This document shows positions 1 to 64,000 of a stretch of DNA of 64,000 bases, piece after piece (within the stretch, counting starts at the first letter, position 1; each line of letters begins with the position of its first letter). Below the pieces are notes generated by a model, which was not told where the DNA came from, searched no databases, and was given only the letters and a program-made list of their open reading frames with translations. The stretch lies in the NCBI RefSeq assembly GCF_025165815.1, contig NZ_JAFFZE010000012.1, positions 372,001-436,000 on the forward strand, in the 5' to 3' direction. This stretch comes from Actinophytocola gossypii. Its GTDB lineage: Bacteria; Actinomycetota; Actinomycetes; Mycobacteriales; Pseudonocardiaceae. The translations under genes and the position numbers were made by a program.

Positions 1-115
1 GATGACCGCGAAAACCCACATCAACCGAGCCATGACCAAACTCCACGCCCGCGACCGCGCCCAACTCGTAGTCCTCGCCTACGAATCCGGCCTGGTAACC
101 CCGCGCAACTCCTGA
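1..115 (+). CDS. C-terminal end of a LuxR/NarL-type DNA-binding regulator (partial)
   Basis: The reading frame is open from base 2 and closes with TGA at 113-115; the gene begins outside the window. The 37 visible residues run from TAKTHINRAMTKL to a short tail after VVLAYESGLV. This is the recognition helix and dimerisation helix of a LuxR/NarL-type helix-turn-helix domain, as at the end of two-component response regulators (family knowledge: they bind promoter DNA after phosphorylation of an N-terminal receiver domain). The receiver domain cannot be checked, so response regulator is an inference. Confidence 0.8.
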   Translation, partial: MTAKTHINRAMTKLHARDRAQLVVLAYESGLVTPRNS

Positions 116-304
116 CATCCACGGTCCGCGGAGGGCCCGCCGCGGCTGTACCGCACCCGGACCCAACGCGACTCGGCTCGCCGGAACCCGGACTGCCGGG
201 TGAGTTCGCGGCGAGGGTGGCCCGGCACCGGGACTCGACGGCCGCCGGATCGCGTGCCGTGTCGACCATCGGGGCCGCCCGATCCGGCACCACCGTCATG
301 ATGC

Positions 305-1036
305 TCAGACGGCGGCCGCGTCCAGTGCTTCGACGAGGCTGGCGGAGTAGTTGGTCGGCCCGTTCAGCTCCTTGGTGTCGAACCAGTGGGTGTGCGTGAC
401 CTTCAGGGTGACCTTCTTTCCCTGCGGGCCGAGGGCCCGCACGACCGTGCCCGGTGGGATCGGCGTCGTCGTGGGGGTGTGGTTCTCCTCCACTCCCTGG
501 AGTTCCACGAGCACCCCTGCCGCGAGCTCGGCGGACGTGAGTTCCGAGTCGGTCACGCTCACGGCGGCCAGCAACTGGTAGTCGGGCTTCTTCGTCATGT
601 AGTGCGTCACGTGCGCCTCCTGGCCGTTCCCGAACAGCAGGTACGAGGGCTTGGGCGGGTAGTCCCCGTTGTCCAGGAACTGCCGGTTGTGCAGTACGGC
701 GGTGATTTCCACCGGGACGTCCGACACGATCGGCTTGGCGTCGTGGAGGTCGTTGTCGACCACCTTGAGGATCGAGCCGGTGAACTTCCGCTCGGTCACC
801 ATCTTTTCGAGCAGCAGCTTCTCCTGGTTGACGACGACGAACGTCGCCGTCGGCGCCGCGTGCCGAGCGTCGAGGTAGGTCTTCCCGACCTTGGCGCTGA
901 ACCCGAACGTCGCGACCACCTGGTAGCGGTGGGCCGCCATCGTGAACATCGCCAGGTGACCGCCGTACACAACCTGGTCACCCATCAGTACGAAGCCGTG
1001 GATGTCCGGTGTCTCCTCGTCGTGGGACGTGGTCAT
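305..1036 (-). CDS. Uncharacterised 243-aa protein, partner of the PLP decarboxylase
   Basis: No family is recognised. The protein begins MTTSHDEETPDIHGF, has no signal peptide or membrane segment, and alternates short hydrophobic strands with charged turns (for example YQVVATFGF and ATFVVVNQEKLLLEK), suggesting a mostly beta soluble fold. The ATG at 1036 is preceded by GGAAGGA, which overlaps the stop codon of the upstream decarboxylase; the two genes are only 12 bp apart and are almost certainly co-transcribed and translationally coupled. A role linked to the decarboxylase (product handling, maturation) is plausible from context only. Confidence 0.75.
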   Translation of the reverse strand: MTTSHDEETPDIHGFVLMGDQVVYGGHLAMFTMAAHRYQVVATFGFSAKVGKTYLDARHAAPTATFVVVNQEKLLLEKMVTERKFTGSILKVVDNDLHDAKPIVSDVPVEITAVLHNRQFLDNGDYPPKPSYLLFGNGQEAHVTHYMTKKPDYQLLAAVSVTDSELTSAELAAGVLVELQGVEENHTPTTTPIPPGTVVRALGPQGKKVTLKVTHTHWFDTKELNGPTNYSASLVEALDAAAV

Positions 1037-1048
1037 GGCCGGTCCTTC

Positions 1049-2734
1049 CTAGAACGCGTTGCCGGAGAGGCGCACCAGGGCCAGGCGCGCGACGTCGTCG
1101 GTGTCGGCCGAGCCGTCCACGTAGGTCGCCAGGTCAGTGCCGCCACGCTGCACCGGCATGCTGACCGGGCCGGACTTGGCAAGGTCGGCGACCAGCGCGT
1201 CGACCACTTCCTTCGTGACGTGGGGCATCACGTACAGGTGTGCGTAGTGGACCACCCTGTCCCCCACCTGGAGCGGGACCGTGGCCAACGAGTACTTGTG
1301 CACGAGTTCGGGCGGTGGCTGCTTGAACCGCACCGTGAGCGCCAGTGGCGTTCGCGCGGCCTCCCACGTGCCGCCCAGTTCCCTGAGCCTCTTCTCCGCG
1401 TGGTCGGTGACCTCCAGCGCCCTGCGGATCATCGTCATCTGGTCGCGCTCGGAGTGCTTGGCCAAGAAGTGCCACATGACCAGGGGCGAGAACGCGTTGC
1501 GCGACCCGCCGAACGTGGTGTCCGGCGACCCGATCACGGCGGGCTGCTCGGGCGGCTGCATCTGGAGGTTCGCCTTGGTCATGAACACGCCGCAGGGCCA
1601 TGGCGCGCCGGGGTACTTGTGCCCACTGGTGACGATGGAGGCGACCTCGGGGATGCGGAAGTCGAACTTCGGGAGCGGGGTCGCCGGCTTGATCTCGCCG
1701 GCGTCGACGAGCTTCTCCACGAACGGTGCGTAGGTCGCGGCGAGTGCGCCGTCGACGTGAATCCAGTGGCCGGTGCGCTCGTCGACCAGCTCGTTGCCGT
1801 TCTCGTCGCGGCCGTAGCGGACCTTGCGCTTGTCCAGCCCGTAGCGGGCGAAGATCGGCCGCAGCCGATCGCAGATGCCGGCGACGTCGTCGTAGGCACC
1901 CTTGAACGTGCTGCCGTAGTTGAGGTTGATCACCACGGGGTGGCCCATGCTCGCGAAGAACTCCACCAGCTTCGTCAGCTTGTCCACGTCGATGCTGCCC
2001 GGTCCGCTGTCTCCGTCGGTGGACGGCACTTCGTGGTCCCACGGCTTGCCCGGGTCCAGCGGGTTGGCGTACGGGTACAGCTTCGTGCCGACCTCGTAGA
2101 AGTTCGGGATGTTCAGCACCCGCAGCGCCTTGGCCACCGAGTAGTGCGTGTCGTGCGAGTAGAAGCCCACGGGAGAGTAGGCGTTCTGGTTGTCGACGGG
2201 CGCGGTGTCCTGCACCCAGACGTACTGCGCGCCGCCGTCCTCGGCCGGTTCACGCATGAGGGTCTTGCCGGAAAGGTAGTCGCGGGCGTTCCACAGGGCG
2301 TAGTTGTTGCCCTCGGAGGAACCCATGGTGAGCACGTAGCCCCAGTAGGCGTCCTTTGGCACCTCGCCGTTGACCTTGGTGCGCGGCTTTCCGTGCCACA
2401 GCTTGGCGTAGTAGTCCAGGACCGCGCGCTCGGCCCACCGGGTGTGCAGGGTGAAGTGCGAGTCCTCGAACGGGTCGCCGACGTTGTTGAAGTGGTAGTC
2501 GAGGAACCGGGCCATCGGCTCGCGCAGCTTGAGGTCCTCGTTGGTCTGGTAGCCGAGGAACCTGCTCTGGAGGTCGGCGAAGTAGTTCTCCAGCTTGTCC
2601 AGCACCGCCTTGCGCTGTGGCTCGGGCACACCTTCTGGCGGAAGCGCGAAGTCCTGGTCCGTCGGGGTCGGCGCGGTGTTCGCGCCCGCTGTGCGGGCGT
2701 GGTTGCGTGCCTTGTCTGCGATGGTCATTGTCAC
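1049..2734 (-). CDS. PLP-dependent group II amino-acid decarboxylase (histidine/glutamate decarboxylase type)
   Basis: Cytoplasmic fold-type I decarboxylase of 561 aa that should remove CO2 from an amino acid to give an amine. The N-terminal region has a long helical segment, then MGSSEGNNYALW (cofactor phosphate region, near residue 138), the HVDGA motif near residue 326 (Asp pairs with the PLP pyridine nitrogen) and SGHKYPGAPWPCG near residue 370, whose Lys is the Schiff-base lysine. The motifs fit bacterial histidine-decarboxylase-like proteins, but the substrate cannot be read from sequence. The GTG start at 2734 overlaps the stop of the upstream M20 peptidase remnant (GTGA); an ATG two codons further in is equally well placed behind GGAAGG. 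Confidence 0.88.
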   Translation of the reverse strand: MTMTIADKARNHARTAGANTAPTPTDQDFALPPEGVPEPQRKAVLDKLENYFADLQSRFLGYQTNEDLKLREPMARFLDYHFNNVGDPFEDSHFTLHTRWAERAVLDYYAKLWHGKPRTKVNGEVPKDAYWGYVLTMGSSEGNNYALWNARDYLSGKTLMREPAEDGGAQYVWVQDTAPVDNQNAYSPVGFYSHDTHYSVAKALRVLNIPNFYEVGTKLYPYANPLDPGKPWDHEVPSTDGDSGPGSIDVDKLTKLVEFFASMGHPVVINLNYGSTFKGAYDDVAGICDRLRPIFARYGLDKRKVRYGRDENGNELVDERTGHWIHVDGALAATYAPFVEKLVDAGEIKPATPLPKFDFRIPEVASIVTSGHKYPGAPWPCGVFMTKANLQMQPPEQPAVIGSPDTTFGGSRNAFSPLVMWHFLAKHSERDQMTMIRRALEVTDHAEKRLRELGGTWEAARTPLALTVRFKQPPPELVHKYSLATVPLQVGDRVVHYAHLYVMPHVTKEVVDALVADLAKSGPVSMPVQRGGTDLATYVDGSADTDDVARLALVRLSGNAF

Positions 2735-3083
2735 CTTCCTGTGTTGGTCCGCCCTCCGATCGGGCGAGGAGTTCGGTGGCGGGGCTTGGCGAGCGCGTTG
2801 AGCAGCAGCGCCTCGGCGAGGGTCACGTGCTCCAGCTCGGACCCGCTGACGCTTTCGTTGTCGCCGTGGATGTTGGCCAGCGGTTCCTCGAGCGTGGATC
2901 GCGGAAATCAGCGGGATGGAGCCGCCCTGACCGGCGTGCGCGACAACGGTGCAGGACGACCCCGGACTTGTCGTCGGCCGAGCCGCGCCGGTAGGGCGGG
3001 TTCGGGTCGCGCACGTGATCGTGCGGTCCCTGTTCGGAGATGACGGCGGTCATGGGTTCCTCCGGTGGGCAACAGGCGGACAT
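2731..3083 (-). pseudogene. Decayed M20-family metallopeptidase (internal deletions and frameshift)
   Basis: Three diagnostic blocks of M20 dipeptidases survive in the right order but far too close together. YRRGSADDKSGVVLH (metal-ligand Asp block) is in the frame opening at 3083; GGSIPLISAI is in a second frame near 2900; PLANIHGDNESV (metal-ligand His block) and a C-terminal helix ending in TGA at 2731 are in a third. An intact enzyme is about 450 residues; here roughly 110 codons remain. The stop overlaps the GTG of the decarboxylase, so an original peptidase-decarboxylase operon is likely. Confidence 0.75.
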
Positions 3084-4465
3084 GGGCGTTCGACGCTGTC
3101 ACACAAGGGAAGTAGGCCTTCAGCTGCGGGGACTGGCACCGAGCTGGGCGCTGGATCGGGAGCCCCGCAACCACTCCGCGCCCCACGGGTGCGGGTCGGT
3201 TCGAGCACCGTCGAACTGGAGCACGTTGCCGAACTTCCCATACGGGCAACCATGCCACCGGCCCCCGCTTTCCCGAGGTGTGAAAACCCGATCGGAAGCG
3301 GAGTCCACCTCCACGGGTTGCGCGGCCGGTGGCGCACGGTGAGACCGTTCGGTCCGCGACTACCGCATCAGGGCATCCGATCTCTCGATGTGATTCCACC
3401 TCCCGCTCGGGGACCGGTTGAAGCCGCCCTCCGGCCCACGGCAGGTTCACCGACATCGGCCCGGACTGGTTGGCCGCCGTGGCGCTGACCGTCGGCTCCG
3501 AGCTGTACACCCATAGAACGACAGTGTTGTGAGCTTCCGAGTGCCCTCACACCGTCCGCGACGAACTCCGTCACTGAAGGGAGTGGATCGACGGTACCCA
3601 CAGCGAGCCTGGATGGCTGGCGTTGCCGGACGTCCCACGAACACGTTCGTGGCGGTCGCGGCTCGCCGAGGGGTTGGGCAAGCCCGAGGTCGTACCGCAC
3701 TCCGCGGGCGGGCGCGGCCGGTCACCCTCGAACACCGGGCCCACCTGCGCATCCACCAGCGCGTCTGCCGCTGCTCGCCGTCGCTGCCGCCCGGGTGCTG
3801 GCCAACCAGCGTCCCCACCGCGTGCGCCGCCGTCCTGGAGACCCTGCGCCGCCGTGCCCGGCCCGTCACCGCCGAGCAGGGGCCGCCGTGGTGTCGGTCA
3901 GCCCGCCGCCGGACGTGGCTGCCCGCAACGCTCCATCGCCACCGCTCTGCTCTGCCGCGCCCACACCCACCCTTCTCGCCGACGCCTAGGTTCAGGTGGA
4001 TGGCCGGCCCGTCGAGGACCCCACCCGTCCGACTACTACCGGCCGCTGGTCACCATCGCGCCGACGGTTCGAGCGCACTCGACCCCATCGACGCGACCGT
4101 TTCACTGCCGACCAGGTCAGGTTGGCGGGTTGTGCCGCGGCGGGCCGAACCGCGGATGCCGACGCCGGGTGACGTCCTGGATGAGGCGGACCTCCTGGTT
4201 ACCCAGGTGCAGCGGCACCCCCGCGGATCACGCCGAGTCAACCGGTCACCGCTGGGTGCCGGAGCAGTCGCGCCGGGCCGGCGGCACCGCGCGGGAGTAC
4301 GAGGTGCTGCGACTGCTCGGCGTCCGGTTGGCGACCCCGGAGATCGTCCGTGCCCGGACCGGTGGCACTTGTCACCGATGTTGGCGCGTGCTAACTTCCT
4401 CTCATACGATACCCCCCAACGGTATGCAGTGCAGGTGTCCGTCGAAGAACCCGGAGGTTGCCGTC
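3084..4465. other. 1.4-kb stretch without an intact gene
   Basis: Open frames here are long only because of GC content; their translations are rich in Arg, Pro and Ala and lack recognisable domains. Two short coding-like scraps are visible. Near 3441-3515 on the plus strand the frame reads HGRFTDIGPDWLAAVAL and then TVGSELYTH. Near 4281-4360 REYEVLRLLGVRLATPEIV resembles a LuxR helix-turn-helix. Both look like leftovers of deleted genes. Nothing else can be supported. Confidence 0.5.
4409..4425. promoter_or_regulatory. Inverted repeat ATACC-N7-GGTAT upstream of the small membrane protein
   Basis: ATACC at 4409-4413 and GGTAT at 4421-4425 are exact inverted repeats around CCCCAAC, and an outer CATAC/GTATG pair also matches. 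The site ends 40 bp before the GTG of the next gene and lies in locally AT-richer DNA, as expected for an operator or promoter. A metal-type (CsoR-like) operator is a guess from the C-rich core. Confidence 0.4.
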
Positions 4466-4891
4466 GTGAGAGGTCCGATCTGGAATTTCGTTCGGCATCT
4501 GCTCGAGATGACCGCTGCCATGTTCGTCGGCATGTTCGCCCTCGGCATGCCGGCCAGAATGTTGTGGGAATGGCTCGGTTGGACCGCCCTGACCGAGGAC
4601 ACGGTGCCGCGGACACTGCTGATGGCGACCTACATGACCATCGGCATGTCGCTGTGGATGCGTTTCCGCGGGTGCGGCTGGCCGGCGGTGCGGGACATGG
4701 CGTTGGCGATGTTCCTGCCGTTCGTGGCCATGTACCCTGCCTACTTCGCGGGCTGGGTCACGACGACCGCGGTCATGGTCGTCGGGCACGTGCTCATGGT
4801 GCCGGCCATGGTCGTGGCGATGTTGCTCCGCGTCGACGAGTACACCCGGGGCCACGCACACCGGCCACGGGAAGCGGCGTTCCAGGCGTGA
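4466..4891 (+). CDS. Small multi-pass membrane protein
   Basis: A 141-aa protein with three to four hydrophobic segments: MTAAMFVGMFALGMPARML, LLMATYMTIGMSLWM, ALAMFLPFVAMYPAYFAGW and AVMVVGHVLMVPAMVVAMLL, all unusually Met-rich. The GTG at 4466 is chosen because GGAGG lies 8 bp upstream and the frame before it does not look coding. Similar short Met-rich proteins in actinobacteria are often labelled hypothetical or, doubtfully, FliP-like. The Met content and the upstream C-rich palindrome might hint at metal (copper) handling, but this is inference. It is convergent with the next gene. Confidence 0.75.
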   Translation: MRGPIWNFVRHLLEMTAAMFVGMFALGMPARMLWEWLGWTALTEDTVPRTLLMATYMTIGMSLWMRFRGCGWPAVRDMALAMFLPFVAMYPAYFAGWVTTTAVMVVGHVLMVPAMVVAMLLRVDEYTRGHAHRPREAAFQA

Positions 4892-4918
4892 CCCGGAACG
4901 GGTCGGTGGTGAACACCG
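4890..4918. terminator. Paired hairpins between convergent genes
   Basis: GACCCG-GAA-CGGGTC (4890-4904) is followed at once by CGGTG-GTGAA-CACCG (4904-4918). They fill the 33-bp gap between two convergent genes and neither is followed by a clear T-run, so bidirectional termination is inferred from position and structure only. Confidence 0.4.
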
Positions 4919-4924
4919 TCCGGG

Positions 4925-6076
4925 TCAGTTCCGCCGGTACCGCTGGGTGGGTGTGGTGCCGTTGTCCGCCTCCCGTGCGACGCGTTCCCGGCGTTCCTGT
5001 TCGCGGTAGCCGTAGGTGGCCTCGCGGACGGCGGTGTCGTTCTCCAGGCCCGAGCCGACCGCGCCGGCGACGGTGCCGAGGACACTGGCCATCAGGGCGA
5101 TGACCACGTAGTCGATCACCCCGACCGGGTGGCCGAGAGTGGTGGCCAGGTACGGGGGCGGGATGACCAGCGCCACCGCGGCGACCGCGATGGCGAGCAT
5201 CGCGAGGAAGAACGCGACGGTGCCGGCGGTGACCGTGAGCAGGGTGCTGGCGTTGCGGAGCCGGACGTGCGCTTCCCGGCCGGATTCGCCGATGCGGGGG
5301 GACTCCCACAGCTGGTGCCTGACGATGATCCACACCACCATCGCGGCGATCGCGGCGACGACCAGTCCGGCCAGCCGGAGTGGGCCCATCGAGGTGGCGA
5401 GGGTCCAGATGCTCGAGTACAGCAGGCCGAACGCGATCCCGGTCAGCGCACCGGCCAGCGCCCTGGACAACCCGCGGAGCAGTCCCCACGGCTGGTTGAC
5501 GCGCACCATCCCGGCCAGCAGGTGCAGCAGTGCCCGTCGGCGCGGGCGGACGATGTCGACCTGGTCGGGATCGTCGGAGGTCGGACTCGGTCGGAACCGG
5601 GCGCTGGGCAGGTGGCGGGCCCGCCACCCGCCGTGCGGACCGACCACGCGCGGATCGTCGGCGAGGAGCCGGGCGATGACCGCCACCACCGCCGCGGTCA
5701 GTCGCCGGCGCAGCCGCCGCCCGCCGAGCGCCGGCAGCGAGACCACCGCGACCCGGTCACGGAGGTGCAGGTTGGCCACCACCACCGTCGAGTCGTCCTG
5801 CATCGGCTGGTCGGTGACGCAGACGACGAGGTCCCAGACGGTGTCGCGGACGTGCTCGCGTGCCTTCTCGGCCAGCTGGCTGTAGTCCGGGTACATCTCC
5901 TCGAACGGGTCGTACACCGTGTCGACCGTCCAGGCGATCGACTCGCTGACCTCGGTGCGCAGCTGGTCGAGCAGCACCTCGTGCAACCGGTCGACGAGGG
6001 TCGCGGGCAAGCCGGGATCAGCGAGCAGGCCGATGGCCACGACGTGCTCGTCTCCGGTGAAACCGGCCGTGCTCAA
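4925..6076 (-). CDS. Membrane protein with N-terminal cytoplasmic domain
   Basis: About 383 aa. The first 140 residues are soluble and read like an alpha/beta domain (VVAIGLLADPGLPATL, WDLVVCVTDQPM, STVVVANLHLRDRVAVVSLP). They are followed by an Arg-rich linker and four to five membrane segments (for example ALAGALTGIAFGLLYSSIW, LAGLVVAAIAAMVVWIIV, VAFFLAMLAIAVAAVALVI, VVIALMASVLGTVAG) and a basic tail. The TTG at 6076 is chosen because GAGGAGGGA sits 6-7 bp upstream. The function is not recognised; the neighbours give no help. Confidence 0.75.
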   Translation of the reverse strand: MSTAGFTGDEHVVAIGLLADPGLPATLVDRLHEVLLDQLRTEVSESIAWTVDTVYDPFEEMYPDYSQLAEKAREHVRDTVWDLVVCVTDQPMQDDSTVVVANLHLRDRVAVVSLPALGGRRLRRRLTAAVVAVIARLLADDPRVVGPHGGWRARHLPSARFRPSPTSDDPDQVDIVRPRRRALLHLLAGMVRVNQPWGLLRGLSRALAGALTGIAFGLLYSSIWTLATSMGPLRLAGLVVAAIAAMVVWIIVRHQLWESPRIGESGREAHVRLRNASTLLTVTAGTVAFFLAMLAIAVAAVALVIPPPYLATTLGHPVGVIDYVVIALMASVLGTVAGAVGSGLENDTAVREATYGYREQERRERVAREADNGTTPTQRYRRN

Positions 6077-6441
6077 GGGTGTTCCCTCCTCGCCGGTGGA
6101 CGTCGGTCGCGCCGGCACCGGCTACCCGGCCGGTGGCCTGGGGAAACGGCCGGGGAGAGGTGGTGTGCCACACCATGGCACGACTCCGCCGCCGGACCGG
6201 TAGCCAGCGTCGCGCTGCTGGCCACTCTCCCACCCGCCGCCCTGGCAACCCGCACGAGCACGCGGCCGGCGTGTTCCGTCCGAGCGCCAGCCGGTCAACC
6301 ATCAACACCCGAAGGCGGTGCGCGGAAACGTCAAGTGGTCCGACGGGAGATCGGCGATGGCCGCAATGACACGCGCGGTCGCGGCCACACGGATCCGAAG
6401 CCGTACGCCTGTCATCAGGCGATCCATCATGGACGGTGAGG

Positions 6442-6684
6442 TCACGCCGCCCGGCGACGGTTCCTCGCCCTGGTACTGGCGGAGGTCCTAGCGGCGCCGC
6501 CCCCGCTGCGGCGGGGCACGGACCGGACGACGTCGACGGGCTCGTCCGCGGGCATGGTCCCGGGCGCGAAATCCGGCTCACGGAAGAGATCCCCGTAGGT
6601 CGTGTCGCCGTGGGCGAGTGCGTTCCGCGCGGGCTCGACGAACGGGTGGCTGAACTGCACGTCGTTGGGTGGTGGCGTGTTGAT
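6442..6684 (-). CDS. Possible small protein with no standard start codon
   Basis: The minus-strand frame ending at 6442 has strong third-position G/C bias and a protein-like, acidic composition (DVQFSHPFVEPARNALAHG, then DTTYGDLFREPDFAPGTM). GAAAGGA lies at a proper distance upstream, but the codon where ATG is expected is ATC (6682-6684) and no ATG or GTG fits the ribosome site. Either a rare ATC start is used, or the start codon has been lost by mutation, or translation begins at the internal GTG of DVQF. No family is recognised. Confidence 0.4.
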   Translation of the reverse strand: MNTPPPNDVQFSHPFVEPARNALAHGDTTYGDLFREPDFAPGTMPADEPVDVVRSVPRRSGGGAARTSASTRARNRRRAA

Positions 6685-6817
6685 GACGAATGTCCTTTCG
6701 AGACAGTGGCTCGTGGTCGCCCGGTCGACGGAGCACGACAGGGCGCGGCAGGATGCTCGCTGTTCAGAACAGCGCGTCACATCGCGGCCACTCCGAAGGA
6801 TCCCATTACCCTCCAAC

Positions 6818-6848
6818 GTACACCACGACACGCCCGCGCATGGTGTAC
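6818..6848. promoter_or_regulatory. 8-bp inverted repeat GTACACCA / TGGTGTAC
   Basis: GTACACCA at 6818-6825 and TGGTGTAC at 6841-6848 are perfect inverted repeats separated by 15 bp (about two helical turns centre to centre). They lie in a gene-free, locally less GC-rich region between the small minus-strand frame and the DUF6292 gene, consistent with an operator for a dimeric or tetrameric regulator. Confidence 0.4.
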
Positions 6849-7116
6849 CGTGAAAATGTCGAGGGCATCCCGCATGTCGACACCGGCGCCGGCCTCGTCG
6901 TCGACGGACCAGGTCTGGTCGTGACGCCGTCCTGGGTCGCGTTCTTCCGGCCCGTTCGCTGGTTTTCGCTCGCCTCGTTGTGCGGATCGGCCCCCGAGCG
7001 TCAACGACCCTGTTCACGGTGATCCGTCCGGAGACGGCCGCGACGGTGTGGCGGCACGGACCGTACCGAACGATGCCGCACCCGACCGCCGAGCCACGCC
7101 TGACGACAGGAGCGCC

Positions 7117-7680
7117 ATGACATCCACCCCGCGATCGCAGTTCAACGAGGCCCGGGCCGAAGCCGAACGGGAACGCGGCGATCAGCGGCGGCGAGCCGTG
7201 CGAACCGTCGCCGGCCAGGCCCGCGACCAGGTCGAGTTCACGGCCATGTTGTCCATGCTCGGCCTGGAGCACTCCGTGCCCGGCCAGGTACCCCTCAGCG
7301 GGCGACTGGCCGTCTACGTCAGCCACGTGGCTGAGGCCGTCGGGGTGCCGACGGAGGCGACCGGGTGCGAGGTGAGCGACACCGCCACCGCCTACCTGGG
7401 CCTCGACCGGCGCCTGCGCACCCGGCCCGACCACGATCTGATGCTGCTCTGGGACGAGCGCCTCGGCTGGTACCTCGCGGTCGAGACCACCCCCGCCGAA
7501 GCACCCGTCGTCCTCGCCTACCTCGACGGCGACACCGTACCGACACCCGACACGGTGGCCCGGTTCGTCGCCGACACGGCATCCGACCAGACCGCGACCA
7601 GAATCCGACCGGTCCCGCTGCCGACCGACCGCGGAGAGCTGGCCGCGCGGATGGCGGCCGTGTGCCCGCTTGTCTCCTGA
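7117..7680 (+). CDS. DUF6292 family protein
   Basis: 187-aa soluble protein. After a charged N-terminal helix it has the layout of DUF6292 proteins common in Pseudonocardiaceae: VRTVAGQARDQVEF and MLSMLGL, then VYVSHVAEAVGVPTEATG, SDTATAYLGLDRRL, and DLMLLWDERLGWYLAVET followed by a Pro-rich strand (APVVLAYLDGD). These proteins are found near XRE/DUF397 regulators and mobile elements; their function is unknown. The ATG at 7117 follows GACAGGA at the right spacing. The longer frame upstream has no coding character. Confidence 0.8.
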   Translation: MTSTPRSQFNEARAEAERERGDQRRRAVRTVAGQARDQVEFTAMLSMLGLEHSVPGQVPLSGRLAVYVSHVAEAVGVPTEATGCEVSDTATAYLGLDRRLRTRPDHDLMLLWDERLGWYLAVETTPAEAPVVLAYLDGDTVPTPDTVARFVADTASDQTATRIRPVPLPTDRGELAARMAAVCPLVS

Positions 7681-7752
7681 CTCTGGGTCAGTGGCACCGC
7701 TCGGCCCAGCACGTCATCGAGGACCGTCGCCGAGCACGGTGCGCCCGGCCCG

Positions 7753-7870
7753 TCACGTGAAGGTGTACGGGTGCGTGGTGCCGCCCCACGCACGGCGCCG
7801 ACGAACGCGTCGAGCCGGTCCTGGTCCTGTTTGTCCCAGTGCACCGGAACCAGCCGACCAAGCCCAGCAC
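7753..7870 (-). pseudogene. C-terminal fragment of a metallo-beta-lactamase-fold gene
   Basis: The frame LVPVHWDKQDQDRLDAF continuing GAVRGAAPRTR matches the C-terminus of the intact gene at 32402-33361 (VVPVHWD, then QDRDRLDAFVDAVRAAAPRTR). A deletion of about 13 codons lies between VHWD and QDRLDAF, and a frameshift separates this from a final THPYTFT-stop that corresponds to TPYTFT-stop of the intact copy. Only the last 40 or so codons remain, with no start. Confidence 0.75.
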
Positions 7871-7894
7871 CCCGCGACCCCGTTGACACTCAAG

Positions 7895-8524
7895 CTAGTG
7901 GAACTCCAGGTCCGCGCGCGTCAGCGGCCGGCCGGGTAACCCGTCGGCAGCGGGCGCGCGCAACCCGTCCATCAGGATCGCGAGCAGGCGGCCGGGAGCG
8001 AGCGCCGCCGCCTGCGGCGGTGCCGCCTGCGTCTGCTTCATCACGTACATGAACAGCAGCGCGAGGTCCCCCACCCCCACGTCGCGACGCAACGCACCTT
8101 CCGCCTGCGCCTTGCGCACGACCTCCTCGAGCATGTCCAGCGCCTGCTCGCGCAGCCGCACCCCTTCCTCGTCCACGCGGATCGCGGCACGCACCAGCGG
8201 CGACTCCGACTGGAAGCCGACGTGCAGCCAGGCCGACTGCCGCATGATCCGCGTCAGCGCGGCCCAGCCGGTCGGCTCCTCGGCGAGCGCCGCGCGGATC
8301 TCGTCGACGACGGTCTGGATCGTCTCCCGGAAGACCGCGCGGATCAGCGTCTCGCGGTCGCCGAACCGCCGGTAGAGCGTGCCGACGCCGACGGAGGCGC
8401 GGCGCGCGATCTCCTCCATCGCCACCTCGGCCCCCCGTTCCGTGAAGATCTCGCGCGCCGCGACCAGGATCTGGTCCCGGTTGCGGCGTGCGTCCGCGCG
8501 CAGCGGGCTGTCCGAAGTCGCCAT
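7895..8524 (-). CDS. TetR family transcriptional repressor
   Basis: 209 aa. Residues 10-57 form a typical TetR helix-turn-helix: RDQILVAAREIFTERG, then MEEIARRASVGVGTLYRRFGD with the recognition helix VGTLYRRF. The C-terminal ligand-binding part is helical, with the hydrophobic LALLFMYVMKQ near residue 155. It is transcribed away from the P450 gene; the short intergenic region carries two inverted repeats. By position it most likely represses itself and the P450, responding to the P450 substrate or a related hydrophobic compound (inference). Confidence 0.88.
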   Translation of the reverse strand: MATSDSPLRADARRNRDQILVAAREIFTERGAEVAMEEIARRASVGVGTLYRRFGDRETLIRAVFRETIQTVVDEIRAALAEEPTGWAALTRIMRQSAWLHVGFQSESPLVRAAIRVDEEGVRLREQALDMLEEVVRKAQAEGALRRDVGVGDLALLFMYVMKQTQAAPPQAAALAPGRLLAILMDGLRAPAADGLPGRPLTRADLEFH

Positions 8525-8537
8525 CCGGGGATTATCC

Positions 8538-8569
8538 CATTCCTACCGAATGTGGACGGAACGCTTCCG
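8538..8569. promoter_or_regulatory. Two adjacent palindromes in the TetR / P450 divergent region
   Basis: CATTC-CTACC-GAATG (8538-8552) and CGGAA-CGC-TTCCG (8557-8569) are both perfect inverted repeats, 4 bp apart. The nonamer TTCCGGATG recurs at 8604-8612. The position between divergent starts makes them candidate operators of the TetR repressor. Confidence 0.5.
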
Positions 8570-8623
8570 GATGGCTACTGTGGAGATAAACGGACGACTT
8601 CCTTCCGGATGCATGGGGTGAAC

Positions 8624-9802
8624 ATGGAGAACCTTCCACCGCGCGTCTGCCCGTTCGAGGGTGACGCGTCGACGACCGAACCCGGACCGATGACGCGGGT
8701 GACCCTGCACGGCGGACAGGAGGTCTGGGCGGCGTCCCGACACGCCGACGTCCGCGCCGTGCTCACGGATCCGGCGTTCTCCGCCGACCGCGCCAACCCG
8801 AACTTCCCGTTCCTGGGCACACGCCGGGTCCAGCAGGACAACGGGCTGAAGCCGGCGCTGCTCACGATGGACCCGCCGGAGCACGGGCCGGCCCGGCGCA
8901 TGGTGCTCGGCGAGTTCACGGTGAAGCGGCTCGCCGCGCTCGGGCCACGCATCCAGCAGATCGTCGACGACCACGTGGACGCCATGCTCGCGAGCCAGGA
9001 CCGCACGGCCGACCTCGTGCCGGCGCTCGCGCTGCCGGTGCCCTCCCTCGTGATCTGCGAGCTGCTCGGCGTGCCCTACACCGACCACGACTTCTTCCAG
9101 TCCCGGTCCAGGACGCTCATCTCCCGGCTCTCGACGCCGGAGCAGGTCAAGGCCGCCGCCGACGACCTGCGGGAGTACATGGACAAGCTGGTGACCGAGA
9201 AGGAGGCGGCACCGACCGACGACCTGGTCGGCCGGCAGATCGTCAAGCGCAGGGCGGAGGGCGTCGAGGACCACGACGCCCTCGTCAGCCTCGCCGTGCT
9301 GCTGCTGATCGCGGGGCACGAGACCACCGCCAACATGATCTCGCTCGGCGCGCTGGCCCTGCTGCGACACCCCGACCAGCTGGCGGAGCTGCGCGCCGAC
9401 CCGACGAAGACCCTTGGCGCGGTCGACGAGCTGTTGCGGGAGTTCACGATCACCGAGTTCGTGACCTCCCGCGTCGCCGTACGGGACACGGTCGTCGGCG
9501 GCGTGGCGGTCAAGGCGGGCGAAGGCGTGCTCACCCTGGGCAACGCCGCCAACCACGACCCGGACGTGTTCGAGAACCCGCACCAGCTCGACATCCACCG
9601 GGGCGGCCGCAACCACATCGCGTTCGGCTACGGCGCACACCAGTGCATCGGCCAGAACCTTGCACGGGTCGAGCTGCGAATCGTGTTCGACACCCTCTTC
9701 CGACGGGTGCCGACACTGCGGGTGACGGTCCCGGTCTCGGAGCTGTCGTTCAAGGACGACGCGGCCGTCTACGGCCTCCACAGCCTCCCGGTCGGCTGGT
9801 AA
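8624..9802 (+). CDS. Cytochrome P450, CYP105-like
   Basis: Soluble bacterial P450 of about 392 aa. Visible landmarks: I-helix AGHETT (oxygen activation) near residue 230, the ELLRE helix (ExxR), and the haem loop FGYGAHQCIGQNLAR with the ligating Cys near residue 343. The ending AVYGLHSLPVGW and the opening MENLPPRVCPF are typical of CYP105-type actinomycete enzymes, which oxidise xenobiotics or secondary metabolites using separate ferredoxins; no ferredoxin gene is adjacent. Starts at ATG 8609, GTG 8618 and ATG 8624 are all possible; none has a strong ribosome site. Confidence 0.9.
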   Translation: MENLPPRVCPFEGDASTTEPGPMTRVTLHGGQEVWAASRHADVRAVLTDPAFSADRANPNFPFLGTRRVQQDNGLKPALLTMDPPEHGPARRMVLGEFTVKRLAALGPRIQQIVDDHVDAMLASQDRTADLVPALALPVPSLVICELLGVPYTDHDFFQSRSRTLISRLSTPEQVKAAADDLREYMDKLVTEKEAAPTDDLVGRQIVKRRAEGVEDHDALVSLAVLLLIAGHETTANMISLGALALLRHPDQLAELRADPTKTLGAVDELLREFTITEFVTSRVAVRDTVVGGVAVKAGEGVLTLGNAANHDPDVFENPHQLDIHRGGRNHIAFGYGAHQCIGQNLARVELRIVFDTLFRRVPTLRVTVPVSELSFKDDAAVYGLHSLPVGW

Positions 9803-10303
9803 CGAGCGTCGTTGACGCCGGCCAGGTCGGTCGTCAGCGCGGCGAGACCCAGCCTGCGCGGAATCGCGTCACCACCGGGTCCATGGAGCCGTAGACGCAG
9901 CCGTGCAAGGTGCGGCCGAACCAGTAGAGCTCCAGCGCGAAACTCGACGAGTCAACCACGCTGCCCGAGGACGGCAGCGAGTTGACGGCCCCCGCCGAAA
10001 GGGTTGCCGTCGCGGTTCGGTCCGACAGCCTCGAGCGAATCCCTCGCGCCGCGCTCCGAGTCTGGTCCGCACACCCCACCGTGCCCACCTGAACCGTTCC
10101 TCCGCCGCAGCGGTGAGTGGCTGTTCACCGGGGGTTCGTCCGGCCGGACAGGAGACTGGTGCGCCGTGGCGATACCCCAATCTGGCGACCGGTTCCGCAC
10201 GGCAACTGGAAGCGGGTCCGGCTCGAACGTCAGCGCCAGCGAGCGGGAGCACTGCTGGTCGCCGGCCCGCCGCCTTCGGCCGTGCGCGGATCACCCGCGG
10301 AGG
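9803..10303. other. 0.5-kb gap after the P450
   Basis: No intact gene. A minus-strand frame at 9834-10088 ends in a protein-like run (SSSFALELYWFGRTLHG, then SMDPVVTRFRAGW) but its first half is Arg/Ser-rich and no ribosome site is present. It may be a relic. Confidence 0.4.
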
Positions 10304-10633
10304 TCAGGGCAGGGGAAGGTGGCTCTGGAGCAGCTCGTAGTGCCGCGAGTGCTCGTCGTGTCGGGCGAGCAGGGCACGCGCCGGCGCCGGTACGACCGAC
10401 GCGGACGGGTCCGGGCCGGCGAACTCGGTCACGGCGTCCCAGTCGTCGAACGTCATGAGCGTGAGGTGCTCGGCGCCGCCGCCCTCCCCGGCGCGCCGGA
10501 ACACCGCCAGCTCGCGGAGTCCGGCGATGCGGCGCCGCATGATGTCGGGCGCGATCGTGCCGTTGAGGAGCTCCTCGTAGGCGGCGGCCGTGTCGGCAGT
10601 GTCCGTCCAGCCACGCCACGTTCGGATGATCAT
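10304..10633 (-). CDS. Antibiotic biosynthesis monooxygenase (ABM) domain protein
   Basis: 109-aa single ABM ferredoxin-like domain. The opening MIIRTWRGWTDTADTAAAY, the central GLRELAVFRR strand and HLTLMTFDDWDAVTEFAG followed by HSRHYEL are typical of this dimeric cofactor-free oxygenase / unknown-function group. ATG 10633 is chosen because GGAGGACC lies just upstream; an upstream ATG at 10645 would bury that ribosome site. It is divergent from a MarR gene with three linked palindromes between them, so MarR control is likely. Substrate unknown. Confidence 0.8.
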   Translation of the reverse strand: MIIRTWRGWTDTADTAAAYEELLNGTIAPDIMRRRIAGLRELAVFRRAGEGGGAEHLTLMTFDDWDAVTEFAGPDPSASVVPAPARALLARHDEHSRHYELLQSHLPLP

Positions 10634-10645
10634 CAGGTCCTCCAT

Positions 10646-10677
10646 AACAGGATGCTGTTATTTCAACAGTACACTGT
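10646..10677. promoter_or_regulatory. Nested palindromes between the ABM and MarR genes
   Basis: AACAG-GATG-CTGTT (10646-10659), CTGTT-ATTTC-AACAG (10655-10669, sharing an arm with the first) and ACAGT-AC-ACTGT (10666-10677) form an array of alternating AACAG/CTGTT half-sites in the AT-richest part of the intergenic region. This is a strong candidate for MarR binding and autoregulation. Confidence 0.6.
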
Positions 10678-10681
10678 CGTC

Positions 10682-11134
10682 ATGGATGACCTGGAGGCCT
10701 ACCGCCTGCTGATGGCGGACGTCTACGAACTGGCCGGGCTGTCCCGGCGCACGAGCGAGACCATCGCGCGGGCGTCCGGCCAGACGGCGGCGCGGTGGCA
10801 CGTGCTGAGTGTGTTGTCGGACGGTCCGCGAACGGTGCCGAGCGCGGCTCGGCGACTGGGCCTCGCGCCGCAGAGCGTGCAGCGCGTGGTCACCGACCTG
10901 CTGGCCGACGGGCAGGTGACGACCCAGGCGAACCCCGACCACGCCCGTTCCCCGCTGATCGCCCTGACCGCTCGCGGCCAGGCGACGGCGACCGACCTTT
11001 TCGCGAAGTCCGATGAGAACCGGGCGGCCGTCCTCGCCCGCGCGGCGGTGCCCCCCGCCCGCCTACACGAAGCCCGTGAGGTGATCCGCGCCCTGGTGAC
11101 CGCGTTGGGCTCCGACGACCCCGGCACACCCTGA
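10682..11134 (+). CDS. MarR family transcriptional regulator
   Basis: 150 aa, standard MarR size. The winged helix is visible as ARWHVLSVLSDGPRTVPSAARRLGLAPQ in which SVQRVVTDLLADGQV is the recognition and following helix, then the wing NPDHARSPLIALTARG and a C-terminal dimerisation helix. It is divergent from the ABM monooxygenase; the palindrome array at 10646-10677 ends 5 bp before its ATG at 10682. No clear Shine-Dalgarno, so a near-leaderless mRNA is possible. Confidence 0.88.
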   Translation: MDDLEAYRLLMADVYELAGLSRRTSETIARASGQTAARWHVLSVLSDGPRTVPSAARRLGLAPQSVQRVVTDLLADGQVTTQANPDHARSPLIALTARGQATATDLFAKSDENRAAVLARAAVPPARLHEAREVIRALVTALGSDDPGTP

Positions 11135-11203
11135 CGACCGCCCGCACCGGTGCCCGGCGGTTTCCGGGCTCCCGCGGCTGACCCACCACACTTAGACGAG
11201 CCG

Positions 11204-11425
11204 CTAGCTCCTGATCTCACAGGGTGTAGAGGAGCGTGCGGACCTCTCGCTGAGCTCCTTCGCTGGCCGGAGATTCGGCGAGCTCACCCCGAGCCGGAGT
11301 TCGGGACGATGGTCCTCGACCTGCGGCCGAGGACCGGCGTCTCCACCGGCCCTGACGGCGATACAGGTCTGAAAGCGCCCGCCCGGGCCGAACGCGTCCG
11401 CACTGCCAATGATCGTCACCCGCAC
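11204..11425 (-). pseudogene. N-terminal fragment of a metallo-beta-lactamase-fold hydrolase
   Basis: The start, MRVTIIGSADAFGPGGRF followed by QTCIAVRAGG, is the first strand and loop of a large MBL-fold hydrolase group. The expected VLTHLHGDH metal motif and everything after it are absent; the frame then runs into unrelated Arg/Ser/Pro-rich sequence and a stop at 11204. It is best read as a truncated gene. Confidence 0.55.
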
Positions 11426-11453
11426 CGCCCGATTCCGTCACCACGGCCAGCCG

Positions 11454-11663
11454 CTACGCCTGACGGAGGAACCGCAGCACCGCCAGCACCCGGCGGTTGA
11501 CGTCACCGGCGGGAGGCAGGTCGAGCTTGGTGAAGATGTTGTTGATGTGCTTGGCGATCGCACGTTCGCTCAGCACGAGGGTCGCGGCGATGTCCGCGTT
11601 GGAGCGGCCCTGTGCCATAAGGGCCAGAACCTGCCGCTCGCGGTCGGTGAGCCGGTTCAGCAC
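11454..11663 (-). CDS. Stand-alone LuxR/NarL-type helix-turn-helix protein (69 aa)
   Basis: The whole protein is one DNA-binding domain: LTDRERQVLALMAQGRSNADIAATLVLSE in which SERAIAKHINNIFTKL is the recognition helix, ending RRVLAVLRFLRQA. There is no receiver or sensor domain. The GTG start at 11663 has a perfect GAGGAG 7 bp upstream, and that ribosome site overlaps the TGA of the ArsR-type gene, so it is translated as the second gene of an operon. Either a functional mini-regulator or the surviving tail of a NarL-type response regulator captured downstream of a new promoter. Confidence 0.7.
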   Translation of the reverse strand: MLNRLTDRERQVLALMAQGRSNADIAATLVLSERAIAKHINNIFTKLDLPPAGDVNRRVLAVLRFLRQA

Positions 11664-11674
11664 CTGATTTCTCC

Positions 11675-12256
11675 TCAGTCGGTGAGACCCGTCAGCTCCG
11701 TCGGTAGGGCGTACAGCACGATGTGCACCGGATGCGCCCCTTCGGCCGGCTCCCGGCTCATGGTCCGGTAGCGCTCCACCACCTCGGTCAGCTCGCGCCC
11801 GAGCTCACGAAGCTGTTCCGGGGTGAGCCGCAACGGGTTGCTGGACATCGTCGACACGTTGCGCCAGCCCAGCGGGAGCCCGTGCCGATCGTCGATGAAG
11901 GTCTCGATCACCTTGGCATCCCTGGCCAGCATCGCCTTGGCGAACGCGTCGTCCGCTCGCGTGGTCGCCGGCTCCTCGTCCGGGTCGTGGACGTAGGTGA
12001 TGTCGGCGATCGCCAGGCGCCACGGCCGGGACCGACCCTTCCCCTCGCCGGTCTCCTCCACCACGCCGTACCTGCCCAGTTGGTTCAAATGGTAGGAGCA
12101 CACCTTTGGCGTGAGTCCCAGCAGCTCGGCGGCGCGGCTCGCGGTCAGCGGACCTTCCCGCTCGATCAGGTACAGCAGGTCGAGCCGCACCGGGTGCGCC
12201 AGCGCCCGCAGTGCGCGCGGGTCCGTGCTATGGGAATGCTTATTCCCGGAAGACAT
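11675..12256 (-). CDS. ArsR-type winged-helix transcriptional regulator
   Basis: 193 aa. Residues 14-80 form the HTH: LRALAHPVRLDLLYLIEREG, ASRAAELLGLTPKVCSYHLNQL and YGVVEETGEGKGRSRPWRL (wing). The C-terminal 100 residues are helical (TPEQLRELGRELTEVVERY) as in HTH_20-type regulators that sense small organic molecules rather than metals; no Cys-based metal site is present. It is divergent from a GMC dehydrogenase operon and co-transcribed with a 69-aa LuxR-type protein. It probably controls that operon and itself. Confidence 0.85.
   Translation of the reverse strand: MSSGNKHSHSTDPRALRALAHPVRLDLLYLIEREGPLTASRAAELLGLTPKVCSYHLNQLGRYGVVEETGEGKGRSRPWRLAIADITYVHDPDEEPATTRADDAFAKAMLARDAKVIETFIDDRHGLPLGWRNVSTMSSNPLRLTPEQLRELGRELTEVVERYRTMSREPAEGAHPVHIVLYALPTELTGLTD
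12232..12247. promoter_or_regulatory. Palindrome GGGAAT-GCTT-ATTCCC inside the 5' end of the ArsR gene
   Basis: A perfect 6-bp inverted repeat lies over codons 4-8 of the ArsR-type gene, just downstream of its ATG. Such placement could allow autoregulation by roadblock or act as an mRNA hairpin near the start codon. Confidence 0.35.
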
Positions 12257-12264
12257 GTTCCGAT

Positions 12265-12282
12265 AGTAGCACTAGGTCTACT
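12265..12282. promoter_or_regulatory. Inverted repeat AGTAG-N8-CTACT in the ArsR / dehydrogenase divergent region
   Basis: AGTAG (12265-12269) and CTACT (12278-12282) flank CACTAGGT 9 bp upstream of the ArsR ATG and about 35 bp before the dehydrogenase start. This is the only AT-rich part of the 60-bp intergenic region, so it is the likely shared operator. Confidence 0.5.
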
Positions 12283-12316
12283 GACACCACCCGTCCACGC
12301 CGGCACGCTGCCTGAC

Positions 12317-13063
12317 ATGACACGACGAGCAGAGATGTCCAGTAGTGGGCCGACCCGCCGTGCGGTGCTCACCGGCGCCGGAGGTCTGATCGCCGTTGCG
12401 ACCAGTGGTCTGGTTATCGGTGGTCAGGTCGCTTCCGGCGCGCCGGCGACGGCCGGTGGGAGCGCGGTGCCGCCGTTGCGGTTCTTCACCGACGCGGAGG
12501 CGGCGACCGTCGAGGCCATGGCGGAACGCGTCTTCCCCGAGGACGGGAGTCCCGGCGCTCGCGACGCCGGGGTGATGCACTACATCGACGGCCGCCTCGC
12601 GGGCGGGTGGGGCCGCGGCGAGCGGATGTACCTGCGGGGCCCGTTCGAGGAGCCAGGGCACGGCGGGCACGGCTACCAGCTGCCGCTCACGCCGCGCGAG
12701 GTCTACCGGCGCGCACTGCGCACGATCGACGACCACTGCCAGAAGACCTATGGCGACAGAACTTTCGTCGAGCTGCCAGCGGCGAAGCAGGACGAGACGT
12801 TGACCGCGCTGGAGGGAGGCGAGGTCGACCTGAGGCTCGCCGACGGCCGGTCCGGATACACGTCCGCGTCGTTCTTCGCGATGTTCCTGGAGAACGTCCG
12901 CGAGGGCTTGTTCTCCGACCCGATGCACGACGGCAACCGCGGCATGGTCGGCTGGAAGTGGGTGGGGTTCCCCGGCGACCCCTCGGCATACGGCGAGCCG
13001 TACGCCGAGTACGTCGGCAAGTGGCACCTCCCCTATCACGTGGTCCCGAAAGGTGTGCGGTAG
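12317..13063 (+). CDS. Tat-exported gamma (small) subunit of a gluconate-2-dehydrogenase-type enzyme
   Basis: 248 aa. A twin-arginine signal is clear (GPTRRAVLTGAGGLIAVATSG, cleavage expected near ASGAPATAG), followed by the gluconate 2-dehydrogenase subunit 3 fold: FFTDAEAATVEAMAERVFPED and, later, FFAMFLENVREGLFSDPM and a YAEYVGKWHLPY end. The subunit carries no cofactor; its Tat signal co-exports the FAD subunit encoded next. ATG 12317 is used; ATG 12335 is also possible. The next gene starts directly after the stop. Confidence 0.85.
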   Translation: MTRRAEMSSSGPTRRAVLTGAGGLIAVATSGLVIGGQVASGAPATAGGSAVPPLRFFTDAEAATVEAMAERVFPEDGSPGARDAGVMHYIDGRLAGGWGRGERMYLRGPFEEPGHGGHGYQLPLTPREVYRRALRTIDDHCQKTYGDRTFVELPAAKQDETLTALEGGEVDLRLADGRSGYTSASFFAMFLENVREGLFSDPMHDGNRGMVGWKWVGFPGDPSAYGEPYAEYVGKWHLPYHVVPKGVR

Positions 13064-14806
13064 ATGAAGCTGTCCAAAGTAGACGCCGTCTGTGTCGGAG
13101 TCGGCTGGACGGGCGGGATTCTCGCCGCCGAGCTGACCAAGGCCGGCATGTCGGTCGTCGGCCTGGAACGCGGTGGGCCGCGCGGGCGGGAGAACTTCCA
13201 GCACGGCCACGACGAGCTCCGGTACTCGGTGGACAAGGAGCTCGCGCAGGACACGTCGGTGGAGACCTGGACCTTGCGGCACAGCCTGGGCGAGCGCGCG
13301 TTGCCCCTTCGCCGCGTCGGGTCGTTCGCTCCGGGCAGCGGGATCGGCGGGTCCGGTGTGTCGTGGTCGGGTCAGACCTGGCGGTTCACCCCGCGTGACT
13401 TCGAGATCCGCAGCAGGACGGTGCGGCGCTACGGCGAGCGGGCCATCCCGGCGGACATGTCTATTCAGGACTGGGGAATCACCTACGACGAGCTGGAGCC
13501 CTACTACGACCGGTTCGAGTACATGGCCGGTATCGCGGGGAAGGCGGGCAACATCAGGGGCAGGAAGGTGCCAGGGGGCAACCCGTTCGAGGGCCCGCGC
13601 GCACGCGACTACCCCGTCCCGCGGCTGATCGAGACCTACGCCGGGTCGGTCCTCCGCAAGGCGGCGGACGACCTCGGCTACAGCCCGTTCCCCGGTCCGG
13701 CGGCCGCACTGTCCAAGCGGTACACCAACCCGGCCGGCATTACCAGGGAGTCCTGCACCTACTGCGGTTTCACCGGGCACTTCGGTTGCCGCGTCGGGGC
13801 GAAGTCCGACCCCACCGTGACCGTCATCCCCGAGGCGATGCGCACCGGCCGGTTCGAGCTGCGCACCAACGCGACCGTGGTCGAGATCCTCCACGACGGC
13901 ACGCATGCCACCGGGGTACGCTACTACGACGCCGCCGGTCGCCTGCGGGAGCAGCCGGCGGACCTCGTCCTGCTGACCGCGTTCACGCTCAACAACTGCC
14001 GGTTGTTGTTGCTGTCTGGAATGGGCACGCCCTACGACCCCACCACCGGGGCCGGTGTCATCGGGAAGAACTACACCTACCAGGTCGACGGCGCGGGTGG
14101 GGCGGCGTACTTCAGGGACAAGGACTTCAAGCCGTACATGACCGCCTGCGGCAGCACGGTCGCCTTCGACGACCTCAACGGCGACAACTTCGACCACACC
14201 GGCCTCGGCTTCCTCGGCGGCGGGCTGGTGAAGTACACGACCCCGACGCTACCGATCGGCGACGTCGGTGTCCCGCCGGGCACGCCGACCTGGGGCGCGG
14301 AGTGGAAGCAGGCGATCCGCCAGTACTACCCCCATCTGCTGATCGTCGGAGCGCAGGGCGAGAGCCCCGCCTACCGCGACCACTTCCTGGACCTCGACCC
14401 GACCTACCGGGACGCCAACGGGCTGCCGCTGCTGCGCATCACCTTCGACTGGCGGCGCAACGAGCGGGAGATGGTCCGTTTCCTCGGCACGAAGCTCAAG
14501 GAGCTCGTCGACGCGATGGGCGCGGACTTCGCCATGAGTGTGGGAGAGCTGTCCGACCACTACGACGGCGCGCGCTACCAGTCGACGCACAACTGCGGCG
14601 GCGTCATCATGGGCGCCGACCCACGCGACTCAGCCGTCAACAACTACCTGCAGATGTGGGACTACCCCAACGTGTTCGTCGTCGGCGCGTCGGCCTTCCC
14701 GCAGAACCCCGGCTACAACCCCACCGGCACGGTCTGCGCACTCGCCTACCGCGCCGCCGACGGCATCGTGAACAAGTACCGCACGAAACCAGGCCCCCTG
14801 GTCTGA
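13064..14806 (+). CDS. GMC oxidoreductase, FAD subunit of a periplasmic-type sugar/alcohol dehydrogenase
   Basis: 580 aa. The ADP-binding Rossmann motif is at the start (VGVGWTGGILAAELTKAG), followed by GIGGSGVSWSG, a four-Cys-like stretch CTYCGFTGHFGC that in related enzymes binds an iron-sulfur cluster, and the C-terminal HNCGG and NPGYNPTGTVCALAYR motifs of GMC enzymes. It has no signal of its own and would be exported folded with the preceding Tat subunit. The cytochrome c subunit of classical gluconate dehydrogenases is absent, so the electron acceptor is unknown. The two genes are separated by 0 bp. Confidence 0.85.
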   Translation: MKLSKVDAVCVGVGWTGGILAAELTKAGMSVVGLERGGPRGRENFQHGHDELRYSVDKELAQDTSVETWTLRHSLGERALPLRRVGSFAPGSGIGGSGVSWSGQTWRFTPRDFEIRSRTVRRYGERAIPADMSIQDWGITYDELEPYYDRFEYMAGIAGKAGNIRGRKVPGGNPFEGPRARDYPVPRLIETYAGSVLRKAADDLGYSPFPGPAAALSKRYTNPAGITRESCTYCGFTGHFGCRVGAKSDPTVTVIPEAMRTGRFELRTNATVVEILHDGTHATGVRYYDAAGRLREQPADLVLLTAFTLNNCRLLLLSGMGTPYDPTTGAGVIGKNYTYQVDGAGGAAYFRDKDFKPYMTACGSTVAFDDLNGDNFDHTGLGFLGGGLVKYTTPTLPIGDVGVPPGTPTWGAEWKQAIRQYYPHLLIVGAQGESPAYRDHFLDLDPTYRDANGLPLLRITFDWRRNEREMVRFLGTKLKELVDAMGADFAMSVGELSDHYDGARYQSTHNCGGVIMGADPRDSAVNNYLQMWDYPNVFVVGASAFPQNPGYNPTGTVCALAYRAADGIVNKYRTKPGPLV

Positions 14807-14810
14807 CCCG

Positions 14811-14992
14811 TCAGGCCTTCATCTGCCGGATCCACCCATGCAGATCCTCGATGTGCCAGCTGCGGACGATGCGGCCGTTCTCGATCTGGTGGAACTTTCC
14901 GCGATGGGTGGCGGTCAGCTCGCCTCGCACGGCCACTCGCCCCGAAGCGGCGATCACGTCGTGCAGGACGACGCGCGCGTTCGGGGTCCCGG
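14811..14992 (-). pseudogene. C-terminal remnant of a SnoaL/NTF2-like protein
   Basis: The minus-strand frame ending with TGA at 14811 reads VVLHDVIAASGRVAVRGEL, ATHRGKFHQIENGRIVRSW and HIEDLHGWIRQMKA, the last three strands of a SnoaL-like polyketide-cyclase / NTF2 fold. Upstream, to about 15160, coding-like pieces appear in other frames (AGDHVVAVVGERDQLEV, LLRDEVLALHRRTSPAF) but no continuous gene or start remains. It fills the 360-bp gap between the dehydrogenase and the lectin gene. Confidence 0.55.
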
Positions 14993-15167
14993 AGACCGGC
15001 CGGGAACGCGGGGGACGTCCTCCGGTGGAGGGCGAGCACCTCGTCCCGCAGCAACCTCCAACTGGTCGCGTTCGCCGACGACCGCGACGACGTGGTCACC
15101 CGCCGTCGCGCGCCGGAGGCTAGAACCGGCAGCTGACCCTCTGGGCGGCTGGACCACGTCACGGGAG

Positions 15168-16532
15168 TCAACCGACGCGCTCCAGCACCCAGAACTGGTG
15201 CAGCCGCCCGGCGCACGTCCACTGCTGGACGTTCGCGCCGGCCGTGGTCGAAGCCTGGTGCACCTCGAGGCACTTGCCGCTGTTGGCGTTGCGCAACTGG
15301 TAGCCACCCTGGCCGACGGTGACCGCGTGCCAGTTCTGCGACACGCTCGGACCGCACGTCCACTGGATAACGTTCCCACCGTCGGTCGGCACGCTGCCGG
15401 CCACTCCGACACACAATCCGCTGTGGACGGCGCTGAACTTGATCGAGTTCGCGTTCTCGGACAGCCGGAAACGCTGATTGGCGCCGCCGTTACAGGTCCA
15501 CTGCTCGATGTTCGCACCAGGCGTGGTCGAGCTCGCGGTAACATCCAAACAGAGTCCACTGCGGACGTTGCGCAGCCGGTACTCCGCCGGTGCCGGACCG
15601 CCGCAGGCCACGTGCGCGTTCGCCCAGTTCGCCCAGTCGTTGCCCTGACCGTCCCCGGTCGGGTCGGCGACGAGCTTGAGCGTCCGCACCCCGCTCACGT
15701 CGACGCCCACCGGCTTCGACGCGGTGCCACCGGTCATCCGTCCGCTGTCGAACAGCACGCGGCCGTCGCCGAACACCCGGAACACCACCGAGCCGCCACC
15801 GCGCTTGGCGTCGTCAATGCCCACCTGCGCGCTGAACCGGCCACACCGGCCGCCGAGGTGGACGCCGGCGACCCCGCGCGCGTTGAACCCGAGGCCCTTG
15901 GCGTAGGTGACGCCGTCCAGCCGGATCGGCCCGCCGTCGCGCGGGTCGAGCTCGCCGTTGTTGCGGTCCCGTTCGACCGGACCGTAGCCGTTGACCGCGA
16001 AGCTCAGCGGCAGGTCGCTCACGTAGGCGTCGTGCGCCGGCGCGGCGGGTGGCGGGGTGGCGACCGCGTCGCGCCCGGCGACCACGTGCTCGCCCGCCGT
16101 GTCGACGTACCGCACGAGCACCCGGAGGCCCAGCTCGTCCGGCGCGTCCTCGACCCGCAACGGCGCGGTCCACCGCCAGTTCACCGACACGCGGCTGCCC
16201 GCGGCGAGGGTGTCCCAGCTGGTGGGTGTGGTGGCGGTGAAGGTGCCCGGCCCGTCCGGGACCACCCGCACGTCGCGGACCGTCTCGGGCAGTGCGATCT
16301 CCGCGTCGACCGACCCGACGTGCGCCGGTGCGGGCGGACTCGGCCGGCCGCCGATCGAATCGAACGCCACGTCCCACCCGGTCAGCTCCTGGGCGATCCG
16401 CTCCGGCGCGGTAACCGTGACCGCCGGCGCGGCCCGCCCGGTCGCCTCGACAGTCCCGGCGCCCGCCGGGAGGACCGCGACCAGCAGGAGCCCGGCCAAG
16501 ACCAATCTGGCCCGCTCAGTTCGTTTCGACAT
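15168..16532 (-). CDS. Secreted carbohydrate-binding protein (NEW3-like, NPCBM and ricin-B lectin domains)
   Basis: 454 aa, no catalytic domain seen. Order: Sec signal peptide (LVLAGLLLVAVLPAGAGTVEA), a beta-sandwich resembling the NEW3/alpha-galactosidase-associated domain (about residues 35-165), an NPCBM domain (YVSDLPLSFAVNGYGPVER to ANAHVACGG, about 172-315) and a ricin-type beta-trefoil (about 320-454) with three QxF/QxW repeats: NQRFRL, SQNWHAV and HQFWVLE. Family knowledge: NPCBM and CBM13 bind galactose-containing glycans. ATG 16532 has GGGGAG upstream. It is 14 bp downstream of the GH2 gene, so it is likely co-expressed and serves as a substrate-targeting partner. Confidence 0.85.
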   Translation of the reverse strand: MSKRTERARLVLAGLLLVAVLPAGAGTVEATGRAAPAVTVTAPERIAQELTGWDVAFDSIGGRPSPPAPAHVGSVDAEIALPETVRDVRVVPDGPGTFTATTPTSWDTLAAGSRVSVNWRWTAPLRVEDAPDELGLRVLVRYVDTAGEHVVAGRDAVATPPPAAPAHDAYVSDLPLSFAVNGYGPVERDRNNGELDPRDGGPIRLDGVTYAKGLGFNARGVAGVHLGGRCGRFSAQVGIDDAKRGGGSVVFRVFGDGRVLFDSGRMTGGTASKPVGVDVSGVRTLKLVADPTGDGQGNDWANWANAHVACGGPAPAEYRLRNVRSGLCLDVTASSTTPGANIEQWTCNGGANQRFRLSENANSIKFSAVHSGLCVGVAGSVPTDGGNVIQWTCGPSVSQNWHAVTVGQGGYQLRNANSGKCLEVHQASTTAGANVQQWTCAGRLHQFWVLERVG

Positions 16533-16546
16533 GGGCACTCCCCGCG

Positions 16547-18937
16547 TCAGGCGGACTCGATGGTGACCGTGCCCGCGCCGAGCCCGGCGTGGGTGGCGGT
16601 GAGCCGGATAGTGCCCGGCTGTCCGAGGCGCGTGCGCACCCACACGGCACCAACACCGCCGTTCTGCCCCAGCGGGAACGGGTTGTCCCCCACTAGAACA
16701 CCCGGGCCGGACACCGTCAGCCGGACTTCGTCGCCGACGTAGGGCCTCGGCGCCCCGTATCGGTCGACCGCGCGGAACACCACGCGCGTCGCGTCGGAGC
16801 CGTCGGCGGTGAGCGCGTCGTCGTCGGCGACCACGGACAGCCGGTCGCCCTCGGTGTTCGCGGAGAACAGGCGGGACAGGACCAGCTCGCCGCCGACATA
16901 CCCGTCGATCCGCAGCTCCGGGTCTCCCGCCGGGTCGACCGTGAGGTCCACGAAGGACGGTGGGTAGCGCAGGTACTCGAAGCCGGCGACGTCCGGCCGC
17001 ACGGTGGCCCGGTGCGTGCCGCCGACGTAGACCTCGAGCCGGTCGCAGTTGGCGCAGATCATCGCCCGCGCGCCGGGGCCGTTCGCCGGTGAGCCCGGCC
17101 CGAAGTCCCAGTAGAACGCGGGTGCGATCACCGGCCGCACGCGTGGGTCCACCTGGGCCTGGTAGATCGCGGCGCCGAGCTTGGGCACCCGGAAGGTGTC
17201 CCCGACGCCGTTGCACTTGAGCCGGTGGTCGGTGAACCCGTTCATCGAGTCGTAGTCGAATGCCTGCCAGGCCAGCAGCCCGGCGGTGCGGGAGTCCGCC
17301 GCGGCTTGGTTGTGCACCTGGCCGTGCAGATACGCTTGACGCGCCTGGACGGCCTGGGAGTCGGTGCGCCGGTAGAAGTGCGGCCCGGCCAGTGACCCGA
17401 CCGCCTCGCTGACCAGGAACGGGATGCCGGGCAACGGTGGGCGAAGCGGTGCCACCTGGTCGGTGTGCGTGTAGTCGTTGTAGGAGTAGACGTCCTGCAC
17501 GAAGTCGGTCCTGGTGTACCGGCCGCCGTGCAGCGCGCCGGTGGTCTGCCGGCCTGGGTCGAGCCGCTTGGCGAGGTCGCGGGTGCGGGTGTAGAGGTCG
17601 CGGTACGGCGCCGACTCGTTGACCTGCACGCCCCAGGTGACGATCGACGGGTGGTTGCGGTCGCGGCGGATCATCTGCTCCACGTCGCGCACCACGAGGT
17701 CCTGCCAGGCCGCGCCGCCGACGTACTGCCAGCCGGGAACCTCCTCGAACACGAGCATCCCCAGCTCGTCGCAGGCGTCGAGGAACGCCGTCGACTGCGG
17801 GTAGTGCGCGCAGCGCACCATGTTGCAGTTGAACTCCTCGAACAGGATGCGCGCGTCGTGGCGCTGCACCCGGTCCGGCATCGCCATGCCGGTGTAGGGG
17901 TAGATCTGGTGCCGGTTGAGCCCGAACAGCGTGAGCCTGCGGCCGTTGAGGTGGAACCCGCCGTTCTCGAACCGCGCCTCGCGGAAGCCGATCCGCGCCA
18001 CGTGGTCGTGCACCGCGGTACCGTCCACCCGCAACGTCGCCACCACGTCGTACAGGTTCGGCTCGCCGACGTCCCACAACCGAACCGCGTCGACACCGGT
18101 GAGCGTGGCGTGCACCGTCGTTCGGCCCGGCGCGGTCATGGCGGCGGGAACGGTCCGCGTGGCCACCACCGAGCCGTCGGGATCGCGCAGTTCCACCACG
18201 ATGTCGCCGGACAACGGCGTCGCGGCATCGACGGTGCAGTCGACCTCCACCCGCCGGTTCACCGGGTCGAGCACGTTCACCGGTCGGGCGTACACGTCGG
18301 CGAGGAACGCCTGGGGCACCGCGCGCAGCCGAACCGGCCGGTAGATGCCGCCGGGCTGGAAGTAGTCGACCGCGCCGGCGCCGCTCGGGTGTCCACTCGG
18401 CGGCACCGGCAGCCAGCGGGAGTCGACCGTGACCGCGAGGACGTTGCCGCTCGACCGCGCCCGGCCGGTGATCTCGTGGCTGAACGGCAGGTAGCCGCCG
18501 CGGTGCGCGCCGAGCGAGGCGCCGTTCAACCACGGCGTGCCCGCGGTGAGCACCCCGTCGAAATCGAGGAACACCCGCAGCCCGGCCGCGTCCGGCGGCA
18601 GGTCGAAGTGCTTGCGGTAGATCCAGACGTGCTCCCAGGCCGCCGGGTTCCAGTCCCGCCAGGACAGTGGGACCACCGTGTGCGGCAACGTGACCACGCC
18701 GTACCCGCTGTCGTCGAAGCCGGGCTGGGTGGCGTTGTCGTTCACGAACCGCCCGCCGAACCGCCAGTTCGACACCAGCGGCACGGTCACGGTCGCCGCG
18801 CCGCGCACGGGTGCGCCACCCGCCCCCCTCGCCGCCGCCGACAGCACGGGCAATGCGGCAAGGCCGAGCATGCTCGCCGCCCCGGTGTGCAGCAGCCGTC
18901 GCCGGGACATCCGGGTCCCGCCACCTTCCCGCGCCAT
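16547..18937 (-). CDS. Tat-exported glycoside hydrolase family 2 (beta-galactosidase type)
   Basis: 796 aa. The twin-arginine signal is MSRRRLLHTGAASMLGLAALP. The GH2 sandwich, immunoglobulin-like and TIM-barrel domains follow. The acid/base Glu is in TWGVQVNESAPYRD (near residue 440) and the nucleophile Glu in FLVSEAVGS (near 510). After the barrel come extra beta domains ending VRLTATHAGLGAGTVTIESA. GH2 enzymes retain configuration and cleave beta-galactosides, -glucuronides or -mannosides; galactoside is favoured by the neighbours. ATG 18937 has GGGAG 7 bp upstream. It is divergent from the GH43-like gene across 176 bp. Confidence 0.88.
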   Translation of the reverse strand: MAREGGGTRMSRRRLLHTGAASMLGLAALPVLSAAARGAGGAPVRGAATVTVPLVSNWRFGGRFVNDNATQPGFDDSGYGVVTLPHTVVPLSWRDWNPAAWEHVWIYRKHFDLPPDAAGLRVFLDFDGVLTAGTPWLNGASLGAHRGGYLPFSHEITGRARSSGNVLAVTVDSRWLPVPPSGHPSGAGAVDYFQPGGIYRPVRLRAVPQAFLADVYARPVNVLDPVNRRVEVDCTVDAATPLSGDIVVELRDPDGSVVATRTVPAAMTAPGRTTVHATLTGVDAVRLWDVGEPNLYDVVATLRVDGTAVHDHVARIGFREARFENGGFHLNGRRLTLFGLNRHQIYPYTGMAMPDRVQRHDARILFEEFNCNMVRCAHYPQSTAFLDACDELGMLVFEEVPGWQYVGGAAWQDLVVRDVEQMIRRDRNHPSIVTWGVQVNESAPYRDLYTRTRDLAKRLDPGRQTTGALHGGRYTRTDFVQDVYSYNDYTHTDQVAPLRPPLPGIPFLVSEAVGSLAGPHFYRRTDSQAVQARQAYLHGQVHNQAAADSRTAGLLAWQAFDYDSMNGFTDHRLKCNGVGDTFRVPKLGAAIYQAQVDPRVRPVIAPAFYWDFGPGSPANGPGARAMICANCDRLEVYVGGTHRATVRPDVAGFEYLRYPPSFVDLTVDPAGDPELRIDGYVGGELVLSRLFSANTEGDRLSVVADDDALTADGSDATRVVFRAVDRYGAPRPYVGDEVRLTVSGPGVLVGDNPFPLGQNGGVGAVWVRTRLGQPGTIRLTATHAGLGAGTVTIESA

Positions 18938-19113
18938 AGTCGCTCCCACTGGCCCGACCTCTTACCACACCCGAAAACGGATGCTAACGCGATGGAGGTA
19001 AGTCATCTGACCGCCATTCGGGCGATTGACGCCAATAAGCCACCGCTCCCAGACTGGATCAGAAAACGATTACCCGCAACCCGCAGTTTCGCCCCGCGAA
19101 GGGATGGAACCCG

Positions 19114-21207
19114 ATGGTCAGAACACTGTGCGCTGCGCTGGTCGCGCTGCTCGCCGCCGGGCTGCTGACGGGAACCGCCACCGCCGAGCACGACGTTCGG
19201 ATCGAGGGCGAGTCGCTCGTGGCCGGCGCGCAGGCCACCGCGCCGATCCAGTCCCAGGCGAACTGCTGTGGCGTGCAGTGGTCCAGTTCTCATCAGCTGT
19301 GGTTCCGCGCTGGGCGCGCCGGGGACCGCGCCACCCTCACCCTCACCGTGCCGGAGTCGGCGGAGTACGACGTCATCGCGACGATGACCGGCGCCCCCGA
19401 CTACGGCATCCTGCGGCTGTCGCTGGACGGCGTGCCGGTCGGCCAGCCCTTCGACGGCTACCGGACGTCGGTGACCAAGGTCCAGGTCGCTCTCGGCTGG
19501 GTGCCGCTGTCCGCCGGCACCCACGAACTGACCATCGAGGTCGTCGGTCGCTCCGGGCGGTCCACCGGCTACTTCGCCGGCCTGGACCTGCTCTCGCTCA
19601 ACCCGATCGGCGGTATGCCCGACGTGCGGATCGAGCCGTACGCGACGACCGGCGCGTCGGTATCGGCCGGCGGCTTCACCTGGGTCTACGACCCGTCGAT
19701 CGGCGAGCAGAAGCAGTGGTACTACAACGACCACACGATGATCCGGGACGTGACGACCGGCACCTGGCACCTGTTCGGGATCACCCACCCCGAGCCGGCG
19801 GACCCGCTGGACGAGAAGCAGTTCGGCCACGCGACAGCGCCTTCGCCGCGCGGACCGTGGACCAAGCGGCCGTTCGCGCTGACCGCCGATCCCGCCGCCG
19901 GGGAAAGCCACATCTGGGCGCCGCACGTGATCCACCACGACGGGCGCTACTACATGTTCTACGCGGCTGGCACGCCGGAGCACTCCTCCTACCGGATGCA
20001 CCTGGCGACCTCCACCGACCTGAACACGTGGACCCGCAGCCCGGCCAACCCGCTGTTCACCGACGGGTACGACGCCCGCGACCCGATGGTGGTGCGCCAC
20101 GACGGGCAGTGGGCGATGTTCTACACCGCCACCAGCGGGCCGTTCGGCGGCAACCACCAGGTCGCCTACCGAACCAGCACCGACCTGGAACGCTGGACCT
20201 CCAAGCGGATCGCGTTCGAGCACCCCAAGTTCGGCACCTACGGCGGGCCGACCGAGTCACCGTTCGTCTTCGAACGCGACGGCTGGTGGTACCTCACCAT
20301 CTGCTGCGACTCCGGCTACGAGGACACCCGGGTGTACCGCAGCAGAACCCCGCTGCGGTTTTCCATCAACGACCTCGCCGGCCGCATTCCCAGCCACGCC
20401 GCCGAGATCGTGACCGAGCCGAACGGCTCCACCTGGGTCACCGGCGCCGGCTGGGGCAAGGGCGGAGTGTACCTCGCACCGCTGAGGCTCGACGGCACGG
20501 TGGTCGCCCGCGGTCACCACATCACCACGCCGTACCTGCGCGCCGACGTGCGGCACTGGCCGACGACCGAGGTCCGCTCGCTGGCAGCCGACGAGTCCGG
20601 CACCGGGCAGGACCACCGGGACATCCTGGACGCCTCGGCCAGGTCGACCGCGCCCTACCTCGCCGTCGGCGGGTGGGGCCCGACCGACCGCGCGCGGGCC
20701 GCGGCCAGGATCGTGATCTCGCCGAACGGCTCCCGGATCGGCCTGCTCGGCATCCCCATGGGCAACGAGCCGGTGACCGCGGACTGGACGCTCGAGTTCA
20801 CCGACGACCGGCTCGACACCTCGCTGAGCTGGCGGGTGACCGGCGCGACCACCACGGGCGTGTGGGAGACGGCGCTGGGTCTGGACTCCGTGGACACGGC
20901 CATGGTCGGCAACAACGTGCGTCTCGACCTGGACAGCGACCAGCCCGGGTACCCGAGGTGGCTGGTGACGAGGACCTCCGACGTGACCCTGGTCGCCGCC
21001 TACCGCGACGGTTCCTCGTGGTCCACGGACAACCAGTGGTACCAGCGCAGGCACGGGCTGATCTCCATGCAGTCCCTCTGGGACGCGGGCGGCCGGTCCT
21101 GGCCTGCCGGCGTGTACCCCGGTGGCCGGTGGCGGTTCGGCGTCAGTGAGTCGAACGACCTCGAAAATCTCGGCGACGTGCTGCACGCGGAAGTGAACTC
21201 CGGCTAG
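19114..21207 (+). CDS. Secreted GH43-like five-bladed beta-propeller glycosidase
   Basis: 697 aa with a Sec signal ([20 protein letters not shown]). An N-terminal beta-sandwich resembling CBM domains (about 28-165) precedes a propeller of the GH32/43/62/117 superfamily. The catalytic triad can be placed: Asp in WYYNDHTMI (near 206), Asp in YDARDPMVV (near 322) and Glu in GPTESPFVF (near 380). [16 protein letters not shown] is a family hallmark. The last 180 residues form a C-terminal beta domain. Specificity is not readable; alpha-arabinose or beta-galactose side chains are plausible. The downstream GH59 gene begins 10 bp later behind GGAGG. Confidence 0.82.
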
Positions 21208-21217
21208 GAGGCGGGAC

Positions 21218-24200
21218 ATGAAACCGGTCTGGCGCAGAGCGTTGTGGGTGACCACCGCCCTCGCGGTCGCGGTACCGCACCTGGCGGCCACCGGCTCCAC
21301 TCCGGTGACGGCGGAGCCGGCCGCGGTGGAATCGGTCACCGTGGACGGGACGAGCGGCGGCCGCGTGTTCGGCGGCATCGGCGGGGTGAGCGCGGGGGCG
21401 TCCTCGCGGCTGCTGTTCGACTATCCCGAGCCGGAACGAAGCCAGATCCTGGACTACCTGTTCAAGCCGAACTACGGCGCGGCGATGCAGGTGCTCAAGG
21501 TCGAGATCGGCGGCGACACGAACTCGACGTCCGGGTCCGAGTCCAGCCACATGCGGGTGCGGGGTCAGGTGAACTGCGACCGCGGCTACGAGTGGTGGCT
21601 GGCCAAGGAGGCGGTGAAACGCAACCCGGACATCGTGCTCCAAGGCCTGCAGTGGGGCGCGCCGGGCTGGCTCTCCGGCGGGTTCTGGTCCCAGGACAAC
21701 ATCGACTACCTGCTGTCCTGGTTGGACTGTGCGGAACGCAACGGGCTCGACATCGACCACATGGGCGGCTGGAACGAGCGCGGCTACGACGCGGACTGGC
21801 TGATCCGGTTCGACCGCGCACTCGCCGAGCGACACCCGGATGTCGAGATCGTGGCAGCGGACGACTGCTGCCCGCCCTCGGGCAGCACCATCTGGCGGAT
21901 CGCCGACGACATGACCACGAACGCCGCGCTGCGCGAGGCGGTCGACGTGGTCGGCGTGCACTTCGCCTGCGGTCATCGCAGCCACTACCGGAACTGTTCC
22001 AGCACGCAGGCGGCGCGGAACCTGAACAAGCCGCTGTGGATGAGCGAGAACAGCGCGCTCGCCAACGACGTCGGCGCGGCGCCGATCGCGCGGGCGCTCA
22101 ACCGGATGTACATCGACGCGAAGATGACCGGGTACATGGCGTGGTCGCCGATCTCCGCGTGGTACGCGAACCTGCCGATCGCCGACACCGGGATGATGCT
22201 CGCCGAGTGGCCGTGGTCGGGGCACTACGACGTCGGCAAGTCGATCTGGTCCTACGCGCACACCGCGCAGTTCACCGAGCCGGGCTGGAAGTACCTGGAC
22301 TCGGGTAGCCGCCGGTTCGGCTCCGGGGCCACCATGGTCTCGCTCGCCGCGCCGGACCGGTCGGCGTTCTCCAGCGTCATCGAGGGGCTCGATCTCGCCC
22401 AGCAGACCACCGTGGACGTCACGGTGACCGGCGGGCTCCCGGCGGGCGAGCTGCGGGTGTGGTCGACGAACCTGGCCTCCGACAACGAGTCGACGCACTT
22501 CGTGCCGGCTGGCACGATCCGGCCGGTGAACGGCCGGTTCCAGCTCACCGTCCAACCTGGACACCTGTACACGGTCACCAGCACCACCGGCCAGGCCAAG
22601 GGCACCGGTGCGCCGAGCGCCGGGGTCGACGAGCAGCTGCCGCTTCCGTTCGCCGAGGACTTCGAAGGGGTGCCGTCCAACGGATTGGCGCGCTACTTCT
22701 CCGACGTGAACGGCGCGTTCGAGGCCATGCCGTGCGGCGCCGGCCGCGCGGGCACCTGCTACCGGCAGCAGACGGTCAGCCAACCCATTCGGTGGAACAA
22801 CTCCGGGCGGATGCATCCGACCACCGTGTTCGGCGACCCGCGCTGGTGGGGTGACTACGAGGTGTCCGCGGACCTGATGCTCGAACAGCCCGGGTTCGCC
22901 GAGCTCAGCGGCCGCGTCAGCACCCAGACCGTCGGCTCGCACAAGCTCGGCGGCTACCACCTGAACGTCTCCAGCGGCGCCGGCTGGGAACTGCGCAGCG
23001 TCGACGAGTACGCGGGCACCCACTTCCTCGTCAAGGGACCGCAGTCGATCGGTGTCGGTCAGTGGCACTCGGTGCGCCTGCGGATGCAGGGCCCACGGTT
23101 GACGGTCTTCATCGACGGGACGCAGGTCGGGGCGGTCACCGACCACCGCCACCGCACCGGCAACGCGGGGCTGCGGGCCAGCACGTGGGTCAACGCCCAG
23201 TACGACAACGTGCGGGTGACCCCGGTGGGGAACCCGCCGAGCTTCGTGCCGCAGAGCCAGATGACCGCGTCGGCCTCCAGCCAGCAGGGCTTCCACCGCG
23301 GCTACACCTACTACGCGCGCCACGCGGTCGACGGCAAGCCGGAAACCCTGTGGCACTCGGCGTTCGGCGGTGCGGCACCGCTGCCGGAGTCGCTCACGGT
23401 GAACCTCGGCGCGGCGCACCGGGTGCAGGGCATCGTGGTGCAGCCGCGCTACGAGTCCCCGTCCAACGGCATGATCACCGGATACACGGTGTCGGTCAGT
23501 CCGAACGGGACACAGTTCACCCAGGTCGCGTCCGGGACCTGGCCGGTGACCACCGGGTCGAAGGTCGTGACCTGGCCGGCAAGGGCCGACACGCGGTTCG
23601 TGCGGCTGACCGCCACGGCGGGGGTCAAGGGGCTGGCGTCGGTCGGTGAGCTCAACGTAATGCTGGGCGGCGGCCGGTTCTACGGCGGCTCGCCGACCGA
23701 CTTCACCGGCGACGGCCGCGACGACGTGGTCACCTTCCCGCAGAACGCCGAGGCGAACGTGTGGGTCGCGCCGTCCACCGGGGCCGGGTTCGGCGCGGCG
23801 GCGAAGTGGCACGACTTCTTCGCCACGCCCGGCGAGACGCCGATGACCGGCGACTTCACCGGGGACGGCCGGGACGACATCGTCACCTTCACGCAGAACG
23901 CGGACGCCGACGTGTACGTGGCCGCGTCCACCGGTAACGCGTTCGGCGAGTCGGCCAAGTGGCACGACTTCTTCGCGCTGCGCGGTGAGGCACCCGCGGT
24001 CGGCGACGTCGACGGAGACGGCAAGGACGACATCGTCACCTTCACCCAGGGCGCCGACGCGGACGTCTACGTGGCCCTGTCCACCGGGTCCTCGTTCGGC
24101 GAGTCGGCCAAGTGGCACGAGTCGTTCGCGCCGGGCGGGTGGTTCCCCGCGCTCGGGGATGTCGACGGGGACGGCCGCGACGACCTCATCGCCTTCACCC

Positions 24201-24625
24201 AGGGCGCCGACGCGGACGTCTACGTGGCCCTGTCCACCGGAACCGGGTTCGGCACGGCGAGGAGATGGCACGACCACTTCGCGCCCGGCGCCGAGGTCCC
24301 GCGCGTCGGCGACCTGAACGGCGACGGCCGCGACGACATCGTCACCTTCACCCACGACGCCCGCGGCGAGGTGTACGTGGCGCTGTCCGACGGGACGTCG
24401 TCGTTTGTCGGCTCCGGCGCGGACGCGAAGTGGCACGACCACTTCTGCCTCGCCGGTGAGTTCCCGTACGTGGGCGACTTCGACGGCGACGGCCGCGACG
24501 ACATCGTCACGTTCACCCACACCTCCAGCGCGGACACCTACGTCGCGCTGTCCACCGGAACCACGTTCGGCCCCGGCGTGAAGTGGCACGACTTCTTCGG
24601 CCAACCGGGCGAGACCGCGCTCTGA
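21218..24625 (+). CDS. Secreted GH59 galactocerebrosidase-type enzyme with F5/8C and VCBS repeat domains
   Basis: 1135 aa. A signal peptide ends near [12 protein letters not shown]. The GH59 core (about 35-470) has [14 protein letters not shown], the acid/base Glu in [10 protein letters not shown] (near 185) and the nucleophile Glu in LWMSENSA (near 276), as in animal GALC. A lectin-like beta-sandwich (about 475-670) follows, then an F5/8-type C discoidin domain (about 680-815: [20 protein letters not shown]) and six FG-GAP/VCBS repeats. GH59 enzymes are beta-galactosidases of galactolipids; bacterial members are secreted. ATG 21218 has GGAGGCGGGA upstream; operon with the GH43-like gene. Confidence 0.87.
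23690..24610 (+). repeat. Six tandem VCBS/FG-GAP coding repeats
   Basis: Each unit of about 47 codons contains [11 protein letters not shown], then DVYVALSTG, then KWHDFF. Neighbouring units are near-identical at DNA level over long stretches (for example around 24040-24110 and 24200-24250), indicating recent duplication or gene conversion within the array. The acidic DxDGxGxDD loops are calcium-binding in this family. Confidence 0.85.
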
Positions 24626-24889
24626 GAAGACAGCCACGGCCCACCCGTCCCCGATCCTCGGCTTGGTTCTCACCATGCTCGTCCCGCTCGCCGTGCTCGG
24701 TGTGCTCACCTCCCCGACCGACGCCGTCCCGGTCGACGTCGCGCGTGCCGTCGCACTGAGCATCGTGCGCGGTGACTGACCAGGAACTCGGATGGACGAC
24801 CCGCGCGTCATCGCACTCCCCTCTCTCTTGACGGGAGATCGGCACGACGACGCGGACGTTATGGCGTCCGCGGGGAACGGCGTCGCCGT
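24626..24889. other. Gap after the GH59 gene with a short hydrophobic frame
   Basis: A 34-codon plus-strand frame at 24675-24779 (LVPLAVLGVLTSPTDAVPV) is strongly hydrophobic but has no ribosome site. It may be a relic of a membrane protein. No terminator with a T-run was found. Confidence 0.3.
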
Positions 24890-25528
24890 CTACTGAGGAC
24901 CAGCCACCAGGTAGTCCATCACCTTCGACAACTCGAGCCGCAGCCGCGCCACGGCCTCGGTCATCCCGGTCAGGTGGTGCAGCAACGCGCGGTGGAAGAT
25001 GCCGTCGAGCAGCGTGTAGGCGACGGCCGGTGTCCCGGTGAGCTCACCGCCGCGCAGACTGGCGTAACGGCTGACGACCCGGCCCACCATGGCTTCCCGG
25101 TGTCCGTCGATCTCCAGGACGTCGGCGCGGAAGGACTCGTCGAACAGGCTCTGGTTGCGCAGGTCGTACCAGAGCCGGTGCAGCGGGGCGTCCTCGGCGA
25201 GGGTGTCGAAGAACATCTCCACGAACTCGTCGCGGAGCTGCTCGGCACTCGTCGCGCGGGCCACCACCTCGTCGTACCGGGTCACGCATACCGCCTCGTA
25301 CTGGCGGACGGCCTGGGTGATCAGGTCGCGCTTGTCGGCGAAGTAGTAGTGCATCACGCCGAGCGAGAACTCCGAGTTCTGCGCGATGTCCCGCAGGCTG
25401 GTCCTGGCGTAGCCCAGTTCGGCGAGCGTGTTCAGGGCGTCCGTGGCCAGTTGGGTCCGCCGCGCCTGGAACTTGTCGACCTGGCGGCGGGCGATCTTGT
25501 CCTGCTTGGTCTCAACGACGTCGGTCAC
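24890..25528 (-). CDS. TetR family transcriptional repressor
   Basis: 212 aa. The HTH is at residues 25-72: TQLATDALNTLAELGYARTS, LRDIAQNSEFSLGVMHYYFADK with recognition helix LGVMHYYF. The C-terminal domain is helical with a hydrophobic pocket (AYTLLDGIFHRALLHHL). It is divergent from a three-gene dehydrogenase/ligase operon and the palindrome at 25644-25655 lies between them, so it probably represses that operon and responds to an acyl-CoA or the free substrate (inference). Confidence 0.87.
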   Translation of the reverse strand: MTDVVETKQDKIARRQVDKFQARRTQLATDALNTLAELGYARTSLRDIAQNSEFSLGVMHYYFADKRDLITQAVRQYEAVCVTRYDEVVARATSAEQLRDEFVEMFFDTLAEDAPLHRLWYDLRNQSLFDESFRADVLEIDGHREAMVGRVVSRYASLRGGELTGTPAVAYTLLDGIFHRALLHHLTGMTEAVARLRLELSKVMDYLVAGPQ

Positions 25529-25643
25529 GTGGGCGTCCTGTCGGCGGCGTTCGTGGTCCTCGCGCGGTTCGTGTCCGGCGAGCCGCTGTCCGAAGTCTAT
25601 CTTCCCCCGTCCTAGCGCATCGGACAGTCGCCCGAAAAACTTC

Positions 25644-25692
25644 GGACAGATGTCCTAGAAAATCTTGACGTTCGTCCCAACTCGGTTAGGGT
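25644..25692 (+). promoter_or_regulatory. TetR-type palindrome and promoter of the SDR operon
   Basis: GGACA-GA-TGTCC (25644-25655) is a perfect palindrome, and a further GGACAG half-site occurs at 25622-25627. Ten bases later a -35 box TTGACG (25665-25670) and a -10-like TAGGGT (25687-25692) are spaced 16 bp apart, followed by the SDR ribosome site. The operator just upstream of the -35 suggests repression by the divergent TetR. Confidence 0.5.
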
Positions 25693-25720
25693 GAGCCACA
25701 TCACCGACGGAGGTCACTCA

Positions 25721-26524
25721 ATGACGAGTTTTCAGCTAACCGGACGAAAAGCGCTGGTCACAGGGGGTGCGAGGGGGCTGGGTGCCGGCATGGCCGAGGC
25801 GCTGGCCGCCGCCGGGGCGTCAGTCGCGATCGGCGACATCCTCGAGGAGGAGGGCAAGCAGACCGCCCAGGCTCTGCGGGACTCGGGTGCCACCGCCGAG
25901 TTCGTACCCCTGGACGTCACGGACGACGAGAACTGGGCCACCGCCGTCGCCACGGTGATCGACATGTTCGGCGGGCTGGACATCGTGGTGAACAACGCGG
26001 GCATCGAGATCACGAGCCTCGTGACCGACCTCGACCCGGCGCAGGTGCGCAAGATGCTCGACGTCAACGTGCTGGGCACCGCGCTCGGTCTCAAGCACGC
26101 ACTGCTCGCGATGCGCCCGGGCGGCGCGTCGGGCACCGGCGGCTCGGTCATCAACGTCGCCTCGGTGGCCGCGACCATCGCGTTCCCCGGGATCAGCGTC
26201 TACTCGGCGACCAAGTCCGGCATCGACCGGCTGACCAGGGTCGCGGCCGCGGAGTCCGGGAAGCTCGGCTACGGCGTGCGGGTCAACTGCATCTACCCGG
26301 GTCTCACGCCGACGACGATGGGGAACCAGCTCGCCGTGGACTGCGCCGAACTCGGCCTGTTCCCCTCCCCCGAGGCGGCCGCGGGCGCCGTCGTGGAGCT
26401 GACCCCGCTGGGCAGGCTCGGCCAGGTGGACGACATGGCGGACGCCGTGGTGTTCCTGGCCTCCGACGCGTCCAAGTTCATCACCGGGGCCGGTCTCCCG
26501 GTCGACGGCGGAATGGGGATGTGA
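25721..26524 (+). CDS. Short-chain dehydrogenase/reductase (SDR)
   Basis: 267 aa, classical SDR. NAD(P) motif TGGARGLGAGMA near residue 14, the NNAG loop (IVVNNAGIE), catalytic Ser in INVASVAA and the YSATK motif with catalytic Tyr and Lys, then VNCIYPGLTPT and a C-terminal GAGLPVDGGMGM. The acidic residue in IGDILEEE after strand 2 favours NAD. It oxidises or reduces a hydroxyl/keto group of an unknown substrate. ATG 25721 follows GGAGG. First gene of the TetR-controlled operon; the next gene starts 4 bp after its stop. Confidence 0.88.
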   Translation: MTSFQLTGRKALVTGGARGLGAGMAEALAAAGASVAIGDILEEEGKQTAQALRDSGATAEFVPLDVTDDENWATAVATVIDMFGGLDIVVNNAGIEITSLVTDLDPAQVRKMLDVNVLGTALGLKHALLAMRPGGASGTGGSVINVASVAATIAFPGISVYSATKSGIDRLTRVAAAESGKLGYGVRVNCIYPGLTPTTMGNQLAVDCAELGLFPSPEAAAGAVVELTPLGRLGQVDDMADAVVFLASDASKFITGAGLPVDGGMGM

Positions 26525-26528
26525 CGCC

Positions 26529-27656
26529 GTGCCCACCGACAAGCCCGTCGTCGTCTACGGCGCCTCCGGTTACACCGGGCGCCTGGTCTGCGAGTACCTG
26601 CGCGAGTACGGCGTGCCCTTCCTCGCCGCGGGCCGCGACCACAACCGTGTCAAGGAGGCCGTCGAGGCGGTCCCCGGCGTCCAGACCGTCGACCACGAGA
26701 TCGTGGAGGTCGAGCACACCGAGGCCGGTCTGACCGACGCGTTCCGCGGCGCGAAGGTCGTGGTGAACACCGTCGGCCCGTTCTCCCGCTACGGCCACGA
26801 GGCCGTGCTGGCCAGCCTGAACATCGGCGCGCACTACACCGACACCAACGGTGAACAGGACTGGATGATCGACGCCGAAGCGCGGTACGGCAGCCAGTTC
26901 GCCGAGCAGGGCCTGCTGCTCTCGCCGGGAATCGCGCAGATGTACACGGTCGGTGAGATCGCCGCGCAGATCTGCCTCGAGACGCCCGGCATGGACACGC
27001 TCGACATCCAGGTGTTCTGGAAGGGCTATCCCACGGTCGCGTCGACCAACACCATTCTGACCAACGCGGCGTTCGCCAAGGCGTACTACCTGGAGCACAA
27101 CGAGTACGTCGAATGGCCGCCGGAGGCCGGGTTGTACGAACTGGCCGTACCCGGGCAGCACGAGCTGGGGCTCGCACTGCCATGGGGCGGTACGGCACAC
27201 CCGGTGTGGTTCAAGAAGGACCCACGGGTGGCGTCCGTGCGCGCGCTCGGCGGGGTGTTCAACCGTCCGCTGATGCTCGGCGTGCCGCAGATCGTCGCCG
27301 CGGCGATCGAGAAGATGGCGGGCAAGTCGGACGAGGAGAAGTACCGGATCATCGACGAACAGTCGGCGATGGTGCGCAGTGAGATGCCGCCGAGGGAGAA
27401 CCCGAGGATCAACATCTCGCTCGACTCGGTCTACGCCTCCGGTCCGCTCGGTCGCGCGCACTGCGTCATCCACGGCAATTGCAACTACAAGCAGACCGCG
27501 TTGCTGAACGTCCACGCCGCCGCGCACCTGCTGCAGGACGTGCCGAGGAAGGTCGGGTTCGCGTCCGCCTGCCAGGCCTTCGGACACCGCGGACTGCTCG
27601 GCACACTGCGGTCGTTCGGCCTGGTGCTCGATCCGATCCTCGAGGTCCATCGCTGA
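26529..27656 (+). CDS. Saccharopine-dehydrogenase-like NAD(P)-binding protein
   Basis: 375 aa. The Rossmann start VVVYGASGYTGRLVCEYL and VVVNTVGPFSRYGHEAVLAS are typical of the Sacchrp_dh_NADP family, which includes trans-acting enoyl reductases of lipid synthesis. The rest carries no sugar or amino-acid signature. The GTG at 26529 begins 4 bp after the SDR stop, showing translational coupling. With the SDR and an acyl-CoA ligase, a role in modification of an acyl chain or a terpenoid/steroid acid is plausible; the substrate is unknown. Confidence 0.8.
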   Translation: MPTDKPVVVYGASGYTGRLVCEYLREYGVPFLAAGRDHNRVKEAVEAVPGVQTVDHEIVEVEHTEAGLTDAFRGAKVVVNTVGPFSRYGHEAVLASLNIGAHYTDTNGEQDWMIDAEARYGSQFAEQGLLLSPGIAQMYTVGEIAAQICLETPGMDTLDIQVFWKGYPTVASTNTILTNAAFAKAYYLEHNEYVEWPPEAGLYELAVPGQHELGLALPWGGTAHPVWFKKDPRVASVRALGGVFNRPLMLGVPQIVAAAIEKMAGKSDEEKYRIIDEQSAMVRSEMPPRENPRINISLDSVYASGPLGRAHCVIHGNCNYKQTALLNVHAAAHLLQDVPRKVGFASACQAFGHRGLLGTLRSFGLVLDPILEVHR

Positions 27657-27665
27657 TCCAGGCCA

Positions 27666-27704
27666 GGCGCCGGCCGCCCAGACCCGCGGCCGGCGCCGTC
27701 CCTT
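27666..27704 (+). terminator. Strong hairpin terminator between operon genes
   Basis: GGCGCCGGCCG (27666-27676) and CGGCCGGCGCC (27687-27697) form a perfect 11-bp stem with a 10-nt loop, followed by GTCCCTTTTC. This is a good intrinsic terminator for a high-GC genome. It lies between the saccharopine-like gene and the ligase gene, which has its own ribosome site 22 bp later, so it should reduce or regulate read-through. Confidence 0.7.
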
Positions 27705-27731
27705 TTCTCCCGTCCCGGCCCGGAGGCGTTC

Positions 27732-29279
27732 GTGCGGCTATGCGACTACCTGGACAAGGGCGCGTCACTGGGTGGTGAAGCGCCATGCCTGACGATCGAC
27801 GACGTGACCACCAGCTACGCCGAGGTGCGGCAGCGGTCACTGCTGATCGCGGGAGCACTGCAGGAGAGCGGGATCGCGCGGGGCGACCGCGTCGCGGTGT
27901 TGTCCGCGAACGACCCGCTCGCGCTCATCTGCGTGTTCGGCATCTCCCGCGCGGGCGCGGTGTGGTGTCCGGTCAACCCGCGCAACGAGGCGGCCGAGAA
28001 CCGCGAACTGCTCGACCTGTTTGGCTGCCGGTGCCTGTTCTTCCAGGAGAAGTTCGCCACGCTCGTCGAGCGCATCCGCGGTGACCTGCCGGAACTGACC
28101 ATCCTGGTGTGCCTGGACGGCGAGGTGGACGGTGCGGTCACCTTCGCCGACTGGCTCGACCGGCACGGCCGCGAGCCGGCACCGGTCACGGTCGCCGACG
28201 ACGACCTCTGTGTGCTGGCAGGCACCGGCGGCACGACCGGGCGGCCGAAAGGCGTGCGGCTGACCGGCCACAACCTGGAGACGGCCACCGCGCTGACCCT
28301 GATGAGCTACCCGGTCGGTCACCGGCCGCGGTACCTGGCGCTCGCCCCGCTCACGCACTCCGCCGGTGTGCTCACCTTCCCGATCATGGCGACCGGCGGC
28401 GAGACCGTGATCATGCCGGCCCCGGACCTCGGCGAGTTCCTCCGGCTGATCGAACGGCACCGGATCACGCACGCGTTCCTGCCGCCGACGGTCATCTACG
28501 GGTTGCTCGACCACCCCGCGCTTGACTCGACGGACCTGTCTTCGCTGCGCTGCCTCTGGTACGGCGCGGCACCGATGTCCCGGACCCGCCTCACCGAGGC
28601 ACTGCACCGGATCGGGCCGGTGATGGGTCAGCTGTTCGGACAGACCGAAGCGCCGAACATGATCGCCACCCTGGCGCCCGCTGACCACTTCCTGCCCGAC
28701 GGCTCGATCGCCACCGCCAGGTTGTCCTCGGCGGGCAGGCCGACCCCGCTCACCCAGGTCGCCATCATGGACCGGAACGGAGCGCTGTTGCCGCCGGGTC
28801 ACCGCGGCGAGATCGTGGTCCGCGGCCCACTGGTCATGGCCGGCTACCACGACAACCCCGAAGCCACAGCGGAAGTGAGCAAGCACGGCTGGCACCACAC
28901 CGGCGACATCGGCTACCTCGACGAGGACAACTACCTCTACATCGTCGACCGGGCCAAAGACATGATCATCACCGGTGGCTTCAACGTGTACTCGGCCGAG
29001 GTCGAACAGGCGCTGCAGGCCCATCCCGCCGTCCAGGACAGCGCCGTGGTCGGCCTCCCGGACGACAAGTGGGGCGAGCGCGTCACGGCGGTCGTCCAGC
29101 TCCGCACCGTCGGACACGCTGAACCCGCGGAGCTGACCGCGTTTGTCAAGGAACGCCTCGGCAGCGTGAAGACCCCCAAACAGGTGGAGATCTGGTCCGA
29201 CCTCCCCCGATCGAAGGTCGGCAAGATCCTCAAAGCCGAGATCCGGGAACGACTGACGGGCACGTCGGCGGTCGAATGA
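27732..29279 (+). CDS. AMP-dependent acyl-CoA synthetase/ligase
   Basis: 515 aa, ANL superfamily. A P-loop-like motif LAGTGGTTGRPKGVRLTGHN (near 160), LWYGAAPMS, GQTEAPNM, the hinge/ATP motif HTGDIGYLDEDNYLYIVDR and KDMIITGGFNVYSAEVE, and the catalytic Lys in RSKVGKILKAE near the end are all in place. It activates a carboxylic acid to the acyl-AMP and then the CoA thioester. The residues fit fatty-acid or aromatic/cyclic acid ligases without deciding. GTG 27732 has CGGAGG upstream. Same strand and likely same pathway as the SDR and saccharopine-like genes, though a terminator intervenes. Confidence 0.88.
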   Translation: MRLCDYLDKGASLGGEAPCLTIDDVTTSYAEVRQRSLLIAGALQESGIARGDRVAVLSANDPLALICVFGISRAGAVWCPVNPRNEAAENRELLDLFGCRCLFFQEKFATLVERIRGDLPELTILVCLDGEVDGAVTFADWLDRHGREPAPVTVADDDLCVLAGTGGTTGRPKGVRLTGHNLETATALTLMSYPVGHRPRYLALAPLTHSAGVLTFPIMATGGETVIMPAPDLGEFLRLIERHRITHAFLPPTVIYGLLDHPALDSTDLSSLRCLWYGAAPMSRTRLTEALHRIGPVMGQLFGQTEAPNMIATLAPADHFLPDGSIATARLSSAGRPTPLTQVAIMDRNGALLPPGHRGEIVVRGPLVMAGYHDNPEATAEVSKHGWHHTGDIGYLDEDNYLYIVDRAKDMIITGGFNVYSAEVEQALQAHPAVQDSAVVGLPDDKWGERVTAVVQLRTVGHAEPAELTAFVKERLGSVKTPKQVEIWSDLPRSKVGKILKAEIRERLTGTSAVE

Positions 29280-29320
29280 GTCGGAGGTCGTCGTGACTGA
29301 GCACGGGTGGCCCGCGCTCG

Positions 29321-29572
29321 TCAGCGGACCACTTCTCGTTCCAGCCGGTCACCCAGTGCCTGTTCCGCGGACTCCTGGTACGAGCGGGAGTCGCACGGCA
29401 GACATATCCGGCGCGATTTCCAGCAGACAGGCGATGGCGGCGTCCCGCGCACGTGCCCTCACCTCCGGCGTCCCGACCGGCGCTCGAGGGCACTGCCGAT
29501 GATGGCACGCAGATCGGCGGTGTTGAACACGATCAGGTACACCTCGCCGCCCGACGCGAGCAGGCCCTCCAT
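29321..29572 (-). pseudogene. Frameshifted coding remnant
   Basis: From ATG at 29572 the minus strand reads MEGLLASGGEVYLIVFNTAD and LRAIIGSALE, then stops; a shifted frame continues RARDAAIACLLEIAPDMSAV and a third ends CDSRSYQESAEQALGDRLER at TGA 29321. The three pieces have coding composition and join in order, so this seems a gene broken by two frameshifts. The family is not recognised. It fills the gap between the ligase and blaB. Confidence 0.4.
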
Positions 29573-29605
29573 TACCTGATCACCGCCCCGACCCCCTGGC
29601 CGCGC

Positions 29606-30499
29606 TCAGCCCGTCCGCAGCTGGTCGTGCAGGGTGCGCGCGACGTGCGCCATCAGGGCTTCCGCCGCCGGCTGGACGGCTGCCGGCACGCGGGACTCGG
29701 TGAGCGCGGCGACGGCGTACGCCTGCCCGTCGGCGTGTTCGACCACGCCGACCTCGTGCCGGAGGTTGAGCAGGGTTCCGGTCTTGGACGACCAGCGGGA
29801 CGCGTCGGAGCCGAAGTCCGGTGCCAGCCGCTGCCGCAGCACGTTGTCCCCCATCAGCTCACGGACCCGGGCCGCCACCTCCTGGCGGATCGTCGTGGGT
29901 CGCCACAGGCCCTCGAGCAGGTCCACGAAGGCCCTGGCCGAGCCGGCGTTCGCCCGGCTGACGTCGAGCTGGGCGACCGGGTGCCCCTTGCCCTCGGTCG
30001 CCGCCGCGATCGCGAGGGCATGGGCGAGGTGGGCCTCCGCCGGGGCGAAGCGTTCGGCCGGGGTGTCGACGAGGTCCCGCATCAGGTGGCGTACGACGAT
30101 GCCGTCGTGACCGAGCCGGCGCAGCTCCGCGGTGACGGCGGTGGGCGGGGTCAGCGCGAACACGGCGTCTGCGGCGACGCCGTCGCTGATCGCGATGCTC
30201 AGGTGGAGCAGGTCGTCGAGGGCGACGGTGGCCGGGTGGCGGAACCTGCCCAGCCCGGTCGGGTGCGGCACCGCGCCGCCCGGCCGCACCTCGATCGGCG
30301 TGGCGAGGTCGAGCTCGCCCCGAGCGGCTCGCTCCAGGGTGGCGATGGCGAGCGGGACCTTCACCAGCGACGCGATCGGAAACTCCAGCTCGGCGTCGAC
30401 CCCGAGCTCGTCGCCGGTGTCGAGGTCACGCACGAGGAACGAGCCGCGCAGCCCGCCGTCGTGCAGTGCCTCCCGCGCCGCACGCAGCGCCTTGATCAT
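29606..30499 (-). CDS. blaB: BlaB-like serine beta-lactamase-fold protein without signal peptide
   Basis: 297 aa, class A-like fold. SLVK (SxxK) near residue 44, SDG in place of the usual SDN, and KTG in [11 protein letters not shown]. There is no recognisable ExxLN omega-loop Glu and no export signal, so it is probably a cytoplasmic penicillin-recognising protein rather than a secreted beta-lactamase. Its ATG overlaps the stop of the LysR gene (ATGA). The order blaB-blaA divergent from a class A enzyme matches the known Streptomyces cacaoi locus, where BlaB is needed with BlaA for blaL expression. Confidence 0.8.
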
Positions 30500-31377
30500 T
30501 CCCACGACGCACCGCCGAGGCAGCGTCCGACCAGCTCGGCCGGAAGGCCACGGACCCGCTGGGCGTCCGCACGCTGCCCGGCCGTGACGGCGTAGCCGCG
30601 GGCGAGCTCGACCCCGCCGATCGGGCGCCAGTGCAGGCCGAGCTCGCCGGCCTGGTCGGGCGAGCAGAGCAGGAGGTCGGCCGAGCCGAGGACCTCGGCG
30701 GTGGCGGTGACGAGCGAGTCCGCCACGGTGACCTGGCCGGGCCGCAGCGCGACGGCGTCCCGCAACCTGGTGAGGCGGTCGCGGATGTGCGGCACGTCGT
30801 CCTCCGGCTGGATCCAGACGCGTCGCGGGCGGGCGTTCCGGTCGACGCGGCTCGCGCGCAGGGTGTCCAGGTGGATCGCCGGCGTGTCGGGGTCGGTCCG
30901 CCCGGCGAGCCCGAGCGGCACCCGCCAGGTTCCCTCCGTGGCGGGCACCGCGACGAGGGCGGCCCGCACCTCCAGCGTGCGAGCCAGCTCCGCGCGCTCG
31001 TCCGGGCCGGCCGGGCGCGGGTCGAGGTTCAGGTCGTGCCGGCGGGCGTCGCTGACGAGCCGTGCCAGCGGCCGCGGCCCGCAGACCGAGGGCACCGCCA
31101 TTCGGAAGGGCCGCGACCTGGCCCGTTCGGCGTCGTCCTCCATCGCGTCGGCCAGCTCGACCAGGCGCCTGGCCGACGGCAGCATCTCCCGGCCGAACGG
31201 TGTCAGCACGACGGTCCTGGACGACCGGTCGAACAGCCGGGCGCCCAGGTGCCGCTCGAGCGCCGCGACGCGCCGGCTGGCGACCGACTGCGGGATCCGC
31301 GCCGCCGCGGCGCCCCCGGTGAAGCTGCCGTACCCGCTGACGGCCACGAACGCCTTGCAGGCTCCGACCACATCCAC
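30496..31377 (-). CDS. blaA: LysR-type regulator of beta-lactamase (BlaA/AmpR-like)
   Basis: 293 aa. N-terminal winged [47 protein letters not shown] and TPFGREMLP, all canonical LysR features. The C-terminal part is the effector domain ([34 protein letters not shown]). GTG start at 31377. It is divergent from the class A beta-lactamase gene and translationally coupled to blaB, as in S. cacaoi, so activation of blaL in response to beta-lactams is inferred by synteny. Confidence 0.85.
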
Positions 31378-31389
31378 GGCACCGCAGTC

Positions 31390-31406
31390 TATGCCATTTC
31401 GACATT
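31390..31406. promoter_or_regulatory. Candidate LysR box in the blaA-blaL intergenic region
   Basis: The segment from T31390 to A31402 fits the T-N11-A pattern of LysR sites and contains ATG...CAT dyad symmetry around CATTTCGA. It lies 13 bp upstream of the blaA start, in the AT-rich part of the 87-bp intergenic region. The match is weak and position is the main support. Confidence 0.35.
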
Positions 31407-31464
31407 GATCACGTCACTGGTGTCTTGGACAGCATCGGCCGCCGGTGCGACGCTCCTGCTCGTG

Positions 31465-32391
31465 ATGCTCAGTCCCACCCTTTCCGCCACCCGGCGCGCC
31501 GCCCTGGCGGTCGCGACCGTGCTCGCGCTCGTCTCCTGCCAGGCGACCGAGACGCCCACCCGGACCACCACGTCCAGCCCGTCCCCGACACGCACCGCGC
31601 CGGCGGCCACCGGCGAGTTCGACCGGCTCGAGACCCGGTTCGACGCGCGTCTGGGGGTCTACGCCCTCGACACCGGATCCGGCCGCACGGTCGAGTACCG
31701 CGCCGACGAGCGGTTCGCCCACGCCTCGACGATCAAGGCGCTGGCCGCCGGGGCACTACTCGCCCGGACCGCGCCCGCGGACCTCGACCGGACGGTCACC
31801 TACACCGCCGCCGACCTCGTCGCCCACTCGCCCGTCGCCGAACAGCACCTCGACCAGGGAATGACGCTCCGCCAGGCCATCGACGCCGCCGTGCGGTACA
31901 GCGACAACACTGCGGCCAACCTGATCATCGCCGAGCTGGGTGGCCCGGCGGGGCTCGAACGCGACCTGCGCCGCCTCGGTGACCGGGTCACCCGGACCGA
32001 CCGGGACGAACCGGAACTGAACGACACCGCCCCCGGCGACCCGCGCGACACCAGTACCCCCCGCGCACTCGGCACCGACCTCCGCGAGTACGTACTCGGC
32101 ACCGCGCTCCCCACCGCCGACCGGAACCTGCTCACCGACCTGCTGCGCGGCAACACCACCGGCGACGACCTCATCCGAGCCGCCGTCCCGGCCGGCTGGG
32201 TGGTCGGCGACCGGACCGGAACCGCCAGCCACGGCACCCGCAACGACATCGCCGTCCTGTGGCCGCCCGACCGCGACCCCGTCGTGCTCGCGATCCTGTC
32301 CGACCGCCACGAACAGGACGCCGACCACGACGACGCCCTGATCGCCAGGGCCGCGAAGGCCGCCATCGCCGTCCTGCACACCCCGCGCTGA
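31465..32391 (+). CDS. blaL: Class A beta-lactamase, lipoprotein
   Basis: 308 aa. The signal peptide ends in a lipobox (LALVSC, Cys near residue 29) followed by a Thr/Pro/Ser-rich linker. Active-site motifs are complete: STIK (SxxK, near 87), SDN in YSDNTAANL (near 146), EPELN (Glu166 motif, near 184) and RTG replacing KTG (DRTGTASHG, near 250). Arg in place of Lys234 is known in some class A enzymes. It hydrolyses penicillins or related beta-lactams outside the membrane. No good ribosome site precedes ATG 31465, so the exact start is uncertain. Confidence 0.88.
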
Positions 32392-32401
32392 AGGAGACCA
32401 C

Positions 32402-33361
32402 GTGACCGACACACCACTGGCCCGCCGCCGTTTCCTCGGTACCGCCGCCGGCGCCGCCCTGGCCACCACCGCCGCCGCGAGCACCGCCGCCGCGGCCGCC
32501 GCCCCCCGCCGCCAGGGGCGCGGCGGCCCCACCGCCACGTTCCGCTGGCTGGGCACCGCCGGCTGGCGGATCGACGTCGGCGACCGGACCCTCCTGGTCG
32601 ACCCGTACCTGAGCCGGTTCCGGACCGGGCTGTTCGACCCGCCGTTCAACCCGGAGACCGACCTGAAGGTGGACACCACGCGGATCGCCGACCACCCGGG
32701 CGAGCCGGAGACCATCCTGGTGACCCACACCCACTGGGACCACTTCAACGACGTGCCGTACATCGCCGCCCGGTCCGGCGCGCGGGTGTTCGGCACGCTC
32801 ACCGCCTACCACCTCGGACTCGCCTACGGGCTGCCGAGCGCGCAGCTCAGCCCGGTCAAGGGCGGTGAGGTGCTCGACTTCGCCGACTACACCGTGGAGG
32901 TGGTGGCGTCGCTGCACAGCCGGAACCCCTCGTACTCGTTCGCCTTCCCCGGTGTTCACCCGACCGTCCCGGCCCGGCCGCGGACCGTCGCGGAACTTCC
33001 GGAAGGCGACACGCTCACCTACCAGGTGTCCGTCCGAGGTGGACCGTCGGTGTTCTTCATGGGCGCCAGCGACTTCGCCGAACGCGACCTCAGCGGTCTC
33101 GCTCCCGACGTCGCCATGATCGCCGTGCCGAACACCGACGTCGTCCACGAGTACGTGCCGCGCCTGCTGGCCGCGCTGGACCGGCCGGCGACCGTGGTCC
33201 CCGTGCACTGGGACAACTTCGAGGTCGAACTGCACAACCCGCCGCGGCTCACGCCCCAGGACCGGGACCGGCTCGACGCGTTCGTCGACGCCGTGCGCGC
33301 GGCGGCACCGCGCACCCGGGTGCTGTTGCCCGAGTACCTGACCCCGTACACGTTCACGTGA
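32402..33361 (+). CDS. Tat-exported metallo-beta-lactamase-fold hydrolase
   Basis: 319 aa. A twin-arginine signal ARRRFLGTAAGAALATTAAA precedes an MBL fold: LGTAGWRIDVGDRTLLVDPY, metal motif THTHWDHFNDV (near residue 108), later FMGASDFAE and VVPVHWDNFEV with the final metal His. The group resembles UlaG/RomA-like lactonase or phosphodiesterase proteins more than true B-class beta-lactamases. GTG 32402 follows AAGGAGA 10 bp after blaL. A decayed copy of the C-terminal part exists at 7753-7870. Confidence 0.82.
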   Translation: MTDTPLARRRFLGTAAGAALATTAAASTAAAAAAPRRQGRGGPTATFRWLGTAGWRIDVGDRTLLVDPYLSRFRTGLFDPPFNPETDLKVDTTRIADHPGEPETILVTHTHWDHFNDVPYIAARSGARVFGTLTAYHLGLAYGLPSAQLSPVKGGEVLDFADYTVEVVASLHSRNPSYSFAFPGVHPTVPARPRTVAELPEGDTLTYQVSVRGGPSVFFMGASDFAERDLSGLAPDVAMIAVPNTDVVHEYVPRLLAALDRPATVVPVHWDNFEVELHNPPRLTPQDRDRLDAFVDAVRAAAPRTRVLLPEYLTPYTFT

Positions 33362-33918
33362 CGGTCCGGGGGCGGACCGGGCGCACGGTGCTCGGCGGCC
33401 TGCTGGCACTGCTGCTCGCGGCGGCGGTCACCATGCCCCTGACCGCCACCGACCGGGTCGCCGGGCGGGCGACGGCGGTTGTCGAGGACGTGCCGGGCCC
33501 GGAGTCCGGGCCGCCGTGCCCGGTCGACCGGCGCTACGTCGACGAGCGGCCCGACGGCCTGCGCGAGGACGCGCTGGCGGCATGGCACCGGCTGCGGGCC
33601 GAGGCCGCGAAGAAGCGGGTGTGGCTGTGCCTGAACGACGGCAAGCGGAGCGCGGCCCAGCAACGGCGGGAGTTCACCGACGCCGTGCGCCGGTTCGGCA
33701 CCAGGGAACTGGCGAGGAAGTACGTCCTGCCACCCGAGCGGTCGATGCACGTCACCGGAACCGCGGTGGACGTGCAGCCGCACGCCGCCGCGGCCTGGGT
33801 GGAACGCAACGGGCGCGCGCTGGGATGGTGCCGGCGCTACGAGAACGAGTACTGGCACTTCGAGCACGCCGCCAGCCACGTCGCCGACGGCTGCCCGGAG
33901 CTACTGCCCAACCCCTGA
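33358..33918 (+). CDS. VanY/M15-type D-alanyl-D-alanine carboxypeptidase
   Basis: 186 aa with an N-terminal membrane anchor or signal (VLGGLLALLLAAAVTMPLTA). The zinc motifs of family M15B are complete: SMHVTGTAVDVQP (His and Asp ligands, near 131) and EYWHFEHA (catalytic Glu-His, near 164). The enzyme trims D-Ala from peptidoglycan stem peptides. Its GTG overlaps the MBL stop (GTGA), so it is translationally coupled. Together with the bla genes this looks like a cell-wall / beta-lactam response cluster. Confidence 0.85.
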   Translation: MTVRGRTGRTVLGGLLALLLAAAVTMPLTATDRVAGRATAVVEDVPGPESGPPCPVDRRYVDERPDGLREDALAAWHRLRAEAAKKRVWLCLNDGKRSAAQQRREFTDAVRRFGTRELARKYVLPPERSMHVTGTAVDVQPHAAAAWVERNGRALGWCRRYENEYWHFEHAASHVADGCPELLPNP

Positions 33919-34123
33919 CGCGTGCCCCGAACGGCACTCCGGCGGGATGTCCCGCGACGCGGCCAGCTCGGAAGTCCTCGGTCGCGCCGTCCGCGCTCGC
34001 CGACGTCATCCGACCGTGCACGCGGGGGCGCCACCTGCCACGCCGCGGTGGTGAGCCGGGAGATCGGCTGGCGGCGACGGTGCGGGCGTTGCCGGCTGAC
34101 TGGTCGCTGGACCACTGGGATGG
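33919..34123. other. 205-bp convergent gap between the peptidase and ferredoxin reductase genes
   Basis: The cell-wall cluster (plus strand) and the catabolic operon (minus strand) meet here. No gene and no convincing T-tailed hairpin is visible. Confidence 0.5.
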
Positions 34124-35350
34124 CTACTGCCCCAACCGGGTGTGATGACCCAGGCGACTGCCGGCGTCGGTCGCGATCCGCTTCCCGGTCTCGGACAGGA
34201 CCATTCGGTAACGTGCTGTGGCGGCGGTTGCGCGGGCCCGGCCGAGGCCGACGACACCGACGAGCCGGCTGTCGCGGTGGTAGCCGACGATGACGTCGCC
34301 GTGGAGGTCGCCTTCCAGTATCCGGATGTCGTCGGTGCCGAGTTGGGGTGCGCCTATGGCTTGGAGGCGTTGGCCGTACTGGTCGCTCCAGAAGGTGGGC
34401 AGTGGCGCGAACGCCGGCTGGTCGACCGCTGCGCCGGTGAGGCTGGCGACGAGGGTGCGGGCGGCGTGTTTGGCGGTGTCGCCGGGGATGCTCCAGTGTT
34501 CGACGCGGCGCGGCGTGCTGTCGTAGCGGGCGTTGGGGAAGCGCGCGACGTCGCCCACCGCCACGGCGAACGGCAGTCCTTCGACCCGGAGGTGCTCGTC
34601 GCAGAGCACACCGTCGGACAGGTCGAGGCCGTTGCCGTTCAGCCATTCGGTGTTGGGTCGGGAACCGACCGCCTCGACGACGACGTCGGCGGGTAACACG
34701 GTGCCGTCGTCGAGCACGACCTGGTGGCGCTCGAACCGGGTGACCGTGCGTCCCAGGTGGAACCGGGCTCCCCGCTCCTCGTGGCGAGTCAGCAGTGCGG
34801 CGGCGAGTTGCTCCCCGAGGGGGCCGACCATCGGCAGGGGCAGCGGGTCCACGACCGCGACGTCGGCACCGAGCCGACGTGCGGTCGCCGCCACCTCACA
34901 ACCGACGAACCCGGCGCCGACGACGACCAGCCGCGTGCCGGGGCGCGCGGTGAGGGCGGTGTGGAGCCGGATCGCGTCGTCGAGGGTGCGGAGCACGTGG
35001 CCGTCGTCGGTGAGGCGGCGGGGGCGCAGGCCCGTCGCCACCACGAGGCCGTCGAAGTCGAGCGTCGTGCCGTCCGCGAGCGTCACCGCGCGGGCATCGA
35101 GGTCCACAGTGGATGCGGGGCTGCCGAGCAGCCAGACGGCGTCGGCGACGCTGGGCCGTTGCCGCAACATCACCGAGCCGGCCAGGGCCGTGCCCGCCAG
35201 TACCTCCTTGGACAGTGGGGGCCGGTTGTACGGCATGTGTGGCTCGGCACCGACGACGACGATCTCGGCGGTCCAGCCGGCGGCGCGCAGTTGCTCGGCG
35301 GCGCGCAGGCCACCCAGGGAGGCGCCCACCACGACGATGCGGGCTGGCAC
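34124..35350 (-). CDS. NAD(P)H:ferredoxin reductase (FAD)
   Basis: 408 aa, putidaredoxin-reductase type. FAD motif VVVGASLGGLRAAEQLRAAG at the start, YNRPPLSKEVL, the NAD motif LVVVGAGFVGCEVAATARRL near residue 150, and the second FAD motif FAVAVGDVARFPN. It passes electrons from NAD(P)H to the small ferredoxin encoded just upstream, which would feed the P450 at 43858. It is the last gene of the minus-strand operon that begins with the HpaE-like dehydrogenase; only 1 bp separates it from the ferredoxin gene. Confidence 0.88.
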   Translation of the reverse strand: MPARIVVVGASLGGLRAAEQLRAAGWTAEIVVVGAEPHMPYNRPPLSKEVLAGTALAGSVMLRQRPSVADAVWLLGSPASTVDLDARAVTLADGTTLDFDGLVVATGLRPRRLTDDGHVLRTLDDAIRLHTALTARPGTRLVVVGAGFVGCEVAATARRLGADVAVVDPLPLPMVGPLGEQLAAALLTRHEERGARFHLGRTVTRFERHQVVLDDGTVLPADVVVEAVGSRPNTEWLNGNGLDLSDGVLCDEHLRVEGLPFAVAVGDVARFPNARYDSTPRRVEHWSIPGDTAKHAARTLVASLTGAAVDQPAFAPLPTFWSDQYGQRLQAIGAPQLGTDDIRILEGDLHGDVIVGYHRDSRLVGVVGLGRARATAATARYRMVLSETGKRIATDAGSRLGHHTRLGQ

Positions 35351-35351
35351 G

Positions 35352-35540
35352 TCAGTCCTCGACCCGGATCGCCTGCAGCGGACAGACGTCCGCGGCTTCC
35401 TCCACGGCGTCGCGCAGGGACTCGTCCGGCTCGGGCACGTAGCCGAGCTTGCCGTTCTCGTCGAGGTGGAAGACCTCCGGCGCGGCGAACACGCACTGGC
35501 CGTGGTCCTGGCACGTCTCGAGGTCGACGACGACCCTCAT
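35352..35540 (-). CDS. [3Fe-4S]-type P450 ferredoxin
   Basis: 62 aa, typical size of actinomycete P450 ferredoxins. Cluster ligands CQDHGQC (Cys10 and Cys16) and CP (Cys53, in ADVCPLQAI); the second position of the CxxCxxC motif is His-Gly instead of Cys, which favours a 3Fe-4S cluster. Its ATG overlaps the stop of the FAH-like gene by 4 bp (ATGA). The partner reductase follows directly. Confidence 0.9.
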   Translation of the reverse strand: MRVVVDLETCQDHGQCVFAAPEVFHLDENGKLGYVPEPDESLRDAVEEAADVCPLQAIRVED

Positions 35541-36391
35541 GGCTGACCCCGTTTCGGTGGGCGGATGCCGCGGAACTCCCAGTCGCCGCCGAAGGCGGTC
35601 GAGACGACCTCCTCCGACTCGGTCGGCTGGGCGCCGCAGTCGTCGCGGACGGGAAGTTCACCGGTGACGATGTGGTTGGTGAGACGGCCGAGCCCGTCGA
35701 CCTCGACCTCGACGACGTCGCCCGGCTGTACGGGGCGGGAGTTCGCCGGCGTGCCGGACAGCAGCACGTCGCCCGGGTGGAGGGTGATGGTGCGGGCGAT
35801 GTCGGCGACGAGGTAGTGCATGTCCCAGGTCATCTCGTCGGTCGAGCCGTCCTGAACCACCTCTCCGTTGACGTAGGTGCGCATCCGCTTGCCGTGGAAG
35901 TCCCAGTCGGTGACCAGACCGGGGCCGAGCGGGCACAGGGTGTCCGAGCCCTTGACCCGCAGCATGGATCCGGCGTCGGTGTCGCGGAAGTCGTGCAGGC
36001 CGTAGTCGTTGGCGATGGTGTAGCCGGCGACGTACTTCCCCGCGTCGGCGGGTGCGACGCCGCGACAGGTGCGACCGATGACGATCGCCACCTCGCCCTC
36101 GTAGTTGAGGTACCGGCAGCCCGGCGGCCGCACCACCGCGCCCCGGTGGGCGTTCAGCGCCGAAGTGGGTTTGTGGAAGTAGGTCGGCGCCGGGGGAAGC
36201 GACACCATGAACTCCGCTACCCGGCTGTGATGGTTGAGGTGCACCGCGATGATCTTGGAGGGGACGACGGGCGGCAGGTGCACGGCGTCGTCGGCCCCGA
36301 CCCGGCGACCATCCCCCGCGACCAGTTCCGCACCGTCACGCACGACCTCCACCGTCGCGCCGTCGAGCAGGATCCTGCGTAGCTCGGGCAT
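35537..36391 (-). CDS. Fumarylacetoacetate-hydrolase-family enzyme (HpaG-type decarboxylase/isomerase)
   Basis: 284 aa. The FAH fold is clear: IIAVHLNHHSRVAEF, PTYFHKPTSALNAH, metal Glu residues in NYEGEVAIVIGR, and GYTIANDYGLHDFRD, KGSDTLCPLGPGLV and VLLSGTPANSRPVQPGD. This subfamily contains the 5-oxopent-3-ene-1,2,5-tricarboxylate decarboxylase / 2-hydroxyhepta-2,4-diene-1,7-dioate isomerase of the homoprotocatechuate pathway. It follows the HpaD-like gene with overlapping stop and start (TGATG), which supports that role, though other acylpyruvate substrates are possible. Confidence 0.82.
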   Translation of the reverse strand: MPELRRILLDGATVEVVRDGAELVAGDGRRVGADDAVHLPPVVPSKIIAVHLNHHSRVAEFMVSLPPAPTYFHKPTSALNAHRGAVVRPPGCRYLNYEGEVAIVIGRTCRGVAPADAGKYVAGYTIANDYGLHDFRDTDAGSMLRVKGSDTLCPLGPGLVTDWDFHGKRMRTYVNGEVVQDGSTDEMTWDMHYLVADIARTITLHPGDVLLSGTPANSRPVQPGDVVEVEVDGLGRLTNHIVTGELPVRDDCGAQPTESEEVVSTAFGGDWEFRGIRPPKRGQP

Positions 36392-37266
36392 CAGTGCCAC
36401 CCGTCCTCTGGGCGGTCGAACCACACGTGCACCTGGCCCGTGCCGACCGAGTTCTCGTACTCGCTGAACCCGCGGCCAGGCGCGGTGCAGCGCTCCTCCC
36501 CGAGCGCACCGATCATCATCAGGTAGTGGCCGAATCTGGCCTCCGGTTTGACGGCGAGGAACTCCGGCATGGTCTTGAGGACGAGGTCGTGCCGGCCTTC
36601 GGCGAACCAGGCCAGGCGCTGGTGGTCGGCTTCCCGTGCCGCTGCGCTGAAGATGTGCCTGGGATCGGCGGCCTCGTGGTCGCGCAGCTCGCGCAGCGGC
36701 CAGAAGGTGTGGGAGAGCGCGCCGGACGCGATGAGCACCACCTTGCGGTCGATGGCGGCGATTCCGGCGGCGAGGGCGCGGCCCAGCCGCAGGGAGTCCT
36801 CGGTGTCGGCGGTCTGGCACACCCCGATCGACACCCACCGCTTGTCGGGTACGCCGAGGTAGGTCCAGAGGTTGGTGGTGGCGTAGAAGATCGGCAGGTA
36901 CTGGTCGTCGATCGGGGTGATCCACGTGCCGTGGTCGCCCGCCTGCGCGGCGACCGCGTGCGCCAGCTCGGGGTCGCCGGGGAAGTCGTAGGGCATGCGG
37001 CACATCCCGCGCGGCAGTTCCTCGGAGGTGAACAGCCCGGCGCGGCGGGCATGGGAGGTGATCACGAACTCGACGGTCGTGGCCCAGTGCGAGTCCAGCA
37101 CCACGACCGTGTCGTAGTCGAGGGTCTCGAACACCTCCGAGCGAAGCCGTCGCAGGCCGGGCACGAGACTGGATTCCTTGCCCTCGTTGAGTTCCCGCCG
37201 TTGCTCCTCGGGCAGGACGATGGTGGGCACGTGGGACAGCAACCCCGCACCGACGATCTCACCCAT
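36391..37266 (-). CDS. hpaD: Class III extradiol dioxygenase, homoprotocatechuate 2,3-dioxygenase (HpaD) type
   Basis: 291 aa, LigB superfamily. It follows E. coli-type HpaD block by block: GLLSHVPTI (metal His), VVLDSHW, LFTSEELPRGMCRMPYDFPG with the NPEL-like DPEL, IASGALSHTFW (catalytic His), LKTMPEFLA, YLMMIGALG and NSVGTGQVHVWF. The enzyme opens the ring of 3,4-dihydroxyphenylacetate with Fe(II) and O2. The substrate is inferred from family resemblance plus HpaE- and HpaG-like neighbours. ATG 37266 lies inside the 3' end of the dehydrogenase gene (8-bp overlap). Confidence 0.83.
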   Translation of the reverse strand: MGEIVGAGLLSHVPTIVLPEEQRRELNEGKESSLVPGLRRLRSEVFETLDYDTVVVLDSHWATTVEFVITSHARRAGLFTSEELPRGMCRMPYDFPGDPELAHAVAAQAGDHGTWITPIDDQYLPIFYATTNLWTYLGVPDKRWVSIGVCQTADTEDSLRLGRALAAGIAAIDRKVVLIASGALSHTFWPLRELRDHEAADPRHIFSAAAREADHQRLAWFAEGRHDLVLKTMPEFLAVKPEARFGHYLMMIGALGEERCTAPGRGFSEYENSVGTGQVHVWFDRPEDGWH

Positions 37267-38749
37267 GCGTTCGCCACCCTTTCGGTGCCGTGACCGTGTT
37301 CTTCAGGTCGCAGTAGAAGTCGAAGCTCCAGTCGCCGCCCTCGCGGCCGATGCCGGACTGCCGGGAGCCACCGAACGGAGCGCGCAGGTCGCGGACGAAG
37401 AAGCAGTTGACCCACACCGTCCCCGCGACGAGACGCCCGGTCACCCGGTCGGCACGCCGCCGGTCCCCCGTCGCCACCACGGCGGCCAGACCGAAACGGG
37501 TGCTGTTGGCCAGGTCGACGGCCTCGTCCTCCGAGTCGAAGGTCTGGAGGGTGAGGACCGGGCCGAAGATCTCCTCGGTGAGCGCCTCGGCACCGGGCCG
37601 GAGACCGGTCAGCAGCGTTGGCCGGTAGTACAGGCCGCCGAGGTCGGTGTTCGGCCCGCCGCCGAGGACCGCCTCGGCGCCGTCGGCGATGGCCCTGCGG
37701 ACGAAGCCGTCCACGCGGGCCACGTGGTCGGGGTGGATGCTCGGTCCGACGTCGGTTGCCGCGTCGCGCGGGTCTCCCTGCCGTAGCGTGCTCGCGCGCG
37801 CGACGAACCGGTCCGTGAACTCGGCCGCCACCGACGACTCGACGAGCAGCCGGGTGCCGGCCAGGCACACCTGCCCCGCGTTGTCGTACTGCTCGACCGC
37901 GAGGTCGACGGCGAGGTCGAGGTCGGCATCGGCGAACACCAGCAGCGGTGACTTCCCACCCAACTCGAAACTGGTGGGCACCAGGTTGGTCGAGGCCGCC
38001 GCCGCGATGCGCCGCGCGGTCGGGACGGAGCCGGTGAAGCTGATCCGTCGCACCCCGGGGTGGGCGACGAGCGCGGCGCCGATCTCCTCGCCGTACCCCT
38101 GGACCACGTTGAGCACCCCGGGAGGGAGACCGGCCTCGGCGGCGATGTCGGCGAGCAGGGACGCGGTGAGCGGTGACCACTCGGCGGGTTTGAGGATCAC
38201 CGTGTTGCCGGCGGCGAGCGCGGGCGCGACCTTCCACGTCGCGAGCATCAGCGGCGCGTTCCATGGCGTGATCAGGACACACGGGCCGGCCGGGTCCCAG
38301 CTGACGTGGTTGGTGTGTTCGCGGGTGTCGAAGTCCGCGTGGGCCAGCTCGGTGAGCCGGTCGGCGAAGAACCGGAAGTTGTGGACGACGCGGGGCATGA
38401 CGCCGCGCAGGTGCGAGCGCAGCAGCGCCCCGTTGTCCCAGGTCTCGACGTTCGCCAGCTCGGCGAGCCGCCGCTCGACACCGTCGGCGACGCGGTGCAG
38501 GACCGCGGCGCGCTCGTCGCGGCTCGTGGCGGCCCAGCCGGGGAAAGCGGCACCGGCGGCGGCCACGGCCGCCTCCGCTTCCAGCGCTCCGCCGCGCGCC
38601 ACCTCGGCGAGCAGGCTCCCGTCGACAGGCGAGTGGTCGGCGAACCACCCGCCGGACGCGACGCGGGCACCGCCGATCCAGTGGCGGGTGTCCACCGGCA
38701 CACTCGCCACGGTCGCGGTGTGCGCGGCCGCACGAATCGGGACACTCAT
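37259..38749 (-). CDS. hpaE: Aldehyde dehydrogenase, HpaE-type (carboxymethyl-hydroxymuconate semialdehyde)
   Basis: 496 aa, complete ALDH. NAD site VLITPWNAPLMLATWK and KPAEWSPLTASLL, FTGSVPTARRI, the Glu in TSFELGGKSPLLVF and the catalytic Cys in DNAGQVCLAGTRLL (near 297). The C-terminus ends in APFGGSRQSGIGREGGDWSF, as in HpaE-like enzymes. Next to hpaD, oxidation of the ring-cleavage semialdehyde is the likely job. ATG 38749 has GGAG upstream. First gene of a five-gene minus-strand operon, controlled by the operator at 38810-38830. Confidence 0.83.
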   Translation of the reverse strand: MSVPIRAAAHTATVASVPVDTRHWIGGARVASGGWFADHSPVDGSLLAEVARGGALEAEAAVAAAGAAFPGWAATSRDERAAVLHRVADGVERRLAELANVETWDNGALLRSHLRGVMPRVVHNFRFFADRLTELAHADFDTREHTNHVSWDPAGPCVLITPWNAPLMLATWKVAPALAAGNTVILKPAEWSPLTASLLADIAAEAGLPPGVLNVVQGYGEEIGAALVAHPGVRRISFTGSVPTARRIAAAASTNLVPTSFELGGKSPLLVFADADLDLAVDLAVEQYDNAGQVCLAGTRLLVESSVAAEFTDRFVARASTLRQGDPRDAATDVGPSIHPDHVARVDGFVRRAIADGAEAVLGGGPNTDLGGLYYRPTLLTGLRPGAEALTEEIFGPVLTLQTFDSEDEAVDLANSTRFGLAAVVATGDRRRADRVTGRLVAGTVWVNCFFVRDLRAPFGGSRQSGIGREGGDWSFDFYCDLKNTVTAPKGWRTHG

Positions 38750-38761
38750 ACCGACTCCATT

Positions 38762-38782
38762 TCGTTTGATCCCAAATAAGAT
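38762..38782 (+). promoter_or_regulatory. Regulon operator A with adjoining -10 (plus-strand promoter)
   Basis: TCGTTTGATCCCAAA followed at once by TAAGAT. It points toward the PuuC-like gene, whose ATG is 60 bp downstream. It is one of six aligned sites in 38.7-51.3 kb with the same 15-bp palindrome plus -10-like hexamer; the palindrome would occupy the -35/-10 spacer, giving repression by blocking RNA polymerase. Confidence 0.75.
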
Positions 38783-38809
38783 TAGGTGGACCGGCGAACA
38801 CGGGTCAAG

Positions 38810-38830
38810 ATAATGTTTGGGCTCAAACGA
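38810..38830 (-). promoter_or_regulatory. Regulon operator B with adjoining -10 (minus-strand promoter)
   Basis: On the minus strand TCGTTTGAGCCCAAA is followed by CATTAT, pointing toward the hpaE-like operon 60 bp away. It faces operator A in the same 93-bp divergent region, with about 53 bp between palindrome centres. Confidence 0.75.
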
Positions 38831-38842
38831 GAGGAGTTGACG

Positions 38843-40327
38843 ATGGTCGACGGCACGCACCAGGACTGGGTCCGACTGGCGACCACCCTTCGCCTGCCGG
38901 CCGGTCATGTCGTCGACGGCACCGACGAGCCCGGCGGGGGCGGCACGTTCACCGTCGTCTCGCCACGCGACGGCTCGGCGCTGGCCGAGGTCGCCGACGG
39001 TGGGCAGCAGGAGGTCGACCTCGCGGTGGCCGCCGCCCGCCGCGCGTTCGACGCGGGGCCGTGGCCGCGCTGGTCGCCCGCCGACCGGGGCCGGGCGCTG
39101 ATCCGCCTCGCCGACCTGATCGAGCGGGACCGTGCCGTGCTGGCCGCGACGATCAGCCTGGAGACGGGCAAGCCGATAGCCGAGGCGTACGACATCGAGC
39201 TGCGCGCCGCGGCCGGCACGTTCCGCTGGTACGGCCAGCTCGCCGACAAACTGGCCGACGAGTCCCCGCACACCGGGCCCGACTCGCTGGCTCTCGTCAC
39301 CAGGGAACCGGTGGGCGTGGTGGCCGCCGTGGTGCCGTGGAACTTCCCGCTCACCCTGGCGTCCTGGAAGGTCGCACCGGCGCTGGCCGCGGGGTGCACG
39401 GTCGTGCTCAAGCCGTCCGAGCTGTCCCCGCTGTCGGCGTTGCTGCTCGGCCGACTCGCCATCGAGGCGGAGCTGCCCCCGGGTGTGCTGAACGTCGTGG
39501 CGGGCGACGGACCGACCACCGGCCGGGCGCTCGGCCTGCACGCGGACGTCGACGTGCTGGCGTTCACCGGTTCGACCGCGGTCGGCCGGCAGTTTCTGCG
39601 CTACGCGGCGGACTCCAACCTCAAGCGTGTGTGGCTGGAGCTCGGTGGCAAGTCGCCCAACATCGTGCTGCCCGACGCGCCGGACCTCGACCGGGCGGCC
39701 GCGACCGCGGCCTGGGGGATCTTCTTCAACCAGGGCGAGATGTGCACGGCACCCTCGCGCCTCCTCGTGCACAGCTCGATCGCCGAGCGGGTGACCGACG
39801 CGGTCGTGGCCCGGGCCGAGGCCCTGCGCATCGGCGATCCGCTCGACCCGGCCACCGCGATGGGCGCGCTCGTCGGCGAAACCCATCTCGCGAAGGTGCT
39901 CGACCACGTCGAGACCGGTCGGGCCGAAGGCGCCCGGCTGCGGACCGGCGGGGAGCGGCACGGCACGACCGGGACCTACCTCCAGCCGACCGTGTTCGAC
40001 CGGGTCGACCCCGGCATGCGGCTCGCCCGCGAGGAGATCTTCGGGCCGGTGCTGTCGGTGCTGACCTTCGACACCGTCGAGGAGGCCGTGCGCCTGGCGA
40101 ACGGTACCGACTACGGCCTGGCGGCGGGTCTGTGGACCGCCGACCTGACCACGGCGCACCGGATCGCGCGGGCCATGCGGGCGGGAACCGTGTGGGTCAA
40201 CTGCTACGAGGAGGGCGACCTGACGGTGCCCTTCGGCGGCGTCAAGCAGTCCGGCCACGGGCGGGACAAGTCGGTACACGCGCTGGACAAGTACACCGAC
40301 CTCAAGACGACCTGGATCCAGTTGTGA
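38843..40327 (+). CDS. Aldehyde dehydrogenase, PuuC-like (gamma-glutamyl-aminoaldehyde)
   Basis: 494 aa. ALDH landmarks: VVPWNFPLTLASWK, LKPSELSPLSALLL, FTGSTAVGRQF, LELGGKSPNIVL and catalytic Cys in NQGEMCTAPSRLLV. The C-terminus SGHGRDKSVHALDKYTDL with KTTWIQL matches the PuuC/AldH group, which oxidises gamma-glutamyl-gamma-aminobutyraldehyde and related aldehydes. ATG 38843 has GAGGAG 6 bp upstream. The next gene overlaps by 4 bp and encodes the matching gamma-glutamyl hydrolase, so a gamma-glutamyl aldehyde substrate is inferred. Confidence 0.85.
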   Translation: MVDGTHQDWVRLATTLRLPAGHVVDGTDEPGGGGTFTVVSPRDGSALAEVADGGQQEVDLAVAAARRAFDAGPWPRWSPADRGRALIRLADLIERDRAVLAATISLETGKPIAEAYDIELRAAAGTFRWYGQLADKLADESPHTGPDSLALVTREPVGVVAAVVPWNFPLTLASWKVAPALAAGCTVVLKPSELSPLSALLLGRLAIEAELPPGVLNVVAGDGPTTGRALGLHADVDVLAFTGSTAVGRQFLRYAADSNLKRVWLELGGKSPNIVLPDAPDLDRAAATAAWGIFFNQGEMCTAPSRLLVHSSIAERVTDAVVARAEALRIGDPLDPATAMGALVGETHLAKVLDHVETGRAEGARLRTGGERHGTTGTYLQPTVFDRVDPGMRLAREEIFGPVLSVLTFDTVEEAVRLANGTDYGLAAGLWTADLTTAHRIARAMRAGTVWVNCYEEGDLTVPFGGVKQSGHGRDKSVHALDKYTDLKTTWIQL

Positions 40328-40989
40328 CGCGGCCGTTGGTAGCGATCCCCGCCCGGTTCTCCGCCAGCGCCTCCGCCCTGCGGTTCCGCGCCGAGGTCGC
40401 CGCCCGCGCTCTCGTCGAAGCGGTGTTCCTGGCCGGTGGTGAACCGTGGGTGCTGCACCCGGACACGACCGACGTGGACGACCGGCTGGCCCGCTGCGAC
40501 GGCCTGCTGCTGCCCGGCGGCGGGGACCTCGCGCCGCACACGTACACCGCCGGGGACGTGCACGCGTCCGTCTACGACGTCGACGAGGAGCAGGACGCCT
40601 TCGACCTGGCCGCCGCCAGGTACGCCCTCGAGGCCGGGCTTCCCACCCTCGCGATCTGCCGCGGCCTGCACGTGGTGAACGTGGCGCTGGGCGGTAGCCT
40701 CCACCAGGACATGACGAGCCCGCACCAGCACGTCGTGCACCCGGTGGCGCTGCACCCCGACTCGGCGCTGGCCGCGATCAGGCGGGCGGACAAGGTCGAG
40801 GCGTCGTGCTTCCACCACCAGTGCGTCGACCGCCTCGCGGAGGGCCTGAGACCGGTGGCGTGGGCGGTCGACGGCACCGTCGAGGCAGTGGAACGCACGG
40901 CGCCCGGCTGGTTCGTCGCGGTCCAGTGGCACCCCGAGGACAACCCGGACCAGTGGCTGTTCGACGCGTTCGTCTCCGCCGCTCGCTAG
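40324..40989 (+). CDS. Class I glutamine-amidotransferase-like gamma-glutamyl hydrolase (PuuD-like)
   Basis: 221 aa, peptidase C26 fold. Catalytic triad: Cys in LAICRGLHVVNVALGG (near 118), His and Glu in VAVQWHPEDNP (near 203). DGLLLPGGGDLAPHTY is the oxyanion-side loop typical of PuuD and of AtdA2/TdnT-like hydrolases. It releases glutamate from a gamma-glutamylated acid or amine. Its GTG overlaps the dehydrogenase stop (GTGA). With the GS-like enzyme at 42500 it completes a gamma-glutamylation cycle. Confidence 0.87.
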   Translation: MTRPLVAIPARFSASASALRFRAEVAARALVEAVFLAGGEPWVLHPDTTDVDDRLARCDGLLLPGGGDLAPHTYTAGDVHASVYDVDEEQDAFDLAAARYALEAGLPTLAICRGLHVVNVALGGSLHQDMTSPHQHVVHPVALHPDSALAAIRRADKVEASCFHHQCVDRLAEGLRPVAWAVDGTVEAVERTAPGWFVAVQWHPEDNPDQWLFDAFVSAAR

Positions 40990-41558
40990 TCCTTGCGCTT
41001 GCGGCCGCTGCGGCGCGGGGCCGGAGCCGCGCCCTCGAGGAGGTCCAGCCTGCGCTGCTCGCCGTTGTCCTCCAGCTGTGCGACGACCCGGCGCAGCAAC
41101 CCGGCCAGCTGTTCGCACTCCGTGCTGCTGAGCCGGTCGGTCACGAACGCCTCCTCGGCGTTGAACGCGGGGAACAGCGTGCCCATCAGGTCCTCGCCCG
41201 CATCGGTCATCGCGAGCATCGCCATCCGGCCGTCGGACGGATGGGGGGTGCGGACCACGAGTCCGCGGGACTCGAGGGTGCGTGCGACACCGGTCAACGT
41301 GCCCTTGGAGATGCCGGCCTCCTCGGCGACGTGACGGGTCTCCATCTCACCGAAGATCCACACCACCCACAGCACAACGAAACCCGTCCAGGTCAGCTCG
41401 GCCTCACGCAGCACGGAGTTCTCCACGTGCTGGCGGATTCCGGCGGCCGCCCGGTAGATGTTGGCGACGGCCGCCATCGACTCGCGCCGCAGCGGCACGT
41501 CGCCGAGCTTGGCCTGGACGGCCTTCTCCGTCTCGGTGATGGAACGGTGACCGGTCAC
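40986..41558 (-). CDS. MarR family regulator, likely controller of the amine/aromatic regulon
   Basis: 190 aa, with N- and C-terminal extensions around a MarR core: LTWTGFVVLWVVWIFGEMET, VAEEAGISKGTLTGVARTLES (recognition helix SKGTLTGVARTL), wing TPHPSDGRMAMLAMTDAG, and a basic tail ending RRSGRKRKD. Start GTG 41558 has no ribosome site and operator F ends 10 bp upstream, so the mRNA is probably leaderless and autoregulated. Its stop overlaps that of the convergent PuuD-like gene. It is the only regulator in the 34-51 kb block. Confidence 0.85.
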   Translation of the reverse strand: MTGHRSITETEKAVQAKLGDVPLRRESMAAVANIYRAAAGIRQHVENSVLREAELTWTGFVVLWVVWIFGEMETRHVAEEAGISKGTLTGVARTLESRGLVVRTPHPSDGRMAMLAMTDAGEDLMGTLFPAFNAEEAFVTDRLSSTECEQLAGLLRRVVAQLEDNGEQRRLDLLEGAAPAPRRSGRKRKD

Positions 41559-41567
41559 CGGACGAGC

Positions 41568-41588
41568 GTACCGTTCAGAACCGAACGT
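41568..41588 (-). promoter_or_regulatory. Regulon operator F upstream of the MarR gene
   Basis: On the minus strand ACGTTCGGTTCTGAA is followed by CGGTAC. It is the most divergent of the six sites but keeps the GTTC...GAAC dyad at the same spacing. Position just before the MarR start suggests autorepression. Confidence 0.55.
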
Positions 41589-42385
41589 CAGTCCGCGGCC
41601 GACGTCCCGCGGTCCAGTACGGTCCCGCCGTTCCAGCACACCCCGACCTGCCGGTAGTAGGCCCCGATCAGCTCGCCCACCGGCAGATCGGCCAGTTCCT
41701 CGGTCGGCGCGTCGAACAGCCGCAGCTCCGCGTCCGCCGCCCACGGCGTGCCGCCCTCGAACGACGCCGCGCCCGAGGACACCAGTTCGTCGAGTGCCGG
41801 TCCCCTGCCCGGTTCGATCGACGGCAGCCAGCGGTGGTGGGCCATCGGGTGCGCGTTCACGAAGCCGTTGTCGTCCGCGGGCTCACGCAGGGTCACCACC
41901 GCCTCGGCGAGCCGGCGGTCCCCGGCCGCCAGCGTGGCCCCGAACCGCGCGCCCGCCTCGATCCGGGGCGCGGGTCCGTACGGGTGCGGCCGGGTGAGGT
42001 GGACCGACCCCAGCTTCTTCGGGTATCCCTGGTGGATCCCCCGCGCCACGGCGAAGTCCTTGTCCACCCAGATGTACACGCAGCGGGAGTACACCCGGCC
42101 CCGGTAGGAGCAGCGGACCACCGCGAAGCACTCCTTGTACTGCGACCGCACCGGATCCAGCAACTCCTCCCGGGACTCCGAGCACGACTGCCAGTCCGCC
42201 CAGATCAGCGCGACCGCGGCCGGGTCGGTGTCGGCGAGCCGCAACGGCTCGGGCAGCAGAGCCGCGACCCGGTCCGGATCGGTCCGGTACTCGATCGTCA
42301 GCAGGTCACCGGAGTAGTACCAGGGCGGCGGCGGGATGAGCGCCGACCTACCGGTGCCGGTCCTCGGCGGGAAGAATCCGCGCAC
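41588..42385 (-). CDS. Acetoacetate-decarboxylase-like protein
   Basis: 265 aa, ADC family. WYYSGDLLTIEYRTDPDRVA and LLPEPLRLAD at the start, CFAVVRCSYRGRVYSRCVYIW, then GIHQGYPKKLGSVHLTRPHP, where the double Lys corresponds to the Schiff-base lysine region of acetoacetate decarboxylase, and ARFGATLAAGDRRLAEAVVTL. It may decarboxylate or isomerise a keto acid made after ring cleavage; many ADC-like proteins have other activities. GTG 42385 has GGAGG 5 bp upstream. It is divergent from the GS-like gene with operators C and D between. Confidence 0.75.
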   Translation of the reverse strand: MRGFFPPRTGTGRSALIPPPPWYYSGDLLTIEYRTDPDRVAALLPEPLRLADTDPAAVALIWADWQSCSESREELLDPVRSQYKECFAVVRCSYRGRVYSRCVYIWVDKDFAVARGIHQGYPKKLGSVHLTRPHPYGPAPRIEAGARFGATLAAGDRRLAEAVVTLREPADDNGFVNAHPMAHHRWLPSIEPGRGPALDELVSSGAASFEGGTPWAADAELRLFDAPTEELADLPVGELIGAYYRQVGVCWNGGTVLDRGTSAAD

Positions 42386-42399
42386 GACGTCCTCCTGAC

Positions 42400-42420
42400 T
42401 CGTTTGACCCCGTACGATAT
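42400..42420 (+). promoter_or_regulatory. Regulon operator D with adjoining -10 (toward the GS-like operon)
   Basis: TCGTTTGACCCCGTA followed by CGATAT, pointing to the TTG start at 42500. The 3' half of the palindrome is weaker (CGTA for CAAA). Confidence 0.65.
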
Positions 42421-42457
42421 GCGGCCCGCTCCCCCTTGTCGAGGTCGCCGGCACACC

Positions 42458-42478
42458 ATATTGTTTGTATCCAAACGA
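42458..42478 (-). promoter_or_regulatory. Regulon operator C with adjoining -10 (toward the ADC-like gene)
   Basis: On the minus strand TCGTTTGGATACAAA is followed by CAATAT. It faces operator D in the divergent region, about 64 bp centre to centre, repeating the arrangement of A and B. Confidence 0.7.
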
Positions 42479-42499
42479 ACCGACCGGACGGAGGGGCCC

Positions 42500-43846
42500 T
42501 TGAGTACGCCAGACCCCGAGGACGTGGTCGCCACCCTCGTCGAGCAGCGGATCGAACTGGTTCGGCTGTCCTATCCGGACCTCATCGGGGTGGACCGCGG
42601 TCGGGACATCCTCACCCACCACCTGCCGGCGGCCTGCGCGCACGGCCTGTCCTTCTGCCGCGCCGTCTACCACACCTCACCCCGCGGCGACGTCGTGGAC
42701 GTGGCGGGTGGTCTCGACACCGGACTGCCGGACATCTGCGTGCGGCCCGACCTGGACACCCTCGTCCCGGTGCCGTGGGAGCCGGGCGTGGCGTGGTGCC
42801 TCGGCGAGCCGGTCGATCCGGCCACCGGCCTGCCATGCCCCGAGTCGCCGCGCGACCTCCTGCGGCGGGTCGTGGCCGACCTGGCCGCCGAGGGACTCGC
42901 CGCGGTGGTCGGGCCGGAGCTGGAGTACTTCCTGCTGGACCGCGACGAGACCGCACCCGCCGGGTGGCGGCGCTACGCCGATGTCACCGGCCAGGTGTAC
43001 ACGGTCGGCCGCAAGGGCGATCCGGCCGGACACCTGCCCGCGACCCTGCGCGCGCTGGACGCGCTCGGCATCGGCGCGATCAGCGGCAACCGGGAGTTCG
43101 ACGGCGGCCAGTTCGAGATCAACCTCAGCCACTCGGCCGCGCTCGACGCCGCGGACCGCGCGTGGCGGTTCAAGACCGCGATCAAGGAGATCGCGCACGC
43201 CGAGGGGCGGCTGGCCACGTTCATGGCCAAGCCGTTCAACGACACCGGCGGCTCCGGCTTCCACGTCCACGTGTCCTGCGTGGACACCGAGGGGCACAAC
43301 GCGTTCGCGGATCCCTCCGGCGCCCACGGACTGTCCGACACCGCACGGCACGCGATCGCGGGCCTGCTGGAACACGCCCCGGCGCTGGCGGCGCTGCTCA
43401 ACCCGACCGTCAACTCCTACAAGCGGTTCGGCCCGGACACGCTGGCGCCGTGGCTGATCGACTGGGGCTTGGACAACCGCAGCGCGATGCTGCGCGTGCC
43501 ACCCGAGCGCGGCGTCGGCACCCGCCTTGAGCTGAGGCTCGGCGACGCCTCCGCCAACCCGTACCTCGCCGTCGCCGGAGTCGTGGCGGCCGTGCTGCTC
43601 GGTATCCGCGCGAAGGCGGCACCGCCCGCGCCGCTGCAGGGTTACGGCTACGACCGCGCTCGCGCCGCCGTGCTGCCGATGACGCTGTCCGGCTCGCTGG
43701 ACGCGCTGGCCGCCGACACCGCGCTGACCGAGGTGCTGGGCAAGGGTTTCGTCACCGCGTTCGTCAGCTACAAGCGCGACGAGCTCGAGCGGTTCCGCCG
43801 GCACGTCACCGACTGGGAGTTCGGTGAGTACGCGTACCACCTGTGA
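42500..43846 (+). CDS. Glutamine-synthetase-like gamma-glutamyl-amine synthetase (PuuA/GlnA3/AtdA1 group)
   Basis: 448 aa. GS catalytic motifs are intact: VGPELEYFLLD, FDGGQFEINLSHSAAL, GGSGFHVHVSCVD, NSYKRFGPDTLAP, NRSAMLRVPPERG and RLELRLGDASANPYLA, so it should bind ATP and glutamate. The short N-terminal part (LVRLSYPDLIGVDRGRDI) and the lack of the GlnA adenylylation-tyrosine loop place it with GS-like enzymes that couple glutamate to amines (putrescine, ethanolamine, aniline). Its neighbours include a PuuC-like dehydrogenase and a PuuD-like hydrolase. TTG 42500 follows GGAGGGG. First gene of a three-gene operon. Confidence 0.87.
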   Translation: MSTPDPEDVVATLVEQRIELVRLSYPDLIGVDRGRDILTHHLPAACAHGLSFCRAVYHTSPRGDVVDVAGGLDTGLPDICVRPDLDTLVPVPWEPGVAWCLGEPVDPATGLPCPESPRDLLRRVVADLAAEGLAAVVGPELEYFLLDRDETAPAGWRRYADVTGQVYTVGRKGDPAGHLPATLRALDALGIGAISGNREFDGGQFEINLSHSAALDAADRAWRFKTAIKEIAHAEGRLATFMAKPFNDTGGSGFHVHVSCVDTEGHNAFADPSGAHGLSDTARHAIAGLLEHAPALAALLNPTVNSYKRFGPDTLAPWLIDWGLDNRSAMLRVPPERGVGTRLELRLGDASANPYLAVAGVVAAVLLGIRAKAAPPAPLQGYGYDRARAAVLPMTLSGSLDALAADTALTEVLGKGFVTAFVSYKRDELERFRRHVTDWEFGEYAYHL

Positions 43847-43857
43847 GGAGACTGGCC

Positions 43858-45117
43858 TTGAGCGACACCATGTCACTGTCCGAGGTGGATCTCACCGACA
43901 ACGACCGCTTTCTCGACGGTGTGACGCCGTGGCGGATGTTCGACGCCCTCCGCCGGCACGATCCCGTGCACTGGCAGCCGGAGCCGGCGCCCAACAGCGG
44001 TTTCTGGGCGGTGACGAGGCACGCGGACATCGTTCGGGTGGACCGGGACCCGGACACGTTCACCTCGACCCGGTTCGTCAACCTGGAGGAGGTCGACGAC
44101 GACCTCATGGAGATCCGCCGTTCCATGCTGGAGACCGACGGCCCCCGCCACCACACGCTGCGCCGGCTGCTGCAGCGGGACTTCTCGCACCGCGCGGTGG
44201 CCCAGTACGAGGTGTTCCTGCGCGGGCTGACGGCCCACACGCTCGACGCGGCGCTCGCCAAGGGCCGGTTCGACTTCGTCGCCGACATCGCCGCCGACTT
44301 CCCGATCAACGTGCTCGCCAGGATGCTCGACGTTCCCGACGGCGACACACGCAAGCTCATCGAGTGGGGCAACCGCATCATCGGCAACACCGACCCCGAC
44401 TACGCCGACGTGTTGCTGCACAGCGAGGAGAGCGAGCGCTACCGGAACCTGCCGTTCCGCAGCCCGGCCGCGCTCGAGGTCTTCGCCTACGGCAGGGCGC
44501 TGGCCGCCGAACGCCGGGGCGGCACGGGCACGGACCTGGTCAGCAAGCTCGCCAACCAGCTCCCCGCCGACGGGACCCCGTTGTCGGACAACGACTTCGA
44601 CAACTACTTCCTGCTGCTCGTGGTCGCCGGGAACGAGACCACCCGGCACGCCATCTCGCACTCGATGCTGGCGCTGCTACAGCACCCGGACCAACTCGCC
44701 CGCCTGCGGGAGGAGCCCGCCCTCATGCCCACCGCGGTGGAGGAGTTCCTGCGCTGGGCCTCGCCGGTCTACCACTTTCGCCGCACCGCGACCCGCGACG
44801 TCGAACTCGGCGGGACGCGGATCCGGGAAGGTGACAAGGTCGTGCTGTGGTTCGCCTCCGGCAACCGGGACGAGGACGTGTTCGACGATCCCTACACCTT
44901 CGACGTCGGCCGGCGGAACAACGACCACGTCACGTTCGGCAAGGGCAGCCCGCACTTCTGCCTCGGCAACACGCTCGCCCGCCTGGAGATCCGGGTCATC
45001 TTCGAGGAACTGCTGCCCAGGCTCGCCGACATCCGGCTGGCGGGCGAGGTGCGGCGGGTCCGGTCCAACTTCGTCAACGGCATCAAGGAGCTGCCGGTCG
45101 AGGTGACGCTCGCATGA
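43858..45117 (+). CDS. Cytochrome P450 of the amine/aromatic operon
   Basis: 419 aa. I-helix LLVVAGNETTRHAISHS (near 255), ExxR in EEFLRWASPVYHFRR and haem loop TFGKGSPHFCLGNTLARLEI with ligating Cys near 369. It resembles CYP124/125/268-like enzymes that hydroxylate chains or terpenoid-like groups (EEVDDDLMEIRRSMLETDG, PRHHTLRRLLQRDFSHRAV). In this operon it could oxidise the gamma-glutamyl amide at the carbon next to nitrogen or on the ring, with the ferredoxin and reductase at 34-35.5 kb as donors. TTG 43858 is preferred because GAGGAG lies 7 bp upstream; ATG 43870 is an alternative. Confidence 0.88.
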   Translation: MSDTMSLSEVDLTDNDRFLDGVTPWRMFDALRRHDPVHWQPEPAPNSGFWAVTRHADIVRVDRDPDTFTSTRFVNLEEVDDDLMEIRRSMLETDGPRHHTLRRLLQRDFSHRAVAQYEVFLRGLTAHTLDAALAKGRFDFVADIAADFPINVLARMLDVPDGDTRKLIEWGNRIIGNTDPDYADVLLHSEESERYRNLPFRSPAALEVFAYGRALAAERRGGTGTDLVSKLANQLPADGTPLSDNDFDNYFLLLVVAGNETTRHAISHSMLALLQHPDQLARLREEPALMPTAVEEFLRWASPVYHFRRTATRDVELGGTRIREGDKVVLWFASGNRDEDVFDDPYTFDVGRRNNDHVTFGKGSPHFCLGNTLARLEIRVIFEELLPRLADIRLAGEVRRVRSNFVNGIKELPVEVTLA

Positions 45118-46043
45118 CACCTCGGATGTTGATCGTCCTGAGCGAGAACTGGACCATGACGTCCGGCCGGGACCTGCCCCGGCTGGTCCGCTGGGCACAG
45201 GAGGCCGAGGACGCCGGCTTCGACGCCGTCATGGTCAGCGAACACGTCGTGCTCGGCCCCGACGCCGCCGAGCACGGCGTCATGGCCAACCCCCGCGACT
45301 ACGCGCTGCCCGGCAACCAGGACCCGGCCACGCCCTGGCCCAGCTCGCTGCCGCTGCTGTCGGCCATCGCGGCCGCGACCCGGCGCGTTCGACTGGTCGC
45401 CGGCGCGGTACTGGCGCCCCTGCGCCATCCCCTGCTACTGGCCAAGGAACTGGCCACCCTCGACCTGCTGAGCGAGGGCAGGCTCGTGGTGCTGCCGAGC
45501 GTGAGCTGGAGCCGGGACGAGTACGCCGCGCTCGGCGTGCCGTTCGGGAAGCGGGGGCGACTCCTCGACGAGCACCTCGAGGTGTGGCAGCAGGCGTGGG
45601 GGCCGTCTCCCGCCTCGTACGAGGGCGCCCACTACCGTTTCGCCGACGTGTACTGCGAACCCAAACCCCACCGGCCCGGCGGGCCGCCACTGTGGTTCGG
45701 CGGCGCGACCGTGCACGACCGCCTGCTGGCCCGGCTGGTCCGGTACGGCAAGGGCTTCAACCCGCTCGGCCGCCCGAGCCCGCAGGACCTTCGGCGGCTC
45801 ACGGACGGCCTGACCGCGGCCGGTCGGAGCATCGACGAGCTGGAGCTGGTCGGCGGCACCCGAGCGGTCTTCCCCGACGACCACTCCCCCGCCGACCTCG
45901 GCCGTGCCCTGGACACCATCCCCGCCCAGCAGGCCGAGGGCTTCACCACCTTCTGCGTCAAGCCGTCCCAGTTCACCGACGACCCCGACGCCGTCGGCGC
46001 CTTCTGCGCCGACGTGATGCGCCGGGTGTCGGTGTTCGGCTGA
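45114..46043 (+). CDS. LLM-class flavin-dependent oxidoreductase
   Basis: 309 aa, bacterial luciferase-like TIM barrel. DLPRLVRWAQEAEDAGFDAV, MVSEHVVLGPDA, LLSAIAAATRRVRLVAGAVL, HPLLLAKELATLDLLSEGRL and PSVSWSRDEYAALGVPFGKR are typical; the cofactor may be FMN or F420. It overlaps the P450 stop by 4 bp (ATGA), so the two act in the same pathway. A dehydrogenation or monooxygenation of the same intermediate is inferred. Convergent with the permease gene, 3 bp apart. Confidence 0.85.
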   Translation: MTPRMLIVLSENWTMTSGRDLPRLVRWAQEAEDAGFDAVMVSEHVVLGPDAAEHGVMANPRDYALPGNQDPATPWPSSLPLLSAIAAATRRVRLVAGAVLAPLRHPLLLAKELATLDLLSEGRLVVLPSVSWSRDEYAALGVPFGKRGRLLDEHLEVWQQAWGPSPASYEGAHYRFADVYCEPKPHRPGGPPLWFGGATVHDRLLARLVRYGKGFNPLGRPSPQDLRRLTDGLTAAGRSIDELELVGGTRAVFPDDHSPADLGRALDTIPAQQAEGFTTFCVKPSQFTDDPDAVGAFCADVMRRVSVFG

Positions 46044-46046
46044 GGC

Positions 46047-47504
46047 TCAGCTGAGCTCCGCGGTCAGGTCCTTCGTCGCGGTGGGGCTGAGCCGGCCACG
46101 GACCGCGCCGTAGGCGAGGAAACCCAGCACGAACGCCACCGGCACGGTGAGCATCAGGACCACCGCCGTGACGCCGGTGCCGCCGGCCAGGGTGTCGAAG
46201 TTGGCCAGCACCAGGACCAACGCGGCGACCATCGTGACCACCGAGAGCAGCGGCGCCACCCGGGTGTGCCAGGCTCGGCCGTCCTGTTCGGGGTTGGCGC
46301 GGAAGTACCAGAACGCCGCCACCGAGCTCAGCGCGTAGAGGCCGAGGATGCCGATCACGCCGACACCGGACCCCCAGAAGAACAGCGTGGCGACCGGGTC
46401 CGCCCCGGCCAGCATGAACGGCGCCATGAGCACAACGATCGACACGGTCTGCGTCATCGACGCCACGTAGGGCGCCTTCGTCCTCGGGTGCACCGCGGAC
46501 AGTCGCCGTGGGAGCACCCCGTCGCGGCCCACCGTGAACAGGTAGCGGGATATGCCGTTGTGGAAGGCGAGTGTCGCGGCGAACATCGACGTGATCACGA
46601 AGGCGCTCATCGCGTGTGGCGCCCACGCGCCGAGGTAGGTGCCGCCCGCGCCGAAGACGAAGGCCGCCGGGTCACCGGACTCCACCGCGGCGCCGGCCGA
46701 GGCCACCGCACCCGACGGGCCGTACCCGACGATCAGGGTCCAGGACATGAACAGGAAGAACCCGGTGATGAGCAGGACCGACAGGTAGGTCGCCCGCGCC
46801 ACCGTCCGCTTCGGACTGCGGGCCTCCTCCCCGTAGATCGCACTGGACTCGAAGCCGAACATCGACGCGAAGCCGAACACCAGCGCCACCCCCGGCGCAC
46901 CGCTCAGCGCACCCTCGAGCGAGAACACCTGGGAGACCCCGAGGCCCTCGCCGGCGCCGCCCCGCACCAGGATCACCAGGCCGAGCACCAGCATGATGCC
47001 CCACTCCAGCGCCATCAGGACCCCCAGCACCCGCGCGCCGAGCTCGATCCGCAGGTAGCCGAACACCTGCACCAGCACGACCAGCCCGAGCGTCACCGCC
47101 CACCAGGGCAGCCGCAGCCCGGTCCACGACTCGAGCGCGGCACCGCCGACGACGCCGAAGAAGCCGTAGACGGCCGCCTGGATCGCGGTGTACGACCAGA
47201 CCGCCACGCCAGCCGCGCCCAGGCCGGTGCGCAGGCCGAGCCCGCGACCGACGTAGGCGTAGAGCGCGCCTGCGTTGGTGACCCGCCGCGACATCGCGAC
47301 GAAGCCGACGCAGAACACCAGCAACACCAGTCCGACGGCGACATAACCCAGTGACACGCCGAGCCCGTTGCCGACGACCATCGCGCTCGGGACCGCACCG
47401 GTAAGGCCGACCAGCGGACTGGCCGCCGCGAGGACGAGGAACACGATGCCGGCCGCGGAGATCGCATCCCGCTTGAGCCCACCAGCGGGCTGATCAGTGA
47501 CCAT
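46047..47504 (-). CDS. APC-superfamily amino-acid/amine permease
   Basis: 485 aa with about 12 membrane segments, for example ISAAGIVFLVLAAASPLVGL with TGAVP, VAVWSYTAIQAAVYGFFGVV and AFVITSMFAATLAFHNGISRY. The TM1 region contains the unwound-helix glycine motif used for substrate binding in this family. Family members import amino acids or amines with protons. It is the last gene of the minus-strand operon with the two amidohydrolases, which suggests import of their amine product. ATG 47504 follows GAAGGAC, 10 bp after the amidohydrolase stop. Confidence 0.88.
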   Translation of the reverse strand: MVTDQPAGGLKRDAISAAGIVFLVLAAASPLVGLTGAVPSAMVVGNGLGVSLGYVAVGLVLLVFCVGFVAMSRRVTNAGALYAYVGRGLGLRTGLGAAGVAVWSYTAIQAAVYGFFGVVGGAALESWTGLRLPWWAVTLGLVVLVQVFGYLRIELGARVLGVLMALEWGIMLVLGLVILVRGGAGEGLGVSQVFSLEGALSGAPGVALVFGFASMFGFESSAIYGEEARSPKRTVARATYLSVLLITGFFLFMSWTLIVGYGPSGAVASAGAAVESGDPAAFVFGAGGTYLGAWAPHAMSAFVITSMFAATLAFHNGISRYLFTVGRDGVLPRRLSAVHPRTKAPYVASMTQTVSIVVLMAPFMLAGADPVATLFFWGSGVGVIGILGLYALSSVAAFWYFRANPEQDGRAWHTRVAPLLSVVTMVAALVLVLANFDTLAGGTGVTAVVLMLTVPVAFVLGFLAYGAVRGRLSPTATKDLTAELS

Positions 47505-47514
47505 GGAAAGTCCT

Positions 47515-49335
47515 TCAGTGTCGATGAGTCATCTCGGCCAGCCGGCAGCAGCACGTGCCGTTCTGGAGGTGGGCCAGCCCGCGCTCGGGACTGACGGCGA
47601 CGGGCCGGGCGGTCGGGGCACCTTCGTGAACCACCCGCCCGCCCACCACGGTCGCCGTGACGGGCAGGTCGACCAGTTCGTGCGGGTCGACGGCCAGCAC
47701 GTCGCCGCCGACGACGCAGACGTCCGCGACCATGCCCTCGGCGAGCGTGCCCTTCCAGGCGGTCGCGTGGTCCTGCCACGCGGGCGTCCGGGTGTAGGTC
47801 GCGAGCGCCTCGGGCAGCGTGATGCGCTCGGCCTCGCCGGCGACGCCGCCGAACATGCCCTCGCGCAGCACGGCGGACATCACCCCCTGCAACCAACTCG
47901 GCGAGGTCACCGGCGCGTCCGAGGAACTGGACACCCGCACACCCAGGTCGAGCGCGCTGCGGTACGGCCACTGGTAGTCCGTGCGCTCCGGTCCGAGCAC
48001 CGGGTCGAGCGTGCGGCCGAGCAGGTACTTGATGGTCGCGTTCATGTTCACGCCGATGTCGTGCCGCGCCATCGTCCGCAGCGTCGTCCGCGGAGTGAGG
48101 TCGCCGTGGATCACGTAGTGGCGCGGATCCCCACGACGCCCGGCCTTGAGGTACCCCGCGACGACCGCGTCGATCGTCGCGTCGCCGGTGGCGTGCGTGC
48201 CGACCTGCATGCCGGCGCGCGCGGCGATGCGGATCAGCTCGTGCAGGTTGGCGACCTGCTCGGCGACGGTCGCGCCGTCGATGACCAGGCTGCCGTTGGT
48301 GCCGTCCAGGTACGGCTCGGAAAGCCACGCCGTCTTCGCCGCGGTCGGGATGCCGTCGGCGAACAACTTGACCCCGGCGACCCGCAGCACCCGCGGGTCG
48401 ACACCCCGCGGCGGGCGGTACGCGGCCAGGACGTCGCGCAGTTGCTGTGGTGCGGTGCCGCCGCGCAACAGGGCGTTGACGCGCACGCCGAGCGCGCCGG
48501 CGCGTGCCTTCTCCGCGTAGATCGCCAGCGTGTCCAGGTCGATACCGGGCTCGGTGATGCTCGTGATGCCCTGCTCGAGCAGCATCCCGATGCCGGTGTC
48601 GATGCTCTGCGCCACCTCCTCCCGGGTGAACGGCGGCACCAGCGCGCGGACCAGGCCGGCGGCGGTCTCGCGCAGCACACCGGTGGGCTCCCCCGCGGCG
48701 TCCTTCTCGATCACACCGCCGGTGGGCGGCACGGTGTCCCTGGTGATGCCGGCCAGCCGCAGCGCGACGGAGTTGACGGCCACCGCGTGGCCCGAGAAGT
48801 CGGTGAGGATGACCGGGTGGTCGCCGGTGACCGGGTCGAGGTCGGTGCGCCGCGGCGGGCGCGGCAGCCGGTTGTCGTTCCAGCCCGTGCCGCGGATCCA
48901 GCTGTCCGGCGAGGGCGCCTCCCCGACCGCCGTGCGCACCACGGCCACCAGGTCCTCGATCGTCGCCGTGTCCACGTCGTAGGAGAACGGCGGCAGGTTC
49001 AGTCCGAGGGCGTTGAGGTGGACGTGGGAGTCGTTGATACCGGGCAGCACCGTCCCGCCACCGGCGTCGAGCACCCGCGTGCGTTTGCCGATGAGCCGGC
49101 ACACCTCGCGGTCCCGGCCGACGGCGACCACCCGGCCGCCTCGCACCGCGAGCGCCTCCGCCACGCGGAACCGACGGTCGAGGACCAGGACCCGGCCGCC
49201 GCGGACGACCAGGTCCGCACCGAAGCCGCCTCGGCTCGCCTGCGCGGACGTTCCGGTCAGTGAACTCGCGGCCGCGGCACCCGCGACGGCGGCCGTTCCC
49301 CGCAGCAGCGTCCGACGGCCCACTTCATGACTCAT
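47515..49335 (-). CDS. Tat-exported amidohydrolase family 3 (YtcJ/NfdA-like), copy 2
   Basis: 606 aa. Twin-arginine signal GRRTLLRGTAAVAGAAAASS, then DLVVRGGRVLVLDRRFRVAE (N-terminal beta sandwich), the metal HxH in NDSHVHLNALGLNLP (near 97), SWIRGTGWNDNRLP, VGTHATGDATIDAVVAGY and a late SSSDAPVTSP with the catalytic Asp. This group includes N-substituted formamide deformylase of similar length (about 605 aa), which frees amines from N-formyl amides. The export signal implies action outside the cell. 12 bp downstream of the paralogous first copy; ATG 49335 follows AAGGAG. Confidence 0.85.
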   Translation of the reverse strand: MSHEVGRRTLLRGTAAVAGAAAASSLTGTSAQASRGGFGADLVVRGGRVLVLDRRFRVAEALAVRGGRVVAVGRDREVCRLIGKRTRVLDAGGGTVLPGINDSHVHLNALGLNLPPFSYDVDTATIEDLVAVVRTAVGEAPSPDSWIRGTGWNDNRLPRPPRRTDLDPVTGDHPVILTDFSGHAVAVNSVALRLAGITRDTVPPTGGVIEKDAAGEPTGVLRETAAGLVRALVPPFTREEVAQSIDTGIGMLLEQGITSITEPGIDLDTLAIYAEKARAGALGVRVNALLRGGTAPQQLRDVLAAYRPPRGVDPRVLRVAGVKLFADGIPTAAKTAWLSEPYLDGTNGSLVIDGATVAEQVANLHELIRIAARAGMQVGTHATGDATIDAVVAGYLKAGRRGDPRHYVIHGDLTPRTTLRTMARHDIGVNMNATIKYLLGRTLDPVLGPERTDYQWPYRSALDLGVRVSSSSDAPVTSPSWLQGVMSAVLREGMFGGVAGEAERITLPEALATYTRTPAWQDHATAWKGTLAEGMVADVCVVGGDVLAVDPHELVDLPVTATVVGGRVVHEGAPTARPVAVSPERGLAHLQNGTCCCRLAEMTHRH

Positions 49336-49347
49336 GTCGACTCTCCT

Positions 49348-51168
49348 TCAGCAGTGCGCGCACATGTGCTCCGGCCGGGCGCCCGCCGCCACGGTCGCCG
49401 CCGGTGCGGCGTCCGAAGCGTCGTAGGCGACCGTGCCGCCGACCACGGTCCAGGCGACCGGGACGGCCGAGATGTCGTGCGGATCCATCGCGAGCCGGCC
49501 CCGGTCGTCGAGGAGACGGTGGTCCAGAACGCAGACGTCCGCCGCCATCCCGGGCCGCAGCGTGCCCTTCCAGTTCTCCGCGTTGTCCTGCCAGGCCGCG
49601 GCGGTCGTGTAGGTCCGCAGCGCGTCGCGTAGTCCGATCCGTTCGTCCGGACCGGACACCGCGCCGGAACCGCCTTCCCGCAGCAGCGCGGTTTCCAAGC
49701 CCTGCCGCCAGTCCGGGGACACGTTCGGCGCGTCCGACGCGCTCGTCACCGTCACACCCGCACGCAGCGCCGACCGGTACGGCGTCTGGTAGGCGGCCCG
49801 CTCGGCACCGACCACCGCGGGTTGGGAGTCGGCGATCAGGTGCTTGATGTTCGGGTTGAGGCTCACCCCGCACCCGTTCCAGGCCAGCAGGCGCAGGGTC
49901 TCCGGCCACGCGAAGTCACCGTGGATGACGTAGTGCCTGCTACGGTGCCTGTCGTGCCGGGTTCGGCATCGCGCGTACGCGGCGGCCACGGCGTCGATCG
50001 CGGCGTCGCCCGTGGCGTGCGTGCCCACCTGCAGCCCTGCCTGGTGAACCAACCGGATCATGGCGGTCAGCTCGGCGGCCCTCTCCTCGTCGGTGTCCCC
50101 GGCCGTCACCAGGCTCCCCCTGCCGCCACCGATGTACGGTTCGCGCATCCACGCCGTCCGACTGGCTATGGGCACCCCGTCGGCCCGGAGCTTCACCCCG
50201 GTCATGGCGAACCAGCGCGGATCGGTCCTCACTGGCGGCGCCGCCAGGATCTCCCGCACCTGGTCGACCGATACCGGGTACGTGTCGTCCGCCCGGTTCG
50301 CCAGCGCGGTGACCCGGACCCGCAGCGACCCGTTCCCGGCCTTGTCCGCGTAGAGCCGTCGCGCGGTCTCACCGAGGCCGGGCTCGGTGTAGCTGGTGAT
50401 TCCCAGGCTCAGCAGCACGTCGATGGTCTTCTCGATCGCGTCCGCCTGTTCCTCCTCAGTGAACGGCGGAATGTGAGCGTTCACCAAGCCCATGGCCGTC
50501 TCCAGGAGAAGCCCGGTCGGCTCGCCGGCGGGGTCCTTCACGATGACCCCGCCCGGGGGCGCGGGCGTCGTGGCTGTCACCCCGGCGATCTCCAGGGCCT
50601 TGCTGTTGACCCACAACTGGTGGTTCGACCAGTCCAACAACGCCACCGGATGGTTGGGCGCGACAGCATCCAGGTCCGCTCGCGTCGGTGGCCTGCCCTC
50701 CGCGAACTTCGCGTCGTCCCAACCTTTCCCGCGAACCCACGCTCCCGGTTCGGCCTGCGCCACGGCCTCGCCGACGACCGCCGCGACATCCACGATGGAC
50801 GCGAGATCCACGTTCACGTTGTACGGCGGAAGCGACAGCCCGGTACGCAATCCGTGCAGGTGTGAGTCGTTGATTCCCGGTAGGACGGTGCGGCCCCGCA
50901 GGTTGATCACTTCCGTCCGCCGACCGATGAACCGGCGCACCGAGCGGTCGTCGCCGACGTGGACCACCCGGCCGTTCCGCATGGCCACGGCCTCCGCGAC
51001 GGTGAACCGCCGGTCCATGACCAGCACCTGCCCGCCGTGCAGCACCAGCTCGGCCGCGCCGTTGGCCGCACCCGCCCGCCCCGGCAACGCTCCCGCCACC
51101 ACCGACCCGGCGGCAACGGCCGCCACACCCCGCAACACCCCCCGGCGCCCGATGTGCAAGTCATCCAT
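49348..51168 (-). CDS. Tat-exported amidohydrolase family 3 (YtcJ/NfdA-like), copy 1
   Basis: 606 aa, exactly the length of the downstream copy and similar throughout, so a tandem duplication. Signal GRRGVLRGVAAVAAGSVVAG, metal HxH in NDSHLHGLRTGLSLP, AWVRGKGWDDAKFAEGR, GTHATGDAAIDAVAAAY, YVIHGDFAWPETL and SASDAPNVSP. ATG 51168 is chosen because GAGGAG lies 7 bp upstream; an upstream ATG at 51207 has none. First gene of the three-gene operon driven by the promoter at 51231-51259. Divergence between copies suggests different amide substrates. Confidence 0.85.
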   Translation of the reverse strand: MDDLHIGRRGVLRGVAAVAAGSVVAGALPGRAGAANGAAELVLHGGQVLVMDRRFTVAEAVAMRNGRVVHVGDDRSVRRFIGRRTEVINLRGRTVLPGINDSHLHGLRTGLSLPPYNVNVDLASIVDVAAVVGEAVAQAEPGAWVRGKGWDDAKFAEGRPPTRADLDAVAPNHPVALLDWSNHQLWVNSKALEIAGVTATTPAPPGGVIVKDPAGEPTGLLLETAMGLVNAHIPPFTEEEQADAIEKTIDVLLSLGITSYTEPGLGETARRLYADKAGNGSLRVRVTALANRADDTYPVSVDQVREILAAPPVRTDPRWFAMTGVKLRADGVPIASRTAWMREPYIGGGRGSLVTAGDTDEERAAELTAMIRLVHQAGLQVGTHATGDAAIDAVAAAYARCRTRHDRHRSRHYVIHGDFAWPETLRLLAWNGCGVSLNPNIKHLIADSQPAVVGAERAAYQTPYRSALRAGVTVTSASDAPNVSPDWRQGLETALLREGGSGAVSGPDERIGLRDALRTYTTAAAWQDNAENWKGTLRPGMAADVCVLDHRLLDDRGRLAMDPHDISAVPVAWTVVGGTVAYDASDAAPAATVAAGARPEHMCAHC

Positions 51169-51230
51169 CTGCCCGCTCCTCACGATCACGAACTCGGAGG
51201 TGTGCACCGACTCCGATGTCGGTGCCCGAA

Positions 51231-51259
51231 ATAATGTTCGGACCCAAACGACATGTCAA
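51231..51259 (-). promoter_or_regulatory. Consensus promoter with regulon operator E in its spacer
   Basis: Minus strand: -35 TTGACA (51254-51259), a 17-bp spacer and -10 CATTAT (51231-51236). The spacer contains TCGTTTGGGTCCGAA, the shared palindrome. This is the best sigma-70-type promoter in the window. It shows directly how a bound MarR dimer would block transcription of the amidohydrolase-permease operon 63 bp downstream. Confidence 0.8.
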
Positions 51260-51809
51260 GGGGTACCGCCCGACACGGTCACCGCCACCGCTGCCACACG
51301 GCGCTGGCGGCGGTCACACGGCCACGTCGGTGGGCATGGCCGTCCGGCGCCGGCGCAAAGCCACCGTGGTGTCGCGGCGCAGGACGAGCGCGACCACCGC
51401 GTGCCGCGAGCCCGCTGCCCGCACCGCCAGCTCGGCGACGTCGGCGAGCGCTGAGGCACCGACGTGTTCGCGGTACTCGTGCCGCACGCCGCTGCGCGCC
51501 GAGATGCTCGGCATGCCGACGCCGCTCGACCTGGTCGACCAGATCGAGCGGATCGCCGAGGAGCACCGGACCAGCACCTGGCGCCACGTGGGTCAACCGT
51601 CCGAACAGGACATGACATGCCAGGCGGCGGGGCCTATGCGGTGGAAGAGCACACTGCCGCCTGGCCCTGGTTCGAAGCCGGACCGGCGTGCGGCTGTATC
51701 GCACGACGCAGGTGTAGGGCCAGGCGATCCGGACTATGCCACTCCATATGGACCACCACACGGGTGTGATGAGCACGGCCCGCCGCGGCCCGGGCCGGCT
51801 TGAGCGCCC
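51260..51809. other. 0.55-kb stretch with gene scraps only
   Basis: A plus-strand piece (MLGMPTPLDLVDQIERIAEE, followed by HRTSTWRHVGQP, about 51510-51600) and a minus-strand piece (ASALADVAELAVRAAGSRHA, about 51380-51460) are protein-like, but neither has a start or a complete domain. Probably debris of deleted genes. Confidence 0.4.
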
Positions 51810-52010
51810 GTGGTGGTGGCGTCTGTGTGGCCGCCGGGCTGGGCCGTCGCGGTCTTCCTCGTCGCGGGCGTCATCACGGTGATCGGTGCCGTTCGACTGG
51901 CCGGGTTGGGCGACGCGCTCTCCGACCGCACCGGGTGGGATGAAGCGATCTTCGGCGCGGTCTTCTTCGGCCTGGTCACCCCGCTGTCCGGCATCGTGAC
52001 GACCGGGTCA
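51810..52010 (+). pseudogene. N-terminal fragment of a cation/calcium exchanger-like membrane protein
   Basis: WAVAVFLVAGVITVIGAVRL, GLGDALSDRTGWDEAIFGAV and FFGLVTPLSGIVTT are the first two membrane helices of a sodium/calcium-exchanger-like family with its Gly-Glu-Ala-x-x-G region. After GIVTT the frame becomes Arg/Pro-rich and stays so, so the remaining helices have been lost. The beginning is taken at GTG 51810; no ribosome site is seen. Confidence 0.5.
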
Positions 52011-52139
52011 GCGCCACGGCGTGCGCGGAGACGTCCGGCAGGGTCGCCGTGTCCTTCCCCGGGACGGAGCCTCGTAGCAGCCCACCGCGCCGGTGCGGCT
52101 GTGCTCGCCGCCGAGGACGGCCTCGACGTCAAGGAACTC

Positions 52140-52618
52140 GGCTACCGGCACGACCGGTCTTCGGCGTCGCCCACAGCCTGCGTCTAGCCCACACCGTCGG
52201 CGTCAACGGGTACGCCATCCAAGCCCCCAACGCCATCACCCTCGCCGCGATCAACTACGCCCGCGGGCAACGCGGACCGCCCTACGTGTGGGGCGGCAAC
52301 GGTCCGACGGCGGCCATGCGGGGTTCGACTGCTCTGGGCTGGCACAGCCGCCTACGCCGCCGCCGGGGTGACCTGCCCCGCACCGCCCAGACCCAGCTCA
52401 ACGCCGGGCCGCGCGTCCCGACCGGGCAGCCGCTGTTGCCGGGTGACCTCCTCTTCTACGACACCCCCGGCACCCTCCACCGCGTCGGCCTCTACATCGG
52501 CGGCGACAAGATGATCAACGCCCTGACCTTCGGCCAACCGGTACAGATCGACGACGGCTACGTCGAAGCCACCCGCCCGGCGGCCGCTGTCGCGGCTGTA
52601 GGTTCCGCGCACACTTGA
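52140..52618 (+). pseudogene. NlpC/P60 endopeptidase broken by frameshifts around the catalytic Cys
   Basis: The domain is spread over three frames. AITLAAINYARGQRGPPYVW with GGNG is in one; HAGFDCSGLAQ (catalytic Cys) in the next; AYAAAGVT in a third; and LPRTAQTQLNAGPRVPTGQP to LLPGDLLFYDTPGTLHRVGL (catalytic His) and MINALTFGQPVQIDD back in the first. At least three indels within 70 bp destroy the active site. Intact relatives are secreted peptidoglycan hydrolases found on actinomycete conjugative elements as well as chromosomes. Confidence 0.75.
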
Positions 52619-52762
52619 GCATTTCCGCGTGCAGATGATCAGGGTGACGTTGAACGAAAACTGGATTTCATGCGTTTCCGAGCCCACCCGATCGTCTCAC
52701 GCTCGTGCCGATTCGTGCGAGGGGTGTCGACTCGTCGCGGTGGCCCGCTCCGGTCGGGCCGC

Positions 52763-53728
52763 TCAGGTCACCGGGACTTCCTCATGCAGGGCGAGCGTGC
52801 TCGCACCGGGCGCACCGAGTGCGTCCTGCGCCACCCTCGCGTCCTCGCCGGACGGCTTGCCGCGGTGGATGTAGAGGTAGATCCGCATGACGTCCTGCCC
52901 GGTGCGGGCGTGCCACAGCTTCGCCAGGCTGGACTTCGCCTCCGCGGTGAACACGCGGTCGTAGGCTTCTTTCTTGGTCGGCCAGGCATAGAACAGGCCG
53001 ACGTAGGCCTCCGGCGGCGCGGAAAGGATCTCCACCTCGTTCCAGTTCGAGATCTTGGTGGCGTCGGCCCGCTTCTTTTCGTTGATGTCACCAATCATTG
53101 CGTTCAGCAGGTCGCCGATATCGTCGACGCGACCCAGATCGGCCGCGACGGTCGGTTTGCTTGTGCCGGTGGTCACCCCGTCCTCGGACCAGATCGCGGC
53201 GCGGCCGTCGTCGAACCGCACGTGCCTGGCTACCTGGTTTGGGTCGACCAGCAACCCGTAACTGCGGCCGCCGAAGATTCGCATGGTTGTGTCGGAACGG
53301 ATGTAGGAGTACTTCTCGAGGTTGTACCTGCGCGACTTCAGTGCCTCCAGGGTCTGGCCCGGCTCCGGGATGCTTTCCAGGTACATGCGCAGCGCGGCCG
53401 CGCTCTCGACGCCGCGCACGAACAACCCGCCGATGCGGGCGCCATCACCACCGAACTGCCGCACCACGGCGTCTGCGGCCAGCTTGGTGTCCACCGGCCG
53501 AGGAGCGTCCGGCATTCGGCTGTCGGCCTCGAGGTCGGCTTCGACGATCGCCTGTCGGCGCAGGACGGCGAACCGCTGGTTCATTGTTTCTGCGGTGTCG
53601 GGCGTCGCGTGCTCGATCGACTCCAGGCTCTTCCTCAACTTCACCTGGGCCTGGACGGTCAGCTCCTTGTCCACCTCGATCTCCTGCGCGCGCTCTCTCT
53701 TCCACTTCAAGAGGTCCTGAATCTTCAT
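52763..53728 (-). CDS. Uncharacterised 321-aa protein
   Basis: No clear family. It begins MKIQDLLKWKRERAQEIEVD followed by a coiled-coil-like helical region (QAQVKLRKSLESIEHATPDT, about residues 20-60). A mixed alpha/beta C-terminal half includes RYNLEKYSYIRSDTTMRIFG, GTSKPTVAADLG and WNEVEILSAPPEAYVGLFYA. The last segment faintly resembles the ExE strand-turn of ADP-ribosyltransferases (E-V-E then hydrophobic, Pro-Pro), but later sequence does not follow that fold. No signal peptide. ATG 53728 has GGAGG upstream; longer starts lack one. Codon use is slightly less GC-biased than the neighbours. Confidence 0.65.
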   Translation of the reverse strand: MKIQDLLKWKRERAQEIEVDKELTVQAQVKLRKSLESIEHATPDTAETMNQRFAVLRRQAIVEADLEADSRMPDAPRPVDTKLAADAVVRQFGGDGARIGGLFVRGVESAAALRMYLESIPEPGQTLEALKSRRYNLEKYSYIRSDTTMRIFGGRSYGLLVDPNQVARHVRFDDGRAAIWSEDGVTTGTSKPTVAADLGRVDDIGDLLNAMIGDINEKKRADATKISNWNEVEILSAPPEAYVGLFYAWPTKKEAYDRVFTAEAKSSLAKLWHARTGQDVMRIYLYIHRGKPSGEDARVAQDALGAPGASTLALHEEVPVT

Positions 53729-53858
53729 GCCCTCGTCCTCCATCGTCGCACGGAAATCAGGCGGCAGTGCCAGGAAGAGAGTCGGCGCGGGCCAGCGCGC
53801 CGTTACCAGCAGAGGCGACTTGACCAGAACGCATGCCGGCTGGAGCATCGTTGTCGTG

Positions 53859-54230
53859 CTAACGGATCAGAGCGCGGGAGCTCGCTGGAGCAAGCCGCGG
53901 ATGTCGACAACGATCGAGCGGTAAGCCCGCACGGTCATCCGGGAACCACTCGAGCACGCAGAACTCCAAACGCTCGGTCGTCACCACGACCGCGTAGGCG
54001 CTGGCTGCGGCCCGGTACGGGCCGAAAACCAGTTGGATGCAAGGCAACTCCACGCCAGCGAGCCGCACTGTCGGGTCGTAGTCGACCAAGTTGGTTCCGC
54101 CAACAGGAGCAGGACGGCGACAGCCAGGGCCGGTGGCGTCGCCGTGGACGCACGTCACGGCGTGTCGAGCGCGGACCAACGGCCCACGGGCATCCAGCAG
54201 CATCTCCACGTCGGCGATGTTCTCGTTCAC
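53859..54230 (-). CDS. Hypothetical protein
   Basis: 123 aa, unrecognised. NIADVEMLLDARGPLVRARH, then GVELPCIQLVFGPYRAAASA and YAVVVTTERLEFCVLEWFPD give a plausible small alpha/beta protein; the last 25 residues are Arg-rich and may lie beyond a frameshift. The ATG overlaps the stop of the upstream small gene by 4 bp, supporting a coupled pair. Confidence 0.5.
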   Translation of the reverse strand: MNENIADVEMLLDARGPLVRARHAVTCVHGDATGPGCRRPAPVGGTNLVDYDPTVRLAGVELPCIQLVFGPYRAAASAYAVVVTTERLEFCVLEWFPDDRAGLPLDRCRHPRLAPASSRALIR

Positions 54231-54577
54231 GGGACCGCCGGGTTGCGGGTCGGGTGGTACGGGCGGACGACGAGGTCGCCGTCGTGCAGGTCGGCGGGCG
54301 GGTGGTCGGGCAGCCAGGTTCCGGCGAACATGGCCACCTGTCCGGCCGTGGCCGGGCCGACATCGCCGAGGACGTCCACGCTGAGAAGCGTCATCGCCCA
54401 GGCGTCCTCGGGGATGCGCACGGGTGTGGGACCGGACGCCACCTCGTCGGACCGAGTGGTCGTAGCGGTGCCGTTCCCAGTGGGAGGTGGGATGGATTCA
54501 CGGCTGGCTTTCCGCAGCAGCGACGTTGGCAGGTGTGCGATGTGAATCGAGTTTGGACGGTTCTCGCGGCCGTGCAC
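54227..54577 (-). CDS. Hypothetical protein
   Basis: 116 aa, unrecognised. The C-terminal two thirds look coding (EDAWAMTLLSVDVLGDVGPA, QVAMFAGTWLPDHPPADLHD, GDLVVRPYHPTRNPAVP), whereas the first 30 residues are Arg/Ser/Pro-rich, so the true start may be internal. It is followed, with a 4-bp overlap, by another hypothetical gene. Confidence 0.5.
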   Translation of the reverse strand: MHGRENRPNSIHIAHLPTSLLRKASRESIPPPTGNGTATTTRSDEVASGPTPVRIPEDAWAMTLLSVDVLGDVGPATAGQVAMFAGTWLPDHPPADLHDGDLVVRPYHPTRNPAVP

Positions 54578-54733
54578 AGCGTTGTGACGTCACAGCGTTC
54601 GGGGGTCAGCACGTGGTCCTCGTCTCGGCGGCGGTTCGCGGTGGCGCGCGCCCTAGGTCGGGCACGTCAACGACCGGGCGCGAGGTGGGCCTGAACTAGA
54701 CCGGTTTGGGCCAACAGCGGAACACGAACGGTG

Positions 54734-54752
54734 AGTGTCTACACGAGACACT
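54734..54752. promoter_or_regulatory. Perfect inverted repeat AGTGTCT-ACACG-AGACACT
   Basis: A 7-bp perfect dyad with 5-nt centre lies in the most AT-rich part of 54.6-54.9 kb, followed by TGTCTTGTTCGATGTATC. It sits 150 bp upstream of a plus-strand decayed gene. It fits an operator better than a terminator because no T-run follows. Confidence 0.45.
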
Positions 54753-54901
54753 TGTCTTGTTCGATGTATCACTTGACGTCGCGCACCCGAGGAAGCGTCC
54801 GTAGTCGTACGGCCCGAGACCTGACCGGCTGTGCCCCGGGGCCGCGCCCGGTTCGGGTGGGGGCGCGCCCACCCACCCAACACCGCCATGGCGAGGTGAT
54901 C

Positions 54902-55274
54902 ATGTCCACCAACCGCACGCTGCGATCAGAGAAACCGTGGCAGGCACTCCAGGACACGCTCCGCACCTCCGGGATCGCCGACGGCGGATCCCGGCCCCCC
55001 GACCGCTGGTCCCTCGCAGCTACGGACGACCAGCCCACCATCGACGAGGCCAGCAGCGCTGAGGCCGCCGACAGTGAGATCACCGACGGTCGGAATCGAG
55101 CGCAGCGTCGGCGCAGCGGGAGAAGTCTCCACGGTTGGCACCAGGGGCGTTGCGCGGCGTGGTCGAGGACTACCTACGCGACAACGGGGGCGAGTCCAGC
55201 CCGAACACGATCGGCAAAAACGTTGCACCAGCGACAAGCCCAAGAAGTACTCGTTAGCCCCGTCACCGAAGTAG
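54902..55274 (+). pseudogene. Decayed winged-helix protein gene of the type found on actinomycete mobile elements
   Basis: ATG 54902 has a good GAGGTGATC leader and reads MSTNRTLRSEKPWQALQDTL and a Ser/Asp-rich linker. The DNA-binding part continues in another frame as ALRGVVEDYLRDNGGESSPN with TIGKN. After a deletion the last part, SDKPKKYSLAPSPK, follows in a third frame. Intact proteins of this kind have a winged helix (VEDYLR...SPNTIGKALG...) between these pieces. The recognition is from memory of the pattern, not a search. Confidence 0.5.
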
Positions 55275-55369
55275 CCACCCGCTGGCGTTCGTCCTTGTGC
55301 CTCGTCCCCCCAACAGTGTTGCGTTGGACGCCACCGCCCGCAGAGGCGGCTGCTCCCCGGTGATGCCGA

Positions 55370-55527
55370 CAACCCCGACGGGCAGACGGTTCGGCGTGCA
55401 TCCACACCTCGGCCTCCTGCCGGGTGGCGAGCGGCGGGAGGTGCGCGGGCGGGGGACCGACGAGGTCGACGCTCCAGCGCGACGGCCGAAGCACCTCGGT
55501 CGCGCGGAAGGTGACGTGCAGGTGGTA
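55370..55527 (-). pseudogene. In-frame remnant of the AfsR-like regulator beyond its TAG stop
   Basis: Directly after the TAG at 55528-55530 the same frame continues YHLHVTFRATEVLRPSRWSV, DLVGPPPAHLPPLATRQEAE and VWMHAEPSA. This matches the usual linker between the NB-ARC and TPR parts of AfsR-type proteins (LL-D-YYLH, then a Pro-rich stretch, then EA..W..AE). The sequence then leaves frame near 55370 and no TPR repeats follow. Confidence 0.65.
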
Positions 55528-57615
55528 CTACAGCAGCCGGGTGAGCGCGGCCCGCCGGTTCGGCTCCGGCTCGTCGAGTTCGCCCACGTGCCGCGCGTAG
55601 TGGGCGAGCAGGTCGTGCAGCCGGTACCGGTCAGCGGTCACCACGGTGACGAGGCGCTCGTCCACGAGGCGATCGAGGATGCGCCCGGTCTCGGCGGGCT
55701 CCGTGCCCGCGAGCACCGCGACCGAGTCCGCGGTGAAGTCCGGCCCCGGGTGCAGGCCGGTCAACCTGAACACCCGTCGCGCGTCGGGGTCGAGCGCGCG
55801 GTAGGACACGTCGAAGACCGCACGCAGCCGCCGCCCGCCGCCCGCCAGCTCGTCGAGCCGATCACGCGTGCCCGCCAGGCGGCGCACGAGGTCGGCCAGT
55901 CGCCAGGCCGGCCGCGCCCGCAGGCGGTGAGCGGCGAGCGCGATCGCCAGCGGCAGCCGGCCGCACAGGTCCACGATTCGCCGGGCGCCCTCCGGGTCGC
56001 CGGCCACCCGGTCCGGGCCGATGATCCTGCTGAGCAGTTCTCGCCCGTCCGCCGGCGTGAACACGTCGAGGGGGAGCGTGTGACCGCCGTCGACGGCGAT
56101 CGTGCGCCGGCTGGTGACCAACACGAGGTTGGTCGGACTCGCCGGCAGCAGCGGGCGGATCTGCGCCTCGCTCGCGGCGTTGTCCAGCAGCACGAGCGCG
56201 CGCTTCCCGTGCAGGCGGTCCCGGTAGAGCGCGGCACGGCTCGGCAGGTCGCGCGGGATCTGGCTTCCGGGCACGCCGAGCAGCCGCAGGAACGAGGCGA
56301 GCACGGCGGACGGGTCCGCCGGCGGCTGCTCGGAGCGCCCGCACAGGTCGACGTGCAGCCGCACCTCGTCGTACCGTCCCTCGGCCAGCAGCCGGTGGGC
56401 CACGCGCACGGCGAGCCGCGTCTTGCCTGCGCCGGGCATGCCCTCGATCGACAGGATCGGCACCGCCGTCCGTTCGTCGGTCACCGAGGCCAGGTAGTCG
56501 GAGATCCGCCGCAGTTCGTCGGCCCGCCCGCTGAAGTCGGCGACGTCCAGCGGCAACTGCTGGTGTGCGCACACCGGAGCCGCCTCGGACCGCGGCACGT
56601 CCTGGTGCAGCACCCGCCGGAACGCCTCGGCGAGTTCCGGGCCGGGGTCGGTGCCCAGATCGCCCGCGAGCCGGCGGCGCATGTCCTCGAACGTCGTCAG
56701 CGCCGCTGCCTGCTGGCCGCTGCCCGCGAGCGCGACGATCAGCCGCGCGTGGGCCAGCTCGTTGAGCGGGTCCGACTCGACGACCTGACGCAGCGCGGGC
56801 AGCACGTCCTCGTGTCGGCCGAGTTCGGCGGCCACCTCGGCGTACTCCACCACCACGACCTGCCAGTCCCGGACGAGGGCGGCGACCGCCGGATGCGATT
56901 CCAGGCCCCCGATCCCGGCGAGTGGCCGCCCGCGCCACAAGGAGACGGCCCGCGCGAAGTACTCGCACGCACCGGCCACGTCCCCTGCCGTTCGCGCCTG
57001 ACGGGCCAGACCCACCTCGCGCCGGAACGCCAGCAGGTCGAGGTGCTCGTCGTGCACGGTCAGCTGGTAGCCGCGGCCGGCCGTGGCGGCCAGCTGGACG
57101 GCGGCGCCGGTTCCCTCCGGATGCCGCAGCCGCCGCCGGAGCCGTGACATCCGCGACTGGAGCAGCTCGCCCACCGTCGACGGCGGCTGCCCGGACCAGC
57201 CGAGCTCGATCAGGACGTCCCGGCCGACCGGTACGTTCGGTGACAGGGCGAGCAGGCCTAGCAGCAGGCGCTGGGTCTCCGAACCCACGGACACCTCGGC
57301 ACCGTCCACGAGGACCCGCAGGGGGCCGAGCACCTCCACCCGAACGCCGGCTCCGGCGGCCCGGCCCGTCGCGCCGTGCCGGAGGAGTTCCTCGGCCTCC
57401 ACGCGGGACAGCCCCAGCACGCCGACGAGCCGTCGCACCGTGCCGGCCCTCGGCCGGAGCACGCGGCCCTGCTCGAGATCGCGCACCCCGGCGACGCTCA
57501 GCCCGGCGACGTCCGCCAGCTCCTGTTGCGTCAACCCGGCGCGCCGCCGGAACTCGCCGACGAGCCCACCGGCGGCCTTGGCCACGGTGCGACGGGCCGG
57601 TCCCCGGTCTGACAT
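55528..57615 (-). CDS. AfsR/SARP-family regulator with XRE, BTAD and NB-ARC domains, truncated before the TPR region
   Basis: 695 aa. Order: XRE helix-turn-helix (LVGEFRRRAGLTQQELADVA, about 10-75), OmpR-like SARP winged helix (VEVLGPLRVLVDGAEVSVGS to LQSRMSRLRRRL, about 90-175), BTAD helical domain (ALRQVVESDPLNELAHARLI, about 185-330) and NB-ARC ATPase (P-loop EGMPGAGKTRLAVRVAH near 405, Walker B RALVLLDNA near 485). Relatives of about 950-1000 aa add TPR repeats; here an in-frame TAG ends the protein. Without TPR it may be inactive, constitutive, or normal if the stop is a recent change. ATG 57615 follows GGGAG. Confidence 0.85.
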   Translation of the reverse strand: MSDRGPARRTVAKAAGGLVGEFRRRAGLTQQELADVAGLSVAGVRDLEQGRVLRPRAGTVRRLVGVLGLSRVEAEELLRHGATGRAAGAGVRVEVLGPLRVLVDGAEVSVGSETQRLLLGLLALSPNVPVGRDVLIELGWSGQPPSTVGELLQSRMSRLRRRLRHPEGTGAAVQLAATAGRGYQLTVHDEHLDLLAFRREVGLARQARTAGDVAGACEYFARAVSLWRGRPLAGIGGLESHPAVAALVRDWQVVVVEYAEVAAELGRHEDVLPALRQVVESDPLNELAHARLIVALAGSGQQAAALTTFEDMRRRLAGDLGTDPGPELAEAFRRVLHQDVPRSEAAPVCAHQQLPLDVADFSGRADELRRISDYLASVTDERTAVPILSIEGMPGAGKTRLAVRVAHRLLAEGRYDEVRLHVDLCGRSEQPPADPSAVLASFLRLLGVPGSQIPRDLPSRAALYRDRLHGKRALVLLDNAASEAQIRPLLPASPTNLVLVTSRRTIAVDGGHTLPLDVFTPADGRELLSRIIGPDRVAGDPEGARRIVDLCGRLPLAIALAAHRLRARPAWRLADLVRRLAGTRDRLDELAGGGRRLRAVFDVSYRALDPDARRVFRLTGLHPGPDFTADSVAVLAGTEPAETGRILDRLVDERLVTVVTADRYRLHDLLAHYARHVGELDEPEPNRRAALTRLL

Positions 57616-57853
57616 GGTTCGCTCTCCCTCGGTCGCGATCATCGTCGTGATCGTCGCGGGGAAGCAGCGCACGGGTCTTCCAGAACCGTGGTCGCGGTGT
57701 CAGATCCTTGCGGTCACCGCCGTGGCTCCCGGCACACCGCGGGGGGGTGTCGCCCGGCCGGCCGAGCGCACCCGTCGCGGGTCGCGTGCCGAGGGCCGTG
57801 CCCCATCCGACCGCCGTCCCTGACTGCTCGTGAGCCGGGGGTATCCGCGCGGG
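57616..57853. other. 238-bp gap with no recognised feature
   Basis: Between the AfsR-like start and the hydrolase stop. Both genes are on the minus strand, so this must hold the AfsR-like promoter; no clear -35/-10 or repeat could be assigned. Confidence 0.4.
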
Positions 57854-58900
57854 TCAGCGGAGGTGGGTGGTGAACCAGTCGGCGGCCAGGTCCGCGGCGG
57901 TGCCGACGGCGGCCTGGTCGTAGAGGTCGTTGTGGTGCACGCCGGGCAGGATCTCCAGTCGTTTGGGTCCGGTGAGCCGGTCATGGACGGCCTGGTGGTC
58001 CTCGGGCAGCGTGGCGACGTCCTGGTCACCGACAATGAGCAGCCCGGCGCCGGGGCCGATGGTGTCGGCGGCGGTGCGGGTGTCGTCGACCAGGATGGTG
58101 CGCAGTGACAGGGCGCTGACGCGGTTGCGCCAGTTCGGCGCGGCGCCCCGCGGGGTCCCGTAGTACTCGGTGGCGATCGGGTTGTCGAACAGCACGGGCT
58201 GGTCGTCCGGGACGTCCGGGGTGCGGACGACCGGAATGTAGTCCAACGCCCCGGTGCGGTGGTACCGCCGCAGCAACGAGGTCTGGTCGGCGAGCATGTC
58301 CTGGTAGGTCGGCATCAGCTCGCGGGCACGCGCGGGGTTGAGCAACCCCGCCGCGATGGCGACGAAGGCTCGCACCCTCGGGTCGTAGGCGGTGAGGTTC
58401 AGCGCCAGGCCGCCGCCGATCGACACCCCGATCACGCCGATCCGCTCAGGGTCCACGACGGACGGAAGACCGGTCAGGTAGCTGACCGCGATGTGCAGGT
58501 CGTCCAGCCGTCTCTGGTTGTCCTCGTGCAGGCGGGGCAAGCCGCCGCTCTCACCGAATCCGCACTGGTCGAAGGCCAGGGTGACGAAGCCGGCCGCGGC
58601 GAGCCGCTGGGCGTAGCCGGCGTTGACCGACTGCTCCTTCACCGACGTCATCGCGTTGGACACCACCACCGCCGGCCGGGGCCCGGCGTTGCCGGGCGGC
58701 ACCCGCAGGTGGCCGACGAGCTGGACGCCGTCCGGGGCCCGGAACTCGACCCGGCGACGCGATACGCCGTCCGGTCGCCCGACGCTCGCACCCGTCACCC
58801 CCGCCCGCGCGACGGGTATGTTCGACAGCACGCCGGCCGTCGCCGCGGCACCGCCGATGGCGAGAGCCTGTCTACGTCCGATGGTTGATCCTCGCATCAT
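57854..58900 (-). CDS. Tat-exported alpha/beta hydrolase
   Basis: 348 aa. Signal GRRQALAIGGAAATAGVLSN. The fold shows RPAVVVSNAMTSVKEQSVNA, GFVTLAFDQCGFGESGG (oxyanion loop), the nucleophile elbow GVIGVSIGGGLALNL (Ser near 178), an acid region LLIVGDQDVATLPEDH and the catalytic His in LPGVHHNDLYDQ. It belongs to the group of secreted or cytosolic hydrolases sometimes called DLH/YcjY-like; substrate unknown. ATG 58900 follows GAGGGCG; an upstream ATG at 58945 has no ribosome site. Confidence 0.82.
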   Translation of the reverse strand: MMRGSTIGRRQALAIGGAAATAGVLSNIPVARAGVTGASVGRPDGVSRRRVEFRAPDGVQLVGHLRVPPGNAGPRPAVVVSNAMTSVKEQSVNAGYAQRLAAAGFVTLAFDQCGFGESGGLPRLHEDNQRRLDDLHIAVSYLTGLPSVVDPERIGVIGVSIGGGLALNLTAYDPRVRAFVAIAAGLLNPARARELMPTYQDMLADQTSLLRRYHRTGALDYIPVVRTPDVPDDQPVLFDNPIATEYYGTPRGAAPNWRNRVSALSLRTILVDDTRTAADTIGPGAGLLIVGDQDVATLPEDHQAVHDRLTGPKRLEILPGVHHNDLYDQAAVGTAADLAADWFTTHLR

Positions 58901-58964
58901 TTCGAAACGCCCTCTACGGTCGCCGGTGACCAGGACGCTGGCCACCTCGGGTCTCGGCTCGCGT

Positions 58965-59282
58965 TCACCAGCAGGTGATGTAGTCCAGGTTGTGGTGTGC
59001 TATCCAGCCGCGCGTGACCAGCTCGCTCTTGTCCACCGAGTAGAAGCGACCGCGGTACCAACTGTCCCCGGTGATATCGGCGTTGAGCCATTCACCCTTG
59101 TAGACCACGGCCTTGAACGGTCCTCCTGGGTACTCGTAGACGTTGTCGTCCTTGGTGATCCGGTACTGCCACGTGCCACAGGCCGCTGTCGTCGCCGCAT
59201 CGGTGGCACCGGGCGTGGCCGTGAGCAGGGCCGCCGTGGCGACCGTGGTGACAGCGAGAGCCGCTACGTTTCGAAGTCGCAT
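58965..59282 (-). CDS. Small secreted protein
   Basis: 105 aa. Signal peptide LAVTTVATAALLTATPGATD with cleavage near DAATT. The mature part has two Cys (ACGTW and YITCW) likely forming a disulfide, and beta-rich sequence (WQYRITKDDNVYEYPG, GEWLNADITGDSWYRGRFYS) resembling secreted bacterial SH3-like domains. Common as orphan secreted proteins in Pseudonocardiaceae; function unknown. 64 bp upstream of the Tat hydrolase and on the same strand. Confidence 0.78.
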   Translation of the reverse strand: MRLRNVAALAVTTVATAALLTATPGATDAATTAACGTWQYRITKDDNVYEYPGGPFKAVVYKGEWLNADITGDSWYRGRFYSVDKSELVTRGWIAHHNLDYITCW

Positions 59283-59391
59283 GGCCGTCAGTCAACAAGG
59301 CAGCACCGGTCGGAACCTGACCGTCAGCCGACCCGGAGAAGCCGTGCTGAACAGGCAAGACGACGGCACGGGTCGGGTACGTACGGACGAG

Positions 59392-59720
59392 CTACGGTGT
59401 CGCCGGGGAAGTCGGGCCGACATTCATCTCGACCCGCGGAACTCGCTCGTCCGGGCCGCACAGCCACTGGACGTCGATCTCGAATCCAGCGTCCCGCAGC
59501 CAGGAAGCCACCTTGTCCGGCTGACTGCGGTTTCAACCGCGAGGTGCCACCGACGTGCAGCGCTGGTGGATGAGGTTGGTGGTGACGTCGTCGAACATGG
59601 TGGTGAAGCGTTGCACGTCGTCTGCATTCTCCGCCCAACACCGTCGCCGGGGTACTCGAGGTAGACACCGGGGGTGCTGTCGGGCTCGGGGTAGTCGACG
59701 ATGGTCACCGAGCCGTTCAT
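59392..59720 (-). pseudogene. Frameshifted remnant resembling the C-terminus of a DUF5753 (Scr1-type) XRE regulator
   Basis: From ATG 59720 the frame reads MNGSVTIVDYPEPDSTPGVY and LEYPGDG; a shifted frame continues AENADDVQRFTTMFDDVTTN, and a third ends DKVASWLRDAGFEIDVQWLC and VPRVEMNVGPTSPATP at a stop at 59392. The V-x-Y-x-E ... DDV-x-x-(F/Y)-x-x-x-F pattern is typical of the ligand-like end of DUF5753 regulators. No HTH part is found upstream. Confidence 0.45.
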
Positions 59721-60357
59721 ACCTGTTCGGCGCGAACCAGTGCCTGAACGACGCGGTCACGACCTATCTGACGACGGGCGAGCGCCCGGCGGAGGACCTC
59801 GTCTGCTCGTAGACCCCGCGGCGGCCCGCCGACCGCCAGGTCCGCGGGCCGCTCCGGGCTGGCGAGTGTTTGAAAGTGTTCGCGTGGCGGTTGCCGGCTC
59901 CACGGCAACCGGCTCCGCCGCTTACAAAACACTAGGGTCTTCCGCGAACCGGTGTTCCTCCTGCTGCCGGGTGGGATTGCACTGGAGTTGCCGGCTGGCT
60001 TGGGGTGTCGGGCGGAAGGCGTGTCTGATGGTCGGGGCGCTGGCGCACGGCAGCCGGTAGTACTGGCGAAGGCCGAGGACCTCACGCACTTGATCGAGCC
60101 CTGATGCGAATGATGCGGCGGTTGGGCGGGGTGAACAAGGTCCGGATGTTCGACCGAGGCTGCGGTCGGTTACCCGTCTCCGGTGGAATCACCGCGGCGT
60201 TCGCGGAGGTCGAAAGCGTACGGGGGCCGGCCGGTGGCCTGTCCTCCTCGTTGAGGAACGCGACACCGCTCAACCCGTTCGTCGGTTCGGCGGAGCATGG
60301 ACCCGGACGTCCTGGGGTAGTCGGTTGCCCTCGTCGAACGAGTGACGGAGGTAGCGG
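59721..60357. other. 0.64-kb stretch without a confident gene
   Basis: Minus-strand frames near 59720-59800 (ADEVLRRALARRQIGRDRVV) and 60090-60290 (NGLSGVAFLNEEDRPPAG) are short and protein-like but lack starts. No repeats or RNA structure identified. Confidence 0.4.
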
Positions 60358-60816
60358 ATGGGTGTTCCGTCGACGCGGACCGGGCTGCGGCCCTCGGTGC
60401 TGGCCGCGGGGCTCATCGGGGTGGCCGCCATGGCGGCCGTCGACGAGGTCGTCTTCCACCAGATCCTCGGCTGGCACCACTTCTATGATCGCGCCACCCC
60501 AGCTGTCGGTCTGCTGTCGGACGGCCTGCTCCACGCCGCCGAGTTGGTGGCGCTCGCCGGGGGCTTCTTCTGGTTCGCCGACATACGCCGCCGCGGCGCG
60601 CTGGTGCCGCTCGCGGCGTGGGGCGGTTTCCTGCTGGGGGCAGGGGCCTTCCAGCTGTTCGACGGTCTGGTCGACCACAAGGTCCTCCGGGTGCACCAGA
60701 TCCGCTACGGCGTCGACCTCCTACCCTACGACCTGGCCTGGAACGGCGCGGCGGTACTTCTCCTGCTCGCGGGAGCCTTGGTGACGTGGCGGGCGGCTCG
60801 CCGTGCCGTCCGCTGA
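60358..60816 (+). CDS. DUF2243 membrane protein
   Basis: 152 aa with four membrane helices. The DUF2243 signature is complete: AAVDEVVFHQILGWHHFYDR after TM1, LLSDGLLHAAELVALAGGFF, GAGAFQLFDGLVDHKVLRVH and QIRYGVDLLPYDLAWN. The His-rich conserved loops suggest metal or haem/copper contact, consistent with the CtaG-type gene that follows, a pairing frequent in actinobacteria. ATG 60358 follows GGAGG. Confidence 0.9.
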   Translation: MGVPSTRTGLRPSVLAAGLIGVAAMAAVDEVVFHQILGWHHFYDRATPAVGLLSDGLLHAAELVALAGGFFWFADIRRRGALVPLAAWGGFLLGAGAFQLFDGLVDHKVLRVHQIRYGVDLLPYDLAWNGAAVLLLLAGALVTWRAARRAVR

Positions 60817-60820
60817 TCCA

Positions 60821-61660
60821 ATGCCCGGTCACTCGCACCTTCCGGCGGGGCCGGGACCGTGGTCGCCGGTCGTGGTGGTGGTCGCCGTGCTGGCGCTGGC
60901 CTACCTCGCCGCTGCCGTGCGCGCCGGTACCGGTCCGCGGGGCTGGCCCCGCCGGCGCACCGCGGCGTGGCTACTCGGTTGCGCCGTGGCCGCGGTGGCC
61001 CTGTCACCGGCGCTGGCTGGTCACGATCCGCGGGCGCACATGGCGCGGCACCTGCTGCTGGGCATGGTCGCACCGCTCGGGCTGGTCCTGGCCGCCCCGG
61101 TCACCCTCCTGCTCCGCGTCACCGAGCCTGCGACAGGGCGGCGGATCGGCCGCGTGTTGCGCGCGCGCCCGGTGCACGTCCTCGTCCACCCGGCGACCGC
61201 CGCGCTGCTCGCGGTCGGTGGCCTGTACGCGGTCCTGCTGACCCCGCTCGCCGACGCCACCAGCGGCCAGGTGCCGCACAACGCGCTACTCCTGCACTAC
61301 CTGGCCGCCGGTGCCCTGTTCACCTGGTCGATCGCCGGCCCCGACCCCGCGCCGCGCCGCCCCGGCATGACCACCCGCGTCCTCGTACTCGTCCTGGCCG
61401 TGGCCGCCCATTCCGTTCTCGCCAAGATCCTCTACGCACGCGCTCCCGCAGGGCCCGACGGCGACGCGACCCGCGCGGCCGCCCAACTGATGTACTACGG
61501 CGGCGACCTCGCGGAACTCGCACTCGCAGCCGCCCTCTTCGCCACCTGGTACCGGCGCCGAGCGGGAACGCGTCGCCCAGGCCGCCGGACACGCCGAGGA
61601 CGAAACGGACGCCCTCGCGCGGTGGCCCAGGAGGACCAGCCAGCCGGACTACAACCGTAG
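60821..61660 (+). CDS. CtaG-family (Caa3_CtaG) membrane protein, cytochrome oxidase assembly type
   Basis: 279 aa with about seven membrane helices: VVVVVAVLALAYLAAAVR, TAAWLLGCAVAAVALSPALA, MARHLLLGMVAPLGLVLAAP and VLVHPATAALLAVGGLYAVL among them. DPRAHMARHLLLGM with its conserved His residues is characteristic of Caa3_CtaG proteins linked to copper delivery for caa3-type oxidases. ATG 60821 gives a short His-containing N-terminus usual for the family; a GTG at 60803 overlapping the DUF2243 gene is the alternative. The two genes form an operon. The last 35 residues are Arg-rich. Confidence 0.82.
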   Translation: MPGHSHLPAGPGPWSPVVVVVAVLALAYLAAAVRAGTGPRGWPRRRTAAWLLGCAVAAVALSPALAGHDPRAHMARHLLLGMVAPLGLVLAAPVTLLLRVTEPATGRRIGRVLRARPVHVLVHPATAALLAVGGLYAVLLTPLADATSGQVPHNALLLHYLAAGALFTWSIAGPDPAPRRPGMTTRVLVLVLAVAAHSVLAKILYARAPAGPDGDATRAAAQLMYYGGDLAELALAAALFATWYRRRAGTRRPGRRTRRGRNGRPRAVAQEDQPAGLQP

Positions 61661-61708
61661 TCGCCGCTTCACCTGGTCGTGAACGATGCGCCTGCGGGGC
61701 CCGGCCAC

Positions 61709-62152
61709 CTATCCCCGTGCGGTGCTGCCACGGCGCAGTGCGAGACCGAGACCGACCATGCCGACGCCGAGGAACAGGTGCAACCAGTTGTCGGCGGTGT
61801 TGAGCGGAACGAAGTTCGCCGCGCTGTCGTGGTCGATCACCAGGCCGTACAGCCACAGCACCAGGTACACCGCACCGCCACCGATCAGAAACGCGGTCGC
61901 ACCGGACGCCGTCCTCGCCAGGGCGAGGCCGACGATGCCGAACAACAGGTGCACGATGTTGTGCAGGATCGACACGTGGAACACACCGAGCAGCATCGCT
62001 GTCGACTCATGTCCCGCGAACGTCATACCGTCGTAGTCCGTCGTGACACCGGGCACGAAACCTAGGATGCCGACCAGCAGGAAGACCGCGGCCACCACCA
62101 CGGCGGCCGTCCGTGCCGGGTGAGTGTTCGTCGATGCACGTGAAGAGGTCAT
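61709..62152 (-). CDS. DUF4383 membrane protein
   Basis: 147 aa, four membrane helices. AAVVVAAVFLLVGILGFVPG, then LLGVFHVSILHNIVHLLFGI, FLIGGGAVYLVLWLYGLV and NWLHLFLGVGMVGLGLAL are the DUF4383 pattern (the H-N-I-V-H and N-x-x-H-x-x-L motifs). Function unknown. ATG 62152 lies 6 bp after AAGGAG. Convergent with the CtaG-type gene. Confidence 0.88.
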   Translation of the reverse strand: MTSSRASTNTHPARTAAVVVAAVFLLVGILGFVPGVTTDYDGMTFAGHESTAMLLGVFHVSILHNIVHLLFGIVGLALARTASGATAFLIGGGAVYLVLWLYGLVIDHDSAANFVPLNTADNWLHLFLGVGMVGLGLALRRGSTARG

Positions 62153-62224
62153 CACAATCTCCTTCGGCGGGGAATAGAACTCGAATACCCCGACCCTGTG
62201 TTCGCTATTCCGGGTTGCGGGTAA

Positions 62225-62773
62225 TCACTTCGAAAACCCACCGGACATCGACGCCATGGCGCGCGGCAGCGGCCCCACGTCCACGTGACCACCGGGACGC
62301 ACGGCCGCGTGCCGCTGTCCCGGCCCACGCCCGCCACGCGCCGCCAGCACGTCGGCGACCACACCGGTGACGACGGCGTATACCGCCTTGTGCGCCAGAT
62401 CCACGATCAACTCCTGCCGAGGCCACGTGGGCGGCGGAGCACCCACCCCGGTCGCGTTCTCGAGGATCTGGTCATTCGTCAACCGCACCACGGCGAACTT
62501 GGCCGACGACCACAGCCCGCGCAACCCAGCATGCGCCATCACCGACCGCAGCACACCGAGCGCGATGCCCTGCCCGAAATGCATCACCCAGTTCACCGGC
62601 ACCGGCTGCCGCCCCGGCCGTTCCCGCATCCCGGCCAACCGCTCCAACACCCGCGCGGGAACATGCGAGTCCGGACGCCCGGTCAGGCGCTGCTCCACCT
62701 TCTCCCCCGCCGTCATCACCAGCACCCCGGCCCCACCGGCGATCAGGCCCTCCCACAACGCTCGTTTCATCAT
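62225..62773 (-). CDS. Membrane-associated hypothetical protein
   Basis: 182 aa. One N-terminal hydrophobic segment (LIAGGAGVLVMTAGEKVEQR) and two more (MHFGQGIALGVLRSVMAHAG, KAVYAVVTGVVADVLA) with a hydrophilic middle. Similar proteins with the order GG-A-G-V-x-x-M-T-x-x-E-K-x-E occur in actinobacteria as hypothetical membrane proteins. Adjacent ATG codons at 62773 and 62770; the ribosome site is weak. Same strand as DUF4383 but 73 bp apart. Confidence 0.7.
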   Translation of the reverse strand: MMKRALWEGLIAGGAGVLVMTAGEKVEQRLTGRPDSHVPARVLERLAGMRERPGRQPVPVNWVMHFGQGIALGVLRSVMAHAGLRGLWSSAKFAVVRLTNDQILENATGVGAPPPTWPRQELIVDLAHKAVYAVVTGVVADVLAARGGRGPGQRHAAVRPGGHVDVGPLPRAMASMSGGFSK

Positions 62774-62874
62774 GGCGGGACGTGTACCCCTCGCCCGGTT
62801 CTTTACCCACGCGGCGGCCGTCGTCCGCCGAGATCAGCCGTTGCGGCGCCCGGCCAACGTGGGGAGCGGCATTC

Positions 62875-63354
62875 TCAAGTCAGCAGGGCCTCGCGGAGAT
62901 CGGGCGGCAGGTCGACGGGTCCCGGCTGCCAGGACCGAGCGGACCGGTCGGGATGCGCGCCACGGATCGTGTCAACTCGCTGCCACGCCGCGGTGTCGTC
63001 GCCGTCCGAGGACTCCACCTCGCCCGAGCGAGGTGCGGCATACCGCGCGGTGTCGGGGAGCACCGTCGCGCGCCGCTCGCGGAACTCGTTGAGCAGGTGG
63101 CGCGTGACTTCCCGGTCACATCGAGATCGCGTCCCGGACAGTACCGGCGTCCACATCGCGTGTTGGTTCACGGCCACCACGAGATCGCTGTGGTCTTACC
63201 CGACCCGGCTCTGGCAAGCCGGTACTCCAGGTTGACGTAGAAAAGCAGTTCGCCGAGCAACTGCTGCATGGTTTCTTCGGGCGGAACCTGTACGCGAGCG
63301 CCGACCAGATCGACCGGGTCGACTCCGGCGAGGTCCGGCTCCCTGGCTCGATGG
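62875..63354 (-). pseudogene. Coding remnants in two frames downstream of the right-edge gene
   Basis: One frame contains VPPEETMQQLLGELLFYVNL and EYRLARAGSGKTTAISW before stopping at 63168. An overlapping frame from 63180 reads MVAVNQHAMWTPVLSGTRSR, EVTRHLLNEFRERRATVLPD and DLPPDLREALLT to a stop at 62875. They could be one gene split by a frameshift near 63175, or two small genes. No family is recognised. Confidence 0.35.
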
Positions 63355-64000
63355 TCACCGCACGCTTGTGTAGTGGACGGCGGCGTGGTCCTGGGAGTGC
63401 AGCCGGTCGTGCACCCAGTCCCACGGCGCCGCGCCCGCTCGCGCCGGTGCCGGAGGCAGAGCGGCCGCGGCACGATGGAAGCGGCCGTTGCTGGCGAAGT
63501 CCTGCGGGTAGGCGCGTGTGTCCACTCCGCAGTAGGCGCCGCGACGGCGAGCGCGCGCGAGCACACCGTCCCAGTCCTCGATCCCCGCTCTGCCGATGGA
63601 GCAGGTGCCGTGCGAGAACAGGCCGAGGTGGATCTCGTCGTACGGTTCGGCGTCCCGCAGATACCGGTCGAGGGTGTCGCGGGCGGCGCAGGTCCCGAAC
63701 AGGGTCCAGTACGGCACCAGCCCGTTGACGAGCGGGATGTGGACGTCGATGACGGCGAAGCTACTGCCGAGGAGCCGGTTCGCGGGCACGCCCTGCTCAG
63801 CGAACCAGGACCGGTACAGTTCGGCCACCGGCCCGCTGAGCGCGTCGGCGCGGGGAAAGGCCAGCCGGTCGAGCCGCCAGCCCTCGGCCCCGCACAGGTC
63901 CTCCAGATCCGGCAGCAGCGCCGGGTCGAAGCCCCACTCCGCCTCCGGGCTGTCCCCGTCCGCGAGCGGGGCGTCCCAGGCGCGGCGTCGCGCGCCCTGT
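63355..64000 (-). CDS. Unidentified protein, partial at the right edge
   Basis: 215 codons are visible and the 5' end lies outside the window. The sequence is well-formed: EAEWGFDPALLPDLEDLCGA, SSFAVIDVHIPLVNGLVPYW, TLFGTCAARDTLDRYLRDAE, HLGLFSHGTCSIGRAGIEDW and YCGVDTRAYPQDFASNGRFH. No membrane segment or known motif is recognised. The C-terminal 30 residues (ALPPAPARAGAAPWDWVHDR) are Ala/Pro-rich. The stop at 63355 comes just before coding-like sequence in another frame, so the gene might once have been longer. Confidence 0.7.
   Translation of the reverse strand, partial: QGARRRAWDAPLADGDSPEAEWGFDPALLPDLEDLCGAEGWRLDRLAFPRADALSGPVAELYRSWFAEQGVPANRLLGSSFAVIDVHIPLVNGLVPYWTLFGTCAARDTLDRYLRDAEPYDEIHLGLFSHGTCSIGRAGIEDWDGVLARARRRGAYCGVDTRAYPQDFASNGRFHRAAAALPPAPARAGAAPWDWVHDRLHSQDHAAVHYTSVR

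Follow-up and report, generated by a model that had tools for sequence, protein, structure and literature searches.

The locus described here raises the question of why enzymes of the gamma-glutamylation type lie beside a ring-cleavage gene set in the actinomycete Actinophytocola gossypii, and what substrate the combined set might serve. Within the whole stretch of DNA analysed (the window, 64 kb), the cluster comprises about 12 core genes. The genes named in the earlier note are found where it placed them and in the families it gave, each as an intact open reading frame; beside these, there is a MarR-type regulator and an acetoacetate-decarboxylase-like (MppR-like) gene, the latter overlooked there though conserved. 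The features are as follows:

34124..35350, minus strand: ferredoxin reductase, FAD, pyridine-nucleotide-disulphide type (PF07992/PF14759)
35352..35540, minus strand: single-cluster ferredoxin, 62 aa (PF13370/PF13459), with a 4-nt overlap with the FAH gene
35537..36391, minus strand: FAH-family enzyme (best match the general FAH model, 237 of 444 bits)
36391..37266, minus strand: LigB-type extradiol dioxygenase, HpaD-like but distinct (PF02900; TIGR02298, 135 bits, cut-off 315.95)
37259..38749, minus strand: HpaE-like aldehyde dehydrogenase (TIGR02299 HpaE, 512 bits, cut-off 638)
38765..38776, no strand: operator-like palindrome TTTGATCCCAAA, hpaE/puuC divergent promoter
38816..38827, no strand: operator-like palindrome TTTGGGCTCAAA, hpaE/puuC divergent promoter
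38843..40327, plus strand: PuuC-like aldehyde dehydrogenase (NF007352 PuuC, 561 bits, cut-off 850)
40324..40989, plus strand: PuuD-like amidotransferase-fold hydrolase (PF07722, Peptidase_C26, 165 bits)
40986..41558, minus strand: MarR-family regulator (PF01047; start codon uncertain; HpaR model only 51 bits, cut-off 121)
41588..42385, minus strand: acetoacetate-decarboxylase-like (MppR-like) protein (PF06314; PDB 6eej/4zbo, 4jm3, 5upb)
42464..42475, no strand: operator-like palindrome TTTGTATCCAAA, adc/gs divergent promoter
42500..43846, plus strand: glutamine-synthetase-like (GS-like) ligase (PF00120, 336 bits)
43843..45117, plus strand: cytochrome P450 (PF00067)
45114..46043, plus strand: LLM-class F420-dependent-type oxidoreductase (TIGR03619, 190.5 bits, cut-off 166.9)
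46047..47504, minus strand: APC-family permease (PF13520)
47515..49335, minus strand: amidohydrolase-3 family protein (PF07969; twin-arginine-like leader by eye)
49348..51207, minus strand: second amidohydrolase-3 family protein (PF07969; twin-arginine-like leader by eye)
51237..51248, no strand: operator-like site TTCGGACCCAAA, one mismatch, upstream of the amidohydrolase-APC unit

The description of these genes as one co-regulated block is supported at the sequence level. The palindrome TTTGNNNNCAAA occurs in two divergent promoters, hpaE/puuC and adc/gs, flanking all 12 core genes, with three sites in the 64 kb where 0.10 are expected (0 of 100 shuffles reached three), and its 13-base form, GTTTGNNNNCAAA, is present only at these three sites in the whole 7.38-Mb draft genome. 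Across 56 loci with full flanks, 119 of 127 palindromes fall between 300 bp upstream of and 60 bp inside the starts of cluster-gene matches, zones which make up 15.6% of the bases. Coordinates also place short overlaps inside the units (GS-P450, P450-LLM, and PuuC-PuuD, 4 nt each; HpaE-HpaD, 8 nt). The block looks like a single regulon under one switch, and we infer that the MarR repressor, encoded at 44 of the 56 loci, binds the TTTGNNNNCAAA palindromes and controls the set; the absence of the exact palindrome from 7 of 28 loci of the same family counts against this. The site upstream of the amidohydrolase-APC unit has one mismatch, and 2.13 such sites are expected by chance within the window. 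Sites with no or one mismatch also occur upstream of amidohydrolase genes at 9 of 16 other loci, a count that has no chance baseline.

Conservation was assessed across 80 scanned loci (including the 56 with full flanks), 28 family loci, and 390 family genomes. In a scan of genome contigs, all seven core genes occur together at 40 of the 56 full-flank loci, or 36 of 49 once seven that also count as family loci are removed, and these come from Streptomyces, Actinomadura, Nonomuraea, Kibdelosporangium, and others. HpaE, HpaD, and FAH are contiguous at 78 of 78 loci, the P450 lies directly 3' of GS at 46 of the 50 loci holding both, and the puuC-puuD overlap of 4 nt is kept at 52 of 59, as would be predicted for two enzymes that catalyse consecutive steps. 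At the full-flank loci, the FAH-family gene is found in 55, the MppR-like gene in 52, the ferredoxin reductase in 29, and APC homologues (at least 40%) in 29, while the LLM oxidoreductase occurs at 27 of all 80. Counting against the reading proposed below, PuuC and PuuD are each absent from 13 of the 56, and a P450 of the cluster type from 12. The pairing of gamma-glutamylation-type enzymes with a homoprotocatechuate-like meta-cleavage set, to which the earlier note drew attention, stands as a conserved combination with one operator-like palindrome in common, and no description of it was found in open-access papers.

Except for the LLM oxidoreductase, no protein of the set attains the NCBIfam cut-off that would name it, and to our knowledge no member of these enzyme subfamilies has a known activity. 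The GS-like ligase, which forms a clade apart from five paralogues in its own genome, is matched best among NCBIfam models by type III glutamate-ammonia ligase (309 bits, cut-off 470). The Glu of KRLVPGYEAP, which we take to be the flap glutamate of canonical glutamine synthetase, aligns to Leu in the window ligase; among 60 orthologues, 40 have KRFGPDTLAP, 18 a close variant without that Glu, and two were unmatched. The PuuC model leads the next by 77 bits for the window dehydrogenase and is best in 4 of 4 cluster proteins tested (the window protein and three orthologues), and was not among the matches listed (1e-125) for the aldehyde dehydrogenase of a separate GlnA4-like locus in the same genome (L080, contig C8). 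For the hydrolase, PuuD is the best NCBIfam model (64 bits, cut-off 266), and the CRG and WHPE motifs (Cys, His-Glu) occur in all 61 called orthologues.

On the ring-cleavage side, the second dehydrogenase of the cluster is matched better by HpaE than by any other of the 42 models, HpaE also leads in two orthologues, and the FAH protein scores 202 bits with the HpaG C-terminal model (TIGR02303, cut-off 276), with PDB matches 1gtt and 1wzo. In 14 aligned dioxygenase sequences, including four HpaD-type controls, H60 and H186 are invariant and H12 and E242 nearly so; by analogy with LigB, we assume metal and acid-base roles for these residues. The MppR-like protein matches MppR (TIGR04460, 177 bits, cut-off 380) better than acetoacetate decarboxylase (PRK02265, 41). 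Its QGYPKK motif, present in 63 of 65 called orthologues, lines up with the GxPK segment in MppR and in 6eej/4zbo, and the lysine is presumably the Schiff-base lysine. Members of its subfamily (at least 71% identity) turned up in 24 of the 390 family genomes, always at the HpaD-like locus. Family, lysine motif, and association with meta-cleavage are shared with the acetoacetate-decarboxylase-like aldolases MppR and Sso1221/Sso1222, the latter suggested earlier as the aldolase of a phenol meta-pathway (PMC7820114). The subfamily is nevertheless distinct from these (71-81% to the window protein inside it, next matches at ~35-43%), and here a single hydratase-aldolase releasing pyruvate is proposed.

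From the genes, their conservation, and the shared palindromes, we infer the activities, substrate, and order of steps that follow, and consider it probable that the block is a regulon for the breakdown of tyramine, dopamine, or both, with the amine shielded by a gamma-glutamyl group while the ring is opened. The GS-like ligase would form N-gamma-glutamyl-tyramine or -dopamine; the P450, as a putative ring 3-hydroxylase of (gamma-glutamyl-)tyramine, would yield the catechol with the ferredoxin and the reductase, which presumably serves it; and the HpaD-like dioxygenase would carry out 2,3-cleavage of N-gamma-glutamyl-dopamine. The HpaE-like dehydrogenase would then oxidise the ring-cleavage semialdehyde, and the FAH protein would act as decarboxylase/isomerase of the product. 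The MppR-like protein would hydrate and retro-aldol-cleave the resulting 2-oxo-3-enoate to pyruvate and gamma-glutamyl-gamma-aminobutyraldehyde, which the PuuC-like dehydrogenase may convert to gamma-glutamyl-GABA and the PuuD-like hydrolase to GABA and glutamate. An uncapped amine would probably cyclise with the ring-opened product, as happens in betalamic acid and in the lincomycin route, and this would explain the cap. With the cap retained until the ring is open, each core gene has a step except the LLM oxidoreductase, which is accessory. In a carbon bookkeeping of 14 substrate/cleavage cases, under rules of our own choosing, only gamma-glutamyl-dopamine with 2,3-cleavage leads to gamma-glutamyl-aminobutyraldehyde, the substrate of PuuC; homoprotocatechuate leads to succinic semialdehyde. 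Two further points count against this route: an HpaF-like isomerase is without an assigned gene, and the nearest PDB relatives of the P450 are of the CYP125/CYP124 type, not ring hydroxylases.

No description of such a gamma-glutamyl-capped ring-cleavage pathway was found in the open-access literature, although parts of known systems resemble it. The Puu putrescine pathway (PuuA-PuuB-PuuC-PuuD) shares the GS-like, PuuC-like, and PuuD-like enzymes and, as its chemistry is generally understood, the same proposed last intermediates, but no PuuB was found in the window proteins scanned, and the gamma-glutamyl-aminobutyraldehyde would originate in an aromatic amine whose ring is cleaved, where Puu starts from a diamine. 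With the Hpa pathway, it shares the adjoining HpaE-HpaD-FAH families and a MarR-type regulator; it differs in its dioxygenase subfamily, in having an MppR-like protein where HpaH was not found in the genome and the HpaI-like aldolase of L068 has no match at 80 loci, and in the gamma-glutamylation-type enzymes under the same operator-like palindrome. In the GlnA4 ethanolamine utilisation of Streptomyces (PMC6529630), the cap is likewise proposed to stay until an acid is formed and is then hydrolysed, but the substrate is aliphatic and involves no ring chemistry. For aniline (Tdn/Atd) and 1-naphthylamine, PMC11335346 describes a GS-like enzyme capping an aromatic amine, an amidotransferase-like hydrolase, and later catechol cleavage; there a Rieske-type dioxygenase converts the amine to the catechol, whereas the route proposed for A. 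gossypii would retain the amine until the ring has been cleaved.

The arylethylamine substrate of the earlier note fits: a tyrosine-decarboxylase-like gene is present in 13 of 28 family loci, but none lies inside the A. gossypii cluster. Homologues occur in 28 of 28 cluster genomes versus 75 of 362 other family genomes. Against the tyramine/dopamine reading, the organism's own decarboxylase-like genes are on contigs C28 and C16 (the palindrome was not found in the stretches searched around them), and only 4 of the 80 scanned loci carry such a gene, with its models far below cut-off. The APC permease is proposed to take up the amine, and the amidohydrolase at 47515..49335 may free it from an amide.

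The earlier note had ordered the steps from amide to aldehyde to arylacetate to ring cleavage, and this order is not supported. No PuuB-type oxidase was present among the 15 window proteins scanned, and the conserved MppR-like gene was left out of account. HpaH (TIGR02312 only) was not matched in the genome, a negative with a weak control, in which 1 of 14 genomes gave a signal and none exceeded the cut-off. Beside the cluster, 0 of 80 loci match the aldolase of L068, a control from the same family, a query that itself scores best with HpaI-NOT-DapA (340, cut-off 397) and also passes the dapA cut-off. By chemical reasoning, oxidising a glutamylated monoamine at the carbon beside the nitrogen would free glutamine and leave PuuD without a substrate. 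An oxidase step is possible at some family loci, since a FAD protein lies near the decarboxylase in six; one of these proteins was scanned and gave weak matches to DAO and amine-oxidoreductase models.

P450s can N-dealkylate, and the order may be repaired on this basis, with the same genes: the P450 would convert glutamylated dopamine to 3,4-dihydroxyphenylacetaldehyde and glutamine, the PuuC-like enzyme (which also scores 483 bits with the phenylacetaldehyde dehydrogenase model, StyD) would give homoprotocatechuate, and HpaD, HpaE, FAH, and the MppR-like protein would yield pyruvate and succinic semialdehyde. PuuD would only trim excess gamma-glutamyl amide, as does the amidotransferase-like enzyme known for gamma-glutamylanilide (PMC11335346). 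We regard this as unlikely, given that the dioxygenase falls far below an HpaD cut-off which an HpaD-type control from the same family (L068, 332.8 bits with TIGR02298) exceeds, that the puuC-puuD overlap is widely kept, and that 9 of 10 loci with GS and without such a P450 retain both PuuC and PuuD. Furthermore, glutamylation is not evidently needed if the P450 oxidises the amine, and tyramine would be left without a ring hydroxylase.

The protecting-group logic could also apply to another substrate, either tyrosine/DOPA, which undecarboxylated would give gamma-glutamyl-glutamate semialdehyde, or a different phenethylamine, for example 3-methoxytyramine, which the P450 would demethylate. The gene set is the same, the decarboxylase-like genes of this genome are located elsewhere with no palindrome in the stretches searched, and DOPA gives a C5 gamma-glutamyl semialdehyde in the bookkeeping; the decarboxylase-like gene at family loci, and best models (PuuC, PuuD) that are for gamma-glutamyl C4 compounds, make this rather improbable. 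More doubtful still is a biosynthetic role, in which the ring-cleaved, glutamyl-capped amine is a natural-product building block. At L062-L064, a GS-P450-decarboxylase-HpaE-HpaD-FAH set adjoins NRPS and GGACT-family (gamma-glutamyl cyclotransferase-like) genes with no match to the MppR-like protein, PuuC, or PuuD, and at L065-L067, a dioxygenase 52-55% identical occurs together with DIT1/PvcA-like and TauD-type genes; in the window, by contrast, no NRPS/PKS protein was seen among those scanned, and PuuC, PuuD, and the MppR-like gene are kept at 40 of 56 full-flank loci. Least probable by our estimate is detoxification or salvage of an unrelated (aniline-type) aromatic amine or of polyamines, which GS-like enzymes with amidotransferase-like partners do serve, along with ethanolamine: no Rieske-type dioxygenase subunit was found among the 15 proteins scanned, the gamma-glutamylputrescine synthetase (PuuA) model gives 257 of 650 bits, below its cut-off, the genome has its separate GlnA4-like locus, and a dedicated ring dioxygenase would be senseless for polyamines.

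On balance, though with slightly less assurance than for the regulon itself, we favour a widespread, undescribed actinomycete pathway for tyramine/dopamine, with gamma-glutamyl as protecting group through extradiol cleavage, one MppR-like protein in place of both HpaH and HpaI, aromatic amine and polyamine catabolism meeting at gamma-glutamyl-GABA, and parts recruited into non-ribosomal peptide clusters. Because the palindrome is shared, the regulon is directly testable in laboratory Streptomyces. If correct, this would assign a function to one GS-like, one HpaD-like, and one MppR-like subfamily, would explain the PuuC/PuuD-like enzymes beside ring-cleavage genes, and would amount both to a protecting-group strategy in primary metabolism and to a complete pathway for degrading catecholamine-type amines, present in Streptomyces, Actinomadura, Nonomuraea, and relatives of A. 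gossypii.

The Actinophytocola gossypii genome (7.38 Mb in 53 contigs) harbors a compact gene block at 34-51 kb of the window, which ORF listing, translation, and HMM scans resolve as follows:

Minus strand: ferredoxin reductase (FdR), ferredoxin (Fdx), FAH protein, LigB-type (HpaD-like) dioxygenase, and HpaE-like aldehyde dehydrogenase (ALDH), overlapping or nearly so
Plus strand: PuuC-like ALDH and PuuD-like hydrolase
Minus strand: MarR regulator and acetoacetate-decarboxylase-like (MppR-like) protein (adc, 41588-42385)
Plus strand: glutamine-synthetase-like (GS-like) ligase (gs), P450, and LLM-class oxidoreductase, with successive 4-nt overlaps
Minus strand: APC permease and two amidohydrolase-3 proteins (47515-51207) with, by eye, twin-arginine-like leaders

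The same analyses show that the gene calls of the earlier note were right, and its observation that these genes are combined in one block is confirmed and strengthened, although its inventory omitted the MarR and MppR-like genes. Within this set, only the LLM oxidoreductase reaches a curated NCBIfam cut-off. Two ORFs near the block (31519-32391 and 33358-33918) resemble, by eye, a class A beta-lactamase and a D-Ala-D-Ala carboxypeptidase.

The window contains three copies of an operator-like palindrome, TTTGNNNNCAAA (0.10 expected; three sites were reached by none of 100 shuffles), two of them in the divergent hpaE/puuC promoter and the third in the adc/gs promoter. Its 13-base form, GTTTGNNNNCAAA, has no further matches in the draft genome: all five strand-wise hits fall at these three sites, against two hits for the reversed pattern. 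All 12 core genes, FdR through LLM, are thus bordered by two bidirectional promoters carrying these sites, and the MarR protein is the putative binding partner of the palindrome.

To place the block among its relatives, 390 same-family genomes were searched, with the best six candidates per genome scored for the dioxygenase and the MppR-like protein and four for the decarboxylase, all counts being lower bounds. The dioxygenase has a match in at least 69 of these genomes, at least 28 of them (window included) close, at 69-100% identity; the 27 close genomes other than the window's yielded the 28 loci (L037-L064) of the family comparison. A scan of genome contigs with two peptide patterns turned up 552 relatives, of which the best 80 were kept. 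Their sources are Streptomyces (S. spinoverrucosus and S. viridochromogenes strains, L140/L139, among them), Kitasatospora, Actinomadura, Nonomuraea, Sphaerisporangium, Blastococcus, and others. Seven of the 80 duplicate the DNA of family loci, and their records include Kibdelosporangium banguiense, Amycolatopsis xylanica, and Lentzea. Two record titles look wrong: L092 (Rhodococcus rhodnii NRRL B-16535) is identical in DNA to a locus of genome G217, which belongs to the genus of the Kibdelosporangium genomes, and L127 (a Bifidobacterium breve MAG) is probably a contaminant contig.

At the 56 scanned loci with full flanks (more than 20.5 kb of sequence), HpaE and FAH are each present in 55, MppR-like in 52, GS in 51, P450 and MarR in 44 each, PuuC and PuuD in 43 each, Fdx and FdR in 29 each, and LLM in 20. 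The full core set of seven (HpaE, HpaD, FAH, MppR-like, GS, PuuC, and PuuD) is present at 40 of the 56, or 36 of 49 after the seven shared family loci are dropped. Across all 80 loci, 24 of them shorter, the counts are 78 for HpaE, 79 for FAH, 65 for MppR-like, 60 for GS, 63 for PuuC, 61 for PuuD, and 50 for P450. As for gene order, HpaE-HpaD-FAH is contiguous (78 of 78 loci), and puuD follows puuC within 60 nt in 54 of 59, the two overlapping by 4 nt in 52 of these loci. P450 comes after GS in 46 of 50, and the MppR-like gene stands immediately before HpaE in 38 of 65. Many Streptomyces loci share the layout Fdx-FdR-MppR-like-HpaE-HpaD-FAH-APC-PuuC-PuuD in one direction, with GS-P450 divergent.

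The palindrome accompanies these genes, with at least one exact copy at 21 of the 28 family loci and a site at 53 of the 56 full-flank loci. In the latter, 119 of 127 palindromes fall in zones reaching from 300 bp upstream of the tblastn match start of a cluster gene to 60 bp past it, and these zones comprise 15.6% of bases; the consensus over 166 sites is about ATNTYGTTTGRNNYCAAACRANNT. The amidohydrolase-APC unit of the window has a one-mismatch site upstream, of a kind that chance alone would place 2.13 times in the window. Sites with zero or one mismatch precede amidohydrolase genes at nine of the 16 other loci holding one (L090, L093, L095, L101, L116, L123, L146, L151, and L163), a count that carries no chance baseline. 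Paired amidohydrolases that bear twin-arginine-like leaders and are preceded by degenerate operator-like sites occur in the window (47515-51207) and in L090, L116, L123, and L163, and these enzymes might release tyramine extracellularly from N-acyl amides.

The GS-like enzyme aligns with a Leu at the position of the GS flap Glu, and its orthologs carry the motif KRFGPDTLAP (40 of 60) or a close variant (18 of 60), two being unmatched. A midpoint-rooted tree of all 60 called GS of the scanned loci, the window sequence, and seven of 21 family GS (seven loci duplicate family loci) places these 68 cluster sequences in one clade, separate from five own-genome paralogs. Among NCBIfam models, PuuC fits the window ALDH and three orthologs best, with a lead of 52-94 bits; at 1e-125, this model was not listed for the ALDH of a second locus in the window genome (L080:6141-11907, contig C8). 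That locus, with GS-like, PuuD-like, ALDH, SDR, GntR-like, and permease-like genes, resembles the GlnA4 ethanolamine locus. For ethanolamine utilization by GlnA4, retention of the glutamyl group to the acid stage has been proposed (PMC6529630). Aniline dioxygenation draws on a Rieske-type dioxygenase together with a GS-like enzyme and a hydrolase of amidotransferase-like type (PMC11335346). A second class-I glutamine-amidotransferase-like gene is present in 31 of the 80 scanned loci (e.g., L087:2394-3116; one member family-scanned) but absent from the window cluster.

The MppR-like protein scores 177 of 380 bits against the MppR model, compared with 41 bits for acetoacetate decarboxylase, and its PDB matches are 6eej/4zbo, 4jm3 (MppR), and 5upb. 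We take 4zbo and 5upb to be Sbi00515 and Swit_4259, both aldolase-dehydratases. Run backwards, an aldolase-dehydratase is a hydratase-aldolase, the job of HpaH plus HpaI in the homoprotocatechuate pathway; the MppR-like protein is proposed for it here. The subfamily (71-81% identity) occurs in at least 24 of the 390 same-family genomes, each time at an HpaD-like locus, and the next matches fall to 35-43%. For the meta-pathway of phenol breakdown in archaea, MppR-related proteins have been put forward as candidates for the aldolase (PMC7820114).

Under the proposed pathway, gamma-glutamyl-dopamine would undergo HpaD-type 2,3-cleavage with the glutamyl cap retained, the product would be oxidized by HpaE and decarboxylated by FAH, and hydratase-aldolase cleavage would then yield pyruvate and gamma-glutamyl-gamma-aminobutyraldehyde. 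This aldehyde and its acid are the substrates of PuuC and PuuD in the Puu pathway. An atom graph of seven catechols and two cleavage positions, which under rules of our own choosing is bookkeeping rather than evidence of activity, gives gamma-glutamyl-gamma-aminobutyraldehyde only from gamma-glutamyl-dopamine by 2,3-cleavage; the same graph takes homoprotocatechuate to succinic semialdehyde, as it should.

A PLP decarboxylase gene bears on the substrate. In NCBIfam, tyrosine decarboxylase models fit it best, at scores far under cut-off (134 of 299 bits), and in the PDB it comes closest to a 'non canonical aromatic amino acid decarboxylase.' The gene occurs at 13 of the 28 family loci compared with only four of the 80 scanned loci, and the link is weak outside the family. 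Homologs are present in 28 of 28 cluster genomes versus at least 75 of 362 others (best four candidates scored; kinship ignored). It is absent from the window cluster; the genome has two homologs outside it, without the palindrome in the stretches examined. Tyramine/dopamine is thus no more than our best guess for the substrate. Beside the cluster in L045 (G247:C2:725654-726062) lie two short, broken tyrosine-decarboxylase-like matches, perhaps a decayed copy.

Several family loci depart from the common set. Six (L043, L049, L050, L052, L053, and L055) lack a P450 of the window type and carry close to the decarboxylase an FAD oxidoreductase (c10), a candidate substitute; an oxidase step may be considered at these loci because the FAD protein of L050, the one scanned of the six, has weak DAO and amine-oxidoreductase matches. 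No common P450 substitute was seen by eye in the scanned loci L089, L091, L101, L104, L112, L142, and L162. L056, L059, and L061 have HpaE-HpaD-FAH-MppR-like without GS and with a carboxylesterase-family gene nearby, plus a TetR-type gene in L056 and L059.

A biosynthetic role for the gene set is kept alive by L062-L064, in which MppR-like, PuuC, and PuuD have no match and the set adjoins NRPS genes and a GGACT-family gene. In these whole loci and in L081, the genes beside GS-P450-decarboxylase-HpaE-HpaD-FAH are of NRPS, KS-III-like, SDR, MFS, and GGACT-family type (L062 being the locus scanned for families). We read L062-L064 as a recruited glutamyl-capped upper pathway, and a natural product from a glutamyl-capped, ring-cleaved amine is possible there and in L081. 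Separately, L065 (4030-10427), L066, and L067 combine an HpaD-like dioxygenase (52-55% identity) with DIT1/PvcA-like, two TauD-type, and asparagine-synthase-type genes (families scanned in L065), joined in L065 and L066 by an HpaB-type gene; this is apparently an undescribed cluster of isonitrile type that includes ring cleavage.

The block does not look like a plain homoprotocatechuate (Hpa) cluster. The window dioxygenase scores 135 bits against the HpaD equivalog (cut-off 316), and a more distant dioxygenase (31-34% identity), found in at least 19 same-family genomes, provided four control loci (L068-L071), of which L068 scores 333 bits. In L068, one neighbor is a regulator resembling FeaR (174 of 199 bits); another is an aldolase whose best model is HpaI-NOT-DapA (340 of 397) and which also passes the dapA cut-off. 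GS, PuuD, and MppR-like were matched at none of the four controls (family models run on L068 only), and the window genome has no second dioxygenase match among its best six candidates scored. HpaH likewise had no match there, in a search whose control was positive in only one of 14 genomes, none above cut-off. With the dioxygenase below cut-off, HpaH not found, and an L068-type aldolase at none of the 80 loci, the plain Hpa cluster is out. A plain polyamine locus is also rejected.

Within the open-access literature, as far as titles and abstract openings go, we found no account of bacterial gamma-glutamyltyramine catabolism, nor, with subscription papers mostly outside this scope, a description of this cluster; by term search, the text of a review on polyamine and monoamine metabolism contains none of the words tyramine, dopamine, or phenethylamine (PMC9397018). 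The earlier interpretation holds in part: gamma-glutamylation-based amine catabolism remains likely, while the side-chain-first order of steps is rejected. The most likely reading, which we favor with reasonable though not high confidence, is a new variant of such catabolism in which the glutamyl cap would be retained through ring cleavage.
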